The translations under genes were made by a program, and so were the position numbers. This document shows positions 1-64,000 of a stretch of DNA of 64,000 nucleotides, piece after piece. The stretch spans positions 62,001 to 126,000 of the forward strand of contig NZ_BCWQ01000005.1 in NCBI RefSeq assembly GCF_001592285.1, given 5' to 3'. Origin of the DNA: Hydrogenophaga pseudoflava NBRC 102511. GTDB lineage: Bacteria; Pseudomonadota; Gammaproteobacteria; Burkholderiales; Burkholderiaceae_C. The first letter of the stretch is position 1, and the number at the start of each line of letters is the position of its first letter. The notes below the pieces were generated by a model, which saw only the letters and a program-made list of their open reading frames with translations, ran no database searches and had not been told where the DNA came from.

Positions 1-120
1 GGCCGTTCTCGGCCTCTGAACACCGCTGGTTACAACTGGCTCGCCAGCTTTACACCGGGTGCGGGGCGGCTTGACACAGGCCCCGCACAGTGGAGGCTCC
101 TTCAACACACGGAGACCTCC

Positions 121-756
121 ATGAACTCCTCCCCCCGTTCCCTCCTGATCCCCGTCCTGACCGGCGTGATGGCCCTCGCCGGCGCCAGCGCCGCACAGGC
201 GCAGGACGAACGAGGCCGCGTGCTCAGCAGCACCCCGGTGATCCAGCAGGTCGCCGTGCCGCAGCAGGTCTGCCAGAACGTGACCGTGCGCGAACCGGCC
301 CGCACCTCCGGTGCCGGCGCCATCATGGGTGCCATCGCCGGCGGTGCGATGGGCAATGCGATCGGTGACGGCAACGGCCGCGCCGCCGCCACCGCCATCG
401 GCCTGTTCGGTGGTGCCATCCTGGGCAACAAGATCGAAGGCAAGGGCCAGTCGCACACCCGCACGGTGCAGGAATGCAGCACGCAGAACGTGATGGAAAA
501 CCAGGTCGTGGCCTACAACGTGGTCTACGAGTACGCGGGCCGCCGCTACACCACCCAGATGCCACAGGACCCGGGCCGCTGGGTGCCGGTCAGCGTGATG
601 CCGGTCGGTGCCGCGCCGGCCTACGGCCCGAGCTACCGCCCGCAGGCGTCGAACGCGCCGGAGGTGGTGCGCATCGGGGGCCAGCGCCCCTATCGCCACG
701 ACAACCGCCACTGGCGCGACCGCGAAGACGAACAGTGGGACCGTTACTACCGCTGA
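121..756 (+). CDS. Glycine-zipper (2TM) envelope protein
   Basis: A 211-residue secreted or envelope protein. The first 27 residues look like a signal peptide ending near AQA. Residues about 60-105 hold a glycine- and alanine-rich stretch with GxxxG-type spacing (GAIMGAIAGGAMGNAIGDG, then GLFGGAILGNKI), the hallmark of the glycine-zipper 2TM fold of the Rickettsia 17-kDa antigen family. The C-terminal part is rich in Tyr, Arg and Asp and has no recognisable catalytic motif. The role is probably structural in the outer membrane or periplasm; this is inference from the family. The start was chosen for the signal peptide and an upstream GGAG-like sequence. It stands alone, with a strong bidirectional terminator after it. 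Confidence 0.8.
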   Translation: MNSSPRSLLIPVLTGVMALAGASAAQAQDERGRVLSSTPVIQQVAVPQQVCQNVTVREPARTSGAGAIMGAIAGGAMGNAIGDGNGRAAATAIGLFGGAILGNKIEGKGQSHTRTVQECSTQNVMENQVVAYNVVYEYAGRRYTTQMPQDPGRWVPVSVMPVGAAPAYGPSYRPQASNAPEVVRIGGQRPYRHDNRHWRDREDEQWDRYYR

Positions 757-770
757 ACAACCCCGCCAGA

Positions 771-806
771 AACAAAAAACGCGACCCTCGGGTCGCGTTT
801 TTTGTT
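771..806. terminator. Bidirectional rho-independent terminator
   Basis: A 17-base perfect inverted repeat (771-787 and 790-806) gives a GC-rich stem (GCGACCC / GGGTCGC) flanked by an A-tract on the left and a T-tract on the right. It can end transcription of the glycine-zipper gene on the plus strand and of htpX on the minus strand, and it sits exactly between the two convergent genes. Confidence 0.9.
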
Positions 807-819
807 GGTCGGAGAAAGC

Positions 820-1689
820 TCAGAGCTTCTGCAGGGCTGCGATGCGCTCTTCCATCGGCGGGTGGGTCGAGAACAGCTTGCCCAGGTTGCCGGTGATGCC
901 CATGGCCTGCATGGTCTTGGGCAGCTCGCCCGGCGTCAGGCCGCCCAGTCGGGCCAGGGCGTTGATCATGGGCTGCTTGCGGCCCATCAGCTGGGCGGCG
1001 CCGGCGTCGGCGCGGAACTCGCGCTGGCGCGAGAACCAGGCCACGATGATGGCGGCGACGAAGCCCAGCACGATGTCCAGCACGATGGTGGTGACCATGT
1101 AGCCGATGCCCGGGCCGCTGTCGCGGTCGTCGCCGCGGCGCAGGAAGCTGTCCACCGCGTAACCGATCACGCGGCTGAGGAACACGACGAAGGTGTTCAT
1201 CACGCCCTGGATCAGGGTCATGGTGACCATGTCGCCATTGGCGACGTGGGCCACCTCGTGGCCGATCACGGCCTCGACCTCTTCACGCGTCATGCTCTGC
1301 AGCAGGCCGGTGGACACCGCCACCAGGGCCGAGTTCTTGAAGGCGCCGGTGGCGAAGGCGTTGGGGGCACCGTCGTAGATGGCGACCTCGGGCATGCCGA
1401 TGCCCGCCTTCTCGGCGAATTTCTGCACGGTCTGCACGATCCAGGCCTCGTCCGCCGTCTGCGGCTGGTTGATCACGCGCGCGCCAGTGCTCATCTTGGC
1501 CATGGTCTTGCTCATGAGCAGCGAGATGGTCGCGCCGCCGAAACCCATGATCAGCGAGAAGCCCGCCAGTGCGGTCATGTTCAGGCCGTTGGCCGTGAGG
1601 TAGCGGTCCACGCCCAGGATGCGCGAGGTGACCATCAGCACCGCCATCACGGCGAAGTTGGTCAGAACGAACAGGAAGATGCGTTTCAT
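820..1689 (-). CDS. htpX: Protease HtpX
   Basis: A membrane zinc metalloprotease of 289 residues, close to the usual HtpX length (E. coli 293). It carries the M48 zinc motif HEVAH at residues 144-148 and hydrophobic segments at about 4-22 and 38-60 before the catalytic domain, with further membrane segments near 155-180 and 195-215. In the family HtpX takes part in quality control of membrane proteins at the inner membrane. Its C-terminus ([16 protein letters not shown]) matches the usual ending. It is the last gene of a minus-strand run, 65 bases after the glutamine-synthetase-like gene, so it may have its own promoter. Confidence 0.95.
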
Positions 1690-1754
1690 GAAGGCTCCGT
1701 GGCAAAGAGGGACGGATGATAGTGGGGGTGGGTCGACCCCGTTTCAAGATGTGT

Positions 1755-3140
1755 TCAGACCTGGGGCAGCAGGTAGCGCCGTTCCCATGCGCTGATCTCT
1801 CGCAGGTAGTGGTCGTGCTCCAGCGTCTTGACCGCCAGGTAGCCGCGCACGAAACGCTCGCCCATCAGCCGGCTGGCGGTCTGGCTCCGCGACATCTGAT
1901 CCAGCGCGCCGTCAAAGGTTCGCGGAAGGCTGCGCGCCTGGTCGTAGCCGTTGCCGCTCACCGGTTCGGCCGGTGCGATCCGCCCTTCGATTCCGGCCAG
2001 ACCGGCTGCCAGCGTCGCCGCAATCGCCAGATACGGGTTGGCGTCGGCGCCGGCCAGGCGGTTCTCCACCCGGCGCGCGGCCGGGCCGCTGACCGGCACG
2101 CGCAGGCCGGCGGTGCGGTTGTCGTGGCCCCACTGCACATTGGTCGGCGCCTGGCTGCCGGCCACGTAGCGGCGGTAGCTGTTGACGGTGGGCGCGTAGA
2201 CCAGCATCAGGTCGGGCGTATAGGCCTGCAGGCCGCCGATGAAATGCAAGAACGCCTCGCTGGCCGAGCCGTCGGCCTGGCTGAACACATTGCGGCCCTG
2301 CGCGTCCACCACGCTCTGGTGCAGGTGCATGGAACTGCCGGCCTGGCCGGCGATGGGCTTGGCCATGAACACCGCGTTCAGCCCGTGCTGAAGCGCGATC
2401 TCGCGCGCCGCGGTCTTGAACAAAAAGGCCTGGTCGGCCACCGCCACCGGGTCGCCGTGCAGCAGGTTGATCTCGTACTGGTTCTCGCCCACCTCGTGCA
2501 GCCAGGTGTCGGCGCGGATGCCCAGGCCGTCGATGGCGGCGTGGAAGGCGTCCCAGAACGGCGCCAGCTCGTTGAGCGCGTTCAGGCTGAAGGCCGACTG
2601 GCCGACCTCGGGCCGGCCACCCTTGCCGGTGGGTGAGGCCAGCGGCTGGGCCGGGTCGGTCATGGCGGCGGTCAGGTAGAACTCGATCTCGGGCGCCACC
2701 ACCGGGGTCAGGCCGGCGGCGGCGTAGCGGGCCACCACGTTCTTCAGCACCGAGCGCGGCGCGAACTCGCACAGCGAGCCATCCAGCTCCAGGCAATCGT
2801 GCACCGCCAGGTAGCGCGGCGCGCTGGCCCAGGGCGAACGCTTGAGCGTGGCCAGGTCCGGCACCAGGCGCACGTCCGGGTCGCTATCGGGGAACACGGG
2901 GTCGTAGCTGTACTCGCCCGTGACGCACTGCATCGGGATGGCCTGGCAGATGCGCAGCTCGGTGCCGCCGGCAAAGCTCGCGGCGGGCATGAGCTTGCCA
3001 CGCGGGTAGCCGGTGACATCGGCAAACAGGCACTCGACGTCGCGCACGCCGGTCTCGCGGAAGTGCGCGGCCAGGGTGGCGCGGTCGGCGCCCTGCGCGA
3101 GGTTCAGGTGGGACCAGGAGGGCGAGGCGGAAGAAGTCAT
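1755..3140 (-). CDS. Glutamine synthetase family protein (PuuA-like)
   Basis: A 461-residue ATP-dependent ligase of the glutamine synthetase superfamily. The N-terminal part has the beta-grasp type segment ending in DVTGYPRGK; the catalytic part carries APEIEFYL, GENQYEINL, GSSMHLHQS and NSYRRY, which match the metal/ATP and substrate motifs of the family. Length and motifs fit the gamma-glutamylputrescine synthetase (PuuA/GlnA-like) branch rather than housekeeping GlnA; the exact amine substrate cannot be read. The ATG at 3138-3140 overlaps the stop of the upstream DUF3025 gene in an ATGA, which settles the start even though the frame stays open further upstream. Confidence 0.85.
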   Translation of the reverse strand: MTSSASPSWSHLNLAQGADRATLAAHFRETGVRDVECLFADVTGYPRGKLMPAASFAGGTELRICQAIPMQCVTGEYSYDPVFPDSDPDVRLVPDLATLKRSPWASAPRYLAVHDCLELDGSLCEFAPRSVLKNVVARYAAAGLTPVVAPEIEFYLTAAMTDPAQPLASPTGKGGRPEVGQSAFSLNALNELAPFWDAFHAAIDGLGIRADTWLHEVGENQYEINLLHGDPVAVADQAFLFKTAAREIALQHGLNAVFMAKPIAGQAGSSMHLHQSVVDAQGRNVFSQADGSASEAFLHFIGGLQAYTPDLMLVYAPTVNSYRRYVAGSQAPTNVQWGHDNRTAGLRVPVSGPAARRVENRLAGADANPYLAIAATLAAGLAGIEGRIAPAEPVSGNGYDQARSLPRTFDGALDQMSRSQTASRLMGERFVRGYLAVKTLEHDHYLREISAWERRYLLPQV

Positions 3141-3925
3141 GTCGTCGGGGCGAAAGCGGTTCGGGGCGGCCGGAACACGGAGGCGTCGTCGTAGAACGCC
3201 GGGTCCTGGTTCGCCGGCCACCAGCCCGGCACCCCCAGCACGGGCAGCGGGGTGAAGGGTTTGGTCGCCAGCTCGGCAGCGGTCAGGCGCGCCGCCAGCC
3301 AGCGGTCCCAGGCAGCCACATCGTCCCCCAGTTCGGGGGGCACGGGCACCCGGTAGACATGCCCGGTGATGGACTTGTAAGGGGAGACCAGTTTCTCGGT
3401 CAGCGCGTGGCCGAACAGTACCAGCCGGGTCTGCCCCCACAGGGACCGCAGGTCCACGAAGAGCCGGGTCCACTCGCGCGCGATCAGGGCGTCCCAGATC
3501 GCATCGGGCGCCTGCAGCAGCACGGCGTTTTCGTCGAACAGGGTGATCGCATCGCGCACCGGCCCACGCACCTGGCCCACGCCCGCCTGCGCGATCTGTG
3601 CCGCCTGCAGCCGGTTGAGCAGGCGCTTGGTGGCGGGAAAGCAGGCCCACACCAGGCCGTTGAAGAAGTCGTGCAGACCTTCGCGCGTCGGCACGGCGCC
3701 CTGCTCGAAGATGAACTGCTCGTAGGCCACGCCCTCGGGCAGCTCTGCTTGCCGCACGAAACGCGGGCCGGCGGTACCGATGTGGCGGTTCAGCGCCTGC
3801 GGCAGCGGAACGCCCTGCTCACAGGCTGCACGCACCGCCGCCCCGTCGGCCGCGAAGGGCGCGTTCCAGGGCTGTGACCAGTCGGGCGCAGGCCAGCCGG
3901 CGACGGCGTTGCCGACGGCGCACAT
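3137..3925 (-). CDS. DUF3025 domain-containing protein
   Basis: A 262-residue protein without signal peptide or membrane segment. The motifs PFTPLPVLGVPGWW near the C-terminus and HDFFNGLVWACFPATK in the middle are those of the DUF3025 family, common next to pyrC or other housekeeping genes in betaproteobacteria. No catalytic role is established for the family. The gene follows pyrC by 6 bases and overlaps the glutamine-synthetase-like gene by 4 bases, so the three are probably cotranscribed and translationally coupled. Confidence 0.8.
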   Translation of the reverse strand: MCAVGNAVAGWPAPDWSQPWNAPFAADGAAVRAACEQGVPLPQALNRHIGTAGPRFVRQAELPEGVAYEQFIFEQGAVPTREGLHDFFNGLVWACFPATKRLLNRLQAAQIAQAGVGQVRGPVRDAITLFDENAVLLQAPDAIWDALIAREWTRLFVDLRSLWGQTRLVLFGHALTEKLVSPYKSITGHVYRVPVPPELGDDVAAWDRWLAARLTAAELATKPFTPLPVLGVPGWWPANQDPAFYDDASVFRPPRTAFAPTT

Positions 3926-3931
3926 GCCCGG

Positions 3932-4975
3932 TCAGCCCACCAGCTTCCAGGGCAGCGCCTCGCCCGAGCGCAGCGGCTTGAGCTCGGCCTCGCCGAAGGC
4001 GAAGCTCTCGGGCGGGGTCCAGCTCTGCTTGCGCAGGGTGATGGTGCCGGTGTTGCGCGGCAGGCCGTAGAAGGCCGGGCCGTTGAAGCTGGCGAAGGCT
4101 TCGAGCTTGTCCAGGGCACCCGCAGCTTCAAACGCCTCGGCGTACATCTCGATGGCGGCGTGGGCGGTGTAGCAGCCGGCGCAGCCGGTGGCGTGTTCCT
4201 TCAGGTGGGCCGGGTGCGGCGCGCTGTCGGTGCCCAGGAAGAACTTGGCACTGCCGCCCGTGGCCGCGGCCACCAGGGCCTGGCGGTGCGTCTCGCGCTT
4301 GAGCACCGGCAGGCAGTAGTAATGCGGGCGGATGCCGCCGGTGAAGATGGCGTTGCGGTTGTAGAGCAGGTGGTGGGCGGTGATGGTGGCGCCGAGGTGG
4401 GCGTCGGCCTCGGCCACGTACTGCGCGGCTTCCTTGGTGGTGATGTGCTCCATCACGATCTTCAGGCCCGGGAAGTCCTTGCGCAGCGGTTCGAGCTGCT
4501 GTTCGATGAACACCGCCTCGCGGTCGAACAGATCGATGTCGGGGCTGGTCACTTCGCCGTGCACCAGCAGCAGCACGCCCGCCTTCTGCATGGCTTCCAG
4601 CGTCTTGTAGGTCTTTCGGATGTCGGTCACACCCGCGTCGCTGTTGGTGGTGGCGCCGGCCGGGTAGAGCTTGCAGGCGACCACGCCGGCGTCTTTGGCA
4701 CGGGCGATCTCGTCGGCCGGCAGGTTGTCGGTGAGGTACAGCGTCATCAGCGGCTCGAAGACCACGCCCGCCGGCACGGCGGCGCGGATGCGGTCGGCAT
4801 AGGCCACGGCCTGCGCCGCGGTGGTCACCGGCGGCTTGAGGTTGGGCATGATGATCGCGCGGCCGAACTGGGCGGCGGTGTGCGGGACGACGGTGTTCAG
4901 GGCGGCGCCGTCGCGTACGTGCAGGTGCCAGTCGTCGGGGCGGGTGATCGTGAGGGAGGTGGTGGGGGCGTTCAT
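3932..4975 (-). CDS. pyrC: Dihydroorotase
   Basis: Class II dihydroorotase of 347 residues (E. coli PyrC 348). It closes carbamoyl-aspartate to dihydroorotate in pyrimidine synthesis. The zinc ligands are visible as HLH at residues 17-19, the carboxylated lysine lies in [15 protein letters not shown] (K102), and later ligands fall in VHGE and in MEHITT with downstream TAHH; the catalytic aspartate is in LGTDSAPH. The frame is open far upstream, but the ATG at 4973-4975 gives the family N-terminus ([15 protein letters not shown]). It starts 26 bases after the LysR gene and heads a close-packed run with DUF3025 and the glutamine-synthetase-like gene. Confidence 0.95.
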
Positions 4976-5001
4976 GCCCCGATTTTCCCACCCCGCGCGG
5001 C

Positions 5002-5925
5002 TCACTTGCTGTGGGTCGCCAGGTGCCGCTCGAGATCGTTCCAGAACGCGTCCACCGAGCCCTTGGCCTTGCGGGTGCCGGGGCGCTCGCGGTAGATGCG
5101 GATGTCCAGCGTGGTGTCCAGCCCCTCGCCCGCACTCACCAGCCGCTTGGCGCGCAGTTCGCGCCGCACCGCGCTGGCCGGCAGGAAGGCAATGCCATGG
5201 CCTTCGAGCGCCATGGCCTTGAGGCCTTCGGACATGTCGGTTTCGTAGATGCGGTCCAGGTGCACCGGCACCGGGCTGCTCTTGAGCACCTGCTCCACCG
5301 CGCGGCCCATGTAGGCCCCCGGCGCATAGGCCAGGTAGGGCAAGGGGTGCGCCGTGGTGCCCGGCAGGCGGAACATGGGCTCGCCCTGCTCGTTGGGCTT
5401 GACGTAGGGCGAGAGCGTCTCGCGGCCCAGCGGCAGCATCTCGTAGCGCGCGGCGTCCAGCTGTATCGGCTGCGAGGTGTGGTGGTAGGCGATCAGCAGG
5501 TCGCAGCTGCTCTCCACCAGGCGCATCACCGCGTCGTGCACATTCATCGCAATCAGCCGGCTTTTGATCGGCCCGCAGCTCTCGCGCAGGCCCGAGAGCC
5601 AGGACGGGAAAAACGTGAAGGCCAGCGTGTGCGGCACGGCGAACTCGATCACGTCCTGCGCCGCCGCGGTGTGGGCTCGCAGCATGGCGCGCGTGCTCTG
5701 CAGGGCCTGCAGCATCTCCAGCGACTGGTCGTACAGGGTCTGACCGGCGGGGGTCAGGCGCGTCGGGTAGGACGAGCGGTCCACCAGATCGGTGCCGGCC
5801 CAGGCTTCGAGCGACTGGATGCGGCGCGAGAACGCAGGTTGCGTGACGTGGCGCAGCTGCGCGGAACGGCTGAAGCTGCGCGTCTCGGCCAGGCTCACGA
5901 AATCTTCCAGCCACTTGGTTTCCAT
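5002..5925 (-). CDS. LysR-family regulator, HypT/YjiE-like
   Basis: A 307-residue LysR-type transcription regulator. Residues 1-60 form the winged helix-turn-helix ([21 protein letters not shown] ... [13 protein letters not shown]), and the rest is a periplasmic-binding-like effector domain. The opening ETKWL.DF, the YMGR segment and the C-terminal FWNDLERHL resemble E. coli HypT/YjiE, the hypochlorite-responsive regulator; this is recognition from memory and the inducer here is unknown. The gene diverges from the CoA-transferase gene at 6045, and a perfect palindrome lies in the shared intergenic region. pyrC follows 26 bases downstream. Confidence 0.85.
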
Positions 5926-6017
5926 GGCGGCGGATTATGCGCGCCGTGCATGGGCGCACATCCCCCTGTTTTTCCGGGTTTTGGAGCCTGCCCGGTTCCG
6001 TTACGATATCCACAACC

Positions 6018-6031
6018 TAGGGTTAACCCTA
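6018..6031. promoter_or_regulatory. Perfect 14-bp palindrome upstream of CoA-transferase gene
   Basis: TAGGGTTAACCCTA is a perfect 14-base palindrome centred 20 bases before the ATG at 6045, in the 119-base gap between the divergent LysR and CoA-transferase genes. Its position would cover the promoter or transcript start of the CoA-transferase gene. It is close to, but not exactly, the T-N11-A pattern of LysR sites. It is a candidate operator for the adjacent LysR protein or another regulator. Confidence 0.5.
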
Positions 6032-6044
6032 ATATTGCATACCC

Positions 6045-7592
6045 ATGACCCAGAACCCGCCCGCCATCCACCCATCCCGCATCGCCCACGCCGGCCTGCG
6101 CCAGAAAATCATGTCGGCCGACGCAGCCGCCGCCCTTATCCACCACGGCGACCACGTGGGCATGAGCGGCTTCACCGGCGCGGGCTATCCCAAACTGGTG
6201 CCGCAGGCCCTGGCGCGCCACATCCAGCAGCAGCACGACGCCGGGCACGAATTCCGCATCGGCCTGTGGACCGGCGCATCCACCGCGCCCGAGCTCGACG
6301 GCGCGCTGGCCAAGGTGGGCGGCATGGACATGCGCCTGCCCTACCAGTCCGACCCGACCTGCCGCGCCCGCATCAACGCTGGCGACATGGCCTACACCGA
6401 CATCCACCTCTCGCACGTGGCGCAGTACGTGTGGTTCGGCTTCCTCGGCAAACTGAACGTGGCGGTGATCGAGGTCGCCGGAATCCTGGAAGACGGCCGC
6501 CTGATCCCGGCCACCTCGGTGGGCAACAACAAGACCTGGCTGGACCAGGCCGACAAGGTGATCCTGGAAGTCAACCATGGCCACCCGCTGGCGCTGGAGG
6601 GCATGCACGACATCTACTACGGCACCGAGCGCCCGCCGCACCGCAAGCCGATCCCGATGACGCACGCGGGCGACCGCATCGGCACGCCCTACCTGCACTG
6701 CGACCCGGCCAAGGTGATCGCGGTGGTCGAAACGAACCTGCCCGACCGCGACACCCGCTTCGCCGCCCCCGACGAGGCCTCGCGCCGCATCGCCGGCCAC
6801 CTGATGGACTTCTTCCAGAACGAGGTGAAGCACGGCCGCCTGCCCGAAGACCTGCTGCCGCTGCAGTCGGGCGTGGGCAACATCGCCAACGCGGTGCTGG
6901 AAAGCCTGAACGACGGCCCCTTCACCGGTCTGCAGGGCTACACCGAGGTGCTGCAGGACGGCATGCTCGCCCTGCTCAAGAGCGGCAAGATGCGCATGGC
7001 CTCGTCCACCGCCATTTCGCTCTCGGCCGAGGTGATGAAGGAGTTCACCGAGAACCTGGACTTCTACCGCGAGCGCATCGTGCTGCGGCCGCAGGAAATC
7101 AGCAACCACCCCGAGGTGATCCGCCGCCTGGGCCTGATCGCCATGAACGGCATGATCGAGGCCGACCTGTATGGCAACGTGAACTCCACCCATGTGATGG
7201 GCACGCGCATCATGAACGGCATCGGCGGCTCGGGCGACTTCGCGCGCAACGCCTACATCTCGATCTTCATGACACCGTCCACCGCCAAGGGCGGCAGCAT
7301 CAGCTGCATCGTGCCCATGGTCAGCCACGTGGACCACACCGAACACGACGTGCAGATCGTCGTCACCGAACAGGGTCTGGCCGACCTGCGCGGCCTGTCA
7401 CCGCGCCAGCGCTCGCGCCTGATCATCGAGCGCTGCGCCCACCCGGACTTCCGGCCTGCGCTGCTGGACTACGTGGAGCGCAGCGAGGCCAACGCGAAGG
7501 CCGGCCATGCGGGCATGCACACGCCGCACCTGCTGGAAGAAGCGCTGAGCTGGCACGCCCGGTACGAGCGCACCGGCAGCATGAAGCCTTAG
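6045..7592 (+). CDS. Acetyl-CoA hydrolase / succinate CoA-transferase family protein
   Basis: A 515-residue class I CoA-transferase of the acetyl-CoA hydrolase family. Members move CoA between succinate and acetate or propionate (AarC, ScpC). The catalytic glutamate is expected at E301 in GYTEVLQDG, and the glycine-rich GVGNIANAVL and NGIGGSGDFARNAY segments are typical. The length agrees with succinyl-CoA:acetate/propionyl-CoA transferases (about 500). In the cell it would salvage acyl-CoA or feed acetate/propionate units into the citric acid cycle; the substrate preference cannot be read. It diverges from a LysR gene, and its TAG overlaps the TAA of the convergent ABC exporter gene. Confidence 0.88.
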   Translation: MTQNPPAIHPSRIAHAGLRQKIMSADAAAALIHHGDHVGMSGFTGAGYPKLVPQALARHIQQQHDAGHEFRIGLWTGASTAPELDGALAKVGGMDMRLPYQSDPTCRARINAGDMAYTDIHLSHVAQYVWFGFLGKLNVAVIEVAGILEDGRLIPATSVGNNKTWLDQADKVILEVNHGHPLALEGMHDIYYGTERPPHRKPIPMTHAGDRIGTPYLHCDPAKVIAVVETNLPDRDTRFAAPDEASRRIAGHLMDFFQNEVKHGRLPEDLLPLQSGVGNIANAVLESLNDGPFTGLQGYTEVLQDGMLALLKSGKMRMASSTAISLSAEVMKEFTENLDFYRERIVLRPQEISNHPEVIRRLGLIAMNGMIEADLYGNVNSTHVMGTRIMNGIGGSGDFARNAYISIFMTPSTAKGGSISCIVPMVSHVDHTEHDVQIVVTEQGLADLRGLSPRQRSRLIIERCAHPDFRPALLDYVERSEANAKAGHAGMHTPHLLEEALSWHARYERTGSMKP

Positions 7593-9442
7593 TCGGAACC
7601 GGACTGCTGCAAGGCCCACATGTCGGCGTAGACGCCGCCGCGGGCCACCAATTCGGCATGTGTGCCGCGCTCGACGATCTCGCCGTTCACCAGCACCAGG
7701 ATCTCGTGCGCGTCGACCACCGTCGACAGCCGGTGCGCGATCACCAGCGAGGTCTTGTTGCGTGCCGCGCTCTTGAGCTCGGCCTGGATGGCCCGCTCGT
7801 TGGCCGAGTCCAGCGCGGAGGTGGCCTCGTCGAAGATCACGATGGGCGGGTTCTTGAGCAGGGTGCGTGCGATCGCCACGCGCTGCTTCTCGCCACCCGA
7901 GAGCTTGAGCCCACGCTCGCCGACGGTGGTGGCGTAGCCCTTGGGCAGCTTCTCGATGAAGGCGTGGATGTGCGCGGCCTTGGCCGCTTCCACCGCCGCG
8001 TCGTGGCCCGCGTCCGGCCGGCCGTAGAGGATGTTGTATTCGATGCTGTCGTTGAACAGCACCGTGTCCTGCGGCACGATGCCGATGGCCTGGCGCACGC
8101 TGGACTGCGTGACCTCGCGGATGTCCTGGCCGTTGATGGTGATGCGGCCACCGCCGTGGGGACCGCCGGGCTCGTGGTTCGTGACGTCGTAGAAGCGGTA
8201 GAGCAGGCGTGCCAGCGTGCTCTTGCCTGAACCCGAGGGCCCAACCACTGCCACCGTCCTGCCGGCCGGAATCTCGAAGCTGATGCCGTGCAGGATCTCG
8301 CGCGCCGGCTCGTAGGAAAAGCGCACGTTCTCGAACTTCACCGCCGGTGGCCCGTCCAGCACCAGCGGCTGAGCGCCCGGCGCATCGGCAATCTCGCGCT
8401 CCTTCTCCAGCAGCACGAACATCTTGTCCAGGTCGGTCAGGCTCTGCTTGATCTCACGGTAGAGCACGCCCAGGAAACCCAGCGGGATGTAGAGCTGGAT
8501 CATGAAGGCGTTGACCATCACCAGGTCGCCCAGCGTCATGTGACCGTCGGCCACGCCCTGGGTGGCGCGCCAGAGCATCAGCACCAGGGCCACCGCGATG
8601 ATCAGCTGCTGGCCGGTGTTCAGCAGCGACAGCGTGGTCTGGCTCTTGATGCGCGCCTTGCGCAGCTTCTCCAGCGACTCGTCGTAGCGCCGCGCTTCGA
8701 AGGCCTCGTTGTTGAAGTACTTGACCGTCTCGTAGTTGAGCAGCGAGTCGATGGCCTTGGTCTGGCTGGTGGACTCCAGCTCGTTCATCTCGCGGCGGAA
8801 CTTGGTGCGCCACTCGGTCACCGTGACGGTGAAGACCACGTACAGCACCAGCGCCACCAGCGTGATCCAGACATAGCCCATGTCGAACTTCGTGCCCAGC
8901 AGGGTGAGCACGAAGACCACCTCGATCAAGGTGGGGAAGATGCTGTAGAGCGAGTAGGAGATCAGCGACTGCACCCCGCGCGTGCCGCGTTCGATGTCGC
9001 GCGTCATGCCCCCGGTCTGGCGCTCCAGGTGGAAGCGCAGGCTCAGCGCGTGCAGGTGGCCGAAGACCTGCAGTGCGATGGAACGCGTGGCACCTTCGGT
9101 GGCCTTGGCGAACACCAGTTCGCGCAGCTCGGTGAACACGCTGGTGGACAGGCGCAGCAGGCCGTAGGCCACGATCAGCCCCAGCGGCACCACCAGCAGC
9201 GCCATGGCACTGCCGGGTTTGATGGTCATCGCGTCCACCAGCTCCTTGAGCAGCAGGGGCACCCCGACGTTGGCGCCCTTGGCGGCCACCATGAAGGCCA
9301 GCGCGGCGATCACGCGCCACTTGTACTGCCAGAGGTAGGGGAACAGGCGGCGCAGCGTCGCCCAGTCGGAACGGGCGGGCGCGGGACCGCTGTCGGCGGT
9401 GGGCACAGGATAGGCGGCCCGGGAGACGGACGAAGGGCGCAT
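7589..9442 (-). CDS. Atm1-type ABC transporter (fused membrane and ATPase domains)
   Basis: A 617-residue half-transporter with an N-terminal six-helix membrane domain (about 35-330) and a C-terminal ATPase: Walker [10 protein letters not shown], signature LSGGEKQR, Walker [14 protein letters not shown]-loop AHRLST. It belongs to the Atm1/HMT1 group (exporters of glutathione-type or iron-sulfur/heavy-metal conjugates); segments [16 protein letters not shown] and NGQDIREV fit this group. The ATG at 9440-9442 was preferred to a TTG nine bases upstream; neither has a strong ribosome site. It starts only 37 bases from the divergent thioesterase gene, and its stop overlaps that of the CoA-transferase gene. 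Confidence 0.9.
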
Positions 9443-9446
9443 GCGG

Positions 9447-9476
9447 GACAATCGTGGGAGTTTTCAAGAGATTGTG
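9447..9476. promoter_or_regulatory. Symmetrical divergent -10-like boxes
   Basis: The 37-base gap between the divergent ABC exporter and thioesterase genes holds ACAATC at 9448-9453 and its exact reverse complement GATTGT at 9470-9475. Each could serve as a -10 element for the gene it points to, which would leave leaders of about 20 bases. This reading is inference from position and symmetry. Confidence 0.35.
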
Positions 9477-9479
9477 CCC

Positions 9480-9914
9480 ATGTCCACCGAATCAAGCCCC
9501 CGCCCCCACACCGATCTCCCCGAAGGCCGCGAGCTGGTGCTCAAGGTCATCCCCATGCCGGCCGACACCAACGGCAACGGCGACATCTTCGGTGGCTGGG
9601 TCATGGCCCAGGTCGACCTGGCCGGCGCGGTGCTGCCGGCGCGCTACGTCAAGGGGCGCATGGCGACCGTGGCGGTCAACCAGTTCATCTTCAAGCAGCC
9701 GGTGCGGGTGGGCGACATCCTGAGCTTCTATTCGCACGTCACCCGCGTGGGCAACACCTCGATCACGGTGCAGGTGGAGGTGTTCGCCGAACGCTTTTCC
9801 GCCCAGGGCCAGTACGTCAAGGTGACCGAGGCCAGCCTGACCTACGTCGCCATCGACCACGAGGGCCGCCCGCGCCCGATCCCGCGCGAGGGCCTGCCGG
9901 CCGGCATGGCCTGA
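9480..9914 (+). CDS. Acyl-CoA thioesterase (YciA-like hotdog)
   Basis: A 144-residue single hotdog-domain thioesterase that would hydrolyse acyl-CoA to free acid and CoA in the cytosol. NGDIFGGWVMAQVDLAG (about residues 31-47) is the classic hotdog helix with the catalytic aspartate of the YciA/acyl-CoA hydrolase group, and VAVNQFIFKQPVRVGD follows as expected. Length matches YciA-type enzymes (about 130-150). It lies alone between a divergent exporter gene and a convergent glutamine amidotransferase gene; the physiological substrate is not shown. Confidence 0.88.
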   Translation: MSTESSPRPHTDLPEGRELVLKVIPMPADTNGNGDIFGGWVMAQVDLAGAVLPARYVKGRMATVAVNQFIFKQPVRVGDILSFYSHVTRVGNTSITVQVEVFAERFSAQGQYVKVTEASLTYVAIDHEGRPRPIPREGLPAGMA

Positions 9915-9923
9915 GCCAGCCGT

Positions 9924-10661
9924 TCAGCGCGGCCAGCGCGCGCGCCAGCGGCCGTAGATGCGATCCGCCAGCGCCTGGCTGGTGGCCAGGTGGTCGCGGG
10001 TGCCTGAGCGCATGGCTGCGGGAGTCTGCACCGTGGCCGGGTGCGCCGCGCAGGCCGGGGCGTAACCGGAGCCCGGCACCGCGATCCAGTCTTCCACCTT
10101 GCGTTCCGTGATCTCGATGTGAAACTGCATCGCCAGGTGCTGGCGCAGCACGAAGGCCTGGTGCGGACAGGCCGCCGAGCCGGCGATGAGCTGTGCGCCC
10201 GGCGGCAGTTCGGTGAAGCTGTCGTAGTGCCACTGGTAGACCGTCGCGTCCGGCGCGTCGCCCAGCCAGTCGCGCGCCGCCGCGCTGCCGTCGTGGCGGA
10301 TGGGCAGCCAGCCGATTTCTGGCGTGTCGAGCGTCTGCACCTGGCCGCCGAAGGCGCGCGCGATGAGCTGCCCGCCCAGGCAGTGGCCGATGACCGGGAT
10401 GCCCAGCGCGTCGGCCTCGCGGATCAGCGCCTCGGCCTGGCGCAGGCTGGGGCGGTCGTCGTTGGCGCTCCAGGCGCCGCCGAGCACGGCCAGTCCTTTC
10501 AGCCCCCGCACCGTCGCTGGATAAACCTCACCCGCCTCGGTGCACAGCACGCGCCAGCGCACACCCTGTGCGTTGAGCCAGTCACCCAGGTGGCCCGGGC
10601 CGTCTTCGTGCAGGTGCTGGAGCACCAGCACCTCGGTGTCGTGGGAAGTCGGATCGTTCAT
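9924..10661 (-). CDS. Class I glutamine amidotransferase-like protein
   Basis: A 245-residue protein of the type 1 glutamine amidotransferase family. The nucleophile elbow GHCLGGQLIARAFGG carries the catalytic cysteine near residue 95, and QFHIEIT supplies the His and Glu-type partner. Free-standing members of this length (GMP-synthase glutaminase-like, GuaA-related) hydrolyse gamma-glutamyl bonds or partner unknown synthetases. The frame remains open upstream, but the ATG at 10659-10661 (NDPTSHDTEVLVLQH) gives the natural domain start. It lies 52 bases after the crotonase gene of the AtuA-like set and may be read through from it. Function beyond the family is unknown. Confidence 0.82.
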   Translation of the reverse strand: MNDPTSHDTEVLVLQHLHEDGPGHLGDWLNAQGVRWRVLCTEAGEVYPATVRGLKGLAVLGGAWSANDDRPSLRQAEALIREADALGIPVIGHCLGGQLIARAFGGQVQTLDTPEIGWLPIRHDGSAAARDWLGDAPDATVYQWHYDSFTELPPGAQLIAGSAACPHQAFVLRQHLAMQFHIEITERKVEDWIAVPGSGYAPACAAHPATVQTPAAMRSGTRDHLATSQALADRIYGRWRARWPR

Positions 10662-10713
10662 GGCCGGGATGATCGCCAGCCGGCCGGCCCGGCGGAGGGC
10701 CAATCCGCGCCGT

Positions 10714-11508
10714 TCAGAAGGTGCCGTGGCGGCCTTCGCCGGCCGCGAAGCGCGCCGCACCCTCCAGCGCATCGGGGATGCGCGCCCGGCCGCGCTGCCA
10801 CTCCTGCTGCAGCGCCTCGCCCAGCGGCAGGTCCCACTGCGCATGGGCGCTCTCGCGGTCGGCGCGCATCGTGGCCTGCGGGAAGGCGGCGAGCTGCCGC
10901 GCCAGCGCGATGGCGGCTTCGCGCGCCTGCCCGGTCGGCACCACGCGGTTGGCCAGCCCCATCTGCAGCGCCTCGGCCGCCTCGACCTTGCGGCCGGTGA
11001 GTATCAGGTCCATCGCGTGGCCCATGCCGATCAGGCGCGGCAGGCGCACCGTGCCGCCGTCGATCAGCGGCACGCCGAAGCGGCGGCAGTAGACACCGAA
11101 GTAGGCATCGTCTTCCATCACCCGCATGTCGCACCACAGCGCCAGTTCCATGCCGCCCGCCACCGCCGCGCCGCTGACCGCCGCGATCACCGGCTTGGAC
11201 AGGCGCAGACGCGATGGCCCCATGGGGCCGATGACGCGGGTGTCGTCGCTGTCGAAATCAAGTCCCGCCAGGCCATCGGTCTGCCCGGACGCTGCCAGCC
11301 GTGCCCCATGCTGCAGGTCCCAGCCGGCGCAGAAGTGGCCATGCGCGCCATGGAACACCGCGACCTTGGCGGCCGGGTCGTCCTCGAAGGCGAGGAAGGC
11401 GGCGTGCAGCGCCTGTGCGGTGTCGCCATCGACCGCGTTGCGCACCTCGGGGCGGTTCAAGGTGACGACGTAGATGTCGTCGATGACTTCGGTGGTGACG
11501 GCGGTCAT
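10714..11508 (-). CDS. Enoyl-CoA hydratase/isomerase family protein
   Basis: A 264-residue crotonase. The oxyanion-hole segments are HGHFCAGWDL (about 56-65) and GAAVAGGMELALWCD (about 115-129), and RFGVPLIDGGTVRLPRLIG follows the usual layout. Members add water to, or isomerise, 2-enoyl-CoA thioesters. It overlaps the small AtuA-like gene by 4 bases (ATGA), so the three genes 13285-10714 form one coupled unit. This placement suggests a hydration or isomerisation step in the same branched or terpenoid acid pathway. The ATG at 11506-11508 was chosen over an in-frame start 15 bases upstream because of the overlap. Confidence 0.87.
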   Translation of the reverse strand: MTAVTTEVIDDIYVVTLNRPEVRNAVDGDTAQALHAAFLAFEDDPAAKVAVFHGAHGHFCAGWDLQHGARLAASGQTDGLAGLDFDSDDTRVIGPMGPSRLRLSKPVIAAVSGAAVAGGMELALWCDMRVMEDDAYFGVYCRRFGVPLIDGGTVRLPRLIGMGHAMDLILTGRKVEAAEALQMGLANRVVPTGQAREAAIALARQLAAFPQATMRADRESAHAQWDLPLGEALQQEWQRGRARIPDALEGAARFAAGEGRHGTF

Positions 11509-11888
11509 GCCTGCTCTCCCCACCAGCCCACACGCGGCTCATTCAATGCCGCCTGAAGCTCGTCTTCTGACACCTCGATCTCCATCCGCAACAGCGCCCC
11601 CGCCATCGACTTGCCCAGGTTGTCCAGCCGCAGGTTGCGGGCGCCGCCACCCTGCAGCGCGCCCTTGAGCACCAGCTTGAGCGCGAGGATGTTGGGCAGC
11701 GGCCAGCGGTCCAGCTCGCCCGGCAGCCAGGGCGCGAAGTGCTGCCGCACGCGCTCGGCCGTGACCTCGCGTTCGAGGATGCGGTAGCCCGCCTCGTTCC
11801 AGGCGAACAGCCCGAAGTCGACCCAGTCGGCCTTGTCGCCGCTGCGCGCATGGGCGATGCGGACCAGGGGTATGCGAACTCCGTTCAT
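11505..11888 (-). CDS. Small AtuA-related protein (C-terminal AtuA domain)
   Basis: A 127-residue protein matching the small domain that forms the C-terminus of long AtuA proteins (ferredoxin-like AtuA-associated fold). The opening VRIPLVRIAHARSGDKAD with the conserved GDKAD, and the later NILALKLVLKGALQGGGARNLRLDNLGKS, are typical of this family. Here it is encoded separately from the DUF1446 protein upstream and overlaps it by 4 bases, so the two probably act as subunits of one complex. Its biochemical role is not established; genetic context in Pseudomonas ties AtuA to growth on acyclic terpenes. It is translationally coupled to the crotonase gene downstream. Confidence 0.8.
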   Translation of the reverse strand: MNGVRIPLVRIAHARSGDKADWVDFGLFAWNEAGYRILEREVTAERVRQHFAPWLPGELDRWPLPNILALKLVLKGALQGGGARNLRLDNLGKSMAGALLRMEIEVSEDELQAALNEPRVGWWGEQA

Positions 11889-13285
11889 GCGGCACCTCCC
11901 AGCATCTCGACCCGCACATTGGGCTCCACCTCCGCCCGAGGGATCAGCGTCGGCCAGATGCCCAGCAGCTCGCTGGTGTTGTGCAGCCCGGTGAAGCCGC
12001 AGGTGTAGGCCGGGCCGCTGAGGCCGATCCAGGGGAACAGGCGGCCGAAGCCGTCGGCGGCGGCCTTCACGTTCGTGCGCAGCACCAGCCGCGTCCAGAC
12101 CTCGTTCATCTGGTTCAGCTGCTCCGGCGGCGGCAGCGGCGCCAGCGGGCCGTGCGCCGAGTTCAGGCCCGGGTATTCCACGTACAGCTCCTCGTGCGAC
12201 ACGCGCCGCTCGGCCAGCTGGGTGCGAATGGTGTCGATGGCGGCCTGCGCCTTGTCCCAGGCGTCGGGCCAGGAAAAGCCCCAGGTGACCTCGGCCCTGA
12301 AGCCGTCGCTGAACCCGGCGACCACCTTGAGCTGGTCGCCCGGTGCTGTGCCGCGCGCCCCGGTCAGCCGCACGCGGTCGTGGCCCTCGTCGTGCAGGTG
12401 GATGCCGCCCATGTCCAGCACCACGTCGGGCGAGCGGTAGGCGTGCGGGTCGTGCACCTCGTACAGCAGCTGCTGGCGCACGGTGTCGAAGTTGACGCGC
12501 CCGCCCGTGCCCGGCGCCTTGGTGATGAGGGCCGTGCCGTCGTCCCACACCTCGGCAATGGGAAAACCGATGTGCGCCAGATCGGGGATGGCCTTCCAGG
12601 CCTCCTGGCTGCCGAAGTTGCCGCCGCTGCCCTGGCCCGAACATTCGAGCAGGTGGCCCACGGTGAGGCCCTGCGCCAGCCGGTCGAGACCGGCGGCGTC
12701 GGTGGCCTTCAGGTCCCAGCCCAGGTGGTGGGCGATGGGGCCGAGGAACAGCGCGGCGTCGGCCACGCGGCCGGTGATCACGATGTCCGCGCCCCGGTCC
12801 AGCGCCTGCACGATGGGCGCCGCGCCCAGGTAGGCGTTGCCGAACACCAGCCGCTCGCGCACCGCCGACACCGGCTCGCCGCTGAACAGGTGGGCCAGCG
12901 CCGCGTCGGGCACCGACGCGTCGAGCAGGCGCGGCAGCACGTCGTCCCCGGTCACCACCGCGATGCGCGGCGCCATGCCCTTGGCCGCCAGCGCGGCCTG
13001 CACCGCCTGCGCAGCCCCCAGGGGGTTGAGGCCACCCGCGTTGCAGACGAAGCGCACGCCGCGCGCCCGCATCAGCGGCCACAGCCGCAGCAGCATGGGC
13101 ACGACATCGCGCGCGTAGCCCAGCGACGGGTCGCGCTGCCGGTCTTTCTGCAGGATGGCCAGGGTGAGTTCGGCCAGGTGGTCGCTGGCGATGAACTGCA
13201 CATCGCCACGTTCGATGCTGGCGACCACGGGCTCCCAGTGGTCGCCATAAAAGCCGAGACCGGCGCCGATGCGGATGGACTTCAT
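11885..13285 (-). CDS. AtuA-like acyclic terpene utilisation protein (DUF1446)
   Basis: A 466-residue DUF1446 protein, the main domain of AtuA. Recognisable segments are IGAGLGFYGDHWEP at the N-terminus, SDHLAELTLAIL, FVCNAGGLNP, ITGRVADAALFLGP and ECSGQGSGGNFG. In Pseudomonas, AtuA is a single longer protein (about 590 residues from memory) needed for citronellol and geraniol use, with an unknown reaction; here the C-terminal part is a separate gene. It heads a three-gene overlapping operon with the small AtuA-like protein and a crotonase. A palindrome shared with the atuR-type promoter lies 32-48 bases upstream of the ATG, pointing to common control. Confidence 0.85.
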   Translation of the reverse strand: MKSIRIGAGLGFYGDHWEPVVASIERGDVQFIASDHLAELTLAILQKDRQRDPSLGYARDVVPMLLRLWPLMRARGVRFVCNAGGLNPLGAAQAVQAALAAKGMAPRIAVVTGDDVLPRLLDASVPDAALAHLFSGEPVSAVRERLVFGNAYLGAAPIVQALDRGADIVITGRVADAALFLGPIAHHLGWDLKATDAAGLDRLAQGLTVGHLLECSGQGSGGNFGSQEAWKAIPDLAHIGFPIAEVWDDGTALITKAPGTGGRVNFDTVRQQLLYEVHDPHAYRSPDVVLDMGGIHLHDEGHDRVRLTGARGTAPGDQLKVVAGFSDGFRAEVTWGFSWPDAWDKAQAAIDTIRTQLAERRVSHEELYVEYPGLNSAHGPLAPLPPPEQLNQMNEVWTRLVLRTNVKAAADGFGRLFPWIGLSGPAYTCGFTGLHNTSELLGIWPTLIPRAEVEPNVRVEMLGGAA

Positions 13286-13316
13286 GCGGCCAGCATACGG
13301 GCACTCCCTATTTTTG

Positions 13317-13333
13317 CAAAGCGATTGCTTGCT
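13317..13333. promoter_or_regulatory. Palindromic operator shared with the atuR-type promoter
   Basis: On the minus strand this site reads AGCAAGCAATCGCTTTG. The same 17 bases with one change occur at 38452-38468 upstream of the TetR regulator of the carboxylase operon. The core is a near-perfect palindrome (AAGCRATTGCTT). It lies between the divergent AtuA-like and livH genes, 32 bases from the AtuA-like ATG, and overlaps a TTGCAA-N17-ATAAGG promoter-like pair pointing to livH. It is a likely TetR-repressor binding site; the binding protein is inferred. Confidence 0.65.
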
Positions 13334-13492
13334 GAAAATAAGGCGCAGAAAAACTGCCGCCTGCGCGACTCGGGCTCGGGTCTACCCTGACGCCGGTTTC
13401 AGGCAAGGCCGATATAAAACCCGCACCACAGCTGGACCCTGCGCCACAGCATTTGCAGCGCCCTGTGTCCACAACAACAAAGGAGACAGTGC

Positions 13493-14368
13493 GTGCAACT
13501 GCTGCAACTGCTGATCGGCGGTGTGGCCCAGGGATGCATCTACGGACTCATTGCCCTGGGCTTCGTGCTGATCTACAAGGCCACCGAGACGGTGAGCTTC
13601 GCGCAGGGGGACCTGATGATGGTCGGCGCCTTCGGTGGCCTGCTCACCATGACCCTGCTGGGGTTTCCCTTCTGGGTCTCGGTGCTGGCGGCCGTCATCG
13701 GCATGGGCCTGTTCGGCGTGCTGCTCGAACGCATGGTGATCCGCCCCATCCTGGGCCAGCCGGCGTTCTCCATCGTGATGCTCACCATCGGCGTGGGCTA
13801 CGTGCTGCGCGGCGTGATCACCATGATCCCCAACATCGGCACCGACACGCACTCGCTGGCCGTGCCCTACGCGGGCGAGGTGCTGAACATGGGCGGCCTG
13901 GTGCTGGCGGCCGAGCAGCTGGTGATCATCGGCGTGACCGCGGTGCTCTGCGGCGGCCTGTTCGCCATGTTCAAGTACAGCAAGCTGGGCATCGCCATGC
14001 AGGCCTCGTCGCAGAACCAGCTGGCGGCCTACTACATGGGCATCCCGGTCAAGCGGCTCAATGGCCTGGTCTGGGGCCTGGCGGCCGGTGTGGCGGCCAT
14101 CGCCGGCCTGCTGCTGGCGCCGATCACTTTCGTGCACGCCAACATGGGCTTCATCGGCCTCAAGGCCTTTCCGGCCGCGGTGGTGGGCGGCTTTGGCAGC
14201 CTGCCCGGCGCCATCGTCGGCGGCCTGGTGATCGGCATCGTGGAGGCGCTCTCGGGCTTCTACCTGCCCGAAGGTTTCAAGGACATCGCGCCCTACATCG
14301 TGGTGCTGCTGATGCTGGTGCTCAAGCCGAACGGCCTGTTCGGCGAGAAGCTGCGCAAAAAGGTCTGA
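13493..14368 (+). CDS. LIV-type ABC transporter permease (LivH-like)
   Basis: A 291-residue inner-membrane permease of the branched-chain amino acid/LIV family with about eight hydrophobic helices. The start LLQLLIGGVAQGCIYGLIALGFVLI and the motif PAAVVGGFGSLPGAIVGGLVIGI are typical of LivH. GTG at 13493 is used, preceded by a good AAAGGAGA ribosome site at 13480-13487. It opens a six-gene operon (livH-livM-livG-livF-ligase-binding protein). The substrate need not be an amino acid: LIV systems in this group also import aromatic, dicarboxylic or branched acids, and the enclosed acyl-CoA ligase suggests an organic acid. Confidence 0.9.
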   Translation: MQLLQLLIGGVAQGCIYGLIALGFVLIYKATETVSFAQGDLMMVGAFGGLLTMTLLGFPFWVSVLAAVIGMGLFGVLLERMVIRPILGQPAFSIVMLTIGVGYVLRGVITMIPNIGTDTHSLAVPYAGEVLNMGGLVLAAEQLVIIGVTAVLCGGLFAMFKYSKLGIAMQASSQNQLAAYYMGIPVKRLNGLVWGLAAGVAAIAGLLLAPITFVHANMGFIGLKAFPAAVVGGFGSLPGAIVGGLVIGIVEALSGFYLPEGFKDIAPYIVVLLMLVLKPNGLFGEKLRKKV

Positions 14369-14372
14369 ACCG

Positions 14373-15449
14373 ATGCGTTTCATTTTCAAGACCGACTACG
14401 ACCAGGACATCCGGCTGGCCAAACACGGCGGCCATGTGTTCTGGTACAGCCTGCTGGGCCTGTTCCTCGCGGTGGCGCCCTGGGCCCTGCCCGAGTACTG
14501 GCTGGCGCAACTCACCTTCGTGCTGATCTACGCCATCGTCGGTCTGGGCCTGATGCTGCTGGCCGGTTTCACCGGCCTGTTCTCGCTCGGCCACGCGGCC
14601 TTCCTCGGCGTCGGCGCCTACACCGAGGCGGTGCTCACCAACGCGGGCTGGCCCTTCCCTGTCTCCATCGCCTGTGCCGGCCTGCTCTCGGCCGCGGTGG
14701 GCATGGTGGTGGGCCTGCCGGCGCTGCGCGTCAAGGGCATCTACCTGGGCATGGCCACGCTGGCCTTCGGTTTCATCGTCGAAGAAGGCTTGGCGCGCTG
14801 GGAGCACGTGACCGGCGGCAACGCCGGCCTGGTGGTCAACCCGCCGGCCATCGGCGGCTGGACCATCGACTCCACCGAAGGCTTCTACTTCCTCTGCCTG
14901 GTGCTCTGCGTGGGCGCCACGCTGGCCATCGTCAACCTGCTGCGCGCGCCCACCGGCCGCGCCTTCGTGGCCATCCGCGACTCCGAGATCTCGGCGCAGA
15001 GCATGGGCATCCACCTGGCGCGCTACAAGACGCTGAGCTTCGCCTTGTCGGCCGCGCTGGCCGGCATCGGCGGCGCGCTGTACGCGCACAAGATCCAGTT
15101 CCTCTCGCCCGACCAGTTCTCCATCATCCAGTCCATCGACCTGCTGCTGATGGTGGTGATTGGCGGGCTGGGCTCGATCCACGGCGCCTTCCTGGGCGCG
15201 ATGTTCCTGATCGTGATGCCGCAGCTGATCGCCCTCGCCAAGGACTTCCTGCCCGAGGCCATCGGCCAGTCCACCGGCCTGCAGGGCACGGTCTACGGCG
15301 CGGTGCTGATCGCCTTCGTGCTGTTCGAGCCCATGGGGCTGTATGGCCGCTGGCTCAAGGTCCGCACCTGGTTCCAGCTGTTCCCGTTCTACCGCAAGGG
15401 CATGTTCAAGCGGCAGAAGTCGTTCCAGAAATCGGACCGTCTGAAATGA
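14373..15449 (+). CDS. LIV-type ABC transporter permease (LivM-like)
   Basis: A 358-residue second permease of the LIV-type importer with about ten hydrophobic helices. It has the LivM signature GLGLMLLAGFTGLFSLGHAAFLGVGAYT (about residues 50-77) and a later VIGGLGSIHGAFLGA loop that contacts the ATPases. It pairs with the LivH-like protein to form the membrane channel. A ribosome site is not obvious and the start lies 4 bases after livH, so translation is probably coupled. Its stop overlaps the livG-like start in ATGA. Confidence 0.9.
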   Translation: MRFIFKTDYDQDIRLAKHGGHVFWYSLLGLFLAVAPWALPEYWLAQLTFVLIYAIVGLGLMLLAGFTGLFSLGHAAFLGVGAYTEAVLTNAGWPFPVSIACAGLLSAAVGMVVGLPALRVKGIYLGMATLAFGFIVEEGLARWEHVTGGNAGLVVNPPAIGGWTIDSTEGFYFLCLVLCVGATLAIVNLLRAPTGRAFVAIRDSEISAQSMGIHLARYKTLSFALSAALAGIGGALYAHKIQFLSPDQFSIIQSIDLLLMVVIGGLGSIHGAFLGAMFLIVMPQLIALAKDFLPEAIGQSTGLQGTVYGAVLIAFVLFEPMGLYGRWLKVRTWFQLFPFYRKGMFKRQKSFQKSDRLK

Positions 15450-16285
15450 GCGCCATGAACGACGACATCCTCCTCTCGGCCCGGGACCTCAGCGTGCGCT
15501 TCGGCGGCGTGCTGGCGGTCAACAAGGTGAGCTTCGACGTCAGGAAGGGCGAGGTGTTCACCCTCATCGGCCCCAACGGCGCGGGCAAGACCACGGTGTT
15601 CAACCTGATCAGCCGCATCTACACGCCCACCAGCGGCGAGATCCACTTCGCCAGCCACCAGGGGCCGCTGAAGCTGACCGACCTGCCGCCGCACAAGGTG
15701 GCCGGCCTGGGCATCGCACGCACCTTCCAGAACATCGAGTTGTTCGAGCACGCCACGGTGCTGCAGAACCTGCTGATCGGCCGCCACACGCACCGGCAGA
15801 CCGGGCTGTGGAGCGAGCTGCTCTTCACCGGCAAGACCCGCGCCGCCGAGATCGCCGCGCGCGAGAAGGTGGAGCAGGTGATCGACTTCCTCGACCTGCA
15901 GCACCACCGCGAGTCGATGGTGGCCGGCCTGCCGTATGGCGTGCGCAAGGTGGTGGAGCTGGCGCGCGCGCTGTGCACCGAACCGCGCCTGCTGCTGCTG
16001 GACGAACCGTCGTCGGGCCTGAACGTGGAGGAAACCGAGGACATGGCGTTCTGGATCAGCGACATCAAGAACGAGCTGGGCGTGACGGTGCTGATGGTCG
16101 AACACGACATGACCCTCGTGTCCAAGGTGTCCGACCGCGTGCTGGCCATGAGCATGGGCGCCGAGCTGGCCACCGGCACGCCGGCCGAGGTGCAGAGCCA
16201 CCCCGGCGTGATCGAGGCCTACCTCGGCACGGTGGACGACGTGTCCAGCCTGCGCCGCGAGAACCATGTGAGGGTGGCGGCATGA
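15446..16285 (+). CDS. LIV-type ABC transporter ATPase (LivG-like)
   Basis: A 279-residue cytosolic ATPase with Walker A GPNGAGKTT, Walker B LLLLDEPSSGLN and switch histidine in MVEHDM. The degenerate signature (AGLPYGVRKVVELAR) and the insertion IARTFQNIELFEHATVLQN are typical of LivG. It powers the importer with the LivF-like ATPase. It overlaps livM by 4 bases and the livF-like gene by 4 bases. The Q-loop region is longer than in LivF, with HTHRQTGLWSELLFTGKTR, as usual for the LivG group. Confidence 0.92.
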   Translation: MSAMNDDILLSARDLSVRFGGVLAVNKVSFDVRKGEVFTLIGPNGAGKTTVFNLISRIYTPTSGEIHFASHQGPLKLTDLPPHKVAGLGIARTFQNIELFEHATVLQNLLIGRHTHRQTGLWSELLFTGKTRAAEIAAREKVEQVIDFLDLQHHRESMVAGLPYGVRKVVELARALCTEPRLLLLDEPSSGLNVEETEDMAFWISDIKNELGVTVLMVEHDMTLVSKVSDRVLAMSMGAELATGTPAEVQSHPGVIEAYLGTVDDVSSLRRENHVRVAA

Positions 16286-17070
16286 CGGCCCCGGTCACCG
16301 ACAACGCGGTGCTCAAGCTCCTCAACGTCGAGAGCGCCTACGGCCCCATCAAGGCCATCCGCGGCGTGAGCCTGCAGGTGCGGCGCGGCGAGATCGCCAC
16401 CGTGCTGGGCAGCAACGGCGCCGGCAAGACCACCATCCTCAAGACCATCAGCGGCATCATCGACCCGCGCAAGGGCAGCATCGAATTCAAGGGCAACGAC
16501 ATCACCGCGCAGGACCCGGCGCTGATCGTGCAGCAGGGGCTGATGCACGTGCCCGAAGGCCGCGAGGTGTTTCCGCTGCTCTCGGTGCGCGACAACCTGC
16601 TCATGGGCGCCTACACCCGCAGCGACCGCGACGGCGTGGCGCGGGACATGGAGCTGGTCTTCAACTACTTCCCGATCCTGCGCGAGCGTGCTGCGCAGGA
16701 CGCCGGACTGCTCTCGGGCGGCCAGCAGCAGATGCTGGCGATCAGCCGCGCGCTGATGGCCAACCCCGACCTGATCCTGCTCGACGAGCCCAGCCTCGGT
16801 CTCTCGCCCAAGCTGACCAAGGAAATCTTCGAGATCGTGGTGCGCATCAACCGCGAGCGCGGCACCACCATCCTGCTGGTGGAGCAGAACGCCAACATGG
16901 CGCTCAACGCGTCCGATTACGGCTATGTGCTGGAGAACGGACGCATCGTGATGGAAGACACCTGCGCCCGCCTGCGCGAGAAGGACGACATCAAGGAGTT
17001 CTACCTCGGCATGAAGGAAGCCGGCGTGCGCGCCGACCGCCGCTGGAAAAAGAAGAAGAACTGGAGGTGA
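16282..17070 (+). CDS. LIV-type ABC transporter ATPase (LivF-like)
   Basis: A 262-residue second ATPase with Walker A GSNGAGKTT, signature LSGGQQQM, Walker B LILLDEPSLGLSP and LVEQN as the switch motif; VPEGREVFPLLSVRDNL is the LivF hallmark. The frame stays open upstream, but the ATG at 16282 overlaps the livG stop in ATGA and gives the family N-terminus (LKLLNVESAYGPIKAI). The C-terminus is unusually basic (RADRRWKKKKNWR) and extends a little beyond the usual end of about 235 residues. The ligase gene starts 4 bases downstream. Confidence 0.92.
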   Translation: MTAPVTDNAVLKLLNVESAYGPIKAIRGVSLQVRRGEIATVLGSNGAGKTTILKTISGIIDPRKGSIEFKGNDITAQDPALIVQQGLMHVPEGREVFPLLSVRDNLLMGAYTRSDRDGVARDMELVFNYFPILRERAAQDAGLLSGGQQQMLAISRALMANPDLILLDEPSLGLSPKLTKEIFEIVVRINRERGTTILLVEQNANMALNASDYGYVLENGRIVMEDTCARLREKDDIKEFYLGMKEAGVRADRRWKKKKNWR

Positions 17071-17074
17071 GCGC

Positions 17075-18931
17075 ATGAGTTACTTGTGGGATCTCTCCGC
17101 CATCCGCCCGCAGACCGAGGTGGTCATGCCCGGCGACACCATTCCCGCGATCTTCTGGAACGCGGTGCAACAACGCGGCCCCGACATCTGGTTGCGGCAG
17201 AAAGAATTCGGCATCTGGCGCAGCTGGACCTGGACCCAGGTGGGCCAGGCGGTGCGCGAGATCGGCCACGGCCTGCTGGCCATCGGCTTCGATGCGCGCG
17301 AAACTGCGTCCATCCTCTCCAACACCAATGTGGAGTGGGTGCTGTGCGACATCGCCGTGCTCAGCGCCAACGGCGTGTCGAATGGCATCTACCCGACCGA
17401 CGCGGCCGAACAGGTGCAGTTCCTCAGCGAAGACTCGGGCACCACCGTGCTGTTCGTGGAAGACGATGAGCAGCTGGACAAGGCGCTGGAGGTGCGCGAA
17501 CACCTGCCGCGCCTGAAGAAGATCGTGGTGTTCGACATGGACGGCCTGCGCGACTTCCACGACCCCATGGTCACCAGCCTGGACGCACTGCGCGAGCTTG
17601 GCCGCCAGCACTTGGCCCAGCACCCGAAGGCGCTGGAGCAGCGCGTGGCCGCCGTGAAGCCCGACGACCTGGCCATCCTGGTCTACACCTCGGGCACCAC
17701 CGGCAAGCCCAAGGGCGCCATGCACGCGCACCAGGGGCTGGTCTACACCGTGCGCGGCTACAACACGCTGATCGCGCGCGACCAGCACGACGAGTGCATG
17801 TGCTTCCTGCCGCTGTGCCACATCGCCGAGCGCATGGGCGGCGAGTATTTCTCTCTCTACACCGGCGCCAGGCTCAACTTCGTCGAGAACCCCGAGACCG
17901 TGCCCGAGAACGTGCGCGAGATCGCGCCCACCGTGTTCACCGCGGTGCCGCGCGTGTGGGAGAAGTTCTATTCGGGCGTGATGATCGCGCTCAAGGAAGC
18001 CAGCAAGCTGCAGCAGGCGGCCTACGCCTGGGCCATCGGCGTGGGCCAGCGCGTGGCCGACCATGTGCTCAAGGGTGAGGCCGTGCCCGGCAGCCTGCAG
18101 TGGCAGTTCCGCGCCGCACGCCTGCTGGTGCTGGACAACGTGCGCAAGCTGATCGGCATCCACCGCGCGCGCTTCCTGGTCACCGGCGCGGCGCCGATCT
18201 CGCCCGAGCTGGTGCGCTGGTACCTCGCCCTGGGCGTGCCCATGCTGGAGGTCTGGGGCATGACCGAGACCTGCGGCGCCTCCACCGGCATCCCGGCCGA
18301 GCGCATCAAGCCCGGCAGCATCGGCCCGGCCGCGCAGTACAACGAGGTCAAGCTCGACCCGCAGACCGGCGAGATCCTGGTGCGCGGGCCGAACGTGTTC
18401 ATGGGCTACCTGAACCTGCCCGAGAAGACGGCCGAAACCATCGACAAAGACGGCTGGCTGCACACGGGCGATGTGGGCGTGGTGGATGAGGAAGGGTTTT
18501 TCCGCATCACCGACCGCATGAAGGACATCATCATCACCGCAGGGGGCAAGAACATCACCCCCAGCGAGCTGGAGAACGAACTCAAGTTCTCGCCCTACAT
18601 CACCGACGCGGTGGTGATCGGCGACAAGCGGGCCTACCTCACCGTGATCATCATGATCGACCAGGAGAACGTGGAGAAGTTTGCACAGGACAACGACGTG
18701 CCCTTCTCCAACTACGCCAGCCTGACACGCTCCCCCGAGGTGCAGCAGCTGATCCAGGACGTGATCGACGCCACCAACAAGAAGTTCGCCCGCGTCGAGC
18801 AGATCAAGAAATTCTGGCTGCTCGACACCCAGCTGACCGCCGAGGACGAAGAACTCACGCCCACCATGAAGCTCAAACGCAAGCTGGTGCAGCAGAAATA
18901 CGCCGAACAGATCGAGGCCATGTACCGCTGA
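17075..18931 (+). CDS. AMP-dependent acyl-CoA ligase (long-chain type)
   Basis: A 618-residue adenylate-forming ligase that would activate a carboxylic acid to acyl-CoA through an acyl-AMP. The phosphate-binding loop is YTSGTTGKPKGAMHAH, followed by GMTETCG (A5) and TGDVGVVDEEGFFRITDRMKD (A7-A8), with catalytic-type residues in TAGGKNITPSELENELK. Length and the C-terminal linker resemble long-chain acyl-CoA synthetases rather than acetyl-CoA synthetase. Its place inside a LIV importer operon that shares an operator with the atu-like operon suggests it activates the imported acid, doing the job AtuH does in Pseudomonas; this is inference. Confidence 0.88.
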   Translation: MSYLWDLSAIRPQTEVVMPGDTIPAIFWNAVQQRGPDIWLRQKEFGIWRSWTWTQVGQAVREIGHGLLAIGFDARETASILSNTNVEWVLCDIAVLSANGVSNGIYPTDAAEQVQFLSEDSGTTVLFVEDDEQLDKALEVREHLPRLKKIVVFDMDGLRDFHDPMVTSLDALRELGRQHLAQHPKALEQRVAAVKPDDLAILVYTSGTTGKPKGAMHAHQGLVYTVRGYNTLIARDQHDECMCFLPLCHIAERMGGEYFSLYTGARLNFVENPETVPENVREIAPTVFTAVPRVWEKFYSGVMIALKEASKLQQAAYAWAIGVGQRVADHVLKGEAVPGSLQWQFRAARLLVLDNVRKLIGIHRARFLVTGAAPISPELVRWYLALGVPMLEVWGMTETCGASTGIPAERIKPGSIGPAAQYNEVKLDPQTGEILVRGPNVFMGYLNLPEKTAETIDKDGWLHTGDVGVVDEEGFFRITDRMKDIIITAGGKNITPSELENELKFSPYITDAVVIGDKRAYLTVIIMIDQENVEKFAQDNDVPFSNYASLTRSPEVQQLIQDVIDATNKKFARVEQIKKFWLLDTQLTAEDEELTPTMKLKRKLVQQKYAEQIEAMYR

Positions 18932-18971
18932 TCCGGCCGCCCCGTTTTTTCCACCCAGGAGACAAGCCCCC

Positions 18972-20135
18972 ATGAAAGCCCGACTCACTCTGACCGCCGC
19001 CGCGCTGGCACTCACGGCCGGCGCCACCTTCGCACAGTCGCAAGGCGTGAGCAAGGACGAAATCGTCCTCGGCTCCATCCAGGACCTCTCCGGCCCGCTC
19101 GCCGGCTTCGGCAAGCAGGCCCGCCTGGGCATGATGCTGCGCGTGGACGAGATCAACGAGCAGGGCGGCATCAACGGCCGCAAGCTCAAGCTGCTGGTGG
19201 AAGACAGCAAGTACGACCCCAAGACCGCCGTTCTGGCGGCGCAGAAGCTGGTCAACCAGGACAAGATCTTCATGATGGTCGGCCACATCGGCACGGCGCA
19301 GAACATGGCCGCCATGCCGGTGCAGTTCCAGAAGAACGTGATCAACTTCTTCCCCATCACCGCCGCGCGCGAGATGTACGAGCCCTTCCACAAGCTCAAG
19401 TACTCCTTCGCGGCCACCTACTTCGACCAGATGAAAAACTCGCTGCCGCTGGTGGTGAAGGAAAAAGGTGCCAAGAAGGTCTGCACCGTCTACCAGGACG
19501 ACGAGTTCGGTCTGGAAGTGGTGCGCGGTGCCAAGGAAGGCCTGAAGTCCATCGGCATGGAAATGGCCGAAGAGGCCAGCTTCAAGCGCGGTGCCACCGA
19601 ATTCGGCTCGCAGATGCAGAAGCTGGCCGCCGCGCAGTGCGACTTCGTCGTGCTCGGCACCATCATCCGCGAGACCGTGGGCACCATCGCCACCGCCCGC
19701 AAGCTCGGCTTCAACCCCACCTTCATGGGCAGCAGCGCGCTCTACACCGACCTGATCCACAAGCTCGGTGGCCCGGCCATGAACGGCCTGTACGCCACCA
19801 TGACGGTGCAGAACCCCTACCTGGACGACGCCTCGCAGCCGGTGCGCTTCTGGGCCAACAAGTACAAGACCAAGTTCAACGAAGACCCCACCGTGTTCTC
19901 GGTCTACGGCTACAACATCATCGACACCTTCGCCAAGGTCGCGGGCAAGGCCGGGCCAGGCCTGAGCACCGACAGCTTCATCAAGGTGATGGACACGATG
20001 ACGATCCCCACCGACATCTTCGGCAGCGCGCCCGCCAGCTTCGGCCCGCAGAAGCGCCTGGGCAGCAACGCATCGCGCCTGTCGCAGATCGTCGACGGCA
20101 AGTGGAAGGTGATCTCGGACTACCCGAAGAACTGA
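18972..20135 (+). CDS. LIV-type ABC transporter substrate-binding protein
   Basis: A 387-residue periplasmic binding protein of the LivK/ABC-type amino-acid-binding family. Residues 1-21 form a signal peptide ending TFA; mature segments GSIQDLSGPLAGFGKQ and GGINGRKLKLLVEDSKYDP are typical of the first lobe. It would capture the substrate in the periplasm for the importer encoded upstream. It starts 40 bases after the ligase gene with AGGAGA at 18957-18962, and a strong terminator follows, so it closes the operon. The ligand cannot be read from the sequence. Confidence 0.92.
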   Translation: MKARLTLTAAALALTAGATFAQSQGVSKDEIVLGSIQDLSGPLAGFGKQARLGMMLRVDEINEQGGINGRKLKLLVEDSKYDPKTAVLAAQKLVNQDKIFMMVGHIGTAQNMAAMPVQFQKNVINFFPITAAREMYEPFHKLKYSFAATYFDQMKNSLPLVVKEKGAKKVCTVYQDDEFGLEVVRGAKEGLKSIGMEMAEEASFKRGATEFGSQMQKLAAAQCDFVVLGTIIRETVGTIATARKLGFNPTFMGSSALYTDLIHKLGGPAMNGLYATMTVQNPYLDDASQPVRFWANKYKTKFNEDPTVFSVYGYNIIDTFAKVAGKAGPGLSTDSFIKVMDTMTIPTDIFGSAPASFGPQKRLGSNASRLSQIVDGKWKVISDYPKN

Positions 20136-20182
20136 TCCCCGCTCAGAGCTGCGCGCCGCCTGTCTGAACAGGCCATGCGCGC

Positions 20183-20217
20183 AAGCCGCCTCGCCCCGTG
20201 CGATGGCGGCTTTTTTT
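20183..20217 (+). terminator. Rho-independent terminator after the LIV operon
   Basis: Stem AAGCCGCC (20183-20190) pairs with GGCGGCTT (20205-20212), followed by a run of seven T at 20211-20217. It lies 48 bases after the stop of the substrate-binding protein gene and ends the six-gene importer operon. Confidence 0.9.
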
Positions 20218-20331
20218 GCGCCCGCGGCCCTGGCCTACGAGGAGCATAGGACCTATCCTACGGACACGGAACACCGGCCCGGGTCCAATGGCGCCACCGG
20301 GCCGACCGTCCTCATTTCAGGAGCCAGCACC

Positions 20332-20550
20332 ATGGGAATCGCACGCATCGCCGCATTGATCGTCATCGTCGCCGGGATCGCCGCCCTGGTGTACGGCGGC
20401 TTCTCGTACACGACGGAAAGCACCGCCGCCAAACTGGGACCGCTGGAACTCAAGGTCCGGGAAGAAAACCGGGTCAACATCCCCGTGTGGGCCGGCGTGG
20501 CCGCCATCGTGGCGGGCGGCCTGGTGCTGCTGGTCAGCGCGCGCAAGTGA
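20332..20550 (+). CDS. Small two-helix membrane protein
   Basis: A 72-residue protein with two hydrophobic helices (about 4-22 and 49-68) joined by a polar linker (ESTAAKLGPLELKVREENRVN). The architecture is shared with many small conserved proteins of unknown function in betaproteobacteria. The ATG at 20332 was chosen over a longer in-frame opening because TCAGGAG stands about ten bases before it and the helix then starts at once. It sits between a terminator and the Mrp operon, so it probably has its own promoter. No function is proposed. Confidence 0.65.
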   Translation: MGIARIAALIVIVAGIAALVYGGFSYTTESTAAKLGPLELKVREENRVNIPVWAGVAAIVAGGLVLLVSARK

Positions 20551-20666
20551 CGCCGCCCGCACCGATGCGGGACGGCTGGTGACCGGTCCCGGGGTGCCCG
20601 GTTCTCTCGCGGGGCCACAGCCGGCCAGGGCGCGTCTGGGGATGAGCCGCCAGTAGACTCGCAACC

Positions 20667-23575
<2,909 letters not shown>

Positions 23576-23588
<13 letters not shown>

Positions 23589-23920
23589 TCTCGATCGCCA
23601 TCGGCGTGATGGCCAGTGCGGGCGTGTGGCTGATCCTTCGGCCCCGGACCTTCCAGGTGCTGATCGGCCTGACGCTGCTGTCCTATGCGGTCAACCTGTT
23701 CATCTTCAGTGTCGGCAGCCTGGCCATCGACCGCGAGCCCATCGTCAAGCCGGGCGTGGTGGCCGACCTGGTCAACTACAGCGACCCGCTGCCGCAGTCG
23801 CTGGTGCTGACGGCCATCGTCATCGGCTTTGCGACGACGGCGCTGTTCCTCGTCGTGCTGCTGGCGCTGCGCGGCCTGTCCGGCGGCGACCATGTGGACG
23901 GCCAGGAGGAGCGCCTGTGA
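23576..23920 (+). CDS. mrpC: Mrp antiporter subunit C
   Basis: A 114-residue, three-helix subunit homologous to NuoK. It carries IGLTLLSYAVNLFIFSVG and the ending TAIVIGFATTALFLVVLLAL, typical of MrpC/MnhC. It is one of the small subunits needed to assemble the antiporter. Its start lies inside the 3' end of mrpA (13-base overlap) and its TGA overlaps the GTG of mrpD, so it is translationally coupled on both sides. Confidence 0.92.
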
Positions 23921-25560
23921 CGGAAGGTTTGAACCACCTGCTGGTCGCGCCCATCCTGCTGCCGCTGGCCACCGCCGCGCTGATGTTGCTGCTGGGCGAG
24001 GGCCGGCGCGGGCTGAAGGCCGTGACCAACGTGCTGTCCACCGCCCTGGGGCTGGTGATCGCCGTCGCCTTGCTGCTGGACGTGGCCGGACGCGATGCAC
24101 CGGCGGCCTTCGGCATCTACCTGCCCGGCAACTGGTCTGTGCCGTTCGGCATCGTGCTGGTCGCGGACCGGCTGTCGGCTCTGATGGTGGTGCTGACGGG
24201 TTGCGTGGGCCTGGCCTCGCTGCTGTATGCGCTGGCGCGCTGGCAACACGCGGGGGTGTACTTCCATGTGCTGTTCCAGCTGCAGCTGATGGGGCTGTAC
24301 GGCGCCTTCCTCACGGCCGACCTCTTCAACCTCTTCGTCTTCTTCGAGGTGCTGCTGGCCGCCAGCTATGGCCTGCTGCTGCACGGCGGCGGGGGCGAAC
24401 GCGTGCGCGCCGGCCTGCACTACATCACCATCAACCTGGTCGCCTCGCTGCTGTTCCTGATCGGCGTGGCGGTGCTCTACGGCGTCACCGGCACGCTGAA
24501 CATGGCCGACATCGCGCAGAAGCTGCCGGCGGTACCGGCGAGCGACCGCGGTCTGCTGCACGCCGGGGCCGCCATCCTGGCGATCGCCTTCCTGGCCAAG
24601 GCCGGTCTGTGGCCGCTGAACTTCTGGCTGCCACCGGCCTATGCCGCGGCCAGCGCACCGGCCGCGGCGGTGTTCGCCATCCTGACCAAGGTGGGCGTGT
24701 ACGCCGTGCTGCGTCTGTGGACGCTGTGTTTTCCGGCAGACGCCGGCGCTTCGGCCGGCTTCGGCGGCGGGGTGCTGGTCTGGGGCGGAATCGCCACGCT
24801 GGTGTTCGGGGCCGTGGGCATGCTGGCCTCGCAGCAGCTGGCGCGGCTGGCGGGCTACTCGGTCATCGCCTCTTCGGGCACGCTGGTGGCCACCATCGGT
24901 TTCGATGCGCCGGCGCTCAGCGGCGGCGCGCTGTTCTACCTGGCCAGCTCCACGCTGGCGGGCTGCGCGCTGTTCCTGCTGGTGGAACTGCTGGATCGTG
25001 CGCGCGAGGTCGAAGCAGGCCCGCAGCAGGTCGACGACGGCAACTACGCCCTGCCCGCCTTTTTCGACGCCGAGCCGCCGCCTGGCACCAACCTCGACGA
25101 CGATGAAGAGGCTCTCATCGGCCGCGCCATCCCGGCGGCACTGGCTTTTCTGGGCCTCACCTTCACGGTCTGGGCGATGGTGACGGCCGGGCTGCCGCCG
25201 CTGTCCGGATTCGTGGCCAAGCTGACCATGCTCACCGCGCTGCTCGACCTGCGCACGCCTGCGGCCTGGACGCTGTTCGTGCTGCTGATCCTCTCGGGGC
25301 TGTTCGCCGCCATGTCGCTGATGCGGGTGGGCATGCGCCACTTCTGGACCACGCAGGACCGACCGCCGCCGCGCCTGCGCGTGATCGAGACCCTGCCGAT
25401 TGCGGGCCTGCTGGCCGCCTCGCTGGCCATGGTGCTGCAGGCCGAAACCGCGCTCACCTACACCCGGGCCGCGGCCGAGGGGCTGCACGCCCCCGACCTC
25501 TACATCAACGCGGTGATGGGTGCCCAGCCGGTCCCCCGCGCGGCGGGAGGTGCGCCATGA
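23917..25560 (+). CDS. mrpD: Mrp antiporter subunit D
   Basis: A 547-residue antiporter-like subunit related to NuoM/NuoN. It holds TADLFNLFVFFEVLLAASYGLL, LAKAGLWPLNFWLPPAYAAA with the conserved lysine, and a later TAGLPPLSGFVAKL. A GTG start at 23917 in a GTGA overlap with the mrpC stop fits the tight packing; the open frame upstream of it has no good start. A polar insert (about 365-400, rich in Asp and Glu) lies between two helices. With mrpA it forms the ion-translocating pair of the complex. Confidence 0.92.
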   Translation: MTEGLNHLLVAPILLPLATAALMLLLGEGRRGLKAVTNVLSTALGLVIAVALLLDVAGRDAPAAFGIYLPGNWSVPFGIVLVADRLSALMVVLTGCVGLASLLYALARWQHAGVYFHVLFQLQLMGLYGAFLTADLFNLFVFFEVLLAASYGLLLHGGGGERVRAGLHYITINLVASLLFLIGVAVLYGVTGTLNMADIAQKLPAVPASDRGLLHAGAAILAIAFLAKAGLWPLNFWLPPAYAAASAPAAAVFAILTKVGVYAVLRLWTLCFPADAGASAGFGGGVLVWGGIATLVFGAVGMLASQQLARLAGYSVIASSGTLVATIGFDAPALSGGALFYLASSTLAGCALFLLVELLDRAREVEAGPQQVDDGNYALPAFFDAEPPPGTNLDDDEEALIGRAIPAALAFLGLTFTVWAMVTAGLPPLSGFVAKLTMLTALLDLRTPAAWTLFVLLILSGLFAAMSLMRVGMRHFWTTQDRPPPRLRVIETLPIAGLLAASLAMVLQAETALTYTRAAAEGLHAPDLYINAVMGAQPVPRAAGGAP

Positions 25561-26045
25561 AGCACCTGCTCCCATCGCCCTGGCTCTCGCTGGGCCTGTT
25601 CGGCGGCTGGCTGCTGCTGACCCGCAGCTTCAGCCTGGGCCAGGTGCTGCTGGGCCTCGTGGTCGCCGTGGTGATGCCGCTGCTGATGGCGCCCCTGCGC
25701 CCTCGCCCCGGGCCCCTGCGGCGCTGGGGCGTGCTGCTGCGCCTGATCCTGCGCGTCGGCCGCGACGTGCTGCGTTCGGCGGTGCAGGTGGCGTTCGGTG
25801 TGTGGCGGGGGCAGCGCCGCCCGCCGCGCGGCGCGTTTGTGGCCGTGCCGCTGGACCTGCACGACGTGCACGGCCTCGCGGCCCTGGCCATGATCACCGC
25901 CGTCATCCCGGGCACCGTGTGGTCGGAACTCGCGCCCGACCGCAGCGCGCTGCTGATCCATGTGTTCGATCTTGACGACGAGGCGACCTTCATTGCGCAC
26001 TTCAAGTCCGACTACGAACAGCCGCTGAAGGAGATTTTCGAATGA
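25557..26045 (+). CDS. mrpE: Mrp antiporter subunit E
   Basis: A 162-residue membrane subunit with two or three N-terminal helices and a small cytosolic domain. WLLLTRSFSLGQVLLGLVVAVVMP and the later ALAMITAVIPGTVWSELAPDRSALLIHVFD are typical of MrpE/MnhE. It overlaps mrpD and mrpF by 4 bases each (ATGA). Within the complex, MrpE supports assembly and transport; it has no catalytic motif. Confidence 0.9.
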   Translation: MKHLLPSPWLSLGLFGGWLLLTRSFSLGQVLLGLVVAVVMPLLMAPLRPRPGPLRRWGVLLRLILRVGRDVLRSAVQVAFGVWRGQRRPPRGAFVAVPLDLHDVHGLAALAMITAVIPGTVWSELAPDRSALLIHVFDLDDEATFIAHFKSDYEQPLKEIFE

Positions 26046-26317
26046 GTCCACTGCTGTCGATCGCAATCACCACCACCCTGGTTCTCTACGCCGCCGCCAT
26101 GGCCGTCGGCGTGATGCGGCTGTTCCGCGGGCCCCACGCGCAGGACCGCGTGCTCGCAATGGACTTCGTCTACGTGGTGGGCATGCTGGTCCTGCTGGTG
26201 CTGGCCATCCGCTACGACAGCGAGATGTACTTCGAAGGCGCCCTGGTGATGGTGCTGTTCGGCTTCGTCGGGTCGGTCGCCATGGCCAAGTTCCTGCTGC
26301 GCGGGGAGGTGATCTGA
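26042..26317 (+). CDS. mrpF: Mrp antiporter subunit F
   Basis: A 91-residue, three-helix subunit. MRLFRGPHAQDRVLAMDFVY after the first helix is the MrpF/MnhF hallmark (RxxRGP...DRVxAxD). In the family it contributes to the cation-side pathway. The start overlaps mrpE by 4 bases, and mrpG follows after 2 bases. Confidence 0.92.
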   Translation: MSPLLSIAITTTLVLYAAAMAVGVMRLFRGPHAQDRVLAMDFVYVVGMLVLLVLAIRYDSEMYFEGALVMVLFGFVGSVAMAKFLLRGEVI

Positions 26318-26319
26318 CC

Positions 26320-26655
26320 ATGCCCCCCCTGGCCGACATCCTGGTGGCAGTCCTGCTGGTGTCCAGCGGCGTGCTGGTCCTTGTGGCCGCGCTCGGCCTG
26401 TGGAGACTGCCCGACTTTTTCCTGCGCATGCACGCACCGGCACTGGCGTCCACGCTCGGCGCCTGGATCGTCACCCTGGCCTCCATCGTGCACTTCAGCA
26501 CCCGCGGGGCGGGGCTGAGCCTGCACGTCTGGCTGATCATCATCGTGCTGTCGATCTCGGCCCCGGTCACGACCATCGTGCTGGCACGCGCCGCACTGTT
26601 CCGCCGGCGCCAGGCCGGCGACCCGCTGCCAGCGCCGCTCCAGCGGCGCCGTTGA
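26320..26655 (+). CDS. mrpG: Mrp antiporter subunit G
   Basis: A 111-residue, three-helix subunit closing the Mrp operon. LGLWRLPDFFLRMHAPALASTLG is the MrpG/MnhG signature (RxPDxxxRxHA), and SAPVTTIVLARAALF ends the last helix. The C-terminus (RRRQAGDPLPAPLQRRR) is basic and cytosolic. Together the operon encodes a cation/proton antiporter for sodium or alkali tolerance. The next gene starts 44 bases downstream. Confidence 0.92.
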   Translation: MPPLADILVAVLLVSSGVLVLVAALGLWRLPDFFLRMHAPALASTLGAWIVTLASIVHFSTRGAGLSLHVWLIIIVLSISAPVTTIVLARAALFRRRQAGDPLPAPLQRRR

Positions 26656-26699
26656 CCACGCGACCACACACCGCCCGGCAGGCCACGAAAGACGCACCC

Positions 26700-27320
26700 A
26701 TGATCACGGACATCGAGGACTTCTTTGCCAAGGGCTGCGGCCGCTGCGAGCGTTTCGCCACCCCCGCCTGCTCCGCCAACCAGTGGCACGACGGCCTGGT
26801 TGCGCTGCGCGCCCTTTGCCGCTCGGCCGGCTTGGTGGAAACCGTGAAATGGGGCCACCCCTGCTACATGCACGCCGGGCGCAACATCGCGCTCATCGGT
26901 GCGCTGCAGGGCGACTTCCGGCTCAACTTCTTCAACGCCGCGCTGATGAAAGACCCCGAAGGTCTGCTGGAGCGGCAAGGCCCCAACACGCAGCACCCCG
27001 ACTCGATCCGGTTCACCGCCACCGAGCAGGTCGAAGAACGGGCCAGCGCCATCCACGCCTACCTGCTCGAAGCCATGGCCTATGCCGACGCCGGCATCCG
27101 CCCACCGAAAGTGGTGCAGGCGCTGGAACTGCCCGACGAGCTGGTCGACGCGATGGACGCCGACCCCGAACTGGCCGAGGCCTTCCACCGCCTCACCCCG
27201 GGCCGCCAGCGCAGCTACGCGATCCTTCTGAGCTCGGCAAAAACGGCGGCCACGCGCGTGTCGCGGATCGAGAAGGCGCGCCCACACATCCTGGCGGGCA
27301 AGGGCGCGAACGAGCGCTGA
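26700..27320 (+). CDS. YdeI/OmpD-associated-type protein (DUF1801 fold)
   Basis: A 206-residue protein with the layout of the YdeI family: an N-terminal DUF1801-like alpha/beta part (VETVKWGHPCYMHAGRNIALIGALQGDFRLNFF, about 41-73) and a C-terminal helical part ending AFHRLTPGRQRSYAILLSSAKTAATRVSRIEKARPHI, the typical YdeI tail. The family has been linked to membrane and peptide stress, without a known reaction. It has no signal peptide. The ATG at 26700 was chosen over a longer open frame that runs through mrpG. It could be cotranscribed with the Mrp operon by read-through. Confidence 0.75.
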   Translation: MITDIEDFFAKGCGRCERFATPACSANQWHDGLVALRALCRSAGLVETVKWGHPCYMHAGRNIALIGALQGDFRLNFFNAALMKDPEGLLERQGPNTQHPDSIRFTATEQVEERASAIHAYLLEAMAYADAGIRPPKVVQALELPDELVDAMDADPELAEAFHRLTPGRQRSYAILLSSAKTAATRVSRIEKARPHILAGKGANER

Positions 27321-27361
27321 CGAATCTTTCTCATCCTGCTTCGGGCGCAGCACCGACGGCC

Positions 27362-27757
27362 ATGACCCCCGCCACCGCAGCCCATCTCGCCGACGCCCTG
27401 ATGGCGCTGCATGCGGGCGTGGTGCTGTTCGTCGTCGGGCTGCTTCCACTGGTGCTCATCGGCGGCGCGCGGGGCTGGCGCTGGGTGCACCACCGAGGCC
27501 TGCGTGTCACGCATCTGGGGCTGATCCTGTTCATCGCTGCCCAGACCTGGCTCGGCCAGCTCTGCCCGCTGACCGTGTGGGAGCAGGACCTGCGGCACCT
27601 GGCCGGGCAAGGCGGCTACCCGGAAGGTTTCATCGAACACTGGCTCGCGCGCCTGCTGTATTGGGACGCACCCTGGTGGGTGTTCGAGGCGGCCTACACG
27701 GCGTATGCCCTGCTGGTGGCGGTGGCCTGGTGGTGGGTGCGGCCACGCTCAGGCTGA
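27362..27757 (+). CDS. DUF2784 membrane protein
   Basis: A 131-residue membrane protein with four hydrophobic segments (about 5-32, 45-60, 85-100, 104-126). The order HAGVVLFVVGLLPLVL, then CPLTVWEQDLRHLAGQGGYPEGFIEHWL, is the DUF2784 pattern (CPLTxxE...G..GY..GFIEH). The function is unknown. The ATG at 27362 was preferred to a longer open frame because the first helix begins there. It follows the YdeI-like gene by 41 bases. Confidence 0.82.
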   Translation: MTPATAAHLADALMALHAGVVLFVVGLLPLVLIGGARGWRWVHHRGLRVTHLGLILFIAAQTWLGQLCPLTVWEQDLRHLAGQGGYPEGFIEHWLARLLYWDAPWWVFEAAYTAYALLVAVAWWWVRPRSG

Positions 27758-28011
27758 CGCACGGCCTGCGCCCGGAATGCCCGAACAGGCCAATGACCCG
27801 ACAGCGCTGCCCGTGGCTGGCGGCGCTCCCGACCGGCACCGCGGGTGGATGAAACACCAGCTTTGACAATGGCGCCGACTCAGGCATGCTCGACATCGTT
27901 TGACGCGGCTCAAGAAACGCCGGCGCCGCCGGGTGGATGCACGCAGCATGCGGACCGCCATCACGAGGTCCGACGGATTGGGAACGACAGCCGAGAAGGA
28001 AGGTGCAAGGC

Positions 28012-28332
28012 ATGAAGCGCAAGACCCCCCTGACGGAACGCGAGACCGCCGCGATGAAGGCCGTGCCGGAAACCGCGGATGCGGTGGAGGAACAGATCGT
28101 CAAGCGGCCCGACGGTTATTACAGGACCGCCCCGGATGGCAAGCAGGAGATTGGCCCCTTCAGCAGCTACGAGGACGCGTTGGCCGACCTGCAGGCTGCC
28201 GACCTCGAAGCGCCCGAGCCTGGCGAGAGCCTGCGCGAGGCTGAGAGTGAACTTGGCATTTCGGACTGGATCGACCCCGAGACCGGTGAACCGGCCGAAG
28301 GCCTCTCGCCCCCGCACCTGGACGGCGACTGA
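28012..28332 (+). CDS. Hypothetical 106-residue acidic protein
   Basis: I do not recognise this family. The protein is acidic and has no signal peptide or membrane segment. The N-terminus is basic (KRKTPLTERETAAMKAV), followed by VKRPDGYYRTAPDGKQEIGPFSSYEDALADLQ, which resembles short domains with a tyrosine-rich strand and a helix, and the end is SDWIDPETGEPAEGLSPPHLDGD. The ATG at 28012 follows GAAGGAAGG and was preferred to an upstream start at 27937. A 254-base gap precedes it with no clear coding region. Confidence 0.6.
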   Translation: MKRKTPLTERETAAMKAVPETADAVEEQIVKRPDGYYRTAPDGKQEIGPFSSYEDALADLQAADLEAPEPGESLREAESELGISDWIDPETGEPAEGLSPPHLDGD

Positions 28333-28512
28333 ACGTCGTGCGCGCGAGCAGCGTGAGGGAGGGCAGGGGTGGACAAAAGCACACGATGAAACCTCCTGGG
28401 TGGTACCCGCGCCGGTCTTCTCTGGCACCTGGATGTTTGCCATCCGCATGGTCGTGGGCAAGGGCGGGCAGGCGCCTGTGCCTGGATGCCTGATTTCTGC
28501 AGAGAGGAAACC

Positions 28513-29160
28513 ATGAACACCTTGACAAAACTCGCCCTGGGTGTGCTGGGGCAACTGCACGGCCAGCCCGCCAGCGGCGCGGTGCTTGGAGAAATGGCGC
28601 TGCCCCCGGCACGGACCACGGGCGGCCTGCCGGTGATGCAGGCCCTGCAACAGCGCCAGTCCCAACGCGACTTCCGCCCTGACGCGCTGGAGCCGCCAAC
28701 CCTGTCGGACCTGCTGTGGGCCGCCGCCGGCATCAACCGTGCCGAGCACGGCGGCCGCACCTCGCCCTCGGCCATGAACGCACAGGAGGTGGACCTGTAC
28801 GTGGCACTGCCGCAAGGCCTGTACCGCTACGAGCCGCAACGCCACGTGCTGCTGCTCATCAAGGCCGAAGACGTGCGCCGTGTGACGGGTTACCAGGACT
28901 TCGTCGACAACGCGCCGCTGGACCTGGTCTACGTGGCGGACCACGGCCGCATGAAGATGGTGCCCGCCGCGCAGCGTGAGGCCTACGCCTCGGTGGCGGC
29001 GGGTGCCATGGCGCAGAACGTGTACCTGTTTTGTGCCTCGCATGGGCTGGGCACGGTGGTGCGGGCCTGGTTTGACCGCCATGCGCTGACGAAAGCGATG
29101 GGGTTGACGAACGATCAGCAGATTCTGCTGACGCAGACGGTGGGCTACGCGAAGCGCTGA
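28513..29160 (+). CDS. SagB/ThcOx-type nitroreductase-family protein
   Basis: A 215-residue flavoprotein of the nitroreductase fold. The FMN-binding motif RQSQRDF (about 51-57) and the segment GRTSPSAMNAQEVDLYV match SagB-type and related nitroreductases; ASVAAGAMAQNVYLFCASHGLGTVVRAWF near the C-terminus is the second half of the flavin site. A hydrophobic N-terminus (about 3-14) is not a clear signal peptide. Such enzymes reduce or oxidise small molecules with FMN; the substrate is unknown, and there is no peptide precursor or cyclodehydratase nearby. The start follows AGAGGAAACC. Confidence 0.78.
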   Translation: MNTLTKLALGVLGQLHGQPASGAVLGEMALPPARTTGGLPVMQALQQRQSQRDFRPDALEPPTLSDLLWAAAGINRAEHGGRTSPSAMNAQEVDLYVALPQGLYRYEPQRHVLLLIKAEDVRRVTGYQDFVDNAPLDLVYVADHGRMKMVPAAQREAYASVAAGAMAQNVYLFCASHGLGTVVRAWFDRHALTKAMGLTNDQQILLTQTVGYAKR

Positions 29161-29249
29161 TCTTCATTGGCGTGGCACCCGGATGATCGCTGCGGAGCAG
29201 AAACCGGGACGTGACGGCACGGCCGCGACTTCACACAGCCCAACGGGGT

Positions 29250-29660
29250 TCATCCCCCACCCAGCCGCCGCGCCTCCACCTCAAACGGGTTGTCCCAGTA
29301 GGCATCCCGCCCGCGCAGCCACTGCCACGCCCCAGCCAGCAGATACGCCGGCAGAAACAGCGGCCCCCAGCGTTCGCACTGCCGCACATGCACCCGCTCG
29401 TGCGCGCGCAGGCGCTGCAGTTCCTGCGCATGGGTGCCGAGCACGACGTGGCCGAAGGTGATCGCTGTGAAGGGCCAGCGGCGCCGGGGTGGTGCGCGGC
29501 GCGCGGCGATTTCGATCACGCCATCCACGATGCGCAGGCGTGCGCCAAAAGGGAGCAGCAGCAGGCCGAGCGCGAGGCCGATCAGCGTGTTGGGCGATGC
29601 CCAGAGCCACCGCGCCCAGCGCCCGAGGCGACCGGCCGGCCGGGGCCTGCGGCGGGGCAT
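29250..29660 (-). CDS. Small membrane protein with HExxH motif
   Basis: A 136-residue protein. After a basic N-terminus comes one hydrophobic segment (about 21-40), then RAHERVHVRQ containing an HExxH zinc-protease-like motif (H87-H91), a second hydrophobic stretch (about 101-112), and the ending WDNPFEVEARRLG, where a glutamate could be the third zinc ligand. This layout recalls minimal gluzincin-like proteins; I recognise it only as a conserved hypothetical. It ends a minus-strand group after the thioesterase gene, 4 bases downstream of it, and may belong to the atu-like operon transcript. Confidence 0.65.
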   Translation of the reverse strand: MPRRRPRPAGRLGRWARWLWASPNTLIGLALGLLLLPFGARLRIVDGVIEIAARRAPPRRRWPFTAITFGHVVLGTHAQELQRLRAHERVHVRQCERWGPLFLPAYLLAGAWQWLRGRDAYWDNPFEVEARRLGGG

Positions 29661-29664
29661 GGCC

Positions 29665-30150
29665 TCAGGACACGATGTATGCGCCCGAGCCGCAGGACAG
29701 CAGCTTGCCGTCCGCGCCGCGGAACTCCATGCGCGTGGACGCCACGCGCGAACCCAGGCGCAGCACCTCGGCGCTGAGTTCGAAGTGCTCGCCGATGCCG
29801 GGGCGCAGGTAGTCGATGCGCAGGTCGATGGTGCCGAGCTTGCCGAAGCGGTGCAGGCGCTGATCGGGCGTTTCGTCCATGTGGCGCGCGCCGATGGCGG
29901 CCATGCAGGCCAGGCCGCCCATGGCGTCGAGCCCGGCGCTGATGACGCCGCCGTGCACGCGGTTGTGGCTGTAGTGGCCGATCAGTTCGTGGCGCATGTC
30001 GATGCGCGCGGTCACGCGCTCGGGCAGCAGGCTGGTGATCTTCAGCCCCAGCACCTGGTTGAACACGATCTTCTCTTCGAAGATGGCCTTGAGCCCGGCG
30101 ATGAACTCGGGCTCGAACTCGGTGGGCAGTGGTGGTGGGGATTTGCTCAT
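29665..30150 (-). CDS. PaaI-like hotdog thioesterase
   Basis: A 161-residue hotdog-domain thioesterase. The central HNRVHGGVISAGLDAMGGLACMAA (about 62-85) is the PaaI-type active-site region with HGG and the catalytic aspartate, and LGTIDLRIDYLRPG is the partner strand. It would release free acid or rescue CoA from dead-end thioesters. Its ATG overlaps the stop of the second acyl-CoA dehydrogenase by 4 bases, so it is coupled to the atu-like operon and probably works on its intermediates. Confidence 0.87.
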   Translation of the reverse strand: MSKSPPPLPTEFEPEFIAGLKAIFEEKIVFNQVLGLKITSLLPERVTARIDMRHELIGHYSHNRVHGGVISAGLDAMGGLACMAAIGARHMDETPDQRLHRFGKLGTIDLRIDYLRPGIGEHFELSAEVLRLGSRVASTRMEFRGADGKLLSCGSGAYIVS

Positions 30151-31313
30151 AGTCCGGATTGTCGCGCGGCGAGTTCTTTCATGATTTCTTCGGCGCCGCC
30201 GCCGATCATCATGACCTTGACCTCGCGGTAGATGCGTTCGCTGACGGTGCCGCGCATGTAGCCCATGCCGCCGAGGATCTGCACCGCGGCGTCGGCGCAG
30301 AACTGCATGGCCTGCGTGGCGTGGTTCTTGAGCAGGCAGACATGGCTGACCCAGTCCGGTCCCTGGTCGCCCGCGTCGGCGCGCGCGGTGACGGCGTCCA
30401 CCCAGGCCCGGGTGGATTCGATGCGCGTGCGCATGTCCATGAGCTTGTGGCGGATGACCTGGCGTTCGATGAGCGCGGCGCCAAAGGTCTGACGCTGGCG
30501 CGCCCAGTCCAGCGCCTCGTCGTAGCAGGCCTGTGCAAAGCCCAGCGCCATCGCGCTCATGGCCAGGCGCTCGCCGTTGAAGTTGCCCATGATCATGCGA
30601 AAGCCCGCGCCCTCTTCGCCCAGGCGGTATCGCACCGGCACGCGCACACCATCGAAGCGCAGGTGCGCGGTGTCAGAGCAGTGCCAGCCCATCTTCTGCA
30701 GCGCGCTGCGCGAGACGCCAGGCCGGTCCATGGGCACCACCACCATGCTGATGCCGCTGGCGCCCTTGTTGCCAGCATCGGTGCGAACGGCGAGCGCGAG
30801 CCAGTCGCAGCGCAGGCCGGAGGTGATGAAGACCTTCTCGCCGTCGATCACGTACTCGTCGCCCTCGCGCCGCGCGGTGGTGCGCAGCGCGGCCACGTCG
30901 GATCCACCGCCAGGTTCGGTGATGCCCAGCGCCGCGATCTGCTCGCCGCGCAGCACGGGCGGCACCACCTCGGCCTGCAGCTCGGGCGCGCCATGCGCCA
31001 GCACCGGCGGCAGGCCGATGTTCAGCGAGAACAGGCTGGCCATGAGGCCACCGCTGCTGCCGTGGCGGGCCAGGGTCTGCGACAGCGCGTTGCGCGCGCG
31101 CCAGGGCGCGGGCGTGCCGCCCAGATGCTCGGGGTAGCCCAGGCCGAGCAGGCCGAGGTCGGCGGCTTCGCGGTACAGCGCGCGCGGAATCTCGCCAGCG
31201 GCCTCCCAGGCGTCGAGGTTCGGGCGCACCCGCTCCAGTGCAAACCGGCGCACGGTATCGACCAGCGCCTCCAGGTCGGCGGCGTCGAAGTCGCTCGAAG
31301 TGTCGGTGCTCAT
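30147..31313 (-). CDS. Acyl-CoA dehydrogenase (second in atu-like operon)
   Basis: A 388-residue FAD acyl-CoA dehydrogenase. ITEPGGGSDVAALRT (about 129-143) and the GEKVFITSG strand mark the FAD and substrate site, and GGMGYMRGTVSERIYREVK with GGGAEEIMKEL marks the C-terminal domain; the glutamate in GGGAEE is the expected base or its neighbour. It differs from the AtuD-like enzyme of the same operon, so two different desaturation steps are likely. The start at 31313 overlaps the carboxylase alpha gene in ATGA, which settles it against a longer open frame. No second dehydrogenase follows atuF in the Pseudomonas order. Confidence 0.87.
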   Translation of the reverse strand: MSTDTSSDFDAADLEALVDTVRRFALERVRPNLDAWEAAGEIPRALYREAADLGLLGLGYPEHLGGTPAPWRARNALSQTLARHGSSGGLMASLFSLNIGLPPVLAHGAPELQAEVVPPVLRGEQIAALGITEPGGGSDVAALRTTARREGDEYVIDGEKVFITSGLRCDWLALAVRTDAGNKGASGISMVVVPMDRPGVSRSALQKMGWHCSDTAHLRFDGVRVPVRYRLGEEGAGFRMIMGNFNGERLAMSAMALGFAQACYDEALDWARQRQTFGAALIERQVIRHKLMDMRTRIESTRAWVDAVTARADAGDQGPDWVSHVCLLKNHATQAMQFCADAAVQILGGMGYMRGTVSERIYREVKVMMIGGGAEEIMKELAARQSGL

Positions 31314-33232
31314 GCGCCCTCTTCCGAAAAGACCAGCAGCACCTGTGCCGGTACCAGCTGCTGCCCCGCCACCACGGTCACGCCGGACACGGTTGCGTCG
31401 CGCGGTGCGGCGATCTGGTGTTCGATCTTCATGCTCTCGATGGTCAGCAGCACCTGCCCGCGCGCCACGCGCTGGCCGGGCTGCACCATGAGCGACACCA
31501 GCTTGCCGTTGAAGGGCGCGCGCAGTTCGCGCGCCGCGGGGCCCTGGCCACCGCTCAGCGCGGCGGACAGGCTCAGGTCCTGCAGGTGCAGGTCGTGGGC
31601 ACCCCAGCGCACATGGCAATGGCCGTCGGCGTGGCGCACCACCGCGGTGGGCTGCGCGACGCCATCGAGCGCCACGGTGACCTTGCCGATGTGTGCGCTG
31701 TACCCGCGCTCGCCAGCATGCACCTGCAACGCCCCGCGGCCGAGTTCGCGCACACCCAGGTCCAGCGTGGTCTCTCCGAGCTTCACGCGCAGCGGCCGCA
31801 CAAACGGGCTGGGCAGATCGGCGCCCGTGCGGCCCAGCCAGGTCGCCGCCAGCGCGGCGGCCACACAGGCCCCGTGCGGCGGCTGGATCGCCTCGCGCAG
31901 CCTGTCGCCCTGCTCCGCGAGGAAGGGGATGGTGGCCTCGCCCGCACCAAACACCGGATGGCGCAGGCAGGCCGCCAGGAAGGCGCGGTTGCTGGGCAGG
32001 CCGAGCAGCACCGTGTCGTCGAGCGCCTGCGCGAGTTGGGCGATGGCCCCGCCGCGGGTCGGCGCGTGGGCGATCAGCTTGCCCAGCATGGCGTCGTAGT
32101 GCGGCGTGACCACCGAGCCGTCTTCGAGCGCGTGGTCGAAGCGCAGGCCGTCGCTCAGCGGTGATTCGGCGAAACGCTGCACCGTGCCGGCGTGCGGGGT
32201 GAAGTGTTCGTCTTCGGCGCAGAGGCGGACTTCAATGGCATGACCCTGGAGCTGCACCTTGTCCTGTGTCAACGGCAGCGGCTCGCCACGCGCCACACGG
32301 AGTTGCCATTCGACCAGGTCCAACCCGGTGAGCATTTCGGTGACGGGGTGCTCGACCTGCAGCCGGGTGTTCATCTCCATCAGGAAGAACTGGTCGCCGT
32401 CGAGCAAAAACTCCACCGTCCCCGCGCCCACATAGCCCGCGCCCTGCACCAGCGCCACCGCGCAGCGGCCCAGCTCGGCGCGCAGCTCGGGCGAGACCGC
32501 CGGGCTGGGCGACTCCTCGATGATCTTCTGGTGGCGGCGCTGCACCGAACAGTCGCGCTCGCCCAGGTGGATGCAGTGGCCGTGGGCGTCGGCGAACACC
32601 TGCACCTCGACGTGGCGCGGGTTGAGCAGCGCACGTTCGATCAGCAGGTCGCCATTGCCGAAACCGGCCAGGGCTTCGGACCGCGCGCTCTGCAGCGCGG
32701 CGGGCAGTTGCTCGGCGCTGTGCACGAGGCGCATGCCGCGCCCGCCGCCACCGGCCACGGCCTTGACCATGACCGGGTAGCCGATGCGCTGCGCCTCGGC
32801 CGCGAAGGTCTCGTCGCGCTGGTCGTCGCCGAAGCAGCCCGGCAGCACCGGCACACCCTGTGCCAGCGCCACCGCCTTGGCGGCGGACTTGCTGCCCAGC
32901 GCGCGGATGGCGGCGGGCAGCGGTCCGACCCAGGTGAGGCCGGCGTCGATGACGGCCTGCGCGAAGTCGGCGTTTTCGCTGAGGAAGCCGTAGCCGGGGT
33001 GCACCGCGTCGGCGCCGCTGGCGCGCGCGGCGCCGATGAGTTTGTCGATGTGCAAATAGCTGTCGGCCGAGGCGGTGCCGCCCAGCGCCACGGCCGTGTC
33101 GGCTTCGCGCACGTGCAAGGCGCCGCGATCGGCGTCGGAAAACACCGCCACGGTCGCGACGCCCATGCGGCGCGCGGTGCGGAGGATGCGGCGCGCGATC
33201 TCGCCGCGGTTGGCGATCAGCAGGCGCCTCAT
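31310..33232 (-). CDS. atuF: Acyl-CoA carboxylase biotin-containing alpha subunit (AtuF-like)
   Basis: A 640-residue subunit with three parts: biotin carboxylase (about 1-450; NRGEIARRILRTAR, the ATP-grasp loop KAVAGGGGRGMR, EMNTRLQVEHPVTE), a linker domain, and a biotin-carrier domain whose lysine is K602 in ESMKIEHQ. It carboxylates biotin for the partner beta subunit. The order after atuB, C, D and E matches the geranyl-CoA carboxylase alpha subunit AtuF (about 660 residues); a 3-methylcrotonyl-CoA carboxylase alpha (LiuD) cannot be excluded from this subunit alone. It overlaps its neighbours by 4 bases on both sides. Confidence 0.85.
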   Translation of the reverse strand: MRRLLIANRGEIARRILRTARRMGVATVAVFSDADRGALHVREADTAVALGGTASADSYLHIDKLIGAARASGADAVHPGYGFLSENADFAQAVIDAGLTWVGPLPAAIRALGSKSAAKAVALAQGVPVLPGCFGDDQRDETFAAEAQRIGYPVMVKAVAGGGGRGMRLVHSAEQLPAALQSARSEALAGFGNGDLLIERALLNPRHVEVQVFADAHGHCIHLGERDCSVQRRHQKIIEESPSPAVSPELRAELGRCAVALVQGAGYVGAGTVEFLLDGDQFFLMEMNTRLQVEHPVTEMLTGLDLVEWQLRVARGEPLPLTQDKVQLQGHAIEVRLCAEDEHFTPHAGTVQRFAESPLSDGLRFDHALEDGSVVTPHYDAMLGKLIAHAPTRGGAIAQLAQALDDTVLLGLPSNRAFLAACLRHPVFGAGEATIPFLAEQGDRLREAIQPPHGACVAAALAATWLGRTGADLPSPFVRPLRVKLGETTLDLGVRELGRGALQVHAGERGYSAHIGKVTVALDGVAQPTAVVRHADGHCHVRWGAHDLHLQDLSLSAALSGGQGPAARELRAPFNGKLVSLMVQPGQRVARGQVLLTIESMKIEHQIAAPRDATVSGVTVVAGQQLVPAQVLLVFSEEGA

Positions 33233-34026
33233 GCGCCCCCCTCCACCCACGGTGCGGGCTGCTTGCGCACAAAGGCCTTGAGGCCGGCAGCCGCCTCCGG
33301 CCCGCGCAGGGCCGTCGCGAAAGCGATGGCGGCTTCGTCGCGCAGGTCGGGCAGCGGTCCGTGCAGGCGGCGCAGCAGCTGCTTGGTCTCGGCCAGGGCA
33401 CCGGGTGCGGCCAGGCGGTGGCGCGCCAGCGTGTCGGTCAGCGCCGCTTCCATCTCGCCGTCGGCCACCACGTCGTTGACCAGGCCCAGGTCGCACGCTT
33501 CGCTGGCACTGAAGTGCCGGCCCGAGAGCAGGCAGTCGCGTGCGGCGCGGTCGCCCAGGCGCCGCCAGACAAAGGGCGCGATCTGCGCCGGTGGCAGGCC
33601 CAGCGTGACCTCGGGCGTGGCGAACACCGAGCGCTGCGTCGCCAGCACCACATCGCCACAGCAGGCCAGGCCGAAGCCGCCGCCCATGGCCGGCCCGTCC
33701 ACCGCCACCACCAGCAGCTGCGGCAGTTCGGTCAGCGCGTGCAGCACGTCGCCGAACGCGCGGTTGGCGTCGATCAACGGGTCGTGTGCGCCCTCGGCGA
33801 GTGGCTGGCCGATGGCGCTGGCGAAGTGGCCCAGGCTGCCGCCCGCGCAGAAGGCGCCACTCCCGCCGGTGAGCACCACCGTGCGCAGGCTGTCGTCGGC
33901 CTTGGCCCGCAGGCAGGCCTCGAACAGGGCGACCACCATGCCGTCGGACAGCGCGTTGCGCGTGGCCTGGTCATCGAGCGTCCAGCGCTCGGTGTCGCCC
34001 TGCCGCACCACCAGAAAGTTGCTCAT
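33229..34026 (-). CDS. atuE: Enoyl-CoA hydratase (AtuE-like)
   Basis: A 265-residue crotonase, equal in length to AtuE as I recall it. Oxyanion-hole segments are SGAFCAGGSLGHF (about 56-68) and GPAMGGGFGLACCGDVVLA (about 112-130). In the acyclic terpene route AtuE hydrates isohexenylglutaconyl-CoA, the product of geranyl-CoA carboxylase; the position between the AtuD-like dehydrogenase and the carboxylase alpha gene supports this. A methylglutaconyl-CoA hydratase role (LiuC) is the alternative. The ATG at 34024-34026 lies 11 bases after atuD, and the stop overlaps atuF by 4 bases. Confidence 0.8.
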   Translation of the reverse strand: MSNFLVVRQGDTERWTLDDQATRNALSDGMVVALFEACLRAKADDSLRTVVLTGGSGAFCAGGSLGHFASAIGQPLAEGAHDPLIDANRAFGDVLHALTELPQLLVVAVDGPAMGGGFGLACCGDVVLATQRSVFATPEVTLGLPPAQIAPFVWRRLGDRAARDCLLSGRHFSASEACDLGLVNDVVADGEMEAALTDTLARHRLAAPGALAETKQLLRRLHGPLPDLRDEAAIAFATALRGPEAAAGLKAFVRKQPAPWVEGGA

Positions 34027-34037
34027 GTCACGCCCTT

Positions 34038-35210
34038 TCAGTGCGCCGGGCGTTTGGCGATGCCCATCATCTTGGTGAGGATGCCGAGCATCACCTCGTC
34101 GGCCCCGCCGCCGATGGAGGCCAGGCGCCCGTCGCGGTACATGCGCGAGACCTTGTTGTCCCACGTGAAGCCCATGCCGCCCCAGAACTGCAGGCAGGTG
34201 TCGGGCACCTGGCGGTTCAGGCGCCCGGCCTTGAGCTTGGCCATGGTGGCCCACTCGGTCACGTCCTCGCCGGCCACGTAGTGCTCGCAGGCCTGGTAGG
34301 TCAGCGCGCGCAGGCTCTCGACCTCGGTCTTGAGCTCGGCCAGCTTGAACTGCACCCACTGCTGGTCGGCCAGCGAGGCGCCAAACAGCTGGCGCTCCTG
34401 CGCGTACTCCACCGTCCACTGGATGCAGTTGCTCAGGCTTTGCAGCGTGCTGGCCGCGCACCACAGGCGCTCCTCCTGGAACTGCTGCATCTGGTAGATG
34501 AAGCCCGCGCCCTCGGCGCCGATGCGGTAGCGCTGCGGCACGCGCACCTCGTCGAAGAACAGCAGGCCGGTGTCGCTGCTGTTCATGCCGATTTTTTTGA
34601 TCTTCTGGCCGACCTCGAAGCCTTTGACGGTCTTGCCGTTCTCGCGCAGCGGCACCATGACCAGGCTCTTGTTCTTGTGCGCGGGGCCGTCGCTGGTGTT
34701 GACCAGCATGCACATCCAGTCGGCCTGCAGGCTGTTGGTGATCCACATCTTCTGGCCGCTGATGACGTAGTCGTCGCCGTCCTTGCGGGCCACGGTCTTG
34801 ATGGCCGACACGTCACTGCCCGCGCCGGGCTCGCTCACGCCGATGCAGCCGACCATGTCGCCCGCGATGGCGGGCGCGAGGAACTGCGCCTTGAGTTCTT
34901 CGCTGCCGAAACGCGCCAGGGCCGGTGTGCACATGTCGGTCTGCACGCCGATGGCCATGGGCACGCCGCCGCAGTGGATGTGGCCCAGCGTCTCGGCCAT
35001 GGCCACGCTGTAGGAGTAGTCCAGCCCCATGCCGCCGTAGGCCTCGGGTTTGGTCAGGCCCAGCAGGCCGAGCTGGCCCATCTGTTTGAAGACCTCGTGC
35101 GCCGGGAAGATCTCGGCCGCTTCCCACTCGTCCACGTGCGGGTTGATGTGCTCGTCGATGAAGCGCTTGAGGGTCTTCTGGATCTCGCGGTGTTCGTGGG
35201 TGAACTGCAT
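34038..35210 (-). CDS. atuD: Acyl-CoA dehydrogenase (AtuD-like)
   Basis: A 390-residue FAD acyl-CoA dehydrogenase. VSEPGAGSDVSAIKTVARKDGDDYVISGQKMWITN covers the FAD/substrate strand in two familiar motifs, and FWGGMGFTWDNKVSRMYRDGR with IGGGADEVML ends the catalytic domain (glutamate near residue 372). In Pseudomonas AtuD desaturates citronellyl-CoA to geranyl-CoA, the substrate of AtuC/F; the operon place (just after the carboxylase beta gene) is the same here. It starts 34 bases after the beta gene with GGAGACA before the ATG. Confidence 0.82.
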   Translation of the reverse strand: MQFTHEHREIQKTLKRFIDEHINPHVDEWEAAEIFPAHEVFKQMGQLGLLGLTKPEAYGGMGLDYSYSVAMAETLGHIHCGGVPMAIGVQTDMCTPALARFGSEELKAQFLAPAIAGDMVGCIGVSEPGAGSDVSAIKTVARKDGDDYVISGQKMWITNSLQADWMCMLVNTSDGPAHKNKSLVMVPLRENGKTVKGFEVGQKIKKIGMNSSDTGLLFFDEVRVPQRYRIGAEGAGFIYQMQQFQEERLWCAASTLQSLSNCIQWTVEYAQERQLFGASLADQQWVQFKLAELKTEVESLRALTYQACEHYVAGEDVTEWATMAKLKAGRLNRQVPDTCLQFWGGMGFTWDNKVSRMYRDGRLASIGGGADEVMLGILTKMMGIAKRPAH

Positions 35211-35244
35211 GGGGTGTCTCCTGTCGTTGTCTTGAAAGCGGCGC

Positions 35245-36864
35245 TCACATGCGCGCGACGCCGAACGGCATGGGCCTCGGCTGGCGCAGCGCCGCCTCGG
35301 CCACGGTGTCCAGGCAGAAGCGGAGCACGGCGCGGGTGTCGCGCGGGTCGATCACGCCGTCGTCCAGCACCAGGCCGCTCGTGTAGAACGCGTCGGCCTG
35401 CGACTCGAACTTCTGCACGATGGCCTCGTACTTCGCCTTCATCTGCGCCTGCACCTCGGGCGTGTCGGTGGGGATGCCTTTGCGCGCCATGCCGGCCTCG
35501 GCCACGATCTGCATGGTCCTGGCGGCCTGCTCGCCGCCCATGACCGCGGTGCGCGCGTTGGGCCAGCTGAACAGGAAGCGCGGCGCGTAACCGCGGCCGC
35601 ACATGCCGTAGTTGCCCGCACCGAAACTGGCGCCGCACTGGATGGTGATCTGCGGCACCGTCGCATTCGTCACCGCCTGGATCATCTTGCTGCCGTGCTT
35701 GATCATCCCGGCCTGCTCGCTGTCCTTGCCGACCATGTAGCCGGTGGTGTTCTGCAGGTAGACGATGGGGTGGCCGAGCTGGCACATCCACTGGATGAAG
35801 TGCGTGGCCTTGTTCGCGCCGGCCACGTCGATGGGACCGTTGTTGCTGATGATGCCGACCGCGTGGCCGCCGATGTGCGCCTGGGCGCAGACCGTGGCGG
35901 CGCCGTAGAGCGCCTTGAACTCAAGGATGTCGGAGCCATCGGTGATGCGGGCCATGACCTCGCGCATGTCCACCGGTTCGCGGTGGTGCGCGGGCATCAG
36001 GGACAGCAGGTCCTCGGCGTCTAAACGGGGTTCGGGCGCCGTCGGTCGCTGAGGCATCTGCCAGCCGGTGCGCGCCACGATGTCGCGCGCCAGGCCCAGG
36101 GCCTCGCGGTCGTCTTCGGCCAGGTGCTCGCCCAGTCCCGACACCGTGGTGTGCATCTCGGCACCGCCCAACTCCTCTTCGGTGGCGATCTCGCCGGTGG
36201 CGGCCTTGAGCAGCGGCGGCCCGGCGAGAAAGGCGCGCGAGCGGCCGCGCACCATGATCACGATGTCCGAGAGGCCCGGCATGTAGGCGCCACCGGCGGT
36301 GCCCGACCCGTGCTGCACCGTGATGACCGGCAGGCCCGCCGCCGAGAGGCGCGCGAGGTTGCGGAACAGACCGCCGCCGAGCACGAAGCCCTCGACCTGG
36401 TACTTCATCAGGTTCGCGCCCGCGCTCTCGACCAGGTGCACGAAAGGCAGCCGGTTCTCCAGCGCCATCTCCTGCACCCGCAGGATCTTCTCCAGCCCGC
36501 GCGCCTGGATCGCACCGGCCTCGATGCCCGAGTCGCTGGCCACCACCATGCAGCGCACGCCGCCAATGAAGCCGATGCCAGCCAGCATGCCGCCGCCGGG
36601 CACGGACTTCTCCGGGTCCTTCGTGTCCTGCAGGAAACCGGCCAGCGAACACAGCGGCAGGTACGGCGCGCCCGGGTCCAGCAGCAGGCCCACGCGCTCG
36701 CGCGGCAGCAGCTGCCCGCGCTTGTGGAACACCGGCGCCGACAGGGCCGAAGCGGCCGCGGCGCGGTCTTCCAGCGCCCGCAGCTGGGCGATGCGCGCCA
36801 GCAGGGCGTCGCGGCGCTGCGCGGCCTGTTCGCTGTGCGGGTTGAAATTCGACGCAAAGCTCAT
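35245..36864 (-). CDS. atuC: Acyl-CoA carboxylase beta subunit (AtuC-like)
   Basis: A 539-residue carboxyltransferase, the length of geranyl- and methylcrotonyl-CoA carboxylase beta subunits. The N-domain has FHKRGQLLPRERV and SVPGGGMLAGIG; GSGTAGGAYMPGLSD and FLAGPPLLKAATGE mark the acyl-CoA and biotin sites; ISNNGPIDVAGANK marks the C-domain. At residues 163-165 the sequence is GGG before LFRN, where MCC enzymes carry a bulky FGRIFF-type stretch. A Gly-for-Phe exchange is the published basis for geranyl-CoA over methylcrotonyl-CoA use, so this supports AtuC; a full alignment was not possible here. It overlaps the SDR gene by 4 bases. Confidence 0.85.
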   Translation of the reverse strand: MSFASNFNPHSEQAAQRRDALLARIAQLRALEDRAAAASALSAPVFHKRGQLLPRERVGLLLDPGAPYLPLCSLAGFLQDTKDPEKSVPGGGMLAGIGFIGGVRCMVVASDSGIEAGAIQARGLEKILRVQEMALENRLPFVHLVESAGANLMKYQVEGFVLGGGLFRNLARLSAAGLPVITVQHGSGTAGGAYMPGLSDIVIMVRGRSRAFLAGPPLLKAATGEIATEEELGGAEMHTTVSGLGEHLAEDDREALGLARDIVARTGWQMPQRPTAPEPRLDAEDLLSLMPAHHREPVDMREVMARITDGSDILEFKALYGAATVCAQAHIGGHAVGIISNNGPIDVAGANKATHFIQWMCQLGHPIVYLQNTTGYMVGKDSEQAGMIKHGSKMIQAVTNATVPQITIQCGASFGAGNYGMCGRGYAPRFLFSWPNARTAVMGGEQAARTMQIVAEAGMARKGIPTDTPEVQAQMKAKYEAIVQKFESQADAFYTSGLVLDDGVIDPRDTRAVLRFCLDTVAEAALRQPRPMPFGVARM

Positions 36865-37751
36865 GACTGGAACACCTTGGGCGTGACCGCGCGGTGGAAA
36901 CCGTCGAAAGGTTTCACCGCGTCGCGCTGCTGCACCTCGGCCGGTGCGGCGACCTGCCCCCAGCCCATGCGCACCTGGGGCCGTGCGCCGTCTACACGCA
37001 ACACCGTGCCGCTGATGAAGCTGGCCGCGGGCGAGAGCAGGAAGACGATGGCGGCCGAGGTCTCGGCCTCGTTGCCGAAGCGCCCCAGCGGCACGGTCTG
37101 GCGCATCTCACGCAGCATCGGCCCGGCCTCGGGCGGGTAGTGGTCCATGCCGCTGGAGGCGATGTAGCCCGGCGCGACCGCGTTCACGCGCACGCCGCTT
37201 TTCGCCCACTCCATCGCCGCGGTCTCGGTGAAGCTCACCATGCCCATGCGGGCGGCGCCGCTGTGGCCCATGCCGGGCATCGAACCCCACATGTCCGCGA
37301 CGATGTTCACGATGGCGCCGCCCTGCGCCTGCATGCTCTGCAGGTAGCACTCGCGCGCCACCAGGAAGCCACCGGTCAGGTTGGTGTCGATCACCGCCTG
37401 CCAGCCCTTGGCGCTGATCTTCTCCAGCGGGGTGATGTACTGGCCGCCGGCGTTGTTGACCAGGGCGTCGATGCGGCCATGCGCCTGCACCGCGTCGGCC
37501 ACCATGGCCTGCACGCCCGCCTCGTTGCGGATGTCGCAGACGTGGAAGCTGGCGCGCCCGCCGTCGTCGGCGATCTCGATGGCCGTGGCCTGCAGCTTCT
37601 CGGGGTTGCGGCCCACCAGCACCACCATGGCACCCAGCCGGGCCAGCTCGTGCGCGGTGCAGCGGCCGATGCCCGATCCGCCTCCGGTGACCATCACCAC
37701 TCGCCCGGCGAACAGGCCGTCGCGAAACACGGAACCATACCGTTTGCTCAT
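36861..37751 (-). CDS. atuB: Atypical SDR oxidoreductase (AtuB/PECR-like)
   Basis: A 296-residue Rossmann-fold reductase. The NADP-binding GGGSGIGR lies at about residues 23-30, and VNNAGGQYITP follows. The usual Tyr-xxx-Lys pair is missing: the segment reads GHSGAARMGM, so His and Arg occupy those places. The same HSGAAR pattern occurs in peroxisomal trans-2-enoyl-CoA reductase and related dienoyl-CoA reductases, so the substrate is probably a CoA thioester rather than an alcohol. In the Pseudomonas cluster AtuB occupies this place between atuR/A and atuC. It overlaps the TetR gene and the carboxylase beta gene by 4 bases each. Confidence 0.75.
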   Translation of the reverse strand: MSKRYGSVFRDGLFAGRVVMVTGGGSGIGRCTAHELARLGAMVVLVGRNPEKLQATAIEIADDGGRASFHVCDIRNEAGVQAMVADAVQAHGRIDALVNNAGGQYITPLEKISAKGWQAVIDTNLTGGFLVARECYLQSMQAQGGAIVNIVADMWGSMPGMGHSGAARMGMVSFTETAAMEWAKSGVRVNAVAPGYIASSGMDHYPPEAGPMLREMRQTVPLGRFGNEAETSAAIVFLLSPAASFISGTVLRVDGARPQVRMGWGQVAAPAEVQQRDAVKPFDGFHRAVTPKVFQS

Positions 37752-38419
37752 GCGCGCTCCTTCAGGAACAGGTGCAGCGCCGCCTCGGTCAGATCGTCGA
37801 GCGAAGACCGGCGCCCCGGCTCGAACCACTGCACCGCCCAGTTGAGCGCGCCGAAGATCATCAGCCGCGCCAGGCTCGGGTCGCCCTGCAGCTCGCCGCT
37901 GTCGTGCAGTGCCTGCAGCACCGGCACCCAGACGGCCTCGTACTCTCGCCGCAGCTCGTTGACCGCCTGGCGCTGCACCTCGGACAGCGAGCGCCACTCG
38001 TAGAGCATCACCGGGATGAAGTCGCTCTCTGCGCCCAGCAGCACCTCCAGGTGGTTGCGCACCAGCACGCGCAGGCACTCGCGCGCGCTCAGCGTCTGGC
38101 CCGCGGCGGCGGCCGCGTCGTGCATGGCACCGGCCTGGCGCCCGGTGGCGCGCTGCATGCCTTCAAGCATCACGGCCGCCAGCAGCGCCTCCTTGTTTTC
38201 AAAGTGGTAGAAGGGCGAGCCCGAGCGCATGCCCGCGGCGGCGGCGATGTCGCGCGTGCTCGTGGCGGCAAAGCCCTGCTGGCGGAACAGGCGGGCCGCG
38301 GCGCGCAGCAGGTCCTGGCGGCGGTTGCCGTCGTCGCGCTCGTCGGCGGTCTTGCGGGGGCGCCCGCGGGCGCGCCGGGGCGCCAGGTCTGGGCTGAGGT
38401 CGGGAGTGTCCGGTGTCAT
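37748..38419 (-). CDS. atuR: TetR-family regulator (AtuR-like)
   Basis: A 223-residue TetR-type repressor. The N-terminus is a basic arm (PRRARGRPRKTADER), followed by the helix-turn-helix (about 30-75; FAATSTRDIAAAAGMRSGSPFYHFENKEALL). The ligand domain is helical, with no clue to the inducer; acyl-CoA esters are usual for this context. It heads the eight-gene operon, and a palindrome 33 bases before its ATG recurs upstream of the AtuA-like and LIV genes, so it probably represses its own operon and that locus. The name AtuR rests on context. Confidence 0.72.
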   Translation of the reverse strand: MTPDTPDLSPDLAPRRARGRPRKTADERDDGNRRQDLLRAAARLFRQQGFAATSTRDIAAAAGMRSGSPFYHFENKEALLAAVMLEGMQRATGRQAGAMHDAAAAAGQTLSARECLRVLVRNHLEVLLGAESDFIPVMLYEWRSLSEVQRQAVNELRREYEAVWVPVLQALHDSGELQGDPSLARLMIFGALNWAVQWFEPGRRSSLDDLTEAALHLFLKERA

Positions 38420-38451
38420 GGGGAGGCACCTTAGCAGCGGCCTTTATTTTT

Positions 38452-38468
38452 AGCAAGCAATTGCTTTG
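38452..38468. promoter_or_regulatory. Palindromic operator upstream of the atuR-type gene
   Basis: AGCAAGCAATTGCTTTG contains the perfect 12-base palindrome AAGCAATTGCTT. It lies 33 bases upstream of the TetR ATG and 139 bases upstream of the divergent Na/Pi cotransporter gene. It matches 16 of 17 bases of the site at 13317-13333 (opposite strand), and the flanks are AT-rich in both. It is the likely binding site of the neighbouring TetR protein. Confidence 0.7.
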
Positions 38469-38606
38469 TATAAATAAACTTCGCTGTCACCGGCCCGACA
38501 TCCGCCCCCGCCAGCGCCCACAATCCCCGGAACCTCACCACCCGATGCGCCGTTCATTCATGAGCCCACCCCACGCCACCCGACGCTCCCACCGTTTGCT
38601 CGCACC

Positions 38607-40193
38607 ATGAACCTCTGGTCTTCCCTCGGTCCGCTGGTCGGAGGTCTGGGCCTGTTTCTGCTGGGCATGGGCATGATGACCGATGGCCTCAAGCTGGTCG
38701 CCGGACCGGCCCTGCACAACATCCTGAGCCAGTCCACGCGCACCCGCTGGCATGCGCTGGGCACCGGCGTGCTGGTGACGGCCCTGGTGCAATCGTCCAC
38801 CGCGGTGGGCGTGGCCGCCATCGGCTTTGTCAACGCGGGTCTGCTGGGGCTGGCGCCCGCGGTGTGGGTGGTGTTCGGTGCCAACGTGGGCTCCACCATG
38901 ACCGGCTGGATCGTGGCCCTGGTGGGTCTGAAGTTCAAGGTCGAGGTGCTCGCGTTGCCGCTGGTGGGCCTGGGCGCTGTGATGCGCCTGAGCGGCGAGC
39001 ACCAGCGCCGCGGCGCCATGGGCACGGCACTGGCCGGCTTCGGGCTGCTGTTCCTGGGCATCGGCCTGCTGCAGCAGGCGTTCGTGGGCCTGGCCGGGCA
39101 GATCAGCCTGCCGCAGGGCACGGACGCGCTCTCCGTGCTGGCCCAGCTGGGCATCGGCCTGATGATGACGGTGCTGATGCAGTCGTCCAGCGCAGCCATG
39201 ACCATCACCCTGACCGCGGCCCAGAGCGGACTGATCGGACCCCAGGGCGCGGCCGCGGTGGTGATCGGCGCCAACATTGGCAGCGCGGTGACCACCGCCC
39301 TGGCCGGCATCGGCGCCACCCCCAACGCGCGCCGCACGGCCGCCGCCCACGTGTTGTTCAACCTGCTCACCGGCGCGGTGGCACTGCTGCTCCTGCCCTG
39401 GCTCGTCGACGCGCTGTCGGCGGCACGCGAAGCGCTGTCGCTGCCACCCGACCCGGCCACCAAGCTGGCGCTGTTCCACACCACATTCAATCTGCTGGGC
39501 GTGCTGCTCATGTGGCCGCTGGCCGACCGCCTCACGCACTGGCTGCTGCAGCGCTTTCGCGCCCGGGAGGAGGACGAGGCGCAGCCCCGCTTCCTGGACG
39601 ACAACGTGCTGGCCGTGCCCACGCTGGCACTGGACGCGCTGGAGCAGGAGATCGCGCGCCTGGGCAAGCTGTGCGTGCACCAGGCGGGCGCCGTGCTGAA
39701 GGTGGCCACGCCCGAGGCGCTGGCCAGCGGCCAGACGGTGCTTTCGCAGCTCGACGCCGCCGTGGAGCGCTTTGTGGAGCGCATGGGCCGCAGCGCACTC
39801 ACACCAGCCTCCACCGAACGCCTGGCGGAGCTGCTGCGCATCCTGCGCTACTACGAAACCTGCGCCGAACAGTTGCGGGTCTCCGCACCGCTGGTGCCAC
39901 CCGGCGCCGCGGACCCCCGGCTGCCCGATGCGCACCAGCGCTTCGTGTCCACGGCCACCTTCCTGCTGGCCGAACACGGCCGGGTGGTCCCGGGCCCCCG
40001 CCCTGCACTCGACCTCCTGCCCATGGAGGCCGCCTACCAGCACCTCAAGGCCACGGTGCTGGCCGCAGCGGCGGCGGGGCATGTGCCGCTGGCGGACATG
40101 GAGGCGTCACTGGAACGGTACAGCGCGATGCGCCGCGCGCTGCAACAGGCGGTCAAGGCCCACACACGGCAGCAGCCCCTCCACCGGGCCTGA
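38607..40193 (+). CDS. Na/Pi cotransporter family protein
   Basis: A 528-residue protein with eight or more helices in residues 1-310 and a PhoU-like cytosolic C-terminal domain. The two inverted repeats carry the family motif QSSTAVGVAAIGFVNAGLL and QSSSAAMTITLTAAQSGLI, and GANVGSTMTGW / GANIGSAVTTAL are typical of the NptA/PNaS family. It would import phosphate (or export it) with sodium at the inner membrane. It diverges from the atuR-type gene across a 187-base gap. It is probably a single-gene unit, followed by an AT-rich hairpin. Confidence 0.9.
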   Translation: MNLWSSLGPLVGGLGLFLLGMGMMTDGLKLVAGPALHNILSQSTRTRWHALGTGVLVTALVQSSTAVGVAAIGFVNAGLLGLAPAVWVVFGANVGSTMTGWIVALVGLKFKVEVLALPLVGLGAVMRLSGEHQRRGAMGTALAGFGLLFLGIGLLQQAFVGLAGQISLPQGTDALSVLAQLGIGLMMTVLMQSSSAAMTITLTAAQSGLIGPQGAAAVVIGANIGSAVTTALAGIGATPNARRTAAAHVLFNLLTGAVALLLLPWLVDALSAAREALSLPPDPATKLALFHTTFNLLGVLLMWPLADRLTHWLLQRFRAREEDEAQPRFLDDNVLAVPTLALDALEQEIARLGKLCVHQAGAVLKVATPEALASGQTVLSQLDAAVERFVERMGRSALTPASTERLAELLRILRYYETCAEQLRVSAPLVPPGAADPRLPDAHQRFVSTATFLLAEHGRVVPGPRPALDLLPMEAAYQHLKATVLAAAAAGHVPLADMEASLERYSAMRRALQQAVKAHTRQQPLHRA

Positions 40194-40208
40194 GCCATCG
40201 CATACATT

Positions 40209-40225
40209 CCTTCTTTTTAAGAAGG
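40209..40225. terminator. AT-rich hairpin after the Na/Pi cotransporter gene
   Basis: CCTTCTT (40209-40215) pairs with AAGAAGG (40219-40225) around a TTT loop. It lies 16 bases after the cotransporter stop in the most AT-rich stretch nearby. There is no clean T-run after it, so its role as a terminator is uncertain. Confidence 0.35.
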
Positions 40226-40308
40226 TATCTATCTGTTTATATGCTTTTTCGGGATTGAATTGTCGCTACCCTAGTCGTTCTTCAATTTCCTTCAGCAGGA
40301 GACTTCTC

Positions 40309-41208
40309 ATGAAAAAACTGCTTTCCCTGCTCGCCGTCGTGCTGACGCTGGGCCTGGGCACCGCCCACATGGACGCAGAGGCCAAGCGCATCGGCGGCGG
40401 CAAGTCGCTGGGCATGCAGCGCCAGGCCACCCCGCCCGCCAAGGCGCCCGATGCCTCGCCGAACGCGGCACCTGCCGCACCTGCCGCAGGTGCCGCGGCC
40501 GGTGCCGCCGCCGCTCCCAAGCGCAGCTGGATGGGCCCGGTGGCCGGTCTGGCCGCCGGCCTGGGCCTGGCCGCGCTGGCCTCGCACCTGGGCTTCGGTG
40601 AAGAACTCGCCAACATGCTGATGATCGGCCTGATGGTGATGGCCGCTCTGGCGGTGATCGGCTTCATCATGCGCAAGCGGGCCGCGGCGTCGCAAGGCGG
40701 CATGGCCTACGCCGGTGCCGCAGCCGGTGCGGGCGGTTCGAACAACGCCTTCCGCATGCCCGCCAGCCCGGTGCAGACCGGTGGCGCTGCCGCCGGTGGC
40801 TCGATGATCGGTGCCAACCTGCAAGGCGCGCAGCCGCGCATCCCGGCCGACTTCGACGTCGCCGCCTTCGAGCGCAACGCCAAGGTCAACTACATCCGCC
40901 TGCAGGCGGCCAATGACACCGGCAACCTGGACGACATCCGCCAGTTCACCTCGCCGGAGATGTTTGCCGAGCTGCAGATGGACATCCGCGACCGCAACGG
41001 CGCCACCCAGCACACCGACGTGCTGAGCCTCAACGCCCAGGTGCTGGAAGTGGCCGAAGAAGACGCCCTGTACGTGGTGAGCGTGCGCTTCACCGGCGAG
41101 CTGCGCGAAGACGGCGTGACCAGCCCGGTCGACGAAATCTGGCACCTGACCAAGCCGCGCCAGGGCAACGGTGGCTGGATCCTCGCAGGCATCCAGCAAG
41201 GCGCCTGA
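40309..41208 (+). CDS. Tim44-domain membrane protein
   Basis: A 299-residue protein. Residues 1-25 are a signal peptide or first helix. Then come a low-complexity Ala/Pro stretch (40-70), two hydrophobic segments (75-93, 101-121) and a glycine-rich linker. Residues about 180-298 form a Tim44-like domain (FERNAKVNYIRLQAANDTGNLDDIRQFTSPEMF). Bacterial Tim44-domain proteins are conserved in betaproteobacteria and face the membrane; the function is not settled. The ATG at 40309 is preceded by GCAGGAGA and was preferred to a far longer open frame that runs through the cotransporter gene. Confidence 0.82.
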   Translation: MKKLLSLLAVVLTLGLGTAHMDAEAKRIGGGKSLGMQRQATPPAKAPDASPNAAPAAPAAGAAAGAAAAPKRSWMGPVAGLAAGLGLAALASHLGFGEELANMLMIGLMVMAALAVIGFIMRKRAAASQGGMAYAGAAAGAGGSNNAFRMPASPVQTGGAAAGGSMIGANLQGAQPRIPADFDVAAFERNAKVNYIRLQAANDTGNLDDIRQFTSPEMFAELQMDIRDRNGATQHTDVLSLNAQVLEVAEEDALYVVSVRFTGELREDGVTSPVDEIWHLTKPRQGNGGWILAGIQQGA

Positions 41209-41239
41209 CCGATTGTTGTTCCACGAGAACTCCTCGCTT

Positions 41240-41267
41240 GCCCCGGCCCACCGCCGGGGCTTTTTTT
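41240..41267 (+). terminator. Rho-independent terminator
   Basis: Stem GCCCCGGC-type: CCCCGGC (41241-41247) pairs with GCCGGGG (41253-41259) around a CCACC loop, followed by seven T at 41261-41267. It ends the Tim44-domain gene. The sigma54-activator gene on the other strand stops a few bases further on. Confidence 0.9.
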
Positions 41268-41274
41268 CGCCCTT

Positions 41275-42816
<1,542 letters not shown>

Positions 42817-42828
42817 GGTGTGTATCGG

Positions 42829-42890
42829 TTTCGATCCATTGTATTTATTTCAATCCACCTGCACCCCTCTTCCGTAACGATTTCAATCCA
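42829..42890. repeat. Three direct repeats of TTTCRATCCA (candidate activator sites)
   Basis: TTTCGATCCA at 42829-42838, TTTCAATCCA at 42848-42857 and TTTCAATCCA at 42881-42890 lie between the activator start (42816) and the sigma54 promoter of dadA. The last copy is about 60 bases upstream of the -24 element, in the range of enhancer-type binding sites. They are candidate binding sites of the activator encoded at 41275-42816; this is inference. Confidence 0.45.
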
Positions 42891-42950
42891 ACTCGATAAG
42901 ACTCCAGTTACTTTTCTTTTCAGATCAAGCACTTGCGATCACGCGCCCGG

Positions 42951-42966
42951 TGGCACGGCGCTTGCA
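42951..42966 (+). promoter_or_regulatory. Sigma54 (-24/-12) promoter of dadA
   Basis: TGGCAC-N5-TTGCA with GG at 42952-42953 and GC at 42964-42965, exactly ten bases apart, matches the sigma54 consensus without mismatch. It lies 61 bases upstream of the dadA ATG at 43028 and would give a leader of about 50 bases. An activator with an intact GAFTGA loop is encoded divergently next to it. Confidence 0.88.
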
Positions 42967-43027
42967 AAACGCATTGCATCGGGCCACCAGCGGCGCCATC
43001 GCGCCGCGGGCCTCATCGGAGAACAAC

Positions 43028-44281
43028 ATGCGGGTACTGGTTCTGGGCAGCGGTGTCATCGGCACCACCATCGCGTACTACCTGGCGCGCGACGGCCACG
43101 AGGTCGAGGTGATCGAGCGCCAGCCCGGCCCGGCGCTGGAAACCAGCTACGCCAACGCGGGCGAGGTCTCGCCCGGCTACTCCGCACCCTGGGCCGGTCC
43201 GGGCGTGCCGGTGAAGGCGATCAAGTGGCTGCTGATGCACCACAGCCCGCTGGTGATCAAGCCCATGCTCGACCCGGCCATGTGGCGCTGGGGCCTGCAG
43301 ATGCTGCGCAACTGCACCGAGGCGCGCTACCAGGTCAACAAGGGCCGCATGGTGCGGCTGGCCGAATACAGCCGCGACTGCCTGAAGGAATTGCGCGCCG
43401 ACATCGGCATCGAATACGACCACCGCGAACAGGGCACGCTGCAGCTGTTCCGCACCCAGAAGCAGCTCGACGGCACCGGCAAGGACATCGAGATCCTGAA
43501 GGAATACGGTGTGCCCTACCAGGTGCTCGACCGCGCCGGCTATCTGAAGTACGAACCGGCACTGGCCGATGTGCAGGAGAAGTTCGTCGGCGCGCTGCGC
43601 CTGCCCGGCGACGAGACCGGCGACTGCTTCAAGTTCACCAACACGCTGGCCGAGAAGGCCAAGGCGCTGGGCGTGAAATTCCGCTTTGGCGTGAGCATCG
43701 ACGCGCTGGAGCGCAACGGCCACCAGATCACCGGCGTGCGCACCAGCGAAGGCCTCAAGACCGCCGACCGCTACGTGCTGGCGCTGGGCAGCTACTCGAC
43801 CTCCATGCTCGCGCCGCTGGGCATCGACATCCCGGTCTACCCGGTCAAGGGCTTCTCGATCACCGTGCCCATCACCAACGCGGCCAAGGCGCCCGAGTCG
43901 ACCATCATGGACGAGACCCACAAGGTCGCCGTCACGCGACTGGGCGACCGCATCCGGGTCGGCGGCACGGCGCAGCTCTCGGGCTTTGATCTGGAGCTCA
44001 ACGAGAGCCGGCGCAAGACGCTGGAGTTCGTGGTCACCGACCTGTTCCCCAAGGGTGGCGACGTGGCCAAGGCCGAGTTCTGGACCGGCCTGCGCCCCAT
44101 GACGCCGGACGGCACGCCCATCGTCGGCGCATGCAGGTACGACAACCTGCTGCTGTCCACCGGCCACGGCACGCTGGGCTGGACCATGGCCACCGGCACC
44201 GGCCGCGTCATGGCCGACCTGATCGCCGGCCGCACGCCGGAGATCAGCATGGAAGGCCTGACCGTCGCGCGCTACGCCTGA
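43028..44281 (+). CDS. dadA: D-amino acid dehydrogenase
   Basis: A 417-residue FAD enzyme that oxidises D-amino acids (D-alanine and others) to 2-oxo acids and ammonia at the inner face of the membrane. The FAD-binding [17 protein letters not shown] lies at residues 7-23, and [18 protein letters not shown] and [15 protein letters not shown] are DadA signatures. Length matches E. coli DadA (432) and Pseudomonas DadA. The ATG at 43028 follows GGAGAAC and lies downstream of the sigma54 promoter, which excludes the longer open frame. No alanine racemase (dadX) follows; an HD protein gene converges on it. Confidence 0.93.
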
Positions 44282-44290
44282 CCGCCGGCC

Positions 44291-44884
44291 TCAGGCGGTG
44301 GTCTTCCCGCCCGGCAGGGCGGCCTTGTAGACCGAACTCTTCGGCACCGCCATCAGCCGGCGCAGCATGGGCTCGAAGTGGCTCAGCGGCAGCGCCTCCA
44401 TCGCCGGGTCGAAGGCCGGGTTGTCGTAGCGCTCGACGAACTCGGCCGCGCGCTGGTAGTGCGGGTGGTCCCTGAACATGTCGCGCATGTTGCGGTCCAG
44501 CCCGATGTGGTGGAAGAAGTTGTAGCCTTGGAAGATGCCGTGGTGCTGCACCATCCACAGGTTCTCCTCGCTCACGAAAGGCTTGAGGATCGCAGCGGCG
44601 ATGTCGGGGTGGTTGAACGAGCCCAGCGTGTCGCCGATGTCGTGCAGCAGCGCACACACCACATATTCCTCGTCGCGCCCGTCCCGCTGCGCCAGCGTCG
44701 CGGTCTGCAGGCTGTGTGTCAGCCGGTCGACCGGGAAGCCGCCATGGTCGCCATCGAGCAGCCGCAGGTGGTCGAGCACCCGGTCGGGCAGCGTCCTGGC
44801 CATCGCCATGGCCTCGGGAAGGATGCAGGCCCAGTCTTCGCGGGTGCTTTCTTCCATGCGTTTGAAGGTGGCGCGGTTCGGCAT
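44291..44884 (-). CDS. HD-domain protein
   Basis: A 197-residue protein of the HD superfamily. The metal ligands are visible as H57 (THSLQTAT), H81-D82 (LLHDIGD) and H114/H115 (MVQHHG). Such proteins hydrolyse phosphate esters or act as diiron oxygenases of the inositol-oxygenase-related type; the short spacing between H57 and the HD pair suggests the latter group is possible, but the substrate is unknown. It ends close to the stop of dadA (9 bases between the convergent stops) and starts 138 bases downstream of the glycerophosphodiesterase gene. Confidence 0.75.
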   Translation of the reverse strand: MPNRATFKRMEESTREDWACILPEAMAMARTLPDRVLDHLRLLDGDHGGFPVDRLTHSLQTATLAQRDGRDEEYVVCALLHDIGDTLGSFNHPDIAAAILKPFVSEENLWMVQHHGIFQGYNFFHHIGLDRNMRDMFRDHPHYQRAAEFVERYDNPAFDPAMEALPLSHFEPMLRRLMAVPKSSVYKAALPGGKTTA

Positions 44885-45022
44885 GTGGGTCTCCAGGCGT
44901 TGCGGTCGACAGATCGGGCAGCGGCCATGCTGTCCGATCGCCGCCCGGCTGACAAGGGTGGGCCCGTCGCCTGGCCGACACCCCTGCGGTGACCACCGCC
45001 CTCCGTGTCGCCCGGCGCGCGC

Positions 45023-46300
45023 TCAGCGCAGGTTCATGCAGTTGGCATAGAAGGTGGTGGTGGCCGGCCAGTCGGAGAACACGCCGACCACCCCCACCTC
45101 CTTGGCCAGCACGTGCAGCGCCTGCAGCATGTCGCCCTCGGTCTTCACCGCGCTGTCGAAGGTCTGGTGGTACCAGCCGTTGTTGCCGTCGGCCAGGATG
45201 CCCGAGCGCTCCAGCGTCCAGGTGATCAGGCCCAGACCCGCGGCCCTGGCGTCCTTCGCGGCCTGCGAGGGGACGATCTTGCCGCCCTCGACCGCCAGCA
45301 GCGCGAAGGTGGATGGCGCCCAGAAGTGGATGCCCTGTGACTTGTAGCCCGCCAGGGTCTTGAGGTCGGGCAGGTCCGTGACCGAATTGGCGTCGTCCAG
45401 GTACACCGCCTGTTTGCCAAACGAGGCCTCGTTGTTCACCCAGTACAGCACGTCGCCGATGTCGAAGGACTGCGGGAACACGTCGCGCGGCGGCACCTTG
45501 GCGGCCTTGTACTCGTCGATCATCTTCTGCGCATAGGCCTGCTGCGTGAAGCCGTCGAACGGCATCGCCACGCTCGGGCTCTTGAGCTCGGGCGTCATCT
45601 TCACGCCCAGTTGCTTGAACAGCTCGATCGACTCGGCGTGGGTCATCAGCGTGCCGCTGCTCGGCCCCGAGTAGAGGTCGGTGCGCCAGTTGGCCGTGCC
45701 GCCCAGGTACTGCTCGGGCGTGCGCGCCGCCGGGTTGAAGGCGTCCATCTTGCCGCGCAGGGTCTTGAACTCGGCGAGCGTGATGTCGCTGGTGCGGCAC
45801 TCGGCCTTGGCCGGTGTCACCAACTTGCCGTCGGCGTCGAGCACGGCGGGCACGAAGGGCTGGGTGCACTTGGCGGCCAGCGGCGTGACCAGGATGTTGG
45901 TGGTCGTGTGCAGGTCGTTCTGCGCATGGCGGCAGACCAGCGCCTTGTCCTTGGTGAAGGTGACGTCGCATTCCACGATGCCGGCGCCCATGCGCGCGGC
46001 CGCCGTGTACGACTCCCGCGTGTGCTCGGGGAACTGCATGGCGGCGCCGCGGTGGCCAATGGAAAAGTCGCGCGGCGTGAAGTCGCCGCGCTTGGCGCAG
46101 CGCTGCAGATCGCGCTTGAGCGGACCGTCGGCCATGTCGTCGACCAGGAAGAACGGGCGCGGGCCGAGCTGCACATGCGAAGGCCGCTCGGCGCTGCCAT
46201 GAGAGGCGTGGCGATGGGCCGCGGCGGGCGACTGGGCCAGCGCCATCGAGGCGGTCAGGCCCAGCAGGGCCAGACCCAGGAGACGGGACAGGAACGACAT
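45023..46300 (-). CDS. Glycerophosphodiester phosphodiesterase family protein
   Basis: A 425-residue secreted enzyme of the GlpQ/GDPD family. Residues 1-22 look like a signal peptide ([15 protein letters not shown]). Catalytic residues are visible as GHRG (H83, R84), E110 and D112 in VECDV, and H125 in VCRH. It would cleave glycerophosphodiesters in the periplasm, releasing glycerol 3-phosphate. It is longer than E. coli GlpQ (358) owing to an insertion around residues 130-200 that includes [17 protein letters not shown]. The start at 46300 was chosen for the signal peptide; a longer frame reaches 46414. It is not next to a glycerol-3-phosphate operon. Confidence 0.88.
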
Positions 46301-46441
46301 GGGGATTCCCTCCGGTGGGATGAACGGATGATCGGTGGTGCTGCGGTGCGCCATCAACAGGCGCCCGACCGGCGGATCATCGGGAGGGGGTGTGACGGGG
46401 GTGTGACGGGCCACCCCTCTTTCCAGGCGAGGATCGCGCGG

Positions 46442-47371
46442 CTACCGAAGTCCCATGTCCTTCAGAAATCTGTCGACAGCGGCGGACCACAGGTCACGGC
46501 CGACGAAGATGAGCTCATGTCCGTCCGCATTGGGCACAGGCGGCGTCGCAACGAAGACCGCGCCCGGGCTTCCTTCTGCAAACGCCGCGTGCCATTGCTT
46601 TGGAACGTCGGCGCCCCAGAACCTGTCGTTTTCCGCATAGAGCCACAAGCCTGGAACGCGCGTTGTCTTGCCATACCGCGAGAACGCGTCACGCACCAAC
46701 TCCGGGGCGCAGCTTTTACCGGGCGACTGGTCAGGATTGCCCGCAACCCCGCCCGCAAAGTTGATGTAGGCCACGACGCCTTCCGGATCTGTCGCAGCGA
46801 GCGCCGCGGTCGCGAGGCCTCCGACCGAGTTACCCGCCAGTACGATCTTTGACCGCACCGCCCACGGCTGCTCCCTCGCCCAGGTGACAGCCGCCTGAGT
46901 GGCCGCTGCAGCGACCGTTGCGACACGCGCAGGGTCTGGCGCACCGAGGCATGCCCCGCCAGGCCCCCATCGGTGCCCCGGCACCTCGCGGTCACTGCCG
47001 CCCGTCTTGCCGTAGCCCGGTCGCGCAGGCGCCACCACCGCGAAGCCCTGCTCTGTCCAGTAGTTCAGGAACTGGCGCGGAACGACCTCGGTCATGGCGC
47101 TCCGCTCTTGCTGAGTTCCGGATCTGCCGTGGGCATACACAAGCACCGGGAACGGCCCATCCCCCGCCGGCTTGAAAACCTCGGTGTGCAGCTCCAGGGT
47201 AGAGCCGAAGGTTCCGGCGCCCTTCATCGGCACCTTTGCAATTTGGGCGTCGGGTGGCGCGGCGGTTCCGGCCTGGGCCCAGGCTGGCGCCACACCGACG
47301 ACAAGGGCCAGGGTGATGGCAGCGGCATCCGCACGGAGCCGTCGTGGAAGCAAGCGTCGCAATACAGGCAT
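46442..47371 (-). CDS. Secreted alpha/beta hydrolase
   Basis: A 309-residue hydrolase with a signal peptide (residues 1-32, ending PAWAQ). The alpha/beta fold shows VLVYAHGRSG, the nucleophile elbow GNSVGG (S182) and a histidine in ADGHELI (about residue 286). It resembles dienelactone-hydrolase- and acetylhydrolase-like enzymes with unknown substrate. Codon use is slightly less GC-rich than in its neighbours, and it stands alone between two genes on opposite strands, so recent acquisition is possible but not shown. Confidence 0.75.
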   Translation of the reverse strand: MPVLRRLLPRRLRADAAAITLALVVGVAPAWAQAGTAAPPDAQIAKVPMKGAGTFGSTLELHTEVFKPAGDGPFPVLVYAHGRSGTQQERSAMTEVVPRQFLNYWTEQGFAVVAPARPGYGKTGGSDREVPGHRWGPGGACLGAPDPARVATVAAAATQAAVTWAREQPWAVRSKIVLAGNSVGGLATAALAATDPEGVVAYINFAGGVAGNPDQSPGKSCAPELVRDAFSRYGKTTRVPGLWLYAENDRFWGADVPKQWHAAFAEGSPGAVFVATPPVPNADGHELIFVGRDLWSAAVDRFLKDMGLR

Positions 47372-47548
47372 GGGGATCTCTGTTGATGTCCTGACACCGA
47401 TGCATATCGGCCGAACGCCGGAAAACCAAAGCCACGCCCATGAGACAACAGCCCAACCCGACCAGGGTCAAACATTGCGCCCTCTCACAGACGGTCGCAC
47501 ACTGCCGACTTCCGATGGTGCCCTTTCCCCTTCCCTGCGAGGCCCTTC

Positions 47549-47941
47549 ATGACCCCGACTCCCGCACCGTTCTTCTCACGTGCCTTGCTGCAGCTGGCCG
47601 CCGCAGCCTTGGGGCTGTTGCTGGCCCTGCCCGCCGCCGCCCACCACGGCTGGGTCTGGGCCGAGGATGTGAATTCCGAACTCACCGGCACCATCGTCGC
47701 GGCCAGGCTCGGCAACCCGCACGGCGAGCTGACGCTGGCGGTGGACGGCGCGAACTGGATCGTCGAGGTCGGCCAGCCCTGGCGCAACGAGCGCGCCGGA
47801 CTCAAGGACGCGATGCTGGTCAAGGGCGTGAAGCTGACCGTCTCGGGCCACAAGCACAGCGACCCGAAAAAGAAGGTCTTCAAGGCCGAGCGCCTGGTGA
47901 TCGACGGCAAGACCTACGACCTTTACCCGGACCGCAACTGA
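47549..47941 (+). CDS. DUF6152 secreted protein
   Basis: A 130-residue periplasmic protein. Residues 1-31 are a signal peptide (AAALGLLLALPAAA). The mature start HHGWVWAEDVNSELTGTIV, the central LGNPHGELTLAVDGANW and the end HKHSDPKKKVFKAERLVIDGKTYDLYPDR match the DUF6152 family, whose members start with a His-rich segment and may bind metal; no function is known. It overlaps the next gene by one base (TGATG), so the two are coupled. Confidence 0.82.
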   Translation: MTPTPAPFFSRALLQLAAAALGLLLALPAAAHHGWVWAEDVNSELTGTIVAARLGNPHGELTLAVDGANWIVEVGQPWRNERAGLKDAMLVKGVKLTVSGHKHSDPKKKVFKAERLVIDGKTYDLYPDRN

Positions 47942-48423
47942 TGCTGGAGCCCCTGGCCGCCGCACTGCAGGCCACTGGCCTGTCGGAGGTGCTGCGCGCT
48001 TCGGTCTGGCTCTACCCGCTGGTCAACACCGGTCATGTGGTCGGCATCGCGCTGCTGTTCGGCGCCATCGTGCCGATGGACCTGCGGCTGATCGGAGCGT
48101 TCCGGTCTGTACCGCTGGAACCGCTCGCCGCGGCCCTGGTGCCCACGGCCGTTGCCGGACTGCTGCTGGCGCTGGCCACCGGCGCGCTGCTCTTCGCCAC
48201 GCGCCCGCTCGACTATGTGGTCGAGCCACTGTTCGGCATCAAGCTGGCGCTGCTGGCCGCGGCGGTGCTCAACGCGCTGTGGCTGCGGCTCGATCCGCAC
48301 TGGCGGCGGCTGGGCGCCGCGGTCGGCGTGCCGCCGCGCCCGGGCTGGCGCTGGCACGGTGCGCTGTCGGCCCTGCTCTGGCTGGGGGTGATCACCGCCG
48401 GGCGGTTGATCGGTTACCGGTAG
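47941..48423 (+). CDS. DUF6644 membrane protein
   Basis: A 160-residue membrane protein with four hydrophobic helices (about 32-55, 62-88, 95-112, 138-156). LYPLVNTGHVVGIALLFGAIVPMDLRLIG is characteristic of the DUF6644 family, which usually follows a DUF6152 gene, as it does here with a one-base overlap. Histidines at the helix ends could bind a metal or haem, but this is not shown. The last 32 bases overlap the convergent sigma-factor gene. Confidence 0.78.
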   Translation: MLEPLAAALQATGLSEVLRASVWLYPLVNTGHVVGIALLFGAIVPMDLRLIGAFRSVPLEPLAAALVPTAVAGLLLALATGALLFATRPLDYVVEPLFGIKLALLAAAVLNALWLRLDPHWRRLGAAVGVPPRPGWRWHGALSALLWLGVITAGRLIGYR

Positions 48424-49693
48424 GCGCCGGCCCATCGGCACGAGCGCGCAGCAAGGCCTGCTCACGCTCATTGCCGGCGGATGCCGCCGCTTGCAGGAAC
48501 GCCGCCCTGGCCTCGTCGTGCCGTCCGAGTTTCTCCAGCAGGTCACCTTGCACCGCGGGCAGCCAGTGGTAGCGCGCCAGCGCCTTGTCCTGCAGCAGGG
48601 TCTCGACGATGGCCAGGCCCGCGGCCGGCCCCTCGGCCATGCCCACCGCCACCGCGCGGTTGAGCTCCACCACCGGAGAGGGCGCGACGCGCATCAGTTC
48701 GGCGTAGATCGCGGCGATCTGCTTCCAGTCGGTGTCAACGGCGCGCGGCGCACGCGCGTGGCAGGCCGCGATCTGCGCCTGCAGGCGGTAGCGGCCGACC
48801 GGCTGACCGAGCGCCTGCGCACGGTCCAGCGCGGTCAGGCCGCGGCGGATCAGCAGCCGGTCCCAGCGCCGGCGGTCCTGGTCGGCCAGCAGGATGGGCT
48901 GGCCCTCGCGGTCGGTGCGCGCCGCGGTGCGGGAGGCCTGGATCTCCATCAGCGCGAGCAGGCCCAGCACCTCGGCCTCCTGCGACGCGAGTTCGGCCAG
49001 CATGCGCCCCAGGCGCAGGGCCTCGTCACACAGCGCGGGGCGCATCCAGTCGGCGCCGCTGGTGGCGGTGTAGCCCTCGTTGAAGACGAGGTAGACCACT
49101 TCGAGCACCGAGGCCAGGCGCTCGCCCAGCAGCTCGGGCGGCGGCAGCTCGAACGGAACGTTGGCATCGGCCAGCGTGCGCTTGGCGCGCACCAGGCGCT
49201 GCGCGAGCGTGGCCTCGGGCACCAGGTAGGCGCGGGCGATTTCGGCGGTGGAGAGGCCGCCCAGCAGCTTGAGCGTGAGGGCCACGCGCGCCTCGGGCGG
49301 CAGCACCGGGTGGCAGGCGGTGAAGATCAGCCGCAGCAGGTCGTCGCCCAGCACGGCCTCTTCGCGCTGGCGGTCGAGGCTGTCGCTGAAATCAGGCACC
49401 ACGTGGGCCTCCATCGCTTCGAGGTCGCTGGCGATGTCGCCATGCCGGGCGTCGGCCATCTGGCGGTGGCGCAGGTGGTCGAGCGCGCGGTGGATCGCCG
49501 TGGTCATCAGCCAGGCCGCAGGCCGGTCGGGCATGCCATCGAGCGGCCAGCGCTCCAGGGCCGCGACCAGGGCGTCCTGCGCCAGCTCCTCGGCCACGCC
49601 CACGTCGCGCACGCGCCGCGCCACGGCCGCCACGATGCGGGCGGACTCGAGGCGCCAGACGGTGGCGATGGTGTCGTGGACCGCGGAGTGCAC
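48392..49693 (-). CDS. ECF42-type RNA polymerase sigma factor with C-terminal extension
   Basis: A 433-residue sigma factor. Region 2 lies in about 15-85 (ARRVRDVGVAEELAQDALVAALERWP; RPAAWLMTTAIHRALDHLR) and region 4 in about 125-175 (LLGGLSTAEIARAYLVPEATLAQRLVRAKRTL). The remaining 250 residues are helical, TPR-like (DUF6596), the hallmark of ECF42. ECF42 factors have no anti-sigma factor and are found beside YCII (DGPF) proteins; two such genes lie downstream here, which supports the call. It is the last gene of the minus-strand cluster and overlaps the DUF6644 gene by 32 bases. Confidence 0.9.
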   Translation of the reverse strand: MHSAVHDTIATVWRLESARIVAAVARRVRDVGVAEELAQDALVAALERWPLDGMPDRPAAWLMTTAIHRALDHLRHRQMADARHGDIASDLEAMEAHVVPDFSDSLDRQREEAVLGDDLLRLIFTACHPVLPPEARVALTLKLLGGLSTAEIARAYLVPEATLAQRLVRAKRTLADANVPFELPPPELLGERLASVLEVVYLVFNEGYTATSGADWMRPALCDEALRLGRMLAELASQEAEVLGLLALMEIQASRTAARTDREGQPILLADQDRRRWDRLLIRRGLTALDRAQALGQPVGRYRLQAQIAACHARAPRAVDTDWKQIAAIYAELMRVAPSPVVELNRAVAVGMAEGPAAGLAIVETLLQDKALARYHWLPAVQGDLLEKLGRHDEARAAFLQAAASAGNEREQALLRARADGPAPTGNRSTARR

Positions 49694-49702
49694 GCGCGCA
49701 GA

Positions 49703-50113
49703 TTACATCTGCGCGGGCGCGGCCGCTTCGTCCATCCAGAACACCTCCCACTGGTGGCCATCGAGGTCGGCGAAACCGTCCTGGAACATGAAGCCGTAGT
49801 CCTTGGGCTCCGGTATGCGGGTCGCCCCGGCGGCCACGGCCTTGCGCACCACCTCCTCCACCTCGGCGCGGCTGTCCACCGACAGGGCCAGGATGACTTC
49901 GGTGCTCTGGTGGGCGTCGCTGATCGGCTTCTGGACAAAGCCCTGGAAGAAGGGCTTGACCAGCAGCATGGCGTAGAAGTTCTCGCCGATCTCCAGGCAG
50001 GCGCCCTGCTCGTTGGTGAAGCGCGGATTGAACGTGAGGCCCAGGGCCTTGAAGAAGGCCTGGGAGCGGGCCATGTCCTGGATGGGCAGGTTGACAAAGA
50101 TCTGGCGAAACAT
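49703..50113 (-). CDS. VOC family (glyoxalase-like) protein
   Basis: A 136-residue vicinal-oxygen-chelate protein. NLPIQDMARSQAFFKALGLTFNPRF opens the first beta-alpha-beta motif, and FQDGFADLDGHQWEVFWMD closes the second, carrying the glutamate of the usual metal site. The substrate is unknown; related proteins detoxify methylglyoxal-like compounds or act on antibiotics. It lies 9 bases from the sigma-factor gene and 12 from the YCII gene, within an ECF42 cluster, so it is probably under its control. Confidence 0.85.
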   Translation of the reverse strand: MFRQIFVNLPIQDMARSQAFFKALGLTFNPRFTNEQGACLEIGENFYAMLLVKPFFQGFVQKPISDAHQSTEVILALSVDSRAEVEEVVRKAVAAGATRIPEPKDYGFMFQDGFADLDGHQWEVFWMDEAAAPAQM

Positions 50114-50125
50114 GGGGGTTCTCCT

Positions 50126-50554
50126 TCAGGGTTGTGGGGCGATGCCGTCGATGGCTTTCATCTGGTCGAGCGCGGCGCTCGGCGGAAACTCGTCGAGCTC
50201 GATCAGCTGGCGCAGCTCGATCACCGCGGGCCTGCCCTTGCCGGCGGGGTTCGGAAAGCGCCGGCTCCACTCCATCGCCTCTTCGCGCGAGCGCACCTGG
50301 ATCAGGGTGTAGCCGGCGATCAGCTCCTTGGCCTCGGCGAACGGGCCATCCACCACGCGGCGGCCACCGGCTTCGTCGTAGTGGATGCGCCAGCCGGTGC
50401 GGCTGGGGTGCAGGCCGCTGCCGTCGAGCAGCACGCCGGCGCGTGCCAGTTCCTCGTGGTAGGCGGCCATCTCGGCCATGAGTTCCTCGGGCGCCTCGGG
50501 CATGAGCTCGGCCTCGAACTCGGGGCAGCTTTTGACAATGATCATGAATCGCAT
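50126..50554 (-). CDS. YCII/DGPF-domain protein
   Basis: A 142-residue protein of the YCII family. The opening RFMIIVKSCPE and the DGPF motif in VVDGPFAEAKELIAGYTLIQV are the signature of the DGPF group that travels with ECF42 sigma factors. The extra C-terminal part (VIELRQLIELDEFPPSAALDQM) has no recognised motif. The function is not established, though a small-molecule role has been suggested. It is followed by a VOC gene on the same strand with a 12-base gap. Confidence 0.88.
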   Translation of the reverse strand: MRFMIIVKSCPEFEAELMPEAPEELMAEMAAYHEELARAGVLLDGSGLHPSRTGWRIHYDEAGGRRVVDGPFAEAKELIAGYTLIQVRSREEAMEWSRRFPNPAGKGRPAVIELRQLIELDEFPPSAALDQMKAIDGIAPQP

Positions 50555-50570
50555 GGTGGGTCTCCGGTGG

Positions 50571-51011
50571 TCAGGTCTTGCAGGCCGGTGGCTCCATGTT
50601 CGGCTGGAGCATGCTGTTGTGGTTGCCCTCGGTGTCGCGGAACGCCACGTACTCGCCCACGCCGGGAATGGTCATGGGCTCGCCGATCACCTCGCCGCCC
50701 GCGTCGCGCACCCGCTGCATGGCGGCGCGGATGTCGGGCACGCCGATCACCACCGAAGGATGCTGCATCGGCCAGTCGGCGTTGAAGGGAAACAGGCCGC
50801 CGTTGATCGAGCCCAGTGCGGCCTCGGGCGGCACAGGCGGGCGGGCGCCGGCCGGCGCGGTGTTGACCAGCATGTAGTCGCCCATCTCCGGACCGAGGAA
50901 CTGGTGGGTCCAGCCGAAGGCGGCGGCGTAGAAGCGCGCGGCGCGCTCGCGGTCCTTGTAGGGCATTTCAAAGTGCACGACGGCGCACATGGGCACGGTG
51001 GTGGTGGTCAT
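50571..51011 (-). CDS. VOC family protein, second copy
   Basis: A 146-residue vicinal-oxygen-chelate protein. AVVHFEMPYKDRERAARFYAAAFGW opens the first half; the second half has VPDIRAAMQRVRDAGGEVIGEPMTIPGVGEYVAFRDTEGN, the common ending of this subgroup. It differs clearly from the VOC protein at 49703-50113, so it is not a recent duplicate. The ATG at 51011 follows GAGGAGAG and was preferred to a start 45 bases upstream. It is part of the ECF42 cluster. Confidence 0.85.
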   Translation of the reverse strand: MTTTTVPMCAVVHFEMPYKDRERAARFYAAAFGWTHQFLGPEMGDYMLVNTAPAGARPPVPPEAALGSINGGLFPFNADWPMQHPSVVIGVPDIRAAMQRVRDAGGEVIGEPMTIPGVGEYVAFRDTEGNHNSMLQPNMEPPACKT

Positions 51012-51021
51012 GGGACTCTCC

Positions 51022-51465
51022 TCAGGTGGGGGTTTCACAGATGTTCTTGAGCGCATGCAGCGCCTTGGGCCAGGTCTGGTTCATCCAGTCCTCGTAGCTG
51101 CCGAACACGTCGCAGTCGACGCGCAGGCGCGTGCCGCCGGCCTCGTCGGTGAAGCTGTAGTTCTCGAAGCACGGCGCCCAGGCGCGCACCGCCTCGCTGG
51201 TGGTGTCTTCCACGCCGTTGCTGATCGTGCCGAGGTGGCGGATGGAGACAAAGTCGGCCGGCCGGTGTTCGGCGATCTCCGCCACCATGCCGTCTCCGTT
51301 GGGGCCCAGGAAGCGGATGGGCGTTCCGGCCTCCCAGCTGCCGTCGTAGCGCGAGCCTTCACAGAAGGTCGCGGTCCAGCGCTCGTAGGTGGGCGTGTAC
51401 AGCATGGTGCGCCAGACGCGTTCGCGCGGCGCGGCGATGTGGATGTCGAAATGCAGGGTGGGCAT
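51022..51465 (-). CDS. SRPBCC (START-like) protein
   Basis: A 147-residue protein of the AHSA1/SRPBCC family. FDIHIAAPRERVWRTMLYTPTYERWTATF is the typical first strand and helix pair, and GTRLRVDCDVFGSYEDWMNQTWPKALHALK the last strand and long helix. The fold binds hydrophobic small molecules. It lies 10 bases upstream of the second VOC gene in the cluster and is a common companion of VOC and YCII genes. The ATG at 51465 was chosen because the fold starts there; ten more residues precede it in frame. Confidence 0.85.
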   Translation of the reverse strand: MPTLHFDIHIAAPRERVWRTMLYTPTYERWTATFCEGSRYDGSWEAGTPIRFLGPNGDGMVAEIAEHRPADFVSIRHLGTISNGVEDTTSEAVRAWAPCFENYSFTDEAGGTRLRVDCDVFGSYEDWMNQTWPKALHALKNICETPT

Positions 51466-51547
51466 GGCAGGACTCCTTGGTGGCGACAACACCACGACGA
51501 AGCAGCCTGCGCGATTTCGACAGGCCCGATCTACGGGATTACCCGGA

Positions 51548-51913
51548 TCAGGCGTGGCTTTCGTCGAAACAGGGCGCCAGCGCCCGCACCTCCACCGTGC
51601 ACCACTGCGCGGCCGGGCATTCGTGGGCCAGCGCGATGGCCTGCTCGCGATTCACGTTCTGCAGCAGGAAGAAGCCGCCGATCATTTCCTTGGCCTCGGC
51701 GAAGGGCCCGTCCAGGGCCCGGGCCTGCCCGCTGGCGTGGCTCACGCGCACCGCTCCGTCCAGACCCGCCAGCGACTCCACCGCCTTGAGCCGCCCCTCG
51801 GCCGCCAGCCGCTCGCCGAATGCGACCATGGCGGCGTAGGCGGCGCGGCCTTCGGCCTCGGTGCGGGTGGCGCGCTGGCCGACGGGTTCGTGGATCAGGA
51901 GCATGTAGGACAT
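51548..51913 (-). CDS. YCII/DGPF-domain protein, second copy
   Basis: A 121-residue YCII-family protein. SYMLLIHEP at the start and LDGPFAEAKEMIGGFFLLQ carry the same DGPF signature as the copy at 50126-50554, but the two are distant in the middle. It heads the ECF42 minus-strand cluster, 82 bases before the SRPBCC gene. The region upstream (51914-52044) probably holds the cluster's main promoter, but I see no convincing ECF-type motif in it. Confidence 0.87.
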   Translation of the reverse strand: MSYMLLIHEPVGQRATRTEAEGRAAYAAMVAFGERLAAEGRLKAVESLAGLDGAVRVSHASGQARALDGPFAEAKEMIGGFFLLQNVNREQAIALAHECPAAQWCTVEVRALAPCFDESHA

Positions 51914-52044
51914 GGCGGGCCTTTCGGATGTCGGGACGCAGGACCGACGATGCTACACAGACCCGGTGGGCGGCAAACCCCTACCCCCGCAAGGCCCACA
52001 CGGCCGTGCTGCAATGGTGAGCAGCGCGCAGACAGGAGAACGCC

Positions 52045-52320
52045 ATGCCCAAGACCTTTGAAACATTCAAGAGCGTCGCCCTGGCCGAAGGCTTCGACGA
52101 GGTGCTGGAGCGGGTGTGGGCACCGGACACGGTGCTGGAAGAACACACGCACCCCTTCGCGGTGAAGGCCCTGGTGGTGCAGGGCGAGATGTGGCTCACC
52201 GTGGGCGGCGAGACCCGGCACCTGGTGCCGGGCGAGTTGTTCGAACTGGAACACGGGGCGCCGCACTCGGAGCGCTACGGCGCCGAAGGCGCGACCTACT
52301 GGGTGGCGCGACTGAACTGA
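52045..52320 (+). CDS. Small cupin protein
   Basis: A 91-residue single-domain cupin. WAPDTVLEEHTHPF (about 27-40) and GEMWLTVGGETRHLVPGELFELEHGAPHSERYG hold the two cupin motifs with the H-x-H, E and second His metal ligands. Small cupins of this size are enzymes or ligand sensors of unknown substrate. It has its own orientation, 131 bases from the YCII gene and convergent with the crotonase gene, with a GC-rich hairpin element between. Confidence 0.85.
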   Translation: MPKTFETFKSVALAEGFDEVLERVWAPDTVLEEHTHPFAVKALVVQGEMWLTVGGETRHLVPGELFELEHGAPHSERYGAEGATYWVARLN

Positions 52321-52321
52321 A

Positions 52322-52397
52322 GCCCCCGCGCTCCACCGCTGCGCGGGTCACTGCCCCCCGAGGGCTGATTCGCCTTGGGGCTGCCCGGCGGCGAACC
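52322..52397. repeat. GC-rich intergenic hairpin element (Comamonadaceae-type dispersed repeat)
   Basis: A stem CCCGCGC (52325-52331) pairs with GCGCGGG (52341-52347). The block continues with a C-run/G-run segment and ends in TTGGGGCTGCCCGGCGGCG. It fills the gap between the convergent cupin and crotonase genes. From memory, near-identical blocks are scattered between convergent genes in Comamonadaceae genomes; I could not search to confirm this. Confidence 0.45.
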
Positions 52398-52403
52398 GCC
52401 TGA

Positions 52404-53168
52404 TCAGAGCTTCGAGAAGTCCGGCTTGCGGCGTTCCATGAACGCGCCGAAAGCCTCTTTCGCGGCCGGCTCGCCGAGCATGCGGCCGAAGCTCGCGCCC
52501 TCTTCGGCCATGGTGGCCATCACCAGCGCGGCGTTGCCCTTCTTCATCAGGCGCTTGGTCTCGACCAGCGAGGCCAGCGGCTTGGCGGCCAGCTTGCGCG
52601 CCACCGACTGCGCGTAGCCGGTGACCTCGCTCGGCGGCAGCACGCGGTTGACCAGACCCACGTCCAGCGCGGCCTCGGCCATGAAGGGTTCGCCCAGCAG
52701 CAGCGCCTCGGCGGCGCGGTGGTAGCCCAGCATCTGCGGCACCAGCAGGCTGGACGCGGCCTCGGGGCACAGGCCCAGGTTCACGAAGGGCATGGAGAAC
52801 GCGGCGTTGTCGCCTGCGTAGACCAGGTCGCAGTGGAACAGCAGCGTGGTGCCGATGCCGACGGCCGGGCCACACACCGCGGCCAGCAGCGGCTTGGGAA
52901 ATTGGGCGATGCCGCGCAGGAAACGGAACACCGGCGAGTCTTCGGTCGCGGGCGGGTTGTTGAGGAAGTCGCCGATGTCGTTGCCGGCGCTGAAGGTGGT
53001 TTCGTTGCCCTGGAACACCACCACGCGCACGGCCGGGTCGGCGGCTGCGGCGGCGATCGCGTCGGCCAGCGCGCCGTACATGGCGGCGGTGATGGAGTTC
53101 TTCTTGTCGGGGCGGTTGAAGGTCAGCGTGGTGATGCCGGCTTCGGTGTGGACGAGGATGTCGGACAT
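52404..53168 (-). CDS. Enoyl-CoA hydratase/isomerase family protein
   Basis: A 254-residue crotonase. ETTFSAGNDIGDF (about 56-68) and GPAVGIGTTLLFHCDLVYA (about 101-119) form the oxyanion hole; the second glycine loop lacks the usual glutamate, and FVNLGLCPEAASSLLVP is typical of the enoyl-CoA isomerase/PaaG-like subgroup. It is probably involved in isomerisation or hydration of 2-enoyl-CoA. The ATG at 53166-53168 is the natural family start; a long open frame upstream of it is not coding. It is a single-gene unit opposite to the cupin and divergent from the patatin gene. Confidence 0.83.
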   Translation of the reverse strand: MSDILVHTEAGITTLTFNRPDKKNSITAAMYGALADAIAAAAADPAVRVVVFQGNETTFSAGNDIGDFLNNPPATEDSPVFRFLRGIAQFPKPLLAAVCGPAVGIGTTLLFHCDLVYAGDNAAFSMPFVNLGLCPEAASSLLVPQMLGYHRAAEALLLGEPFMAEAALDVGLVNRVLPPSEVTGYAQSVARKLAAKPLASLVETKRLMKKGNAALVMATMAEEGASFGRMLGEPAAKEAFGAFMERRKPDFSKL

Positions 53169-53313
53169 GGTGGGGTGCTCGCTCTGGGGTGGCAAAAAGT
53201 CGGCGCAAGGTAACACGAAAGCGCCGCGCGGCGTGGGGTGGCCTGCCCAATCGGCGACAACCCGGCACCACGCTTCTACACTCGGCCGCATCCCGCTGTC
53301 CGAGAGCACACCG

Positions 53314-55605
53314 ATGCCCCACATGTCCCCGTTTCCCTGGCTGCGCGCCCTGCTGGCCGCGCTGTGGCTGCTGTCGGCCACTGCCGCGAACGCGCAGACC
53401 CCGGCACCGACCGCGCCTCCGCCCGCCGTGCAGAAACCCAAGGTCGCCCTGGTGCTCTCGGGCGGTGGCGCGCGCGGGCTCACGCACGTGGGCGTGCTCA
53501 AGGTGCTGGAAGAAATGAAGGTGCCGGTGGACATGATCGTCGGCACCTCGATGGGCGCGATCATCGGCGGCCTGTACGCCGCCGGCATGAGCGCCGACGA
53601 CCTCGAACGCGAGCTGCTCAAGGTCGACTGGGGCGACATGTTCGAGCGCCGCGTGCCGCGCCAGCTGCTCTCGCAGCGCCGCAAGGAAGAGGACTTCGAG
53701 CTCTCGCCGGTGCTGGAGATCGGCTTCCGCGACGGCGAGTTCCGCCTGCCCACGGGCGCGGTGTCGACGCGTTCGCTGGAGCTGCTGCTGCGCCGCTACA
53801 CGCTGTCCACGCGCCTGCTGGCCACCTTCGACGGGCTGCCCACCCCGTTCCGTGCCGTGGCCACCGACATGGAGACCGGCAAGGCCGTGGTGCTGGACCA
53901 CGGCGACCTGGCCGCGGCCATGCGCGCGAGCATGTCGGTGCCCGGCGTGTTCGCGCCGCTGGAGATGGACGGCCAGATCCTGGGCGATGGCGGCCTGGTG
54001 AACAACCTGCCGGTGGACGTGGCGCGCCGCATGGGCGCGGACGTGATCATCGCGGTCAACATCGGCACGCCGCTGGCCGGGCGCGAGACCCTGGGCAGCC
54101 TGCTGGGCATCACCACGCAGATGGTCAACATCCTGACCGAGCAGAACGTGCAGGCCAGCATCGCCACGCTCACGCCCGCCGACCTGCTGATCCAGCCCTC
54201 GCTGGGCAAGCTGACCTCGGCCGACTTCGAGAAGGCGCCCGAGCTTGTGAAGATCGGCCTGGACCACGCGCGCAGCGTGGCCGAGGCGCTCAGGCGCTTC
54301 TCAGCGGACCCGGCCGGCTACGCGCAGTGGCAGGCCAGCCGCGGCATGAACGCACAGGCCTACGCCGAGCGCATGGGCCAGATCAAGGCGGTGCGCTTCG
54401 AGGGCGTGCCCGGGAGCCGGGTCGAGCCGCTGGCGCTGGCGCTGGACACCGCGCCCGGGCAGCGGGTCAACGTGCCGCAGATCGAGGCCGACCTGCAGAA
54501 GCTCTCGGCCACGGGCGACTACGACCGCGTCGACTACCGGCTGGAGCGGGTGCGCGACAACACCGACGAGACGCTGGTGATCGGCCTGCGCGAGAACGAC
54601 TGGGGCCCCAACTACCTGCGCCTGGGCCTGGACCTGCGCACCGACTTCGACGGGCGTGGCGACTTCAACCTGCTGATCGGCCACAACCGCCACTGGTTCA
54701 ACGACAGCGGCGCCGAATGGCGCAACCGGCTGCAGATCGGCGCCTCGCTGGCCGCCTTCTCGGAGCTCTACCAGCCGCTGGGCCGGGCCAACGACAGCTT
54801 CGTCGCGGGCTATGTCGACGCCAGCCTCAAACGGCTGGAGGTCTACGGCGCCGACGGTCAGGCGCTGGGCACCGGCACGCGGCAGGGTCTGAAGCTGGGC
54901 GCCGACTACGGCTGGCCGATCGGCCTGCTGGGACGCTACGGCGACCTGCGCCTGGGCGTGCAGCTGGGTCTGCACAAGGCCACGCCCGAGCTGGTCTCGC
55001 GCGAGGTCGACGACAGCGAACTCATCGCCACACAGAAATGGCGCGACGTCGGTGTGCGCGCCGCGCTGATCTCCGACCAGCTGGACTACGCCAACTTCCC
55101 GTCGTCCGGCTACCGCTTCCAGAGCGAGCTGGCGGCGGGCCGGCGGCGCCTGGTCTCGGGGGGCAATGACGTCTCGTTCAACCGGCTGGAAATGAACGGC
55201 AGCACGGTGCACTCCTGGGGCGCACACACGCTGAACGTCGGCGCCCGCTTCGCCCGCGCCACGCGGGTGCCGGTGGGCGCCATCGACGAGTTCTCTCTGG
55301 GTGGCTTCCAGCAGCTCTCGGGCTACCGCGTGGGCCAGGTCGCGGGCAACTACCTGCTGTTCGGCCGCCTCACCTATTACCAACGCCTGCCCTGGAACGT
55401 GGGCGTGGCGCGCGCGCTGTTTGCGGGCGGTTCACTGGAGGCCGGCAACGCCTGGGCCAGCCGGCGCGACATCAGCATCCACGGCCTGCGCTGGGGCACC
55501 AGCCTGTTCATCGGCGCGGACACGGGCATGGGTCCGCTGTACCTGAGCGTGGTGAGCGCGCCCAAAGGCTACACGGGGCTGTACCTGTTCCTGGGCCGCC
55601 CCTGA
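53314..55605 (+). CDS. Patatin-like phospholipase with surface barrel (PlpD-like)
   Basis: A 763-residue protein of the type Vd autotransporter kind. Residues 1-28 are a signal peptide (ATAANAQ). The patatin domain (about 43-330) has GGGARG (50-55), the nucleophile in GTSMG (S79) and the dyad partner D225 in GDGG. It is followed by a POTRA-like domain (about 370-450; AVRFEGVPG ... GDYDRVDYRLE) and a 16-stranded-type barrel ending GLYLFLGRP. It would be anchored in the outer membrane and display or release a lipase; the target lipid is unknown. The start at 53314 was chosen by the signal peptide. It stands alone. Confidence 0.88.
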   Translation: MPHMSPFPWLRALLAALWLLSATAANAQTPAPTAPPPAVQKPKVALVLSGGGARGLTHVGVLKVLEEMKVPVDMIVGTSMGAIIGGLYAAGMSADDLERELLKVDWGDMFERRVPRQLLSQRRKEEDFELSPVLEIGFRDGEFRLPTGAVSTRSLELLLRRYTLSTRLLATFDGLPTPFRAVATDMETGKAVVLDHGDLAAAMRASMSVPGVFAPLEMDGQILGDGGLVNNLPVDVARRMGADVIIAVNIGTPLAGRETLGSLLGITTQMVNILTEQNVQASIATLTPADLLIQPSLGKLTSADFEKAPELVKIGLDHARSVAEALRRFSADPAGYAQWQASRGMNAQAYAERMGQIKAVRFEGVPGSRVEPLALALDTAPGQRVNVPQIEADLQKLSATGDYDRVDYRLERVRDNTDETLVIGLRENDWGPNYLRLGLDLRTDFDGRGDFNLLIGHNRHWFNDSGAEWRNRLQIGASLAAFSELYQPLGRANDSFVAGYVDASLKRLEVYGADGQALGTGTRQGLKLGADYGWPIGLLGRYGDLRLGVQLGLHKATPELVSREVDDSELIATQKWRDVGVRAALISDQLDYANFPSSGYRFQSELAAGRRRLVSGGNDVSFNRLEMNGSTVHSWGAHTLNVGARFARATRVPVGAIDEFSLGGFQQLSGYRVGQVAGNYLLFGRLTYYQRLPWNVGVARALFAGGSLEAGNAWASRRDISIHGLRWGTSLFIGADTGMGPLYLSVVSAPKGYTGLYLFLGRP

Positions 55606-55630
55606 ACAGAACGCACCCCACGCCCCTCCG

Positions 55631-56452
55631 CTACTCCTTGTAGTAGACGACCTGGTGGCTGGAGCACAGCAGGTGCCCGACCTCGCTCCAGAGCAGCGCC
55701 GTCTGGTCGAAGAAACCGTTGCGGAAGGCCTGCGCGCGGGCCTGGCCCAGCACCCAGCCGTGGCCGACCTCGGCCAGCTGAGCCGCGCCGGCGTGAAAGT
55801 ACACCGTCATCGACACCGTGCCGGCCGGCACATAGGTCGCACGGCGCAGCCAGATGCGCGGGAAAAACACATCGGCCAGCGCGGCCAGGCCGCACAGGTC
55901 CAACGCACGCGGCACGGCCTCGCGCATCCACAGGCGCGAGCGGCTGTCGCTGCCAGTGCCGTCCCAGGTGCGCGGGATGGCGCCCTCGATGGGTCGCATC
56001 TCGTAGCGCCGGATCCATTCCACCGGCGAGGGCACGGTATAGGGCTTGACCTCGTCGGGCCTGCGCACCGCGGGCATGGGCTCGTCGTCCACGCTCCAGG
56101 TCTCGCGCCGGGCCGCGGTGACCACCGTCGCGGTGGCCACGGTCTCGGCCTCGCCCGAAGCACCGGCCTGGGTGACCAACACCACCCAGTGCTGGGTGGA
56201 GCGGTTGGTGCGCACCGGCTGAGCTGAGACCTCGAATGCCCCGTCGGCCAGCGCCGCGCAGTAGTTCACCGTCAGCGACAGCGGCTCGCCCAGCAGGGAC
56301 GGGTGCAACATCACGGCGTTGAGCATCGTCGCGGCCGTGATGCCACCGAACGGCCCCACCATGTTGGCGTAGGCGGGTGAGGTGGCGCCGGTGTAGAGCC
56401 CGTTACCCGTGGAGGTCAGCGCAATCGCTTGATCAAATACGTGAGCGCTCAT
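55631..56452 (-). CDS. TesB-like acyl-CoA thioesterase (double hotdog)
   Basis: A 273-residue protein with two hotdog domains. MVGPFGGITAATMLNAV (about 31-47) is the N-terminal hotdog helix; FFDQTALLWSEVGHLLCSSHQVVYYK at the end is the usual C-terminal core. It belongs to the acyl-CoA thioesterase II/TesB-like group and may release fatty acids or rescue CoA. It lies 102 bases after the thiolase gene in the beta-oxidation run, with a repeat-like element between, so it may be part of the operon. Confidence 0.83.
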   Translation of the reverse strand: MSAHVFDQAIALTSTGNGLYTGATSPAYANMVGPFGGITAATMLNAVMLHPSLLGEPLSLTVNYCAALADGAFEVSAQPVRTNRSTQHWVVLVTQAGASGEAETVATATVVTAARRETWSVDDEPMPAVRRPDEVKPYTVPSPVEWIRRYEMRPIEGAIPRTWDGTGSDSRSRLWMREAVPRALDLCGLAALADVFFPRIWLRRATYVPAGTVSMTVYFHAGAAQLAEVGHGWVLGQARAQAFRNGFFDQTALLWSEVGHLLCSSHQVVYYKE

Positions 56453-56484
56453 ACAGACGTGTCTCCTTCAAGGGCACCGCGGAA

Positions 56485-56552
56485 CCGGCTTTGCCGGGTC
56501 GCCAGTGCCGCCCCCCTCTGGGGGGTGACGCGAAGCGGCGCGGGGGGCGCGT
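56485..56552. repeat. GC-rich intergenic hairpin element (Comamonadaceae-type)
   Basis: Two hairpins in a row: CCGGC-N3-GCCGG (56485-56497) and CCCCCC-TCT-GGGGGG (56511-56525), followed by a G-run and GCGAAGCGGCGCGG. It lies between the thiolase stop and the thioesterase start. From memory, such blocks recur in Comamonadaceae intergenic regions; confirmation needs a genome-wide search. Confidence 0.45.
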
Positions 56553-56554
56553 GG

Positions 56555-57760
<1,206 letters not shown>

Positions 57761-57769
57761 GTCGCTTCC

Positions 57770-60169
57770 TCAGTTGCGGACGGGCTTGCCGGTGTTGAGC
57801 ATGCCCAGAATGCGCTCTTGCGTTTTTGGGTGGACGATCAGCGAGCAGAAGGCCTGGCGCTCCAGCGTCATCAGGTATTCCTCGCTCACCAGCGTGCCGG
57901 CTTCGACGTCGCCGCCGGTGACCACGTTCGCAATCAGCGAGGCGATGTGGAAGTCGTGCTGGCTGATGAAGCCGCCGTCGCGCATGTTGACCAGGCTGCC
58001 CAGGATGGTGGCCTTGCCGTCGCGGCCGGCGACCGGGAACAGGCGCTTGTGCGGCGCGCGATAGCCGCCCGCGAACAGGGCCTTGGCTTCGTTGATGGCG
58101 ACAAACAGCAGCTCGTCCTTGTGGGGCACGATCAGGTCGGAGTGCAGCACGTAGCCGAGCTTGCGCGACTCGATGGCGCTGGTGCCGACCTTGGCCATGG
58201 CCGCGGCAGTGAAGCCTTCGGTCAGGAAGGGCAGCAGATCTTTGCCCGTCGAGGTCTCGGCGTTCTCGGCCGCACGGCGTGCGATGTAGGTCAGGCCGCC
58301 GGCGCCCGGCACCAGGCCCACGCCCACCTCGACCAGACCGACGTAGCTTTCCATGTGCAGCACGCGGCGCGCGCTGTGCACCGCCAGTTCGCATCCTCCC
58401 CCCAGGGCCAGGCCGCGCACGGCGCTGACCACCGGCACGTTGGCGTAGCGCAGGCGCAGCATCATCTGCTGCATGAAGCCTTCGGCGTCTTCGATGGCGG
58501 CCACGCCCACGGCCATGAAGGCGGGCAGCATGGCCTGCAGGTCGGCGCCAGCGCTGAAGGGCTCGTCACCCGACCAGATCACCAGGCCCTGGTATTCCTG
58601 TTCGGCCAGGTCGATGGCGGCCATCAGGCCTTCGCACACCTCGGGACTGATGGCGTGCATCTTGGTCTTGATGCTGGCGATCAGCACCTCGCCGTCCAGC
58701 GTCCAGACGCGGATCGAATCATTTTCTTCGATGGTGGTGCCGGCCGTCTCGAACTTCGGCCCGGCTTCGCCCAGCAGCAGCTCGGGGAAGTGCTGACGCT
58801 CATACACCGGCAGGCTGCGGCGGGCTTCGAAAACGCCCCTGGACGGGTTCCACGACCCCTGGGCGGTGTGCACGCCACCGGCCTCGGCCACGGGGCCTTT
58901 GAAGACCCAGTCGGGCAGCGGCGTCTTGCACAGTGCCTTGCCGGCGTCGATGTCCTCCTGGACCATCTTCGCGACTTCGAGCCAGCCGGCTTCCTGCCAC
59001 AGCTCGAAGGGGCCCTGCTTCATGCCGAAGCCCCAGCGCATGGCCTGGTCCACGTCGCGTGCGGTCTCGGCAATGGCCGCCAGGTGCACGGCGGCGTAGT
59101 GGAAGCCGTTGCGCAGGATGGCCCAGAGGAACTGGCCCTGCGGTCCTTCGGCATTGCGCAGCAGCTTCAGGCGCTCGGCGGCCGGGCGCTTGAGCATGCG
59201 GCCATACACCTCGTCGGCCTTCTCGCCGGCGGGCACGTAGTCCTCGCTGTCCAGGTCGAAGCGCAGGATGTCGCGGCCCACCTTCTTGAAGAAGCCGGCC
59301 TTGGCCTTCTGGCCCAGGTTGCCGAGCTCAATCAGCTTGGCCAGCACGGGCGGCGTGCCGAAGCTGCCGTAGAACGGGTCGGTCTGCTCGTTCAGGTTGT
59401 CCTGCAGCGTCTTGATGACGTGCGCCATGGTGTCCAGGCCCACCACGTCGGCGGTGCGGAAGGTGCCGCTGCTGGCGCGCCCCAGGCGCTTGCCGGTCAG
59501 GTCGTCGACCACGTCATACGTCAGGCCGAAGTTCTCCACCTCTTTCATCGTCGCCAGCATGCCGGCGATGCCGATGCGGTTGGCCACGAAGTTGGGTGTG
59601 TCCTTGGCGCGCACCACACCCTTGCCCAGACCGCTGGTGACGAAGGCTTCGAGGTCGTCGAGAATCTTCGCTTCGGTGGTCGGGGTGTTGATCAGTTCCA
59701 CCAGCGTCATGTAGCGCGGAGGGTTGAAGAAGTGGATGCCGCAGAAGCGCGGCTTGATCGCCTCGGGCAGGCCTTCGCTCAGTTTCGTGATCGACAGGCC
59801 CGAGGTGTTGGAAGCGACGATGGCGTGTTCGGCGACGAAGGGCGCGATCTTCTTGTACAGATCGAGCTTCCAGTCCATGCGCTCGGCGATCGCCTCGATG
59901 ATGAGGTCGCAGCCACGCAGCTGCTCCATGTGCTCCTCGTAGTTGGCCTGGCCGATCAGGTCGGCGTCCGCGGCCACGCCCAGCGGCGAGGGCTTGAGCT
60001 TCTTGAGGTTCTCGATGGCGCGCGTGACGATGCCGTTCTTGGCGCCCTCCTTGGCCGGCAGGTCGAACAGGACGACCGGCACTTTGACGTTGACCAGGTG
60101 CGCCGCAATCTGCGCGCCCATCACGCCCGCGCCGAGTACGGCGACTTTTTTCACTTGGAATCGTTTCAT
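57770..60169 (-). CDS. fadB: 3-Hydroxyacyl-CoA dehydrogenase/enoyl-CoA hydratase (FadB-like)
   Basis: A 799-residue bifunctional beta-oxidation enzyme. The dehydrogenase comes first: GAGVMGAQIAAH (13-24), the NAD-binding loop, and SNTSGLSI with the catalytic HFFNPPRYM. The crotonase part comes second (about 490-700; GDEPFSAGADLQAM and GLALGGGCELAVHSARRV). This order is the reverse of E. coli FadB and is usual in betaproteobacteria. It hydrates enoyl-CoA and oxidises 3-hydroxyacyl-CoA. The ATG at 60167-60169 was preferred to a start 48 bases upstream. It lies between the DUF2147 and thiolase genes, all on the minus strand. Confidence 0.92.
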   Translation of the reverse strand: MKRFQVKKVAVLGAGVMGAQIAAHLVNVKVPVVLFDLPAKEGAKNGIVTRAIENLKKLKPSPLGVAADADLIGQANYEEHMEQLRGCDLIIEAIAERMDWKLDLYKKIAPFVAEHAIVASNTSGLSITKLSEGLPEAIKPRFCGIHFFNPPRYMTLVELINTPTTEAKILDDLEAFVTSGLGKGVVRAKDTPNFVANRIGIAGMLATMKEVENFGLTYDVVDDLTGKRLGRASSGTFRTADVVGLDTMAHVIKTLQDNLNEQTDPFYGSFGTPPVLAKLIELGNLGQKAKAGFFKKVGRDILRFDLDSEDYVPAGEKADEVYGRMLKRPAAERLKLLRNAEGPQGQFLWAILRNGFHYAAVHLAAIAETARDVDQAMRWGFGMKQGPFELWQEAGWLEVAKMVQEDIDAGKALCKTPLPDWVFKGPVAEAGGVHTAQGSWNPSRGVFEARRSLPVYERQHFPELLLGEAGPKFETAGTTIEENDSIRVWTLDGEVLIASIKTKMHAISPEVCEGLMAAIDLAEQEYQGLVIWSGDEPFSAGADLQAMLPAFMAVGVAAIEDAEGFMQQMMLRLRYANVPVVSAVRGLALGGGCELAVHSARRVLHMESYVGLVEVGVGLVPGAGGLTYIARRAAENAETSTGKDLLPFLTEGFTAAAMAKVGTSAIESRKLGYVLHSDLIVPHKDELLFVAINEAKALFAGGYRAPHKRLFPVAGRDGKATILGSLVNMRDGGFISQHDFHIASLIANVVTGGDVEAGTLVSEEYLMTLERQAFCSLIVHPKTQERILGMLNTGKPVRN

Positions 60170-60198
60170 GTTGGGTCCTGTTGGGAAGACAGATCGTT

Positions 60199-60636
60199 TC
60201 ACTCGACGCGGTGCCACACCTGGGTCCGGTAGAACGGCCCGATGTAGCCGCGCATCTCCAGCTTCTTGCCACCATCCACCGGCTTGAGGCGGGCGCGGTA
60301 GACCTTGCCGTTGTTCGGGTCGGTGATGTCACCGCCGTCGTACACGGCCTTGTCGTCGGCGTTCTGCTTGAGGTTGCGCAGGATGGTCATGCCCAGCACC
60401 GGCTTGTCCTTTCGTTCGTCGGTGCACTTTTCGCAGACCGCATCGGGCTTGGTGTCGGGGTCGAGCAGCTTCTCGATCCGACCGGAGAAGACGCCATTGC
60501 TCTCTGTGATCCGCACCAGCGACTTCTCTTTTTTGGAGTCGTCGTCGATGGTTTTCCACAGACCGGCCGGCGTTGCCTGCGCGAAGGCAGACACGGCGGC
60601 GAGGCCCAGCAAGGTGGCAACGGCGGTCTTCTTCAT
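60199..60636 (-). CDS. DUF2147 secreted protein
   Basis: A 145-residue periplasmic protein. Residues 1-19 are a signal peptide ending SAFA. PAGLWKTIDDDSKKEKSLVRI, LLDPDTKPDAVCEKCTDERKDKPVLGM and the end GYIGPFYRTQVW match the DUF2147 family, with conserved cysteines C68 and C71. No reaction is known. Its presence inside the beta-oxidation operon, between the dehydrogenase and fadB, is common in betaproteobacteria and suggests a link with lipid or envelope traffic. Confidence 0.88.
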   Translation of the reverse strand: MKKTAVATLLGLAAVSAFAQATPAGLWKTIDDDSKKEKSLVRITESNGVFSGRIEKLLDPDTKPDAVCEKCTDERKDKPVLGMTILRNLKQNADDKAVYDGGDITDPNNGKVYRARLKPVDGGKKLEMRGYIGPFYRTQVWHRVE

Positions 60637-60667
60637 GTCTGTCTCCGGTGTTGTTGAATGGCGTGAA

Positions 60668-62464
60668 TCAGGCCAATGCTTCTTCGGTGTCCATCAGCAC
60701 CTTGCTGCCCGCGCGCGCGGTGCGCATCAGCGTCGCGGTCTCCGGGAACAGCTTGGCGAAGTAGAAGCGAGCGGTCTGCAGCTTGGCGGTGTAGAACGGG
60801 TCGGTGCTGCCTTCGGCGATCTTCTGCAGCGACACCTGCGCCATGCGGGCCCAGAAGTAGCCGAACACCAGGTGGCCAGCGACGCGCAGGTAGTCCACCG
60901 CGGCGGCACCCACCTCGTCAGGGTTCTGCAGGCCCTTGAAGCCGATCTCCATGGTGAACTTGGTGATCTGCTCGCCCAGCACCGCCAGCGGGTTGATGAA
61001 CTCGGCCATCTTCTCGTTGACGCCCTCTTCCATCACCAGCGCGGTCACCAGCTTGCCGAACTTCTTGAGCGTCGCGCCGTTGTTGCCCAGCACCTTGCGG
61101 CCCAGCAGGTCCAGCGACTGGATGGTGTTGGTGCCTTCGTAGATCATGTTGATGCGGGCGTCGCGCACGAACTGCTCCATGCCCCATTCCTTGATGTAGC
61201 CGTGGCCGCCGAAGACCTGCTGGCACATGGTGGCGGCCTGGTAGCCGTTGTCGGTCAGGAAGGCCTTCACGATGGGCGTGAGCAGCGACAGCATTTCGTC
61301 GCTGTCCTTGCGCACCTTCTCGTCGGGGTGGTGGTGCACCTTCTCCAGCAGCACCGAGCTGAACATAGCCAGCGCGCGGCCGCCTTCGGCGTAGGCCTTG
61401 GCGGTCAGCAGCATCTTGCGCACGTCGGGGTGCACGATGATCGGGTCGGCCGGCTTGTCCTTGGCCTTGGCGCCGGAGAGGCTGCGCATCTGGATGCGGT
61501 CCTTGGCGTAGGCCAGGGCGTTCTGGTAGGCCACCTCGGTCAGACCCAGCGACTGGTTGCCCACGCCCAGGCGCGCGGCGTTCATCATCACGAACATGGC
61601 CTGCATGCCCTTGTGCGGCTGGCCCACCAGGGTGCCGATGGCGCCGTCGATGACGATCTGCGCCGTGGCGTTGCCGTGGATGCCCATCTTGTGCTCCAGG
61701 CCACCACAGTAGATGCCATTGCGCGCGCCGAGCGTGCCGTCGGCGCTGGCCAGGAACTTGGGCACCACGAACAGGCTGATGCCCTTGATGCCCGGAGGCG
61801 CGTCGGGCAGGCGGGCCAGCACCAGGTGCACGATGTTGGCGGCCATGTCGTGTTCACCGGCGCTGATGAAGATCTTGTTGCCGGTGATCTTGTAGGTGCC
61901 GTCGGCCTGCGGTTCGGCCTTGGTGCGCATCAGGCCCAGGTCGGTGCCGCAATGGGGTTCGGTCAGGCACATGGTGCCGGTCCACTCGCCGCTGACCAGC
62001 TTGGGCAGGTACAGGGCCTTCTGCTCAGGCGTGCCGTGCTCGTGCAGCGCGGCGTAGGCGCCGTGGCTCAGGCCGGGGTACATGGTCCAGGCCTGGTTGG
62101 CCGAGTTCATCATCTCGTACAGGCACTGGTTCACCACCAGGGGCAGGCCCTGGCCGCCGTACTCGGGGTCGCACGACAGCGCCGACCAGCCACCGTCGGT
62201 GTAGGTCTTGTAGGCTTCCTTGAAGCCGGCGGGCGTCTTGACCTCGTGTGTGGCCTTGTCCAGCGTGCAGCCCTCGGTGTCGCCGCTGATGTTCAGCGGG
62301 AAGATCACCTGCGAGGCGAACTTTCCGGCCTCTTCGAGCACGGCGTTGATGGTGTCGGCATCCATCTCGGCGTGCTGGGGCATGGACTGGAAGTCGGCGC
62401 TGACGTTCAGCACCTCGTGCATCACAAACTGCATGTCGCGCAGGGGCGGGTTGTAGACGGGCAT
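60668..62464 (-). CDS. Acyl-CoA dehydrogenase, C-terminal-extended
   Basis: A 598-residue FAD acyl-CoA dehydrogenase with the extra C-terminal domain of the DmdC/FadE-like long group. TEPHCGTDLGLMRT is the FAD/substrate loop (about 163-176), IYEGTNTIQSLDLLGRKVL holds the catalytic glutamate at the end of the core (near residue 444), and the extension ends FPETATLMRTARAGSKVL. It catalyses the first step of fatty-acid beta-oxidation. It lies 39 bases after the TetR gene and 31 before the DUF2147 gene. Confidence 0.92.
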   Translation of the reverse strand: MPVYNPPLRDMQFVMHEVLNVSADFQSMPQHAEMDADTINAVLEEAGKFASQVIFPLNISGDTEGCTLDKATHEVKTPAGFKEAYKTYTDGGWSALSCDPEYGGQGLPLVVNQCLYEMMNSANQAWTMYPGLSHGAYAALHEHGTPEQKALYLPKLVSGEWTGTMCLTEPHCGTDLGLMRTKAEPQADGTYKITGNKIFISAGEHDMAANIVHLVLARLPDAPPGIKGISLFVVPKFLASADGTLGARNGIYCGGLEHKMGIHGNATAQIVIDGAIGTLVGQPHKGMQAMFVMMNAARLGVGNQSLGLTEVAYQNALAYAKDRIQMRSLSGAKAKDKPADPIIVHPDVRKMLLTAKAYAEGGRALAMFSSVLLEKVHHHPDEKVRKDSDEMLSLLTPIVKAFLTDNGYQAATMCQQVFGGHGYIKEWGMEQFVRDARINMIYEGTNTIQSLDLLGRKVLGNNGATLKKFGKLVTALVMEEGVNEKMAEFINPLAVLGEQITKFTMEIGFKGLQNPDEVGAAAVDYLRVAGHLVFGYFWARMAQVSLQKIAEGSTDPFYTAKLQTARFYFAKLFPETATLMRTARAGSKVLMDTEEALA

Positions 62465-62503
62465 GTGTGAACTCCTGTGGAGGGTTTGTGAAGAAAGGGA
62501 AGG

Positions 62504-63205
62504 TCAGGCGACGCGCGGTTTGCGAGCCGTCTTGCGAGCGGGGACGAGTTCGGTGGCATCGCCCGCGCTGTAGCGCTGCACGATGCCCTCGAAGGCCGTC
62601 ACCGCGCGCTGCAGCGAGTCGGGCGCGCGCAGGAAGCGGGCCTCGTAATGCAGCGCGAGGATGAGTGAATGGATCTCGAAGCGCATCTGGTCGGCGTCGG
62701 TGTCGGCGCGCAGGTGGCCCTCTTCGATGGAAAGCTCAATGGCGCGTTTCATGGCCGCCAGCCAGGTGCTGACCGAGCTGGCCAGCGCGTCGCGCACCGG
62801 CCCTGGCCGGTCGTCGAACTCCACTGCGCCACTGATGTAGAGGCAGCCCGAGTCGATTTCCACCGAGGTGCGCTTCATCCAGTTGTCGAACAGCGCGCGC
62901 AGGCGTGGAAGGCCGCGCGGCACCGACATGGCCGGGTAGAAGACCTCTTCCTCGAAACGGTGGTGGTACTCGCGCACCACCGAAATCTGCAGCTCCTCGC
63001 GCGAACCGAAGTGCGCAAACACGCCCGACTTGCTCATCTGCATGACCTCGGCCAGCGCGCCAATGGACAGGCCTTCCAGGCCGATCTGCGTCGCCAGACC
63101 GAGCGCCGCATCGACGATGGCGGCCTTGGTCTGCTGGCCTTTTTGCAGCGACCGCGTGAGGGCGGCGTCGCTGCGCGGGCGTTTGGAGGAAGTGGTGGCG
63201 CTCAT
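62504..63205 (-). CDS. TetR-family regulator (FadP-like)
   Basis: A 233-residue TetR-type regulator. After a basic arm, residues about 27-75 form the helix-turn-helix (LEGLSIGALAEVMQMSKSGVFAHFGSREELQ), and the rest is a ligand domain. The TetR regulator of fatty-acid degradation in betaproteobacteria is known as FadP; this gene's place at the head of the beta-oxidation operon supports that role. A palindrome with ACG-N2-CGT spacing 32 bases before the ATG is the likely operator. The start at 63205 was preferred to a longer open frame. The inducer is probably a fatty acyl-CoA. Confidence 0.82.
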   Translation of the reverse strand: MSATTSSKRPRSDAALTRSLQKGQQTKAAIVDAALGLATQIGLEGLSIGALAEVMQMSKSGVFAHFGSREELQISVVREYHHRFEEEVFYPAMSVPRGLPRLRALFDNWMKRTSVEIDSGCLYISGAVEFDDRPGPVRDALASSVSTWLAAMKRAIELSIEEGHLRADTDADQMRFEIHSLILALHYEARFLRAPDSLQRAVTAFEGIVQRYSAGDATELVPARKTARKPRVA

Positions 63206-63236
63206 GCGGTGATAAAAAAAGAAGACCGCCCACAAA

Positions 63237-63252
63237 TCGAACGGTCGTGCTA
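63237..63252. promoter_or_regulatory. TetR-type operator upstream of the beta-oxidation operon
   Basis: TCGAACGGTCGTGCTA is an imperfect palindrome of 16 bases (T.G.ACG..CGT.C.A), 12 of 16 positions symmetrical. It lies 32 bases upstream of the TetR ATG at 63205. The ACG-N2-CGT core is common for TetR proteins of acyl-CoA control. It probably mediates autoregulation of the operon. Confidence 0.6.
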
Positions 63253-63352
63253 TTTTTACCGCAAAAGAATGACCCCAGGCGCAACCTGCGGCGTGCAACG
63301 GGAATTTTGTCTAGGGGCTGCGCCCTAATGCGCGGCGCCCAGCGCCGGCATC

Positions 63353-63368
63353 TGCGGGTTTACCCGCA
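63353..63368. repeat. Inverted repeat downstream of slmA
   Basis: TGCGGGT (63353-63359) pairs with ACCCGCA (63362-63368) around a two-base centre. It lies 18 bases beyond the slmA stop at 63386, on the side where slmA transcription ends. There is no T-run, so a role in termination or transcript stability is only possible. Confidence 0.35.
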
Positions 63369-63385
63369 CACTCGGACCCGGGAGG

Positions 63386-64000
63386 TCACAGGCGCCCGTC
63401 GGGCAGCAGCAGGCGCAGGCCGTGGTCAAGGTTCTCGCTGGGCGGGCGCTTGAAGCCGCTGCGGGCAAAACGCTGCAGCCGCCCCATGCAGAAGGCCGTG
63501 ATGACCGAGGCATCGGCCTGGGCATCGACGGTGGGGGTGGTCGCCGACGAGAGCACGGCGATCTCGCGCAGGTTCTGGCGCAGCGCCGACTCGATCTTGT
63601 CGAAGAACAGGTTCATGCGCTGCTGCAGGCGCTCGTTCTCGTACACCAGGGCATCGCCCACCATGACGCGCGCCATGCCGGGGTTCTTCTCGCCAAACTG
63701 CAGCAGCAGCGTGACCAGCTTGCGCGAACGCAGCACCGGATCGGGCTCGCGCTCGCCCAGCTGGTTGACCAGACCGAACACGGACTGTTCGATGAACTCG
63801 ATGAGGCCCTCGAACATCTGGGCCTTGCTGGCGAAATGGCGGTAGAGAGCAGCTTCACTCACATCCAGCCGGGCGGCCAGCGCGGCGGTGGTCACGCGCT
63901 CGGCGCCGGGCTGTTCCAGCATGGTCGCCAGCGCCTGCAGGATCTGCACCCGGCGCTCACCGGGCTTGGGCCGCTTGCGGCCACCGGACTCGGTGCTCTC
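63386..64000 (-). CDS. slmA: Nucleoid occlusion factor SlmA (5' end outside window)
   Basis: A TetR-fold protein of which the last 204 residues are visible; the start lies beyond 64000. The frame continues through the edge as ...GRKRPKPGERRVQILQAL, so the GTG at 63949 is an internal codon and not the start. The helix-turn-helix is RVTTAALAARLDVSEAALYRHFASK, and the following LIEFIEQSVFGLVNQ and KNPGMARVMVGDALVYENERLQQR are typical of SlmA. In the family it binds DNA and FtsZ to keep division away from the nucleoid. The gene is intact to its stop. Confidence 0.88.
   Translation of the reverse strand, partial: ESTESGGRKRPKPGERRVQILQALATMLEQPGAERVTTAALAARLDVSEAALYRHFASKAQMFEGLIEFIEQSVFGLVNQLGEREPDPVLRSRKLVTLLLQFGEKNPGMARVMVGDALVYENERLQQRMNLFFDKIESALRQNLREIAVLSSATTPTVDAQADASVITAFCMGRLQRFARSGFKRPPSENLDHGLRLLLPDGRL

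Follow-up and report, generated by a model that had tools for sequence, protein, structure and literature searches.

Two gene groups converge in the 64-kb stretch of Hydrogenophaga pseudoflava DNA analysed here (the window). One is a divergent locus encoding an AtuA-like protein and a LIV-type importer with an acyl-CoA ligase, and the other is an atu-like operon headed by a TetR gene. Are they parts of one regulon, and if so, what would the importer carry? An earlier note on this DNA had pointed to a 17-base palindromic site that recurs with one change, and this was seen again in a pattern search of the window: CAAAGCGATTGCTTGCT lies at 13317-13333 (+) in the atuA-livH interval, and CAAAGCAATTGCTTGCT, identical to it at 16 of 17 positions, lies at 38452-38468 (-) before tetR. 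The near-equal distance from each site to the leftward ATG also holds, with 31 and 32 bases between (atuA start 13285, tetR start 38419). No other place in the window matches the 17-mer with up to three mismatches, and two or more such matches arose in 1 of 100 shuffles of the window. The 17-mer is the core of a conserved operator unit of 31 bp, ATTTTTACAAAGCAATTGCTTGCTAAAAATA. The two 31-bp operators are 25.1 kb apart, and the convergent operons end 10 kb from each other (20135 and 30147).

Table 1 Features of the two loci in the window
Feature	Position	Strand	Remark
ech, crotonase/enoyl-CoA hydratase family	10714..11508	-	NF006108, 383 bits, cut-off 273
AtuA small domain, own ORF	11505..11888	-	PF23544 AtuA_ferredoxin
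AtuA large part, importer-linked AtuA subtype	11885..13285	-	PF07287, E 3e-128
31-bp operator, atuA-livH interval	13310..13340	+	matrix score 53.6
Likely liv promoter (conserved ACCCT-type element, TATAAA box), distinct from operator	13377..13420	+	intergenic regions compared by eye
livH-type permease	13493..14368	+	
livM-type permease	14373..15449	+	
livG-type ATPase	15455..16285	+	
livF-type ATPase	16282..17070	+	
AMP-forming acyl-CoA ligase	17075..18931	+	FadD11 is the best NCBIfam model, at 422 bits (under its cut-off of 950)
LIV-type periplasmic binding protein	18972..20135	+	Tyr/Ser at LivJ Asp121/Glu226
acad2, acyl-CoA dehydrogenase	30147..31313	-	
atuF, biotin carboxylase and biotin carrier (alpha subunit)	31310..33232	-	
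atuE-like enoyl-CoA hydratase	33229..34026	-	second PDB match 4zu2
atuD, acyl-CoA dehydrogenase	34038..35210	-	
atuC, geranyl-CoA carboxylase-type beta subunit	35245..36864	-	Gly163, no MCC insertion
atuB, short-chain dehydrogenase/reductase	36861..37751	-	
tetR (AtuR-like), first gene of operon	37748..38419	-	TetR family
31-bp operator upstream of tetR	38445..38475	-	matrix score 59.5

The gene content is as previously described, except that the C-terminal (ferredoxin-like) domain of AtuA is a separate ORF. Together the two AtuA pieces match PF07287 and PF23544, which places them in the AtuA family, with a predicted enzymatic role. The LIV/HAAT importer set is complete, comprising two permeases, two ATPases and a type I binding protein (Peripla_BP_6). 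The ech gene of this locus also adjoins livH in Acidovorax-type loci.

Both window operators were scored with a matrix built from the tetR-upstream sites of 28 other genomes, with the own genome left out. The next window score after the two operators is -6.2 (the same sites on the other strand or shifted were set aside), and the best score in twenty simulated 64-kb Markov sequences, scanned on one strand, is -7.9. The training sites had been selected for resembling the 17-mer of the window, so the more independent evidence comes from the flanks. The flanks also matter for specificity. On its own the 17-mer has limited specificity: with up to two mismatches, it occurs in 68 of 120 family genomes, against 20 for its reversed control. 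A chance palindrome is ruled out by the matrix test, by the extended pattern and by how well the site is conserved.

The genome search for the motif proposed earlier was carried out as well. Across the 4.5-Mb genome, the 17-mer occurs with fewer than three mismatches at the two window places only; with up to three mismatches there are 10 matches, versus 7 for a reversed-pattern control. A genome matrix scan identified a third site (score 42.0) on another contig, between an acyl-CoA dehydrogenase gene and a divergent beta-oxidation operon (thiolase/FadJ-type/SDR). This third site rules out a regulon of two loci only. Because the extended pattern was drawn up after the third site had been seen, its match there with 0 mismatches is partly by design; the thiolase-upstream test described below gives independent support. 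As to the suggestion that the pathway is in two parts, the own genome has three loci rather than two and no single contiguous atu cluster. The split is only a local interruption: the parts are no more than a few kb from each other in G114, which is congeneric, in G025, G045 and G005, and in loci of Polaromonas, which rules out a split pathway as a special design.

Conservation of the operator was assessed among relatives. The TetR has matches in 38 of the 120 family genomes (40 matches), and 30 of these, with loci and at least 54% identity, were examined as orthologues, the own protein included. The site lies upstream of 29; at the lone miss (G005, L061) it stands before a neighbouring dehydrogenase/thiolase pair. 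For the 10 more distant matches, the 17-mer adjoins tetR in six (G005, G062, G087, G090, G091, G100), and no 17-mer with up to two mismatches was found near the other four (two in G056, one each in G067 and G079). A random-segment control from the same tetR loci was contaminated by the sites themselves and was set aside. Over the 120 family genomes, the extended pattern gives 115 matches versus 9 for the reversed control. These fall in 30 of 38 genomes with the TetR versus 5 of 82 without it, a comparison among related genomes that overstates independence; each of the five has one single-strand match with 2-3 mismatches. With the same reservation, a site lies within 1.9 kb upstream of a close thiolase (at least 71% identity; 14 rows of 60-67% were left out) in 22 of 31 genomes with the TetR versus 0 of 6 without. 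The remaining nine of the 31 have no extended site at the thiolase. The importer-linked AtuA subtype (at least 59% identity) occurs in 12 of the 120 family genomes, and all 12 also have the TetR.

The importer loci themselves point the same way. Among 80 named importer loci, 47 have atuB-F, acad2 or tetR (at least 50% identity) in the flanks examined. These 80 loci hold 61 sites with matrix scores above 15, all upstream of livH (33 of 65 testable genes), tetR (15 of 17) or acad3/thl (13 of 17 for acad3), while the reversed control gives none in 80 loci. The motif is therefore not spread over unrelated genes, the sole further extended site in the own genome being that at the beta-oxidation operon. 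Sites over the threshold are absent from 32 of the 65 livH genes and from 19 of 40 atuA-livH pairs. Sites in the atuA-livH interval are found in several Hydrogenophaga and in Polaromonas; among eight family genomes compared by eye, the own genome and G002 have one, and congeneric G114 does not. In a sample of 300 genomes of the order, the binding protein is present in at least 19 and atuC in at least 18, with at least 13 having both; because only a few candidates are scored for each genome in the protein scans of the order and class, these are lower bounds, and the order scan missed the G114 atuC. In other families of the order, 6 of the 11 importer loci examined have atu genes in the available flanking DNA and 5 do not. 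Outside the order, liv genes are nearby in 0 of 7 atuC clusters, so the pathway can do without the importer. The proposed link between the importer locus and the atu-like operon is thus upheld by one conserved operator (matrix scores 53.6 and 59.5, respectively) and by atu genes near the importer in many genomes. On this sequence evidence, the importer, ligase and binding protein appear to belong with the geranyl-CoA-carboxylase operon.

In the window the operator is 152 bp from livH and precedes a conserved liv promoter distinct from it, so direct repression of livH is less secure there than in Polaromonas and most Acidovorax-type loci. In Hydrogenophaga, direct operator control of livH is less certain than that of atuA. 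It is possible, although we consider it unlikely, that the operator there controls ech-atuA only, and that the importer is served by a promoter and a regulator of its own, with the closeness being incidental. Consistent with this, the site is 24 bp from atuA, the liv TATAAA box follows it by ~70 bp, the conserved promoter element stands between it and livH, and many relatives retain this element without an operator there. However, in Polaromonas and in 9 of 12 Acidovorax-type loci the operator ends 15-17 bp before livH, and in G005, G062, G087, G090 and G091 a 17-mer (1-3 mismatches, flanks not conserved) stands between divergent tetR and livH. These arrangements favor inclusion of the importer in the regulon.

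What the pathway acts on can be approached through the carboxylase. A Gly at the MCC Phe191/GCC Gly162 position separates geranyl-CoA carboxylase (GCC) from methylcrotonyl-CoA carboxylase (MCC). AtuC has this Gly and lacks the three-residue insertion, and both features hold in 57 of 57 aligned sequences after removal of duplicates (the Phe191 column was located by alignment, and chain numbers differ from the published numbering). AtuC scores 581 bits to the GCC beta subunit 5ikl versus 461 to MCC beta, and the own MCC-type paralogue (contig C7) differs from it at the switch position and insertion. The nearest PDB chain to AtuF is an MCC alpha, so a geranyl-CoA specificity is putative for this subunit. 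For the AtuE-like hydratase, 4zu2 ('putative isohexenylglutaconyl-CoA hydratase') ranks behind 4k3w, an unnamed hydratase, and the best NCBIfam model is under its cut-off. The same regulon could serve another substrate, that is, longer or different beta-methyl-branched acids such as farnesoate or the acids of polyisoprene, phytol or isoprenoid side chains. The carboxylase residue says only that an acyl group larger than C5 fits, and the extra dehydrogenase and beta-oxidation operon in the regulon would suit such acids. Nothing specific argues against them, but the nearest solved enzyme to AtuC is a geranyl-CoA carboxylase by name, and we regard a different substrate as a minority prospect.

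An ordinary branched-chain amino acid importer, co-regulated since the breakdown routes of leucine and of terpenoids converge on 3-methylcrotonyl-CoA, is improbable. The closest solved relatives of the binding protein are Leu/Ile/Val-binding proteins, and the importer subunits match LIV and urea-importer models. However, the LIV model scores of the four proteins scanned are below the cut-offs (LivH, 107 against 379; LivM, 155 against 366; LivG, 267 against 362; binding protein, 104 against 477), a CoA ligase gene not needed for amino-acid uptake is inside the importer operon, and the MCC-type paralogue on C7 is not near any of the three operator places. In addition, the binding protein lacks the acidic residues of LivJ Asp121 and Glu226, which we take to be the two acids holding the amino group; at these positions, Tyr150 is found in 116 and Ser255 in 100 of 116 binding proteins. 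The importer is instead predicted to carry branched, terpene-like acids.

Taken together, an AtuR-type TetR probably controls three units that join LIV-type uptake with isoprenoid-acid breakdown. Operators, their conservation, the gene content and the carboxylase specificity residue are visible in the sequence, whereas binding, repression, transport, substrate and effector are inferred. The TetR would bind the 31-bp palindrome and repress its own operon (tetR-atuBCDEF-acad2), the divergent ech-atuA/livHMGF-ligase-binding-protein pair and, on the other contig, the acyl-CoA dehydrogenase gene and the divergent thiolase-FadJ-SDR operon. The importer would take in a beta-methyl-branched isoprenoid acid of the citronellate/geranate type, the ligase would form the CoA ester, and dehydrogenation would give a geranoyl-type enoyl-CoA. 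This would be carboxylated by AtuC/F and hydrated by AtuE, AtuA would split off acetate, and the thiolase and FadJ would shorten the remainder to 3-methylcrotonyl-CoA, which would enter the Liu pathway. The TetR is probably released by one of the acyl-CoA intermediates. The order of these steps follows PMC4847356 and PMC4673880. The chances seem about even for the more complete proposal that a LIV-type ABC importer was recruited in Comamonadaceae as a dedicated system for taking up isoprenoid (terpenoid) carboxylic acids, that it is coupled to the ligase of its operon, and that a single AtuR-type repressor acting at three loci co-ordinates this uptake with carboxylation and beta-oxidation. If so, the three operators form a directly testable regulon, and the binding protein is a named candidate for ligand assays.

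The acyclic terpene utilization (Atu) cluster of Pseudomonas is atuRABCDEFGH. It has in common with the loci described here a TetR-type gene with an upstream operator, an AtuA family protein, an SDR, a GCC-type carboxylase, an acyl-CoA dehydrogenase and a hydratase. Unlike in Pseudomonas, AtuA is two ORFs in a second operon, the tetR operon shows no atuG or atuH (a ligase gene sits in the importer operon), and the importer, ligase, ech and beta-oxidation operon have the same operator. The AtuR likeness is that of a TetR family member with an operator before its own gene. LIV/HAAT importers (LivJHMGF) share the two permeases, two ATPases and Peripla_BP_6 binding protein but differ in the ligase gene, the replaced LivJ Asp121/Glu226, the atu neighbours and the TetR operator, present here in about half of the loci. 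In titles and abstract starts, with subscription journals mostly missing and hence as weak evidence, no LIV-type importer was tied to an acyclic terpene pathway.

A published TetR, 'FadP', governs fatty-acid degradation in Burkholderia, Ralstonia and Comamonadaceae, and judged by regulon size and gene setting it is improbable that our TetR is the same regulator. PMC5343134 (citing Kazakov 2009) gives this betaproteobacterial regulon 17.9 genes per genome, and a TetR regulator, beta-oxidation genes (the third locus here) and the bacterial group are in common, but it has 194 sites in 25 genomes, ~8 each versus 3 here, and our TetR, in 38 of 120 family genomes, is within the carboxylase operon. 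Thauera linaloolentis is a betaproteobacterium in which, according to PMC4847356, atu genes are scattered and an AtuR-like TetR is present, as here. Its transporter mutants fail to grow on linalool, and the paper treats the transporters under toxic monoterpene export, whereas an importer is predicted here. If the present proposal is true, these published mutants would gain a new reading.

The two 17-base palindromic sites that the earlier note had located in the window were recovered by sequence comparison at the same positions and with the same single-base difference. In the genome-wide search for the motif that it proposed, only the two window sites matched with fewer than 3 mismatches in the 4.5 Mb own genome (43 contigs); with 3 allowed, there were 10 matches, versus 7 with the reversed control. 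Of the 120 family genomes, 68 contain a match with no more than 2 mismatches, compared with 20 for the reversed control, so the 17-mer by itself is only suggestive. Upstream of 29 of 30 tetR orthologues (those with loci among 40 TetR matches, the own genome's included), a site of at least 13/17 matches is extended by conserved AT-rich flanks into a 31-bp palindrome. With an operator matrix built from 28 tetR-upstream sites, own genome excluded, the window sites score 59.5 and 53.6, and the next place in the window -6.2.

Both of the loci in the two-part regulon proposed earlier do carry the common operator, but the regulon is larger. Scanning loci with the matrix revealed a third own-genome site (contig C6, score 42.0), with an acyl-CoA dehydrogenase gene running leftward on one side and a thiolase gene running rightward on the other. 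With as many as 3 mismatches allowed, an extended pattern, composed only after this site was known, matches the own genome at exactly these three operators (reversed control, 0). TetR is present in 38/120 family genomes, and the pattern in 35/120, 30 of them with TetR (115 matches in total versus 9 for the reversed control). Five genomes without TetR (G037, G044, G046, G080, G113) have one single-strand match apiece, and the pattern is absent from eight with TetR, seven with a TetR of 46-50% identity and one (G029) of 54%. A site within 1.9 kb upstream of a close thiolase (at least 71% identity; 37 of 51 rows, the 14 of 60-67% being excluded) was observed in 22/31 genomes with TetR versus 0/6 without; in 3 of the 22 it lies 1.3-1.7 kb away, with a dehydrogenase gene intervening.

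Features of the window and of other loci, with positions
Feature	Position	Remark
Element before livH	window 13377-13420	GGGG(G)ACAACCCCTAGCG-type
Mrp-type Na+/H+ antiporter genes, DUF2784 gene, nitroreductase	window 20667-29160	separate the two operons, which are adjacent in relatives
Na/Pi-cotransporter gene	window 38607-40193	transcribed away from tetR operator; start ~130 bp from it
Third operator	C6:17638-17667	
Thiolase		first gene of rightward C6 operon; NF006090, over cut-off
FadJ/FadB-type protein		rightward C6 operon; model score below cut-off
FabG-like SDR		rightward C6 operon
Second AtuA-like locus (L167)	G000:C9:146000-165999	
Further operator-like site (L165/L123)	G027:C99:10862	matrix 37; an SDR-like match (weak) follows it; tetR is 10.8 kb away
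Weak site (L011)	G031:C10:294348	matrix 22; no regulon gene nearby

Importer loci were defined as the best 80 of 514 binding-protein relatives from a scan with the binding-protein alignment, with up to 10 kb per side. They come mostly from Hydrogenophaga, Polaromonas, Acidovorax, Limnohabitans, Rhodoferax, Curvibacter and other Burkholderiales; the closest relative among the matches listed is that of Hydrogenophaga flava (99%), which makes Hydrogenophaga the most likely source of the window. The suggested link between importer and atu genes is borne out, since 47 of these 80 loci contain an atuB-F, acad2 or tetR gene and an operator precedes 33 of 65 testable livH genes. The importer-linked atuA subtype occurs in 40/80, ech in 51/80 and beta-oxidation genes in 18/80; 9/80 have none of these genes. 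In all, 61 operators (matrix >15) were found in 38 of the 80 loci, each lying upstream of livH, of tetR (15/17), of acad3, the dehydrogenase beside the thiolase (13/17), or of thl, with none elsewhere in the 1.47 Mb covered and 0/80 in the reversed control. Polaromonas loci have ech-atuA, a site and livHMGF-ligase-binding protein in this order, followed by acad2-atuFEDCB-tetR and another site. In Acidovorax-type loci, livHMGF-ligase-binding protein is followed by a site and then by dehydrogenase-thiolase-fadJ, and a second site precedes livH. Importer and carboxylase operons are 0.1-3.5 kb apart in four genomes (G114, of the same genus, G025, G045 and G005), and G029 has a site that separates the binding-protein gene from tetR-atuA-atuBCDEF. 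In five genomes (G005, G062, G087, G090, G091) tetR and livH are divergent, and the interval between them holds a 17-mer match of 1-3 mismatches whose flanks lack conservation. Among 11 importer loci within the order and outside the family (importer genomes G226, G265 and G301 left out), six have atu genes (L168, L169, L170, L174, L213, L214); none were found at L173, L209, L211, L212 and L215, some on short contigs. No such importer was found at carboxylase loci L172, L210, L306-L310 and L312, nor liv genes in the DNA around seven atuC clusters outside the order (0/7; L299-L305). By gene neighbourhood and operators, the importer belongs with the carboxylase operon.

In the window and Hydrogenophaga-type site-bearing loci, the operator lies closer to atuA (24-83 bp) than to livH (148-203 bp). 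A conserved element between operator and livH (roughly ACAACCCCTAGCG ... TATAAA), kept in loci without an operator, looks like the liv promoter. In a comparison of the window with the intergenic regions of L222-L292, a conserved GGGG(G)ACAACCCCTAGCG-type element stands before livH in Hydrogenophaga loci, in many cases together with a TATAAA box, and, without exact TATAA, in Limnohabitans loci; Acidovorax-type loci have TCAGGGTTAGCCCCGAGTG in its place. It is possibly an activator site. In Polaromonas and 9/12 Acidovorax-type loci, 15-17 bp separate the end of the operator from livH; in L267, L277 and L281 the distance is 102-103 bp. Because of these positions, predicted importer repression is well supported in Polaromonas and Acidovorax-type genera and only likely in the window.

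AtuA is split over two ORFs in the window. AtuA-family genes occur in 59/120 genomes, most at 35-45% identity and including genomes without TetR; the window's subtype (at least 59%) occurs in 12, all with TetR (hypergeometric 2.6e-7, the genomes not being independent). At L167, a second AtuA-like gene (41%) is accompanied by a separate small domain; its neighbours resemble a LIV-type ATPase, FadJ, a thiolase and an SDR, and the locus, which has no operator match, is presumably another acid-degradation cluster. The aligned binding proteins differ from LivJ, in which Asp121 and Glu226 hold the amino group of the ligand: these positions are Tyr in 116/116 and Ser in 100/116, with Arg133 in 115/116 and Arg233 in 116/116. 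These residues are compatible with an acid ligand lacking an amino group, without naming it.

AtuC is closest to the beta subunit of geranyl-CoA carboxylase (GCC; 5ikl, 581 bits versus 461 for that of methylcrotonyl-CoA carboxylase, MCC). PMC4673880 reports that Phe191 of MCC corresponds to Gly162 in GCC, and that MCC carries an insertion of three residues there. Window AtuC has Gly163 in this column without the insertion, and Gly without insertion is found in 57/57 aligned AtuC sequences (duplicates removed). The paralogue on contig C7 of the own genome (46%) shows both Phe and the insertion and so is MCC-like, fit for the Liu step.

In the literature found, mostly titles and abstract openings, no LIV-type importer is tied to an acyclic terpene pathway. 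PMC4847356 discusses the transporters whose mutants of Thauera linaloolentis could not grow on linalool under export, and no atu gene was among those hit; PMC4109377 describes Castellaniella without identified atu genes and with strong up-regulation of ABC transporter-associated proteins on phellandrene; and the words transport and uptake are absent from the text of PMC8637051. The finding of the earlier note is real and its regulation better supported than first stated; transport substrate and repressor binding are predictions. For the FadP regulon, PMC5343134 gives 194 sites in 25 genomes and 17.9 genes per genome. The regulon described here counts as a variant form of atu, a system already known, and not as a system of a new kind.
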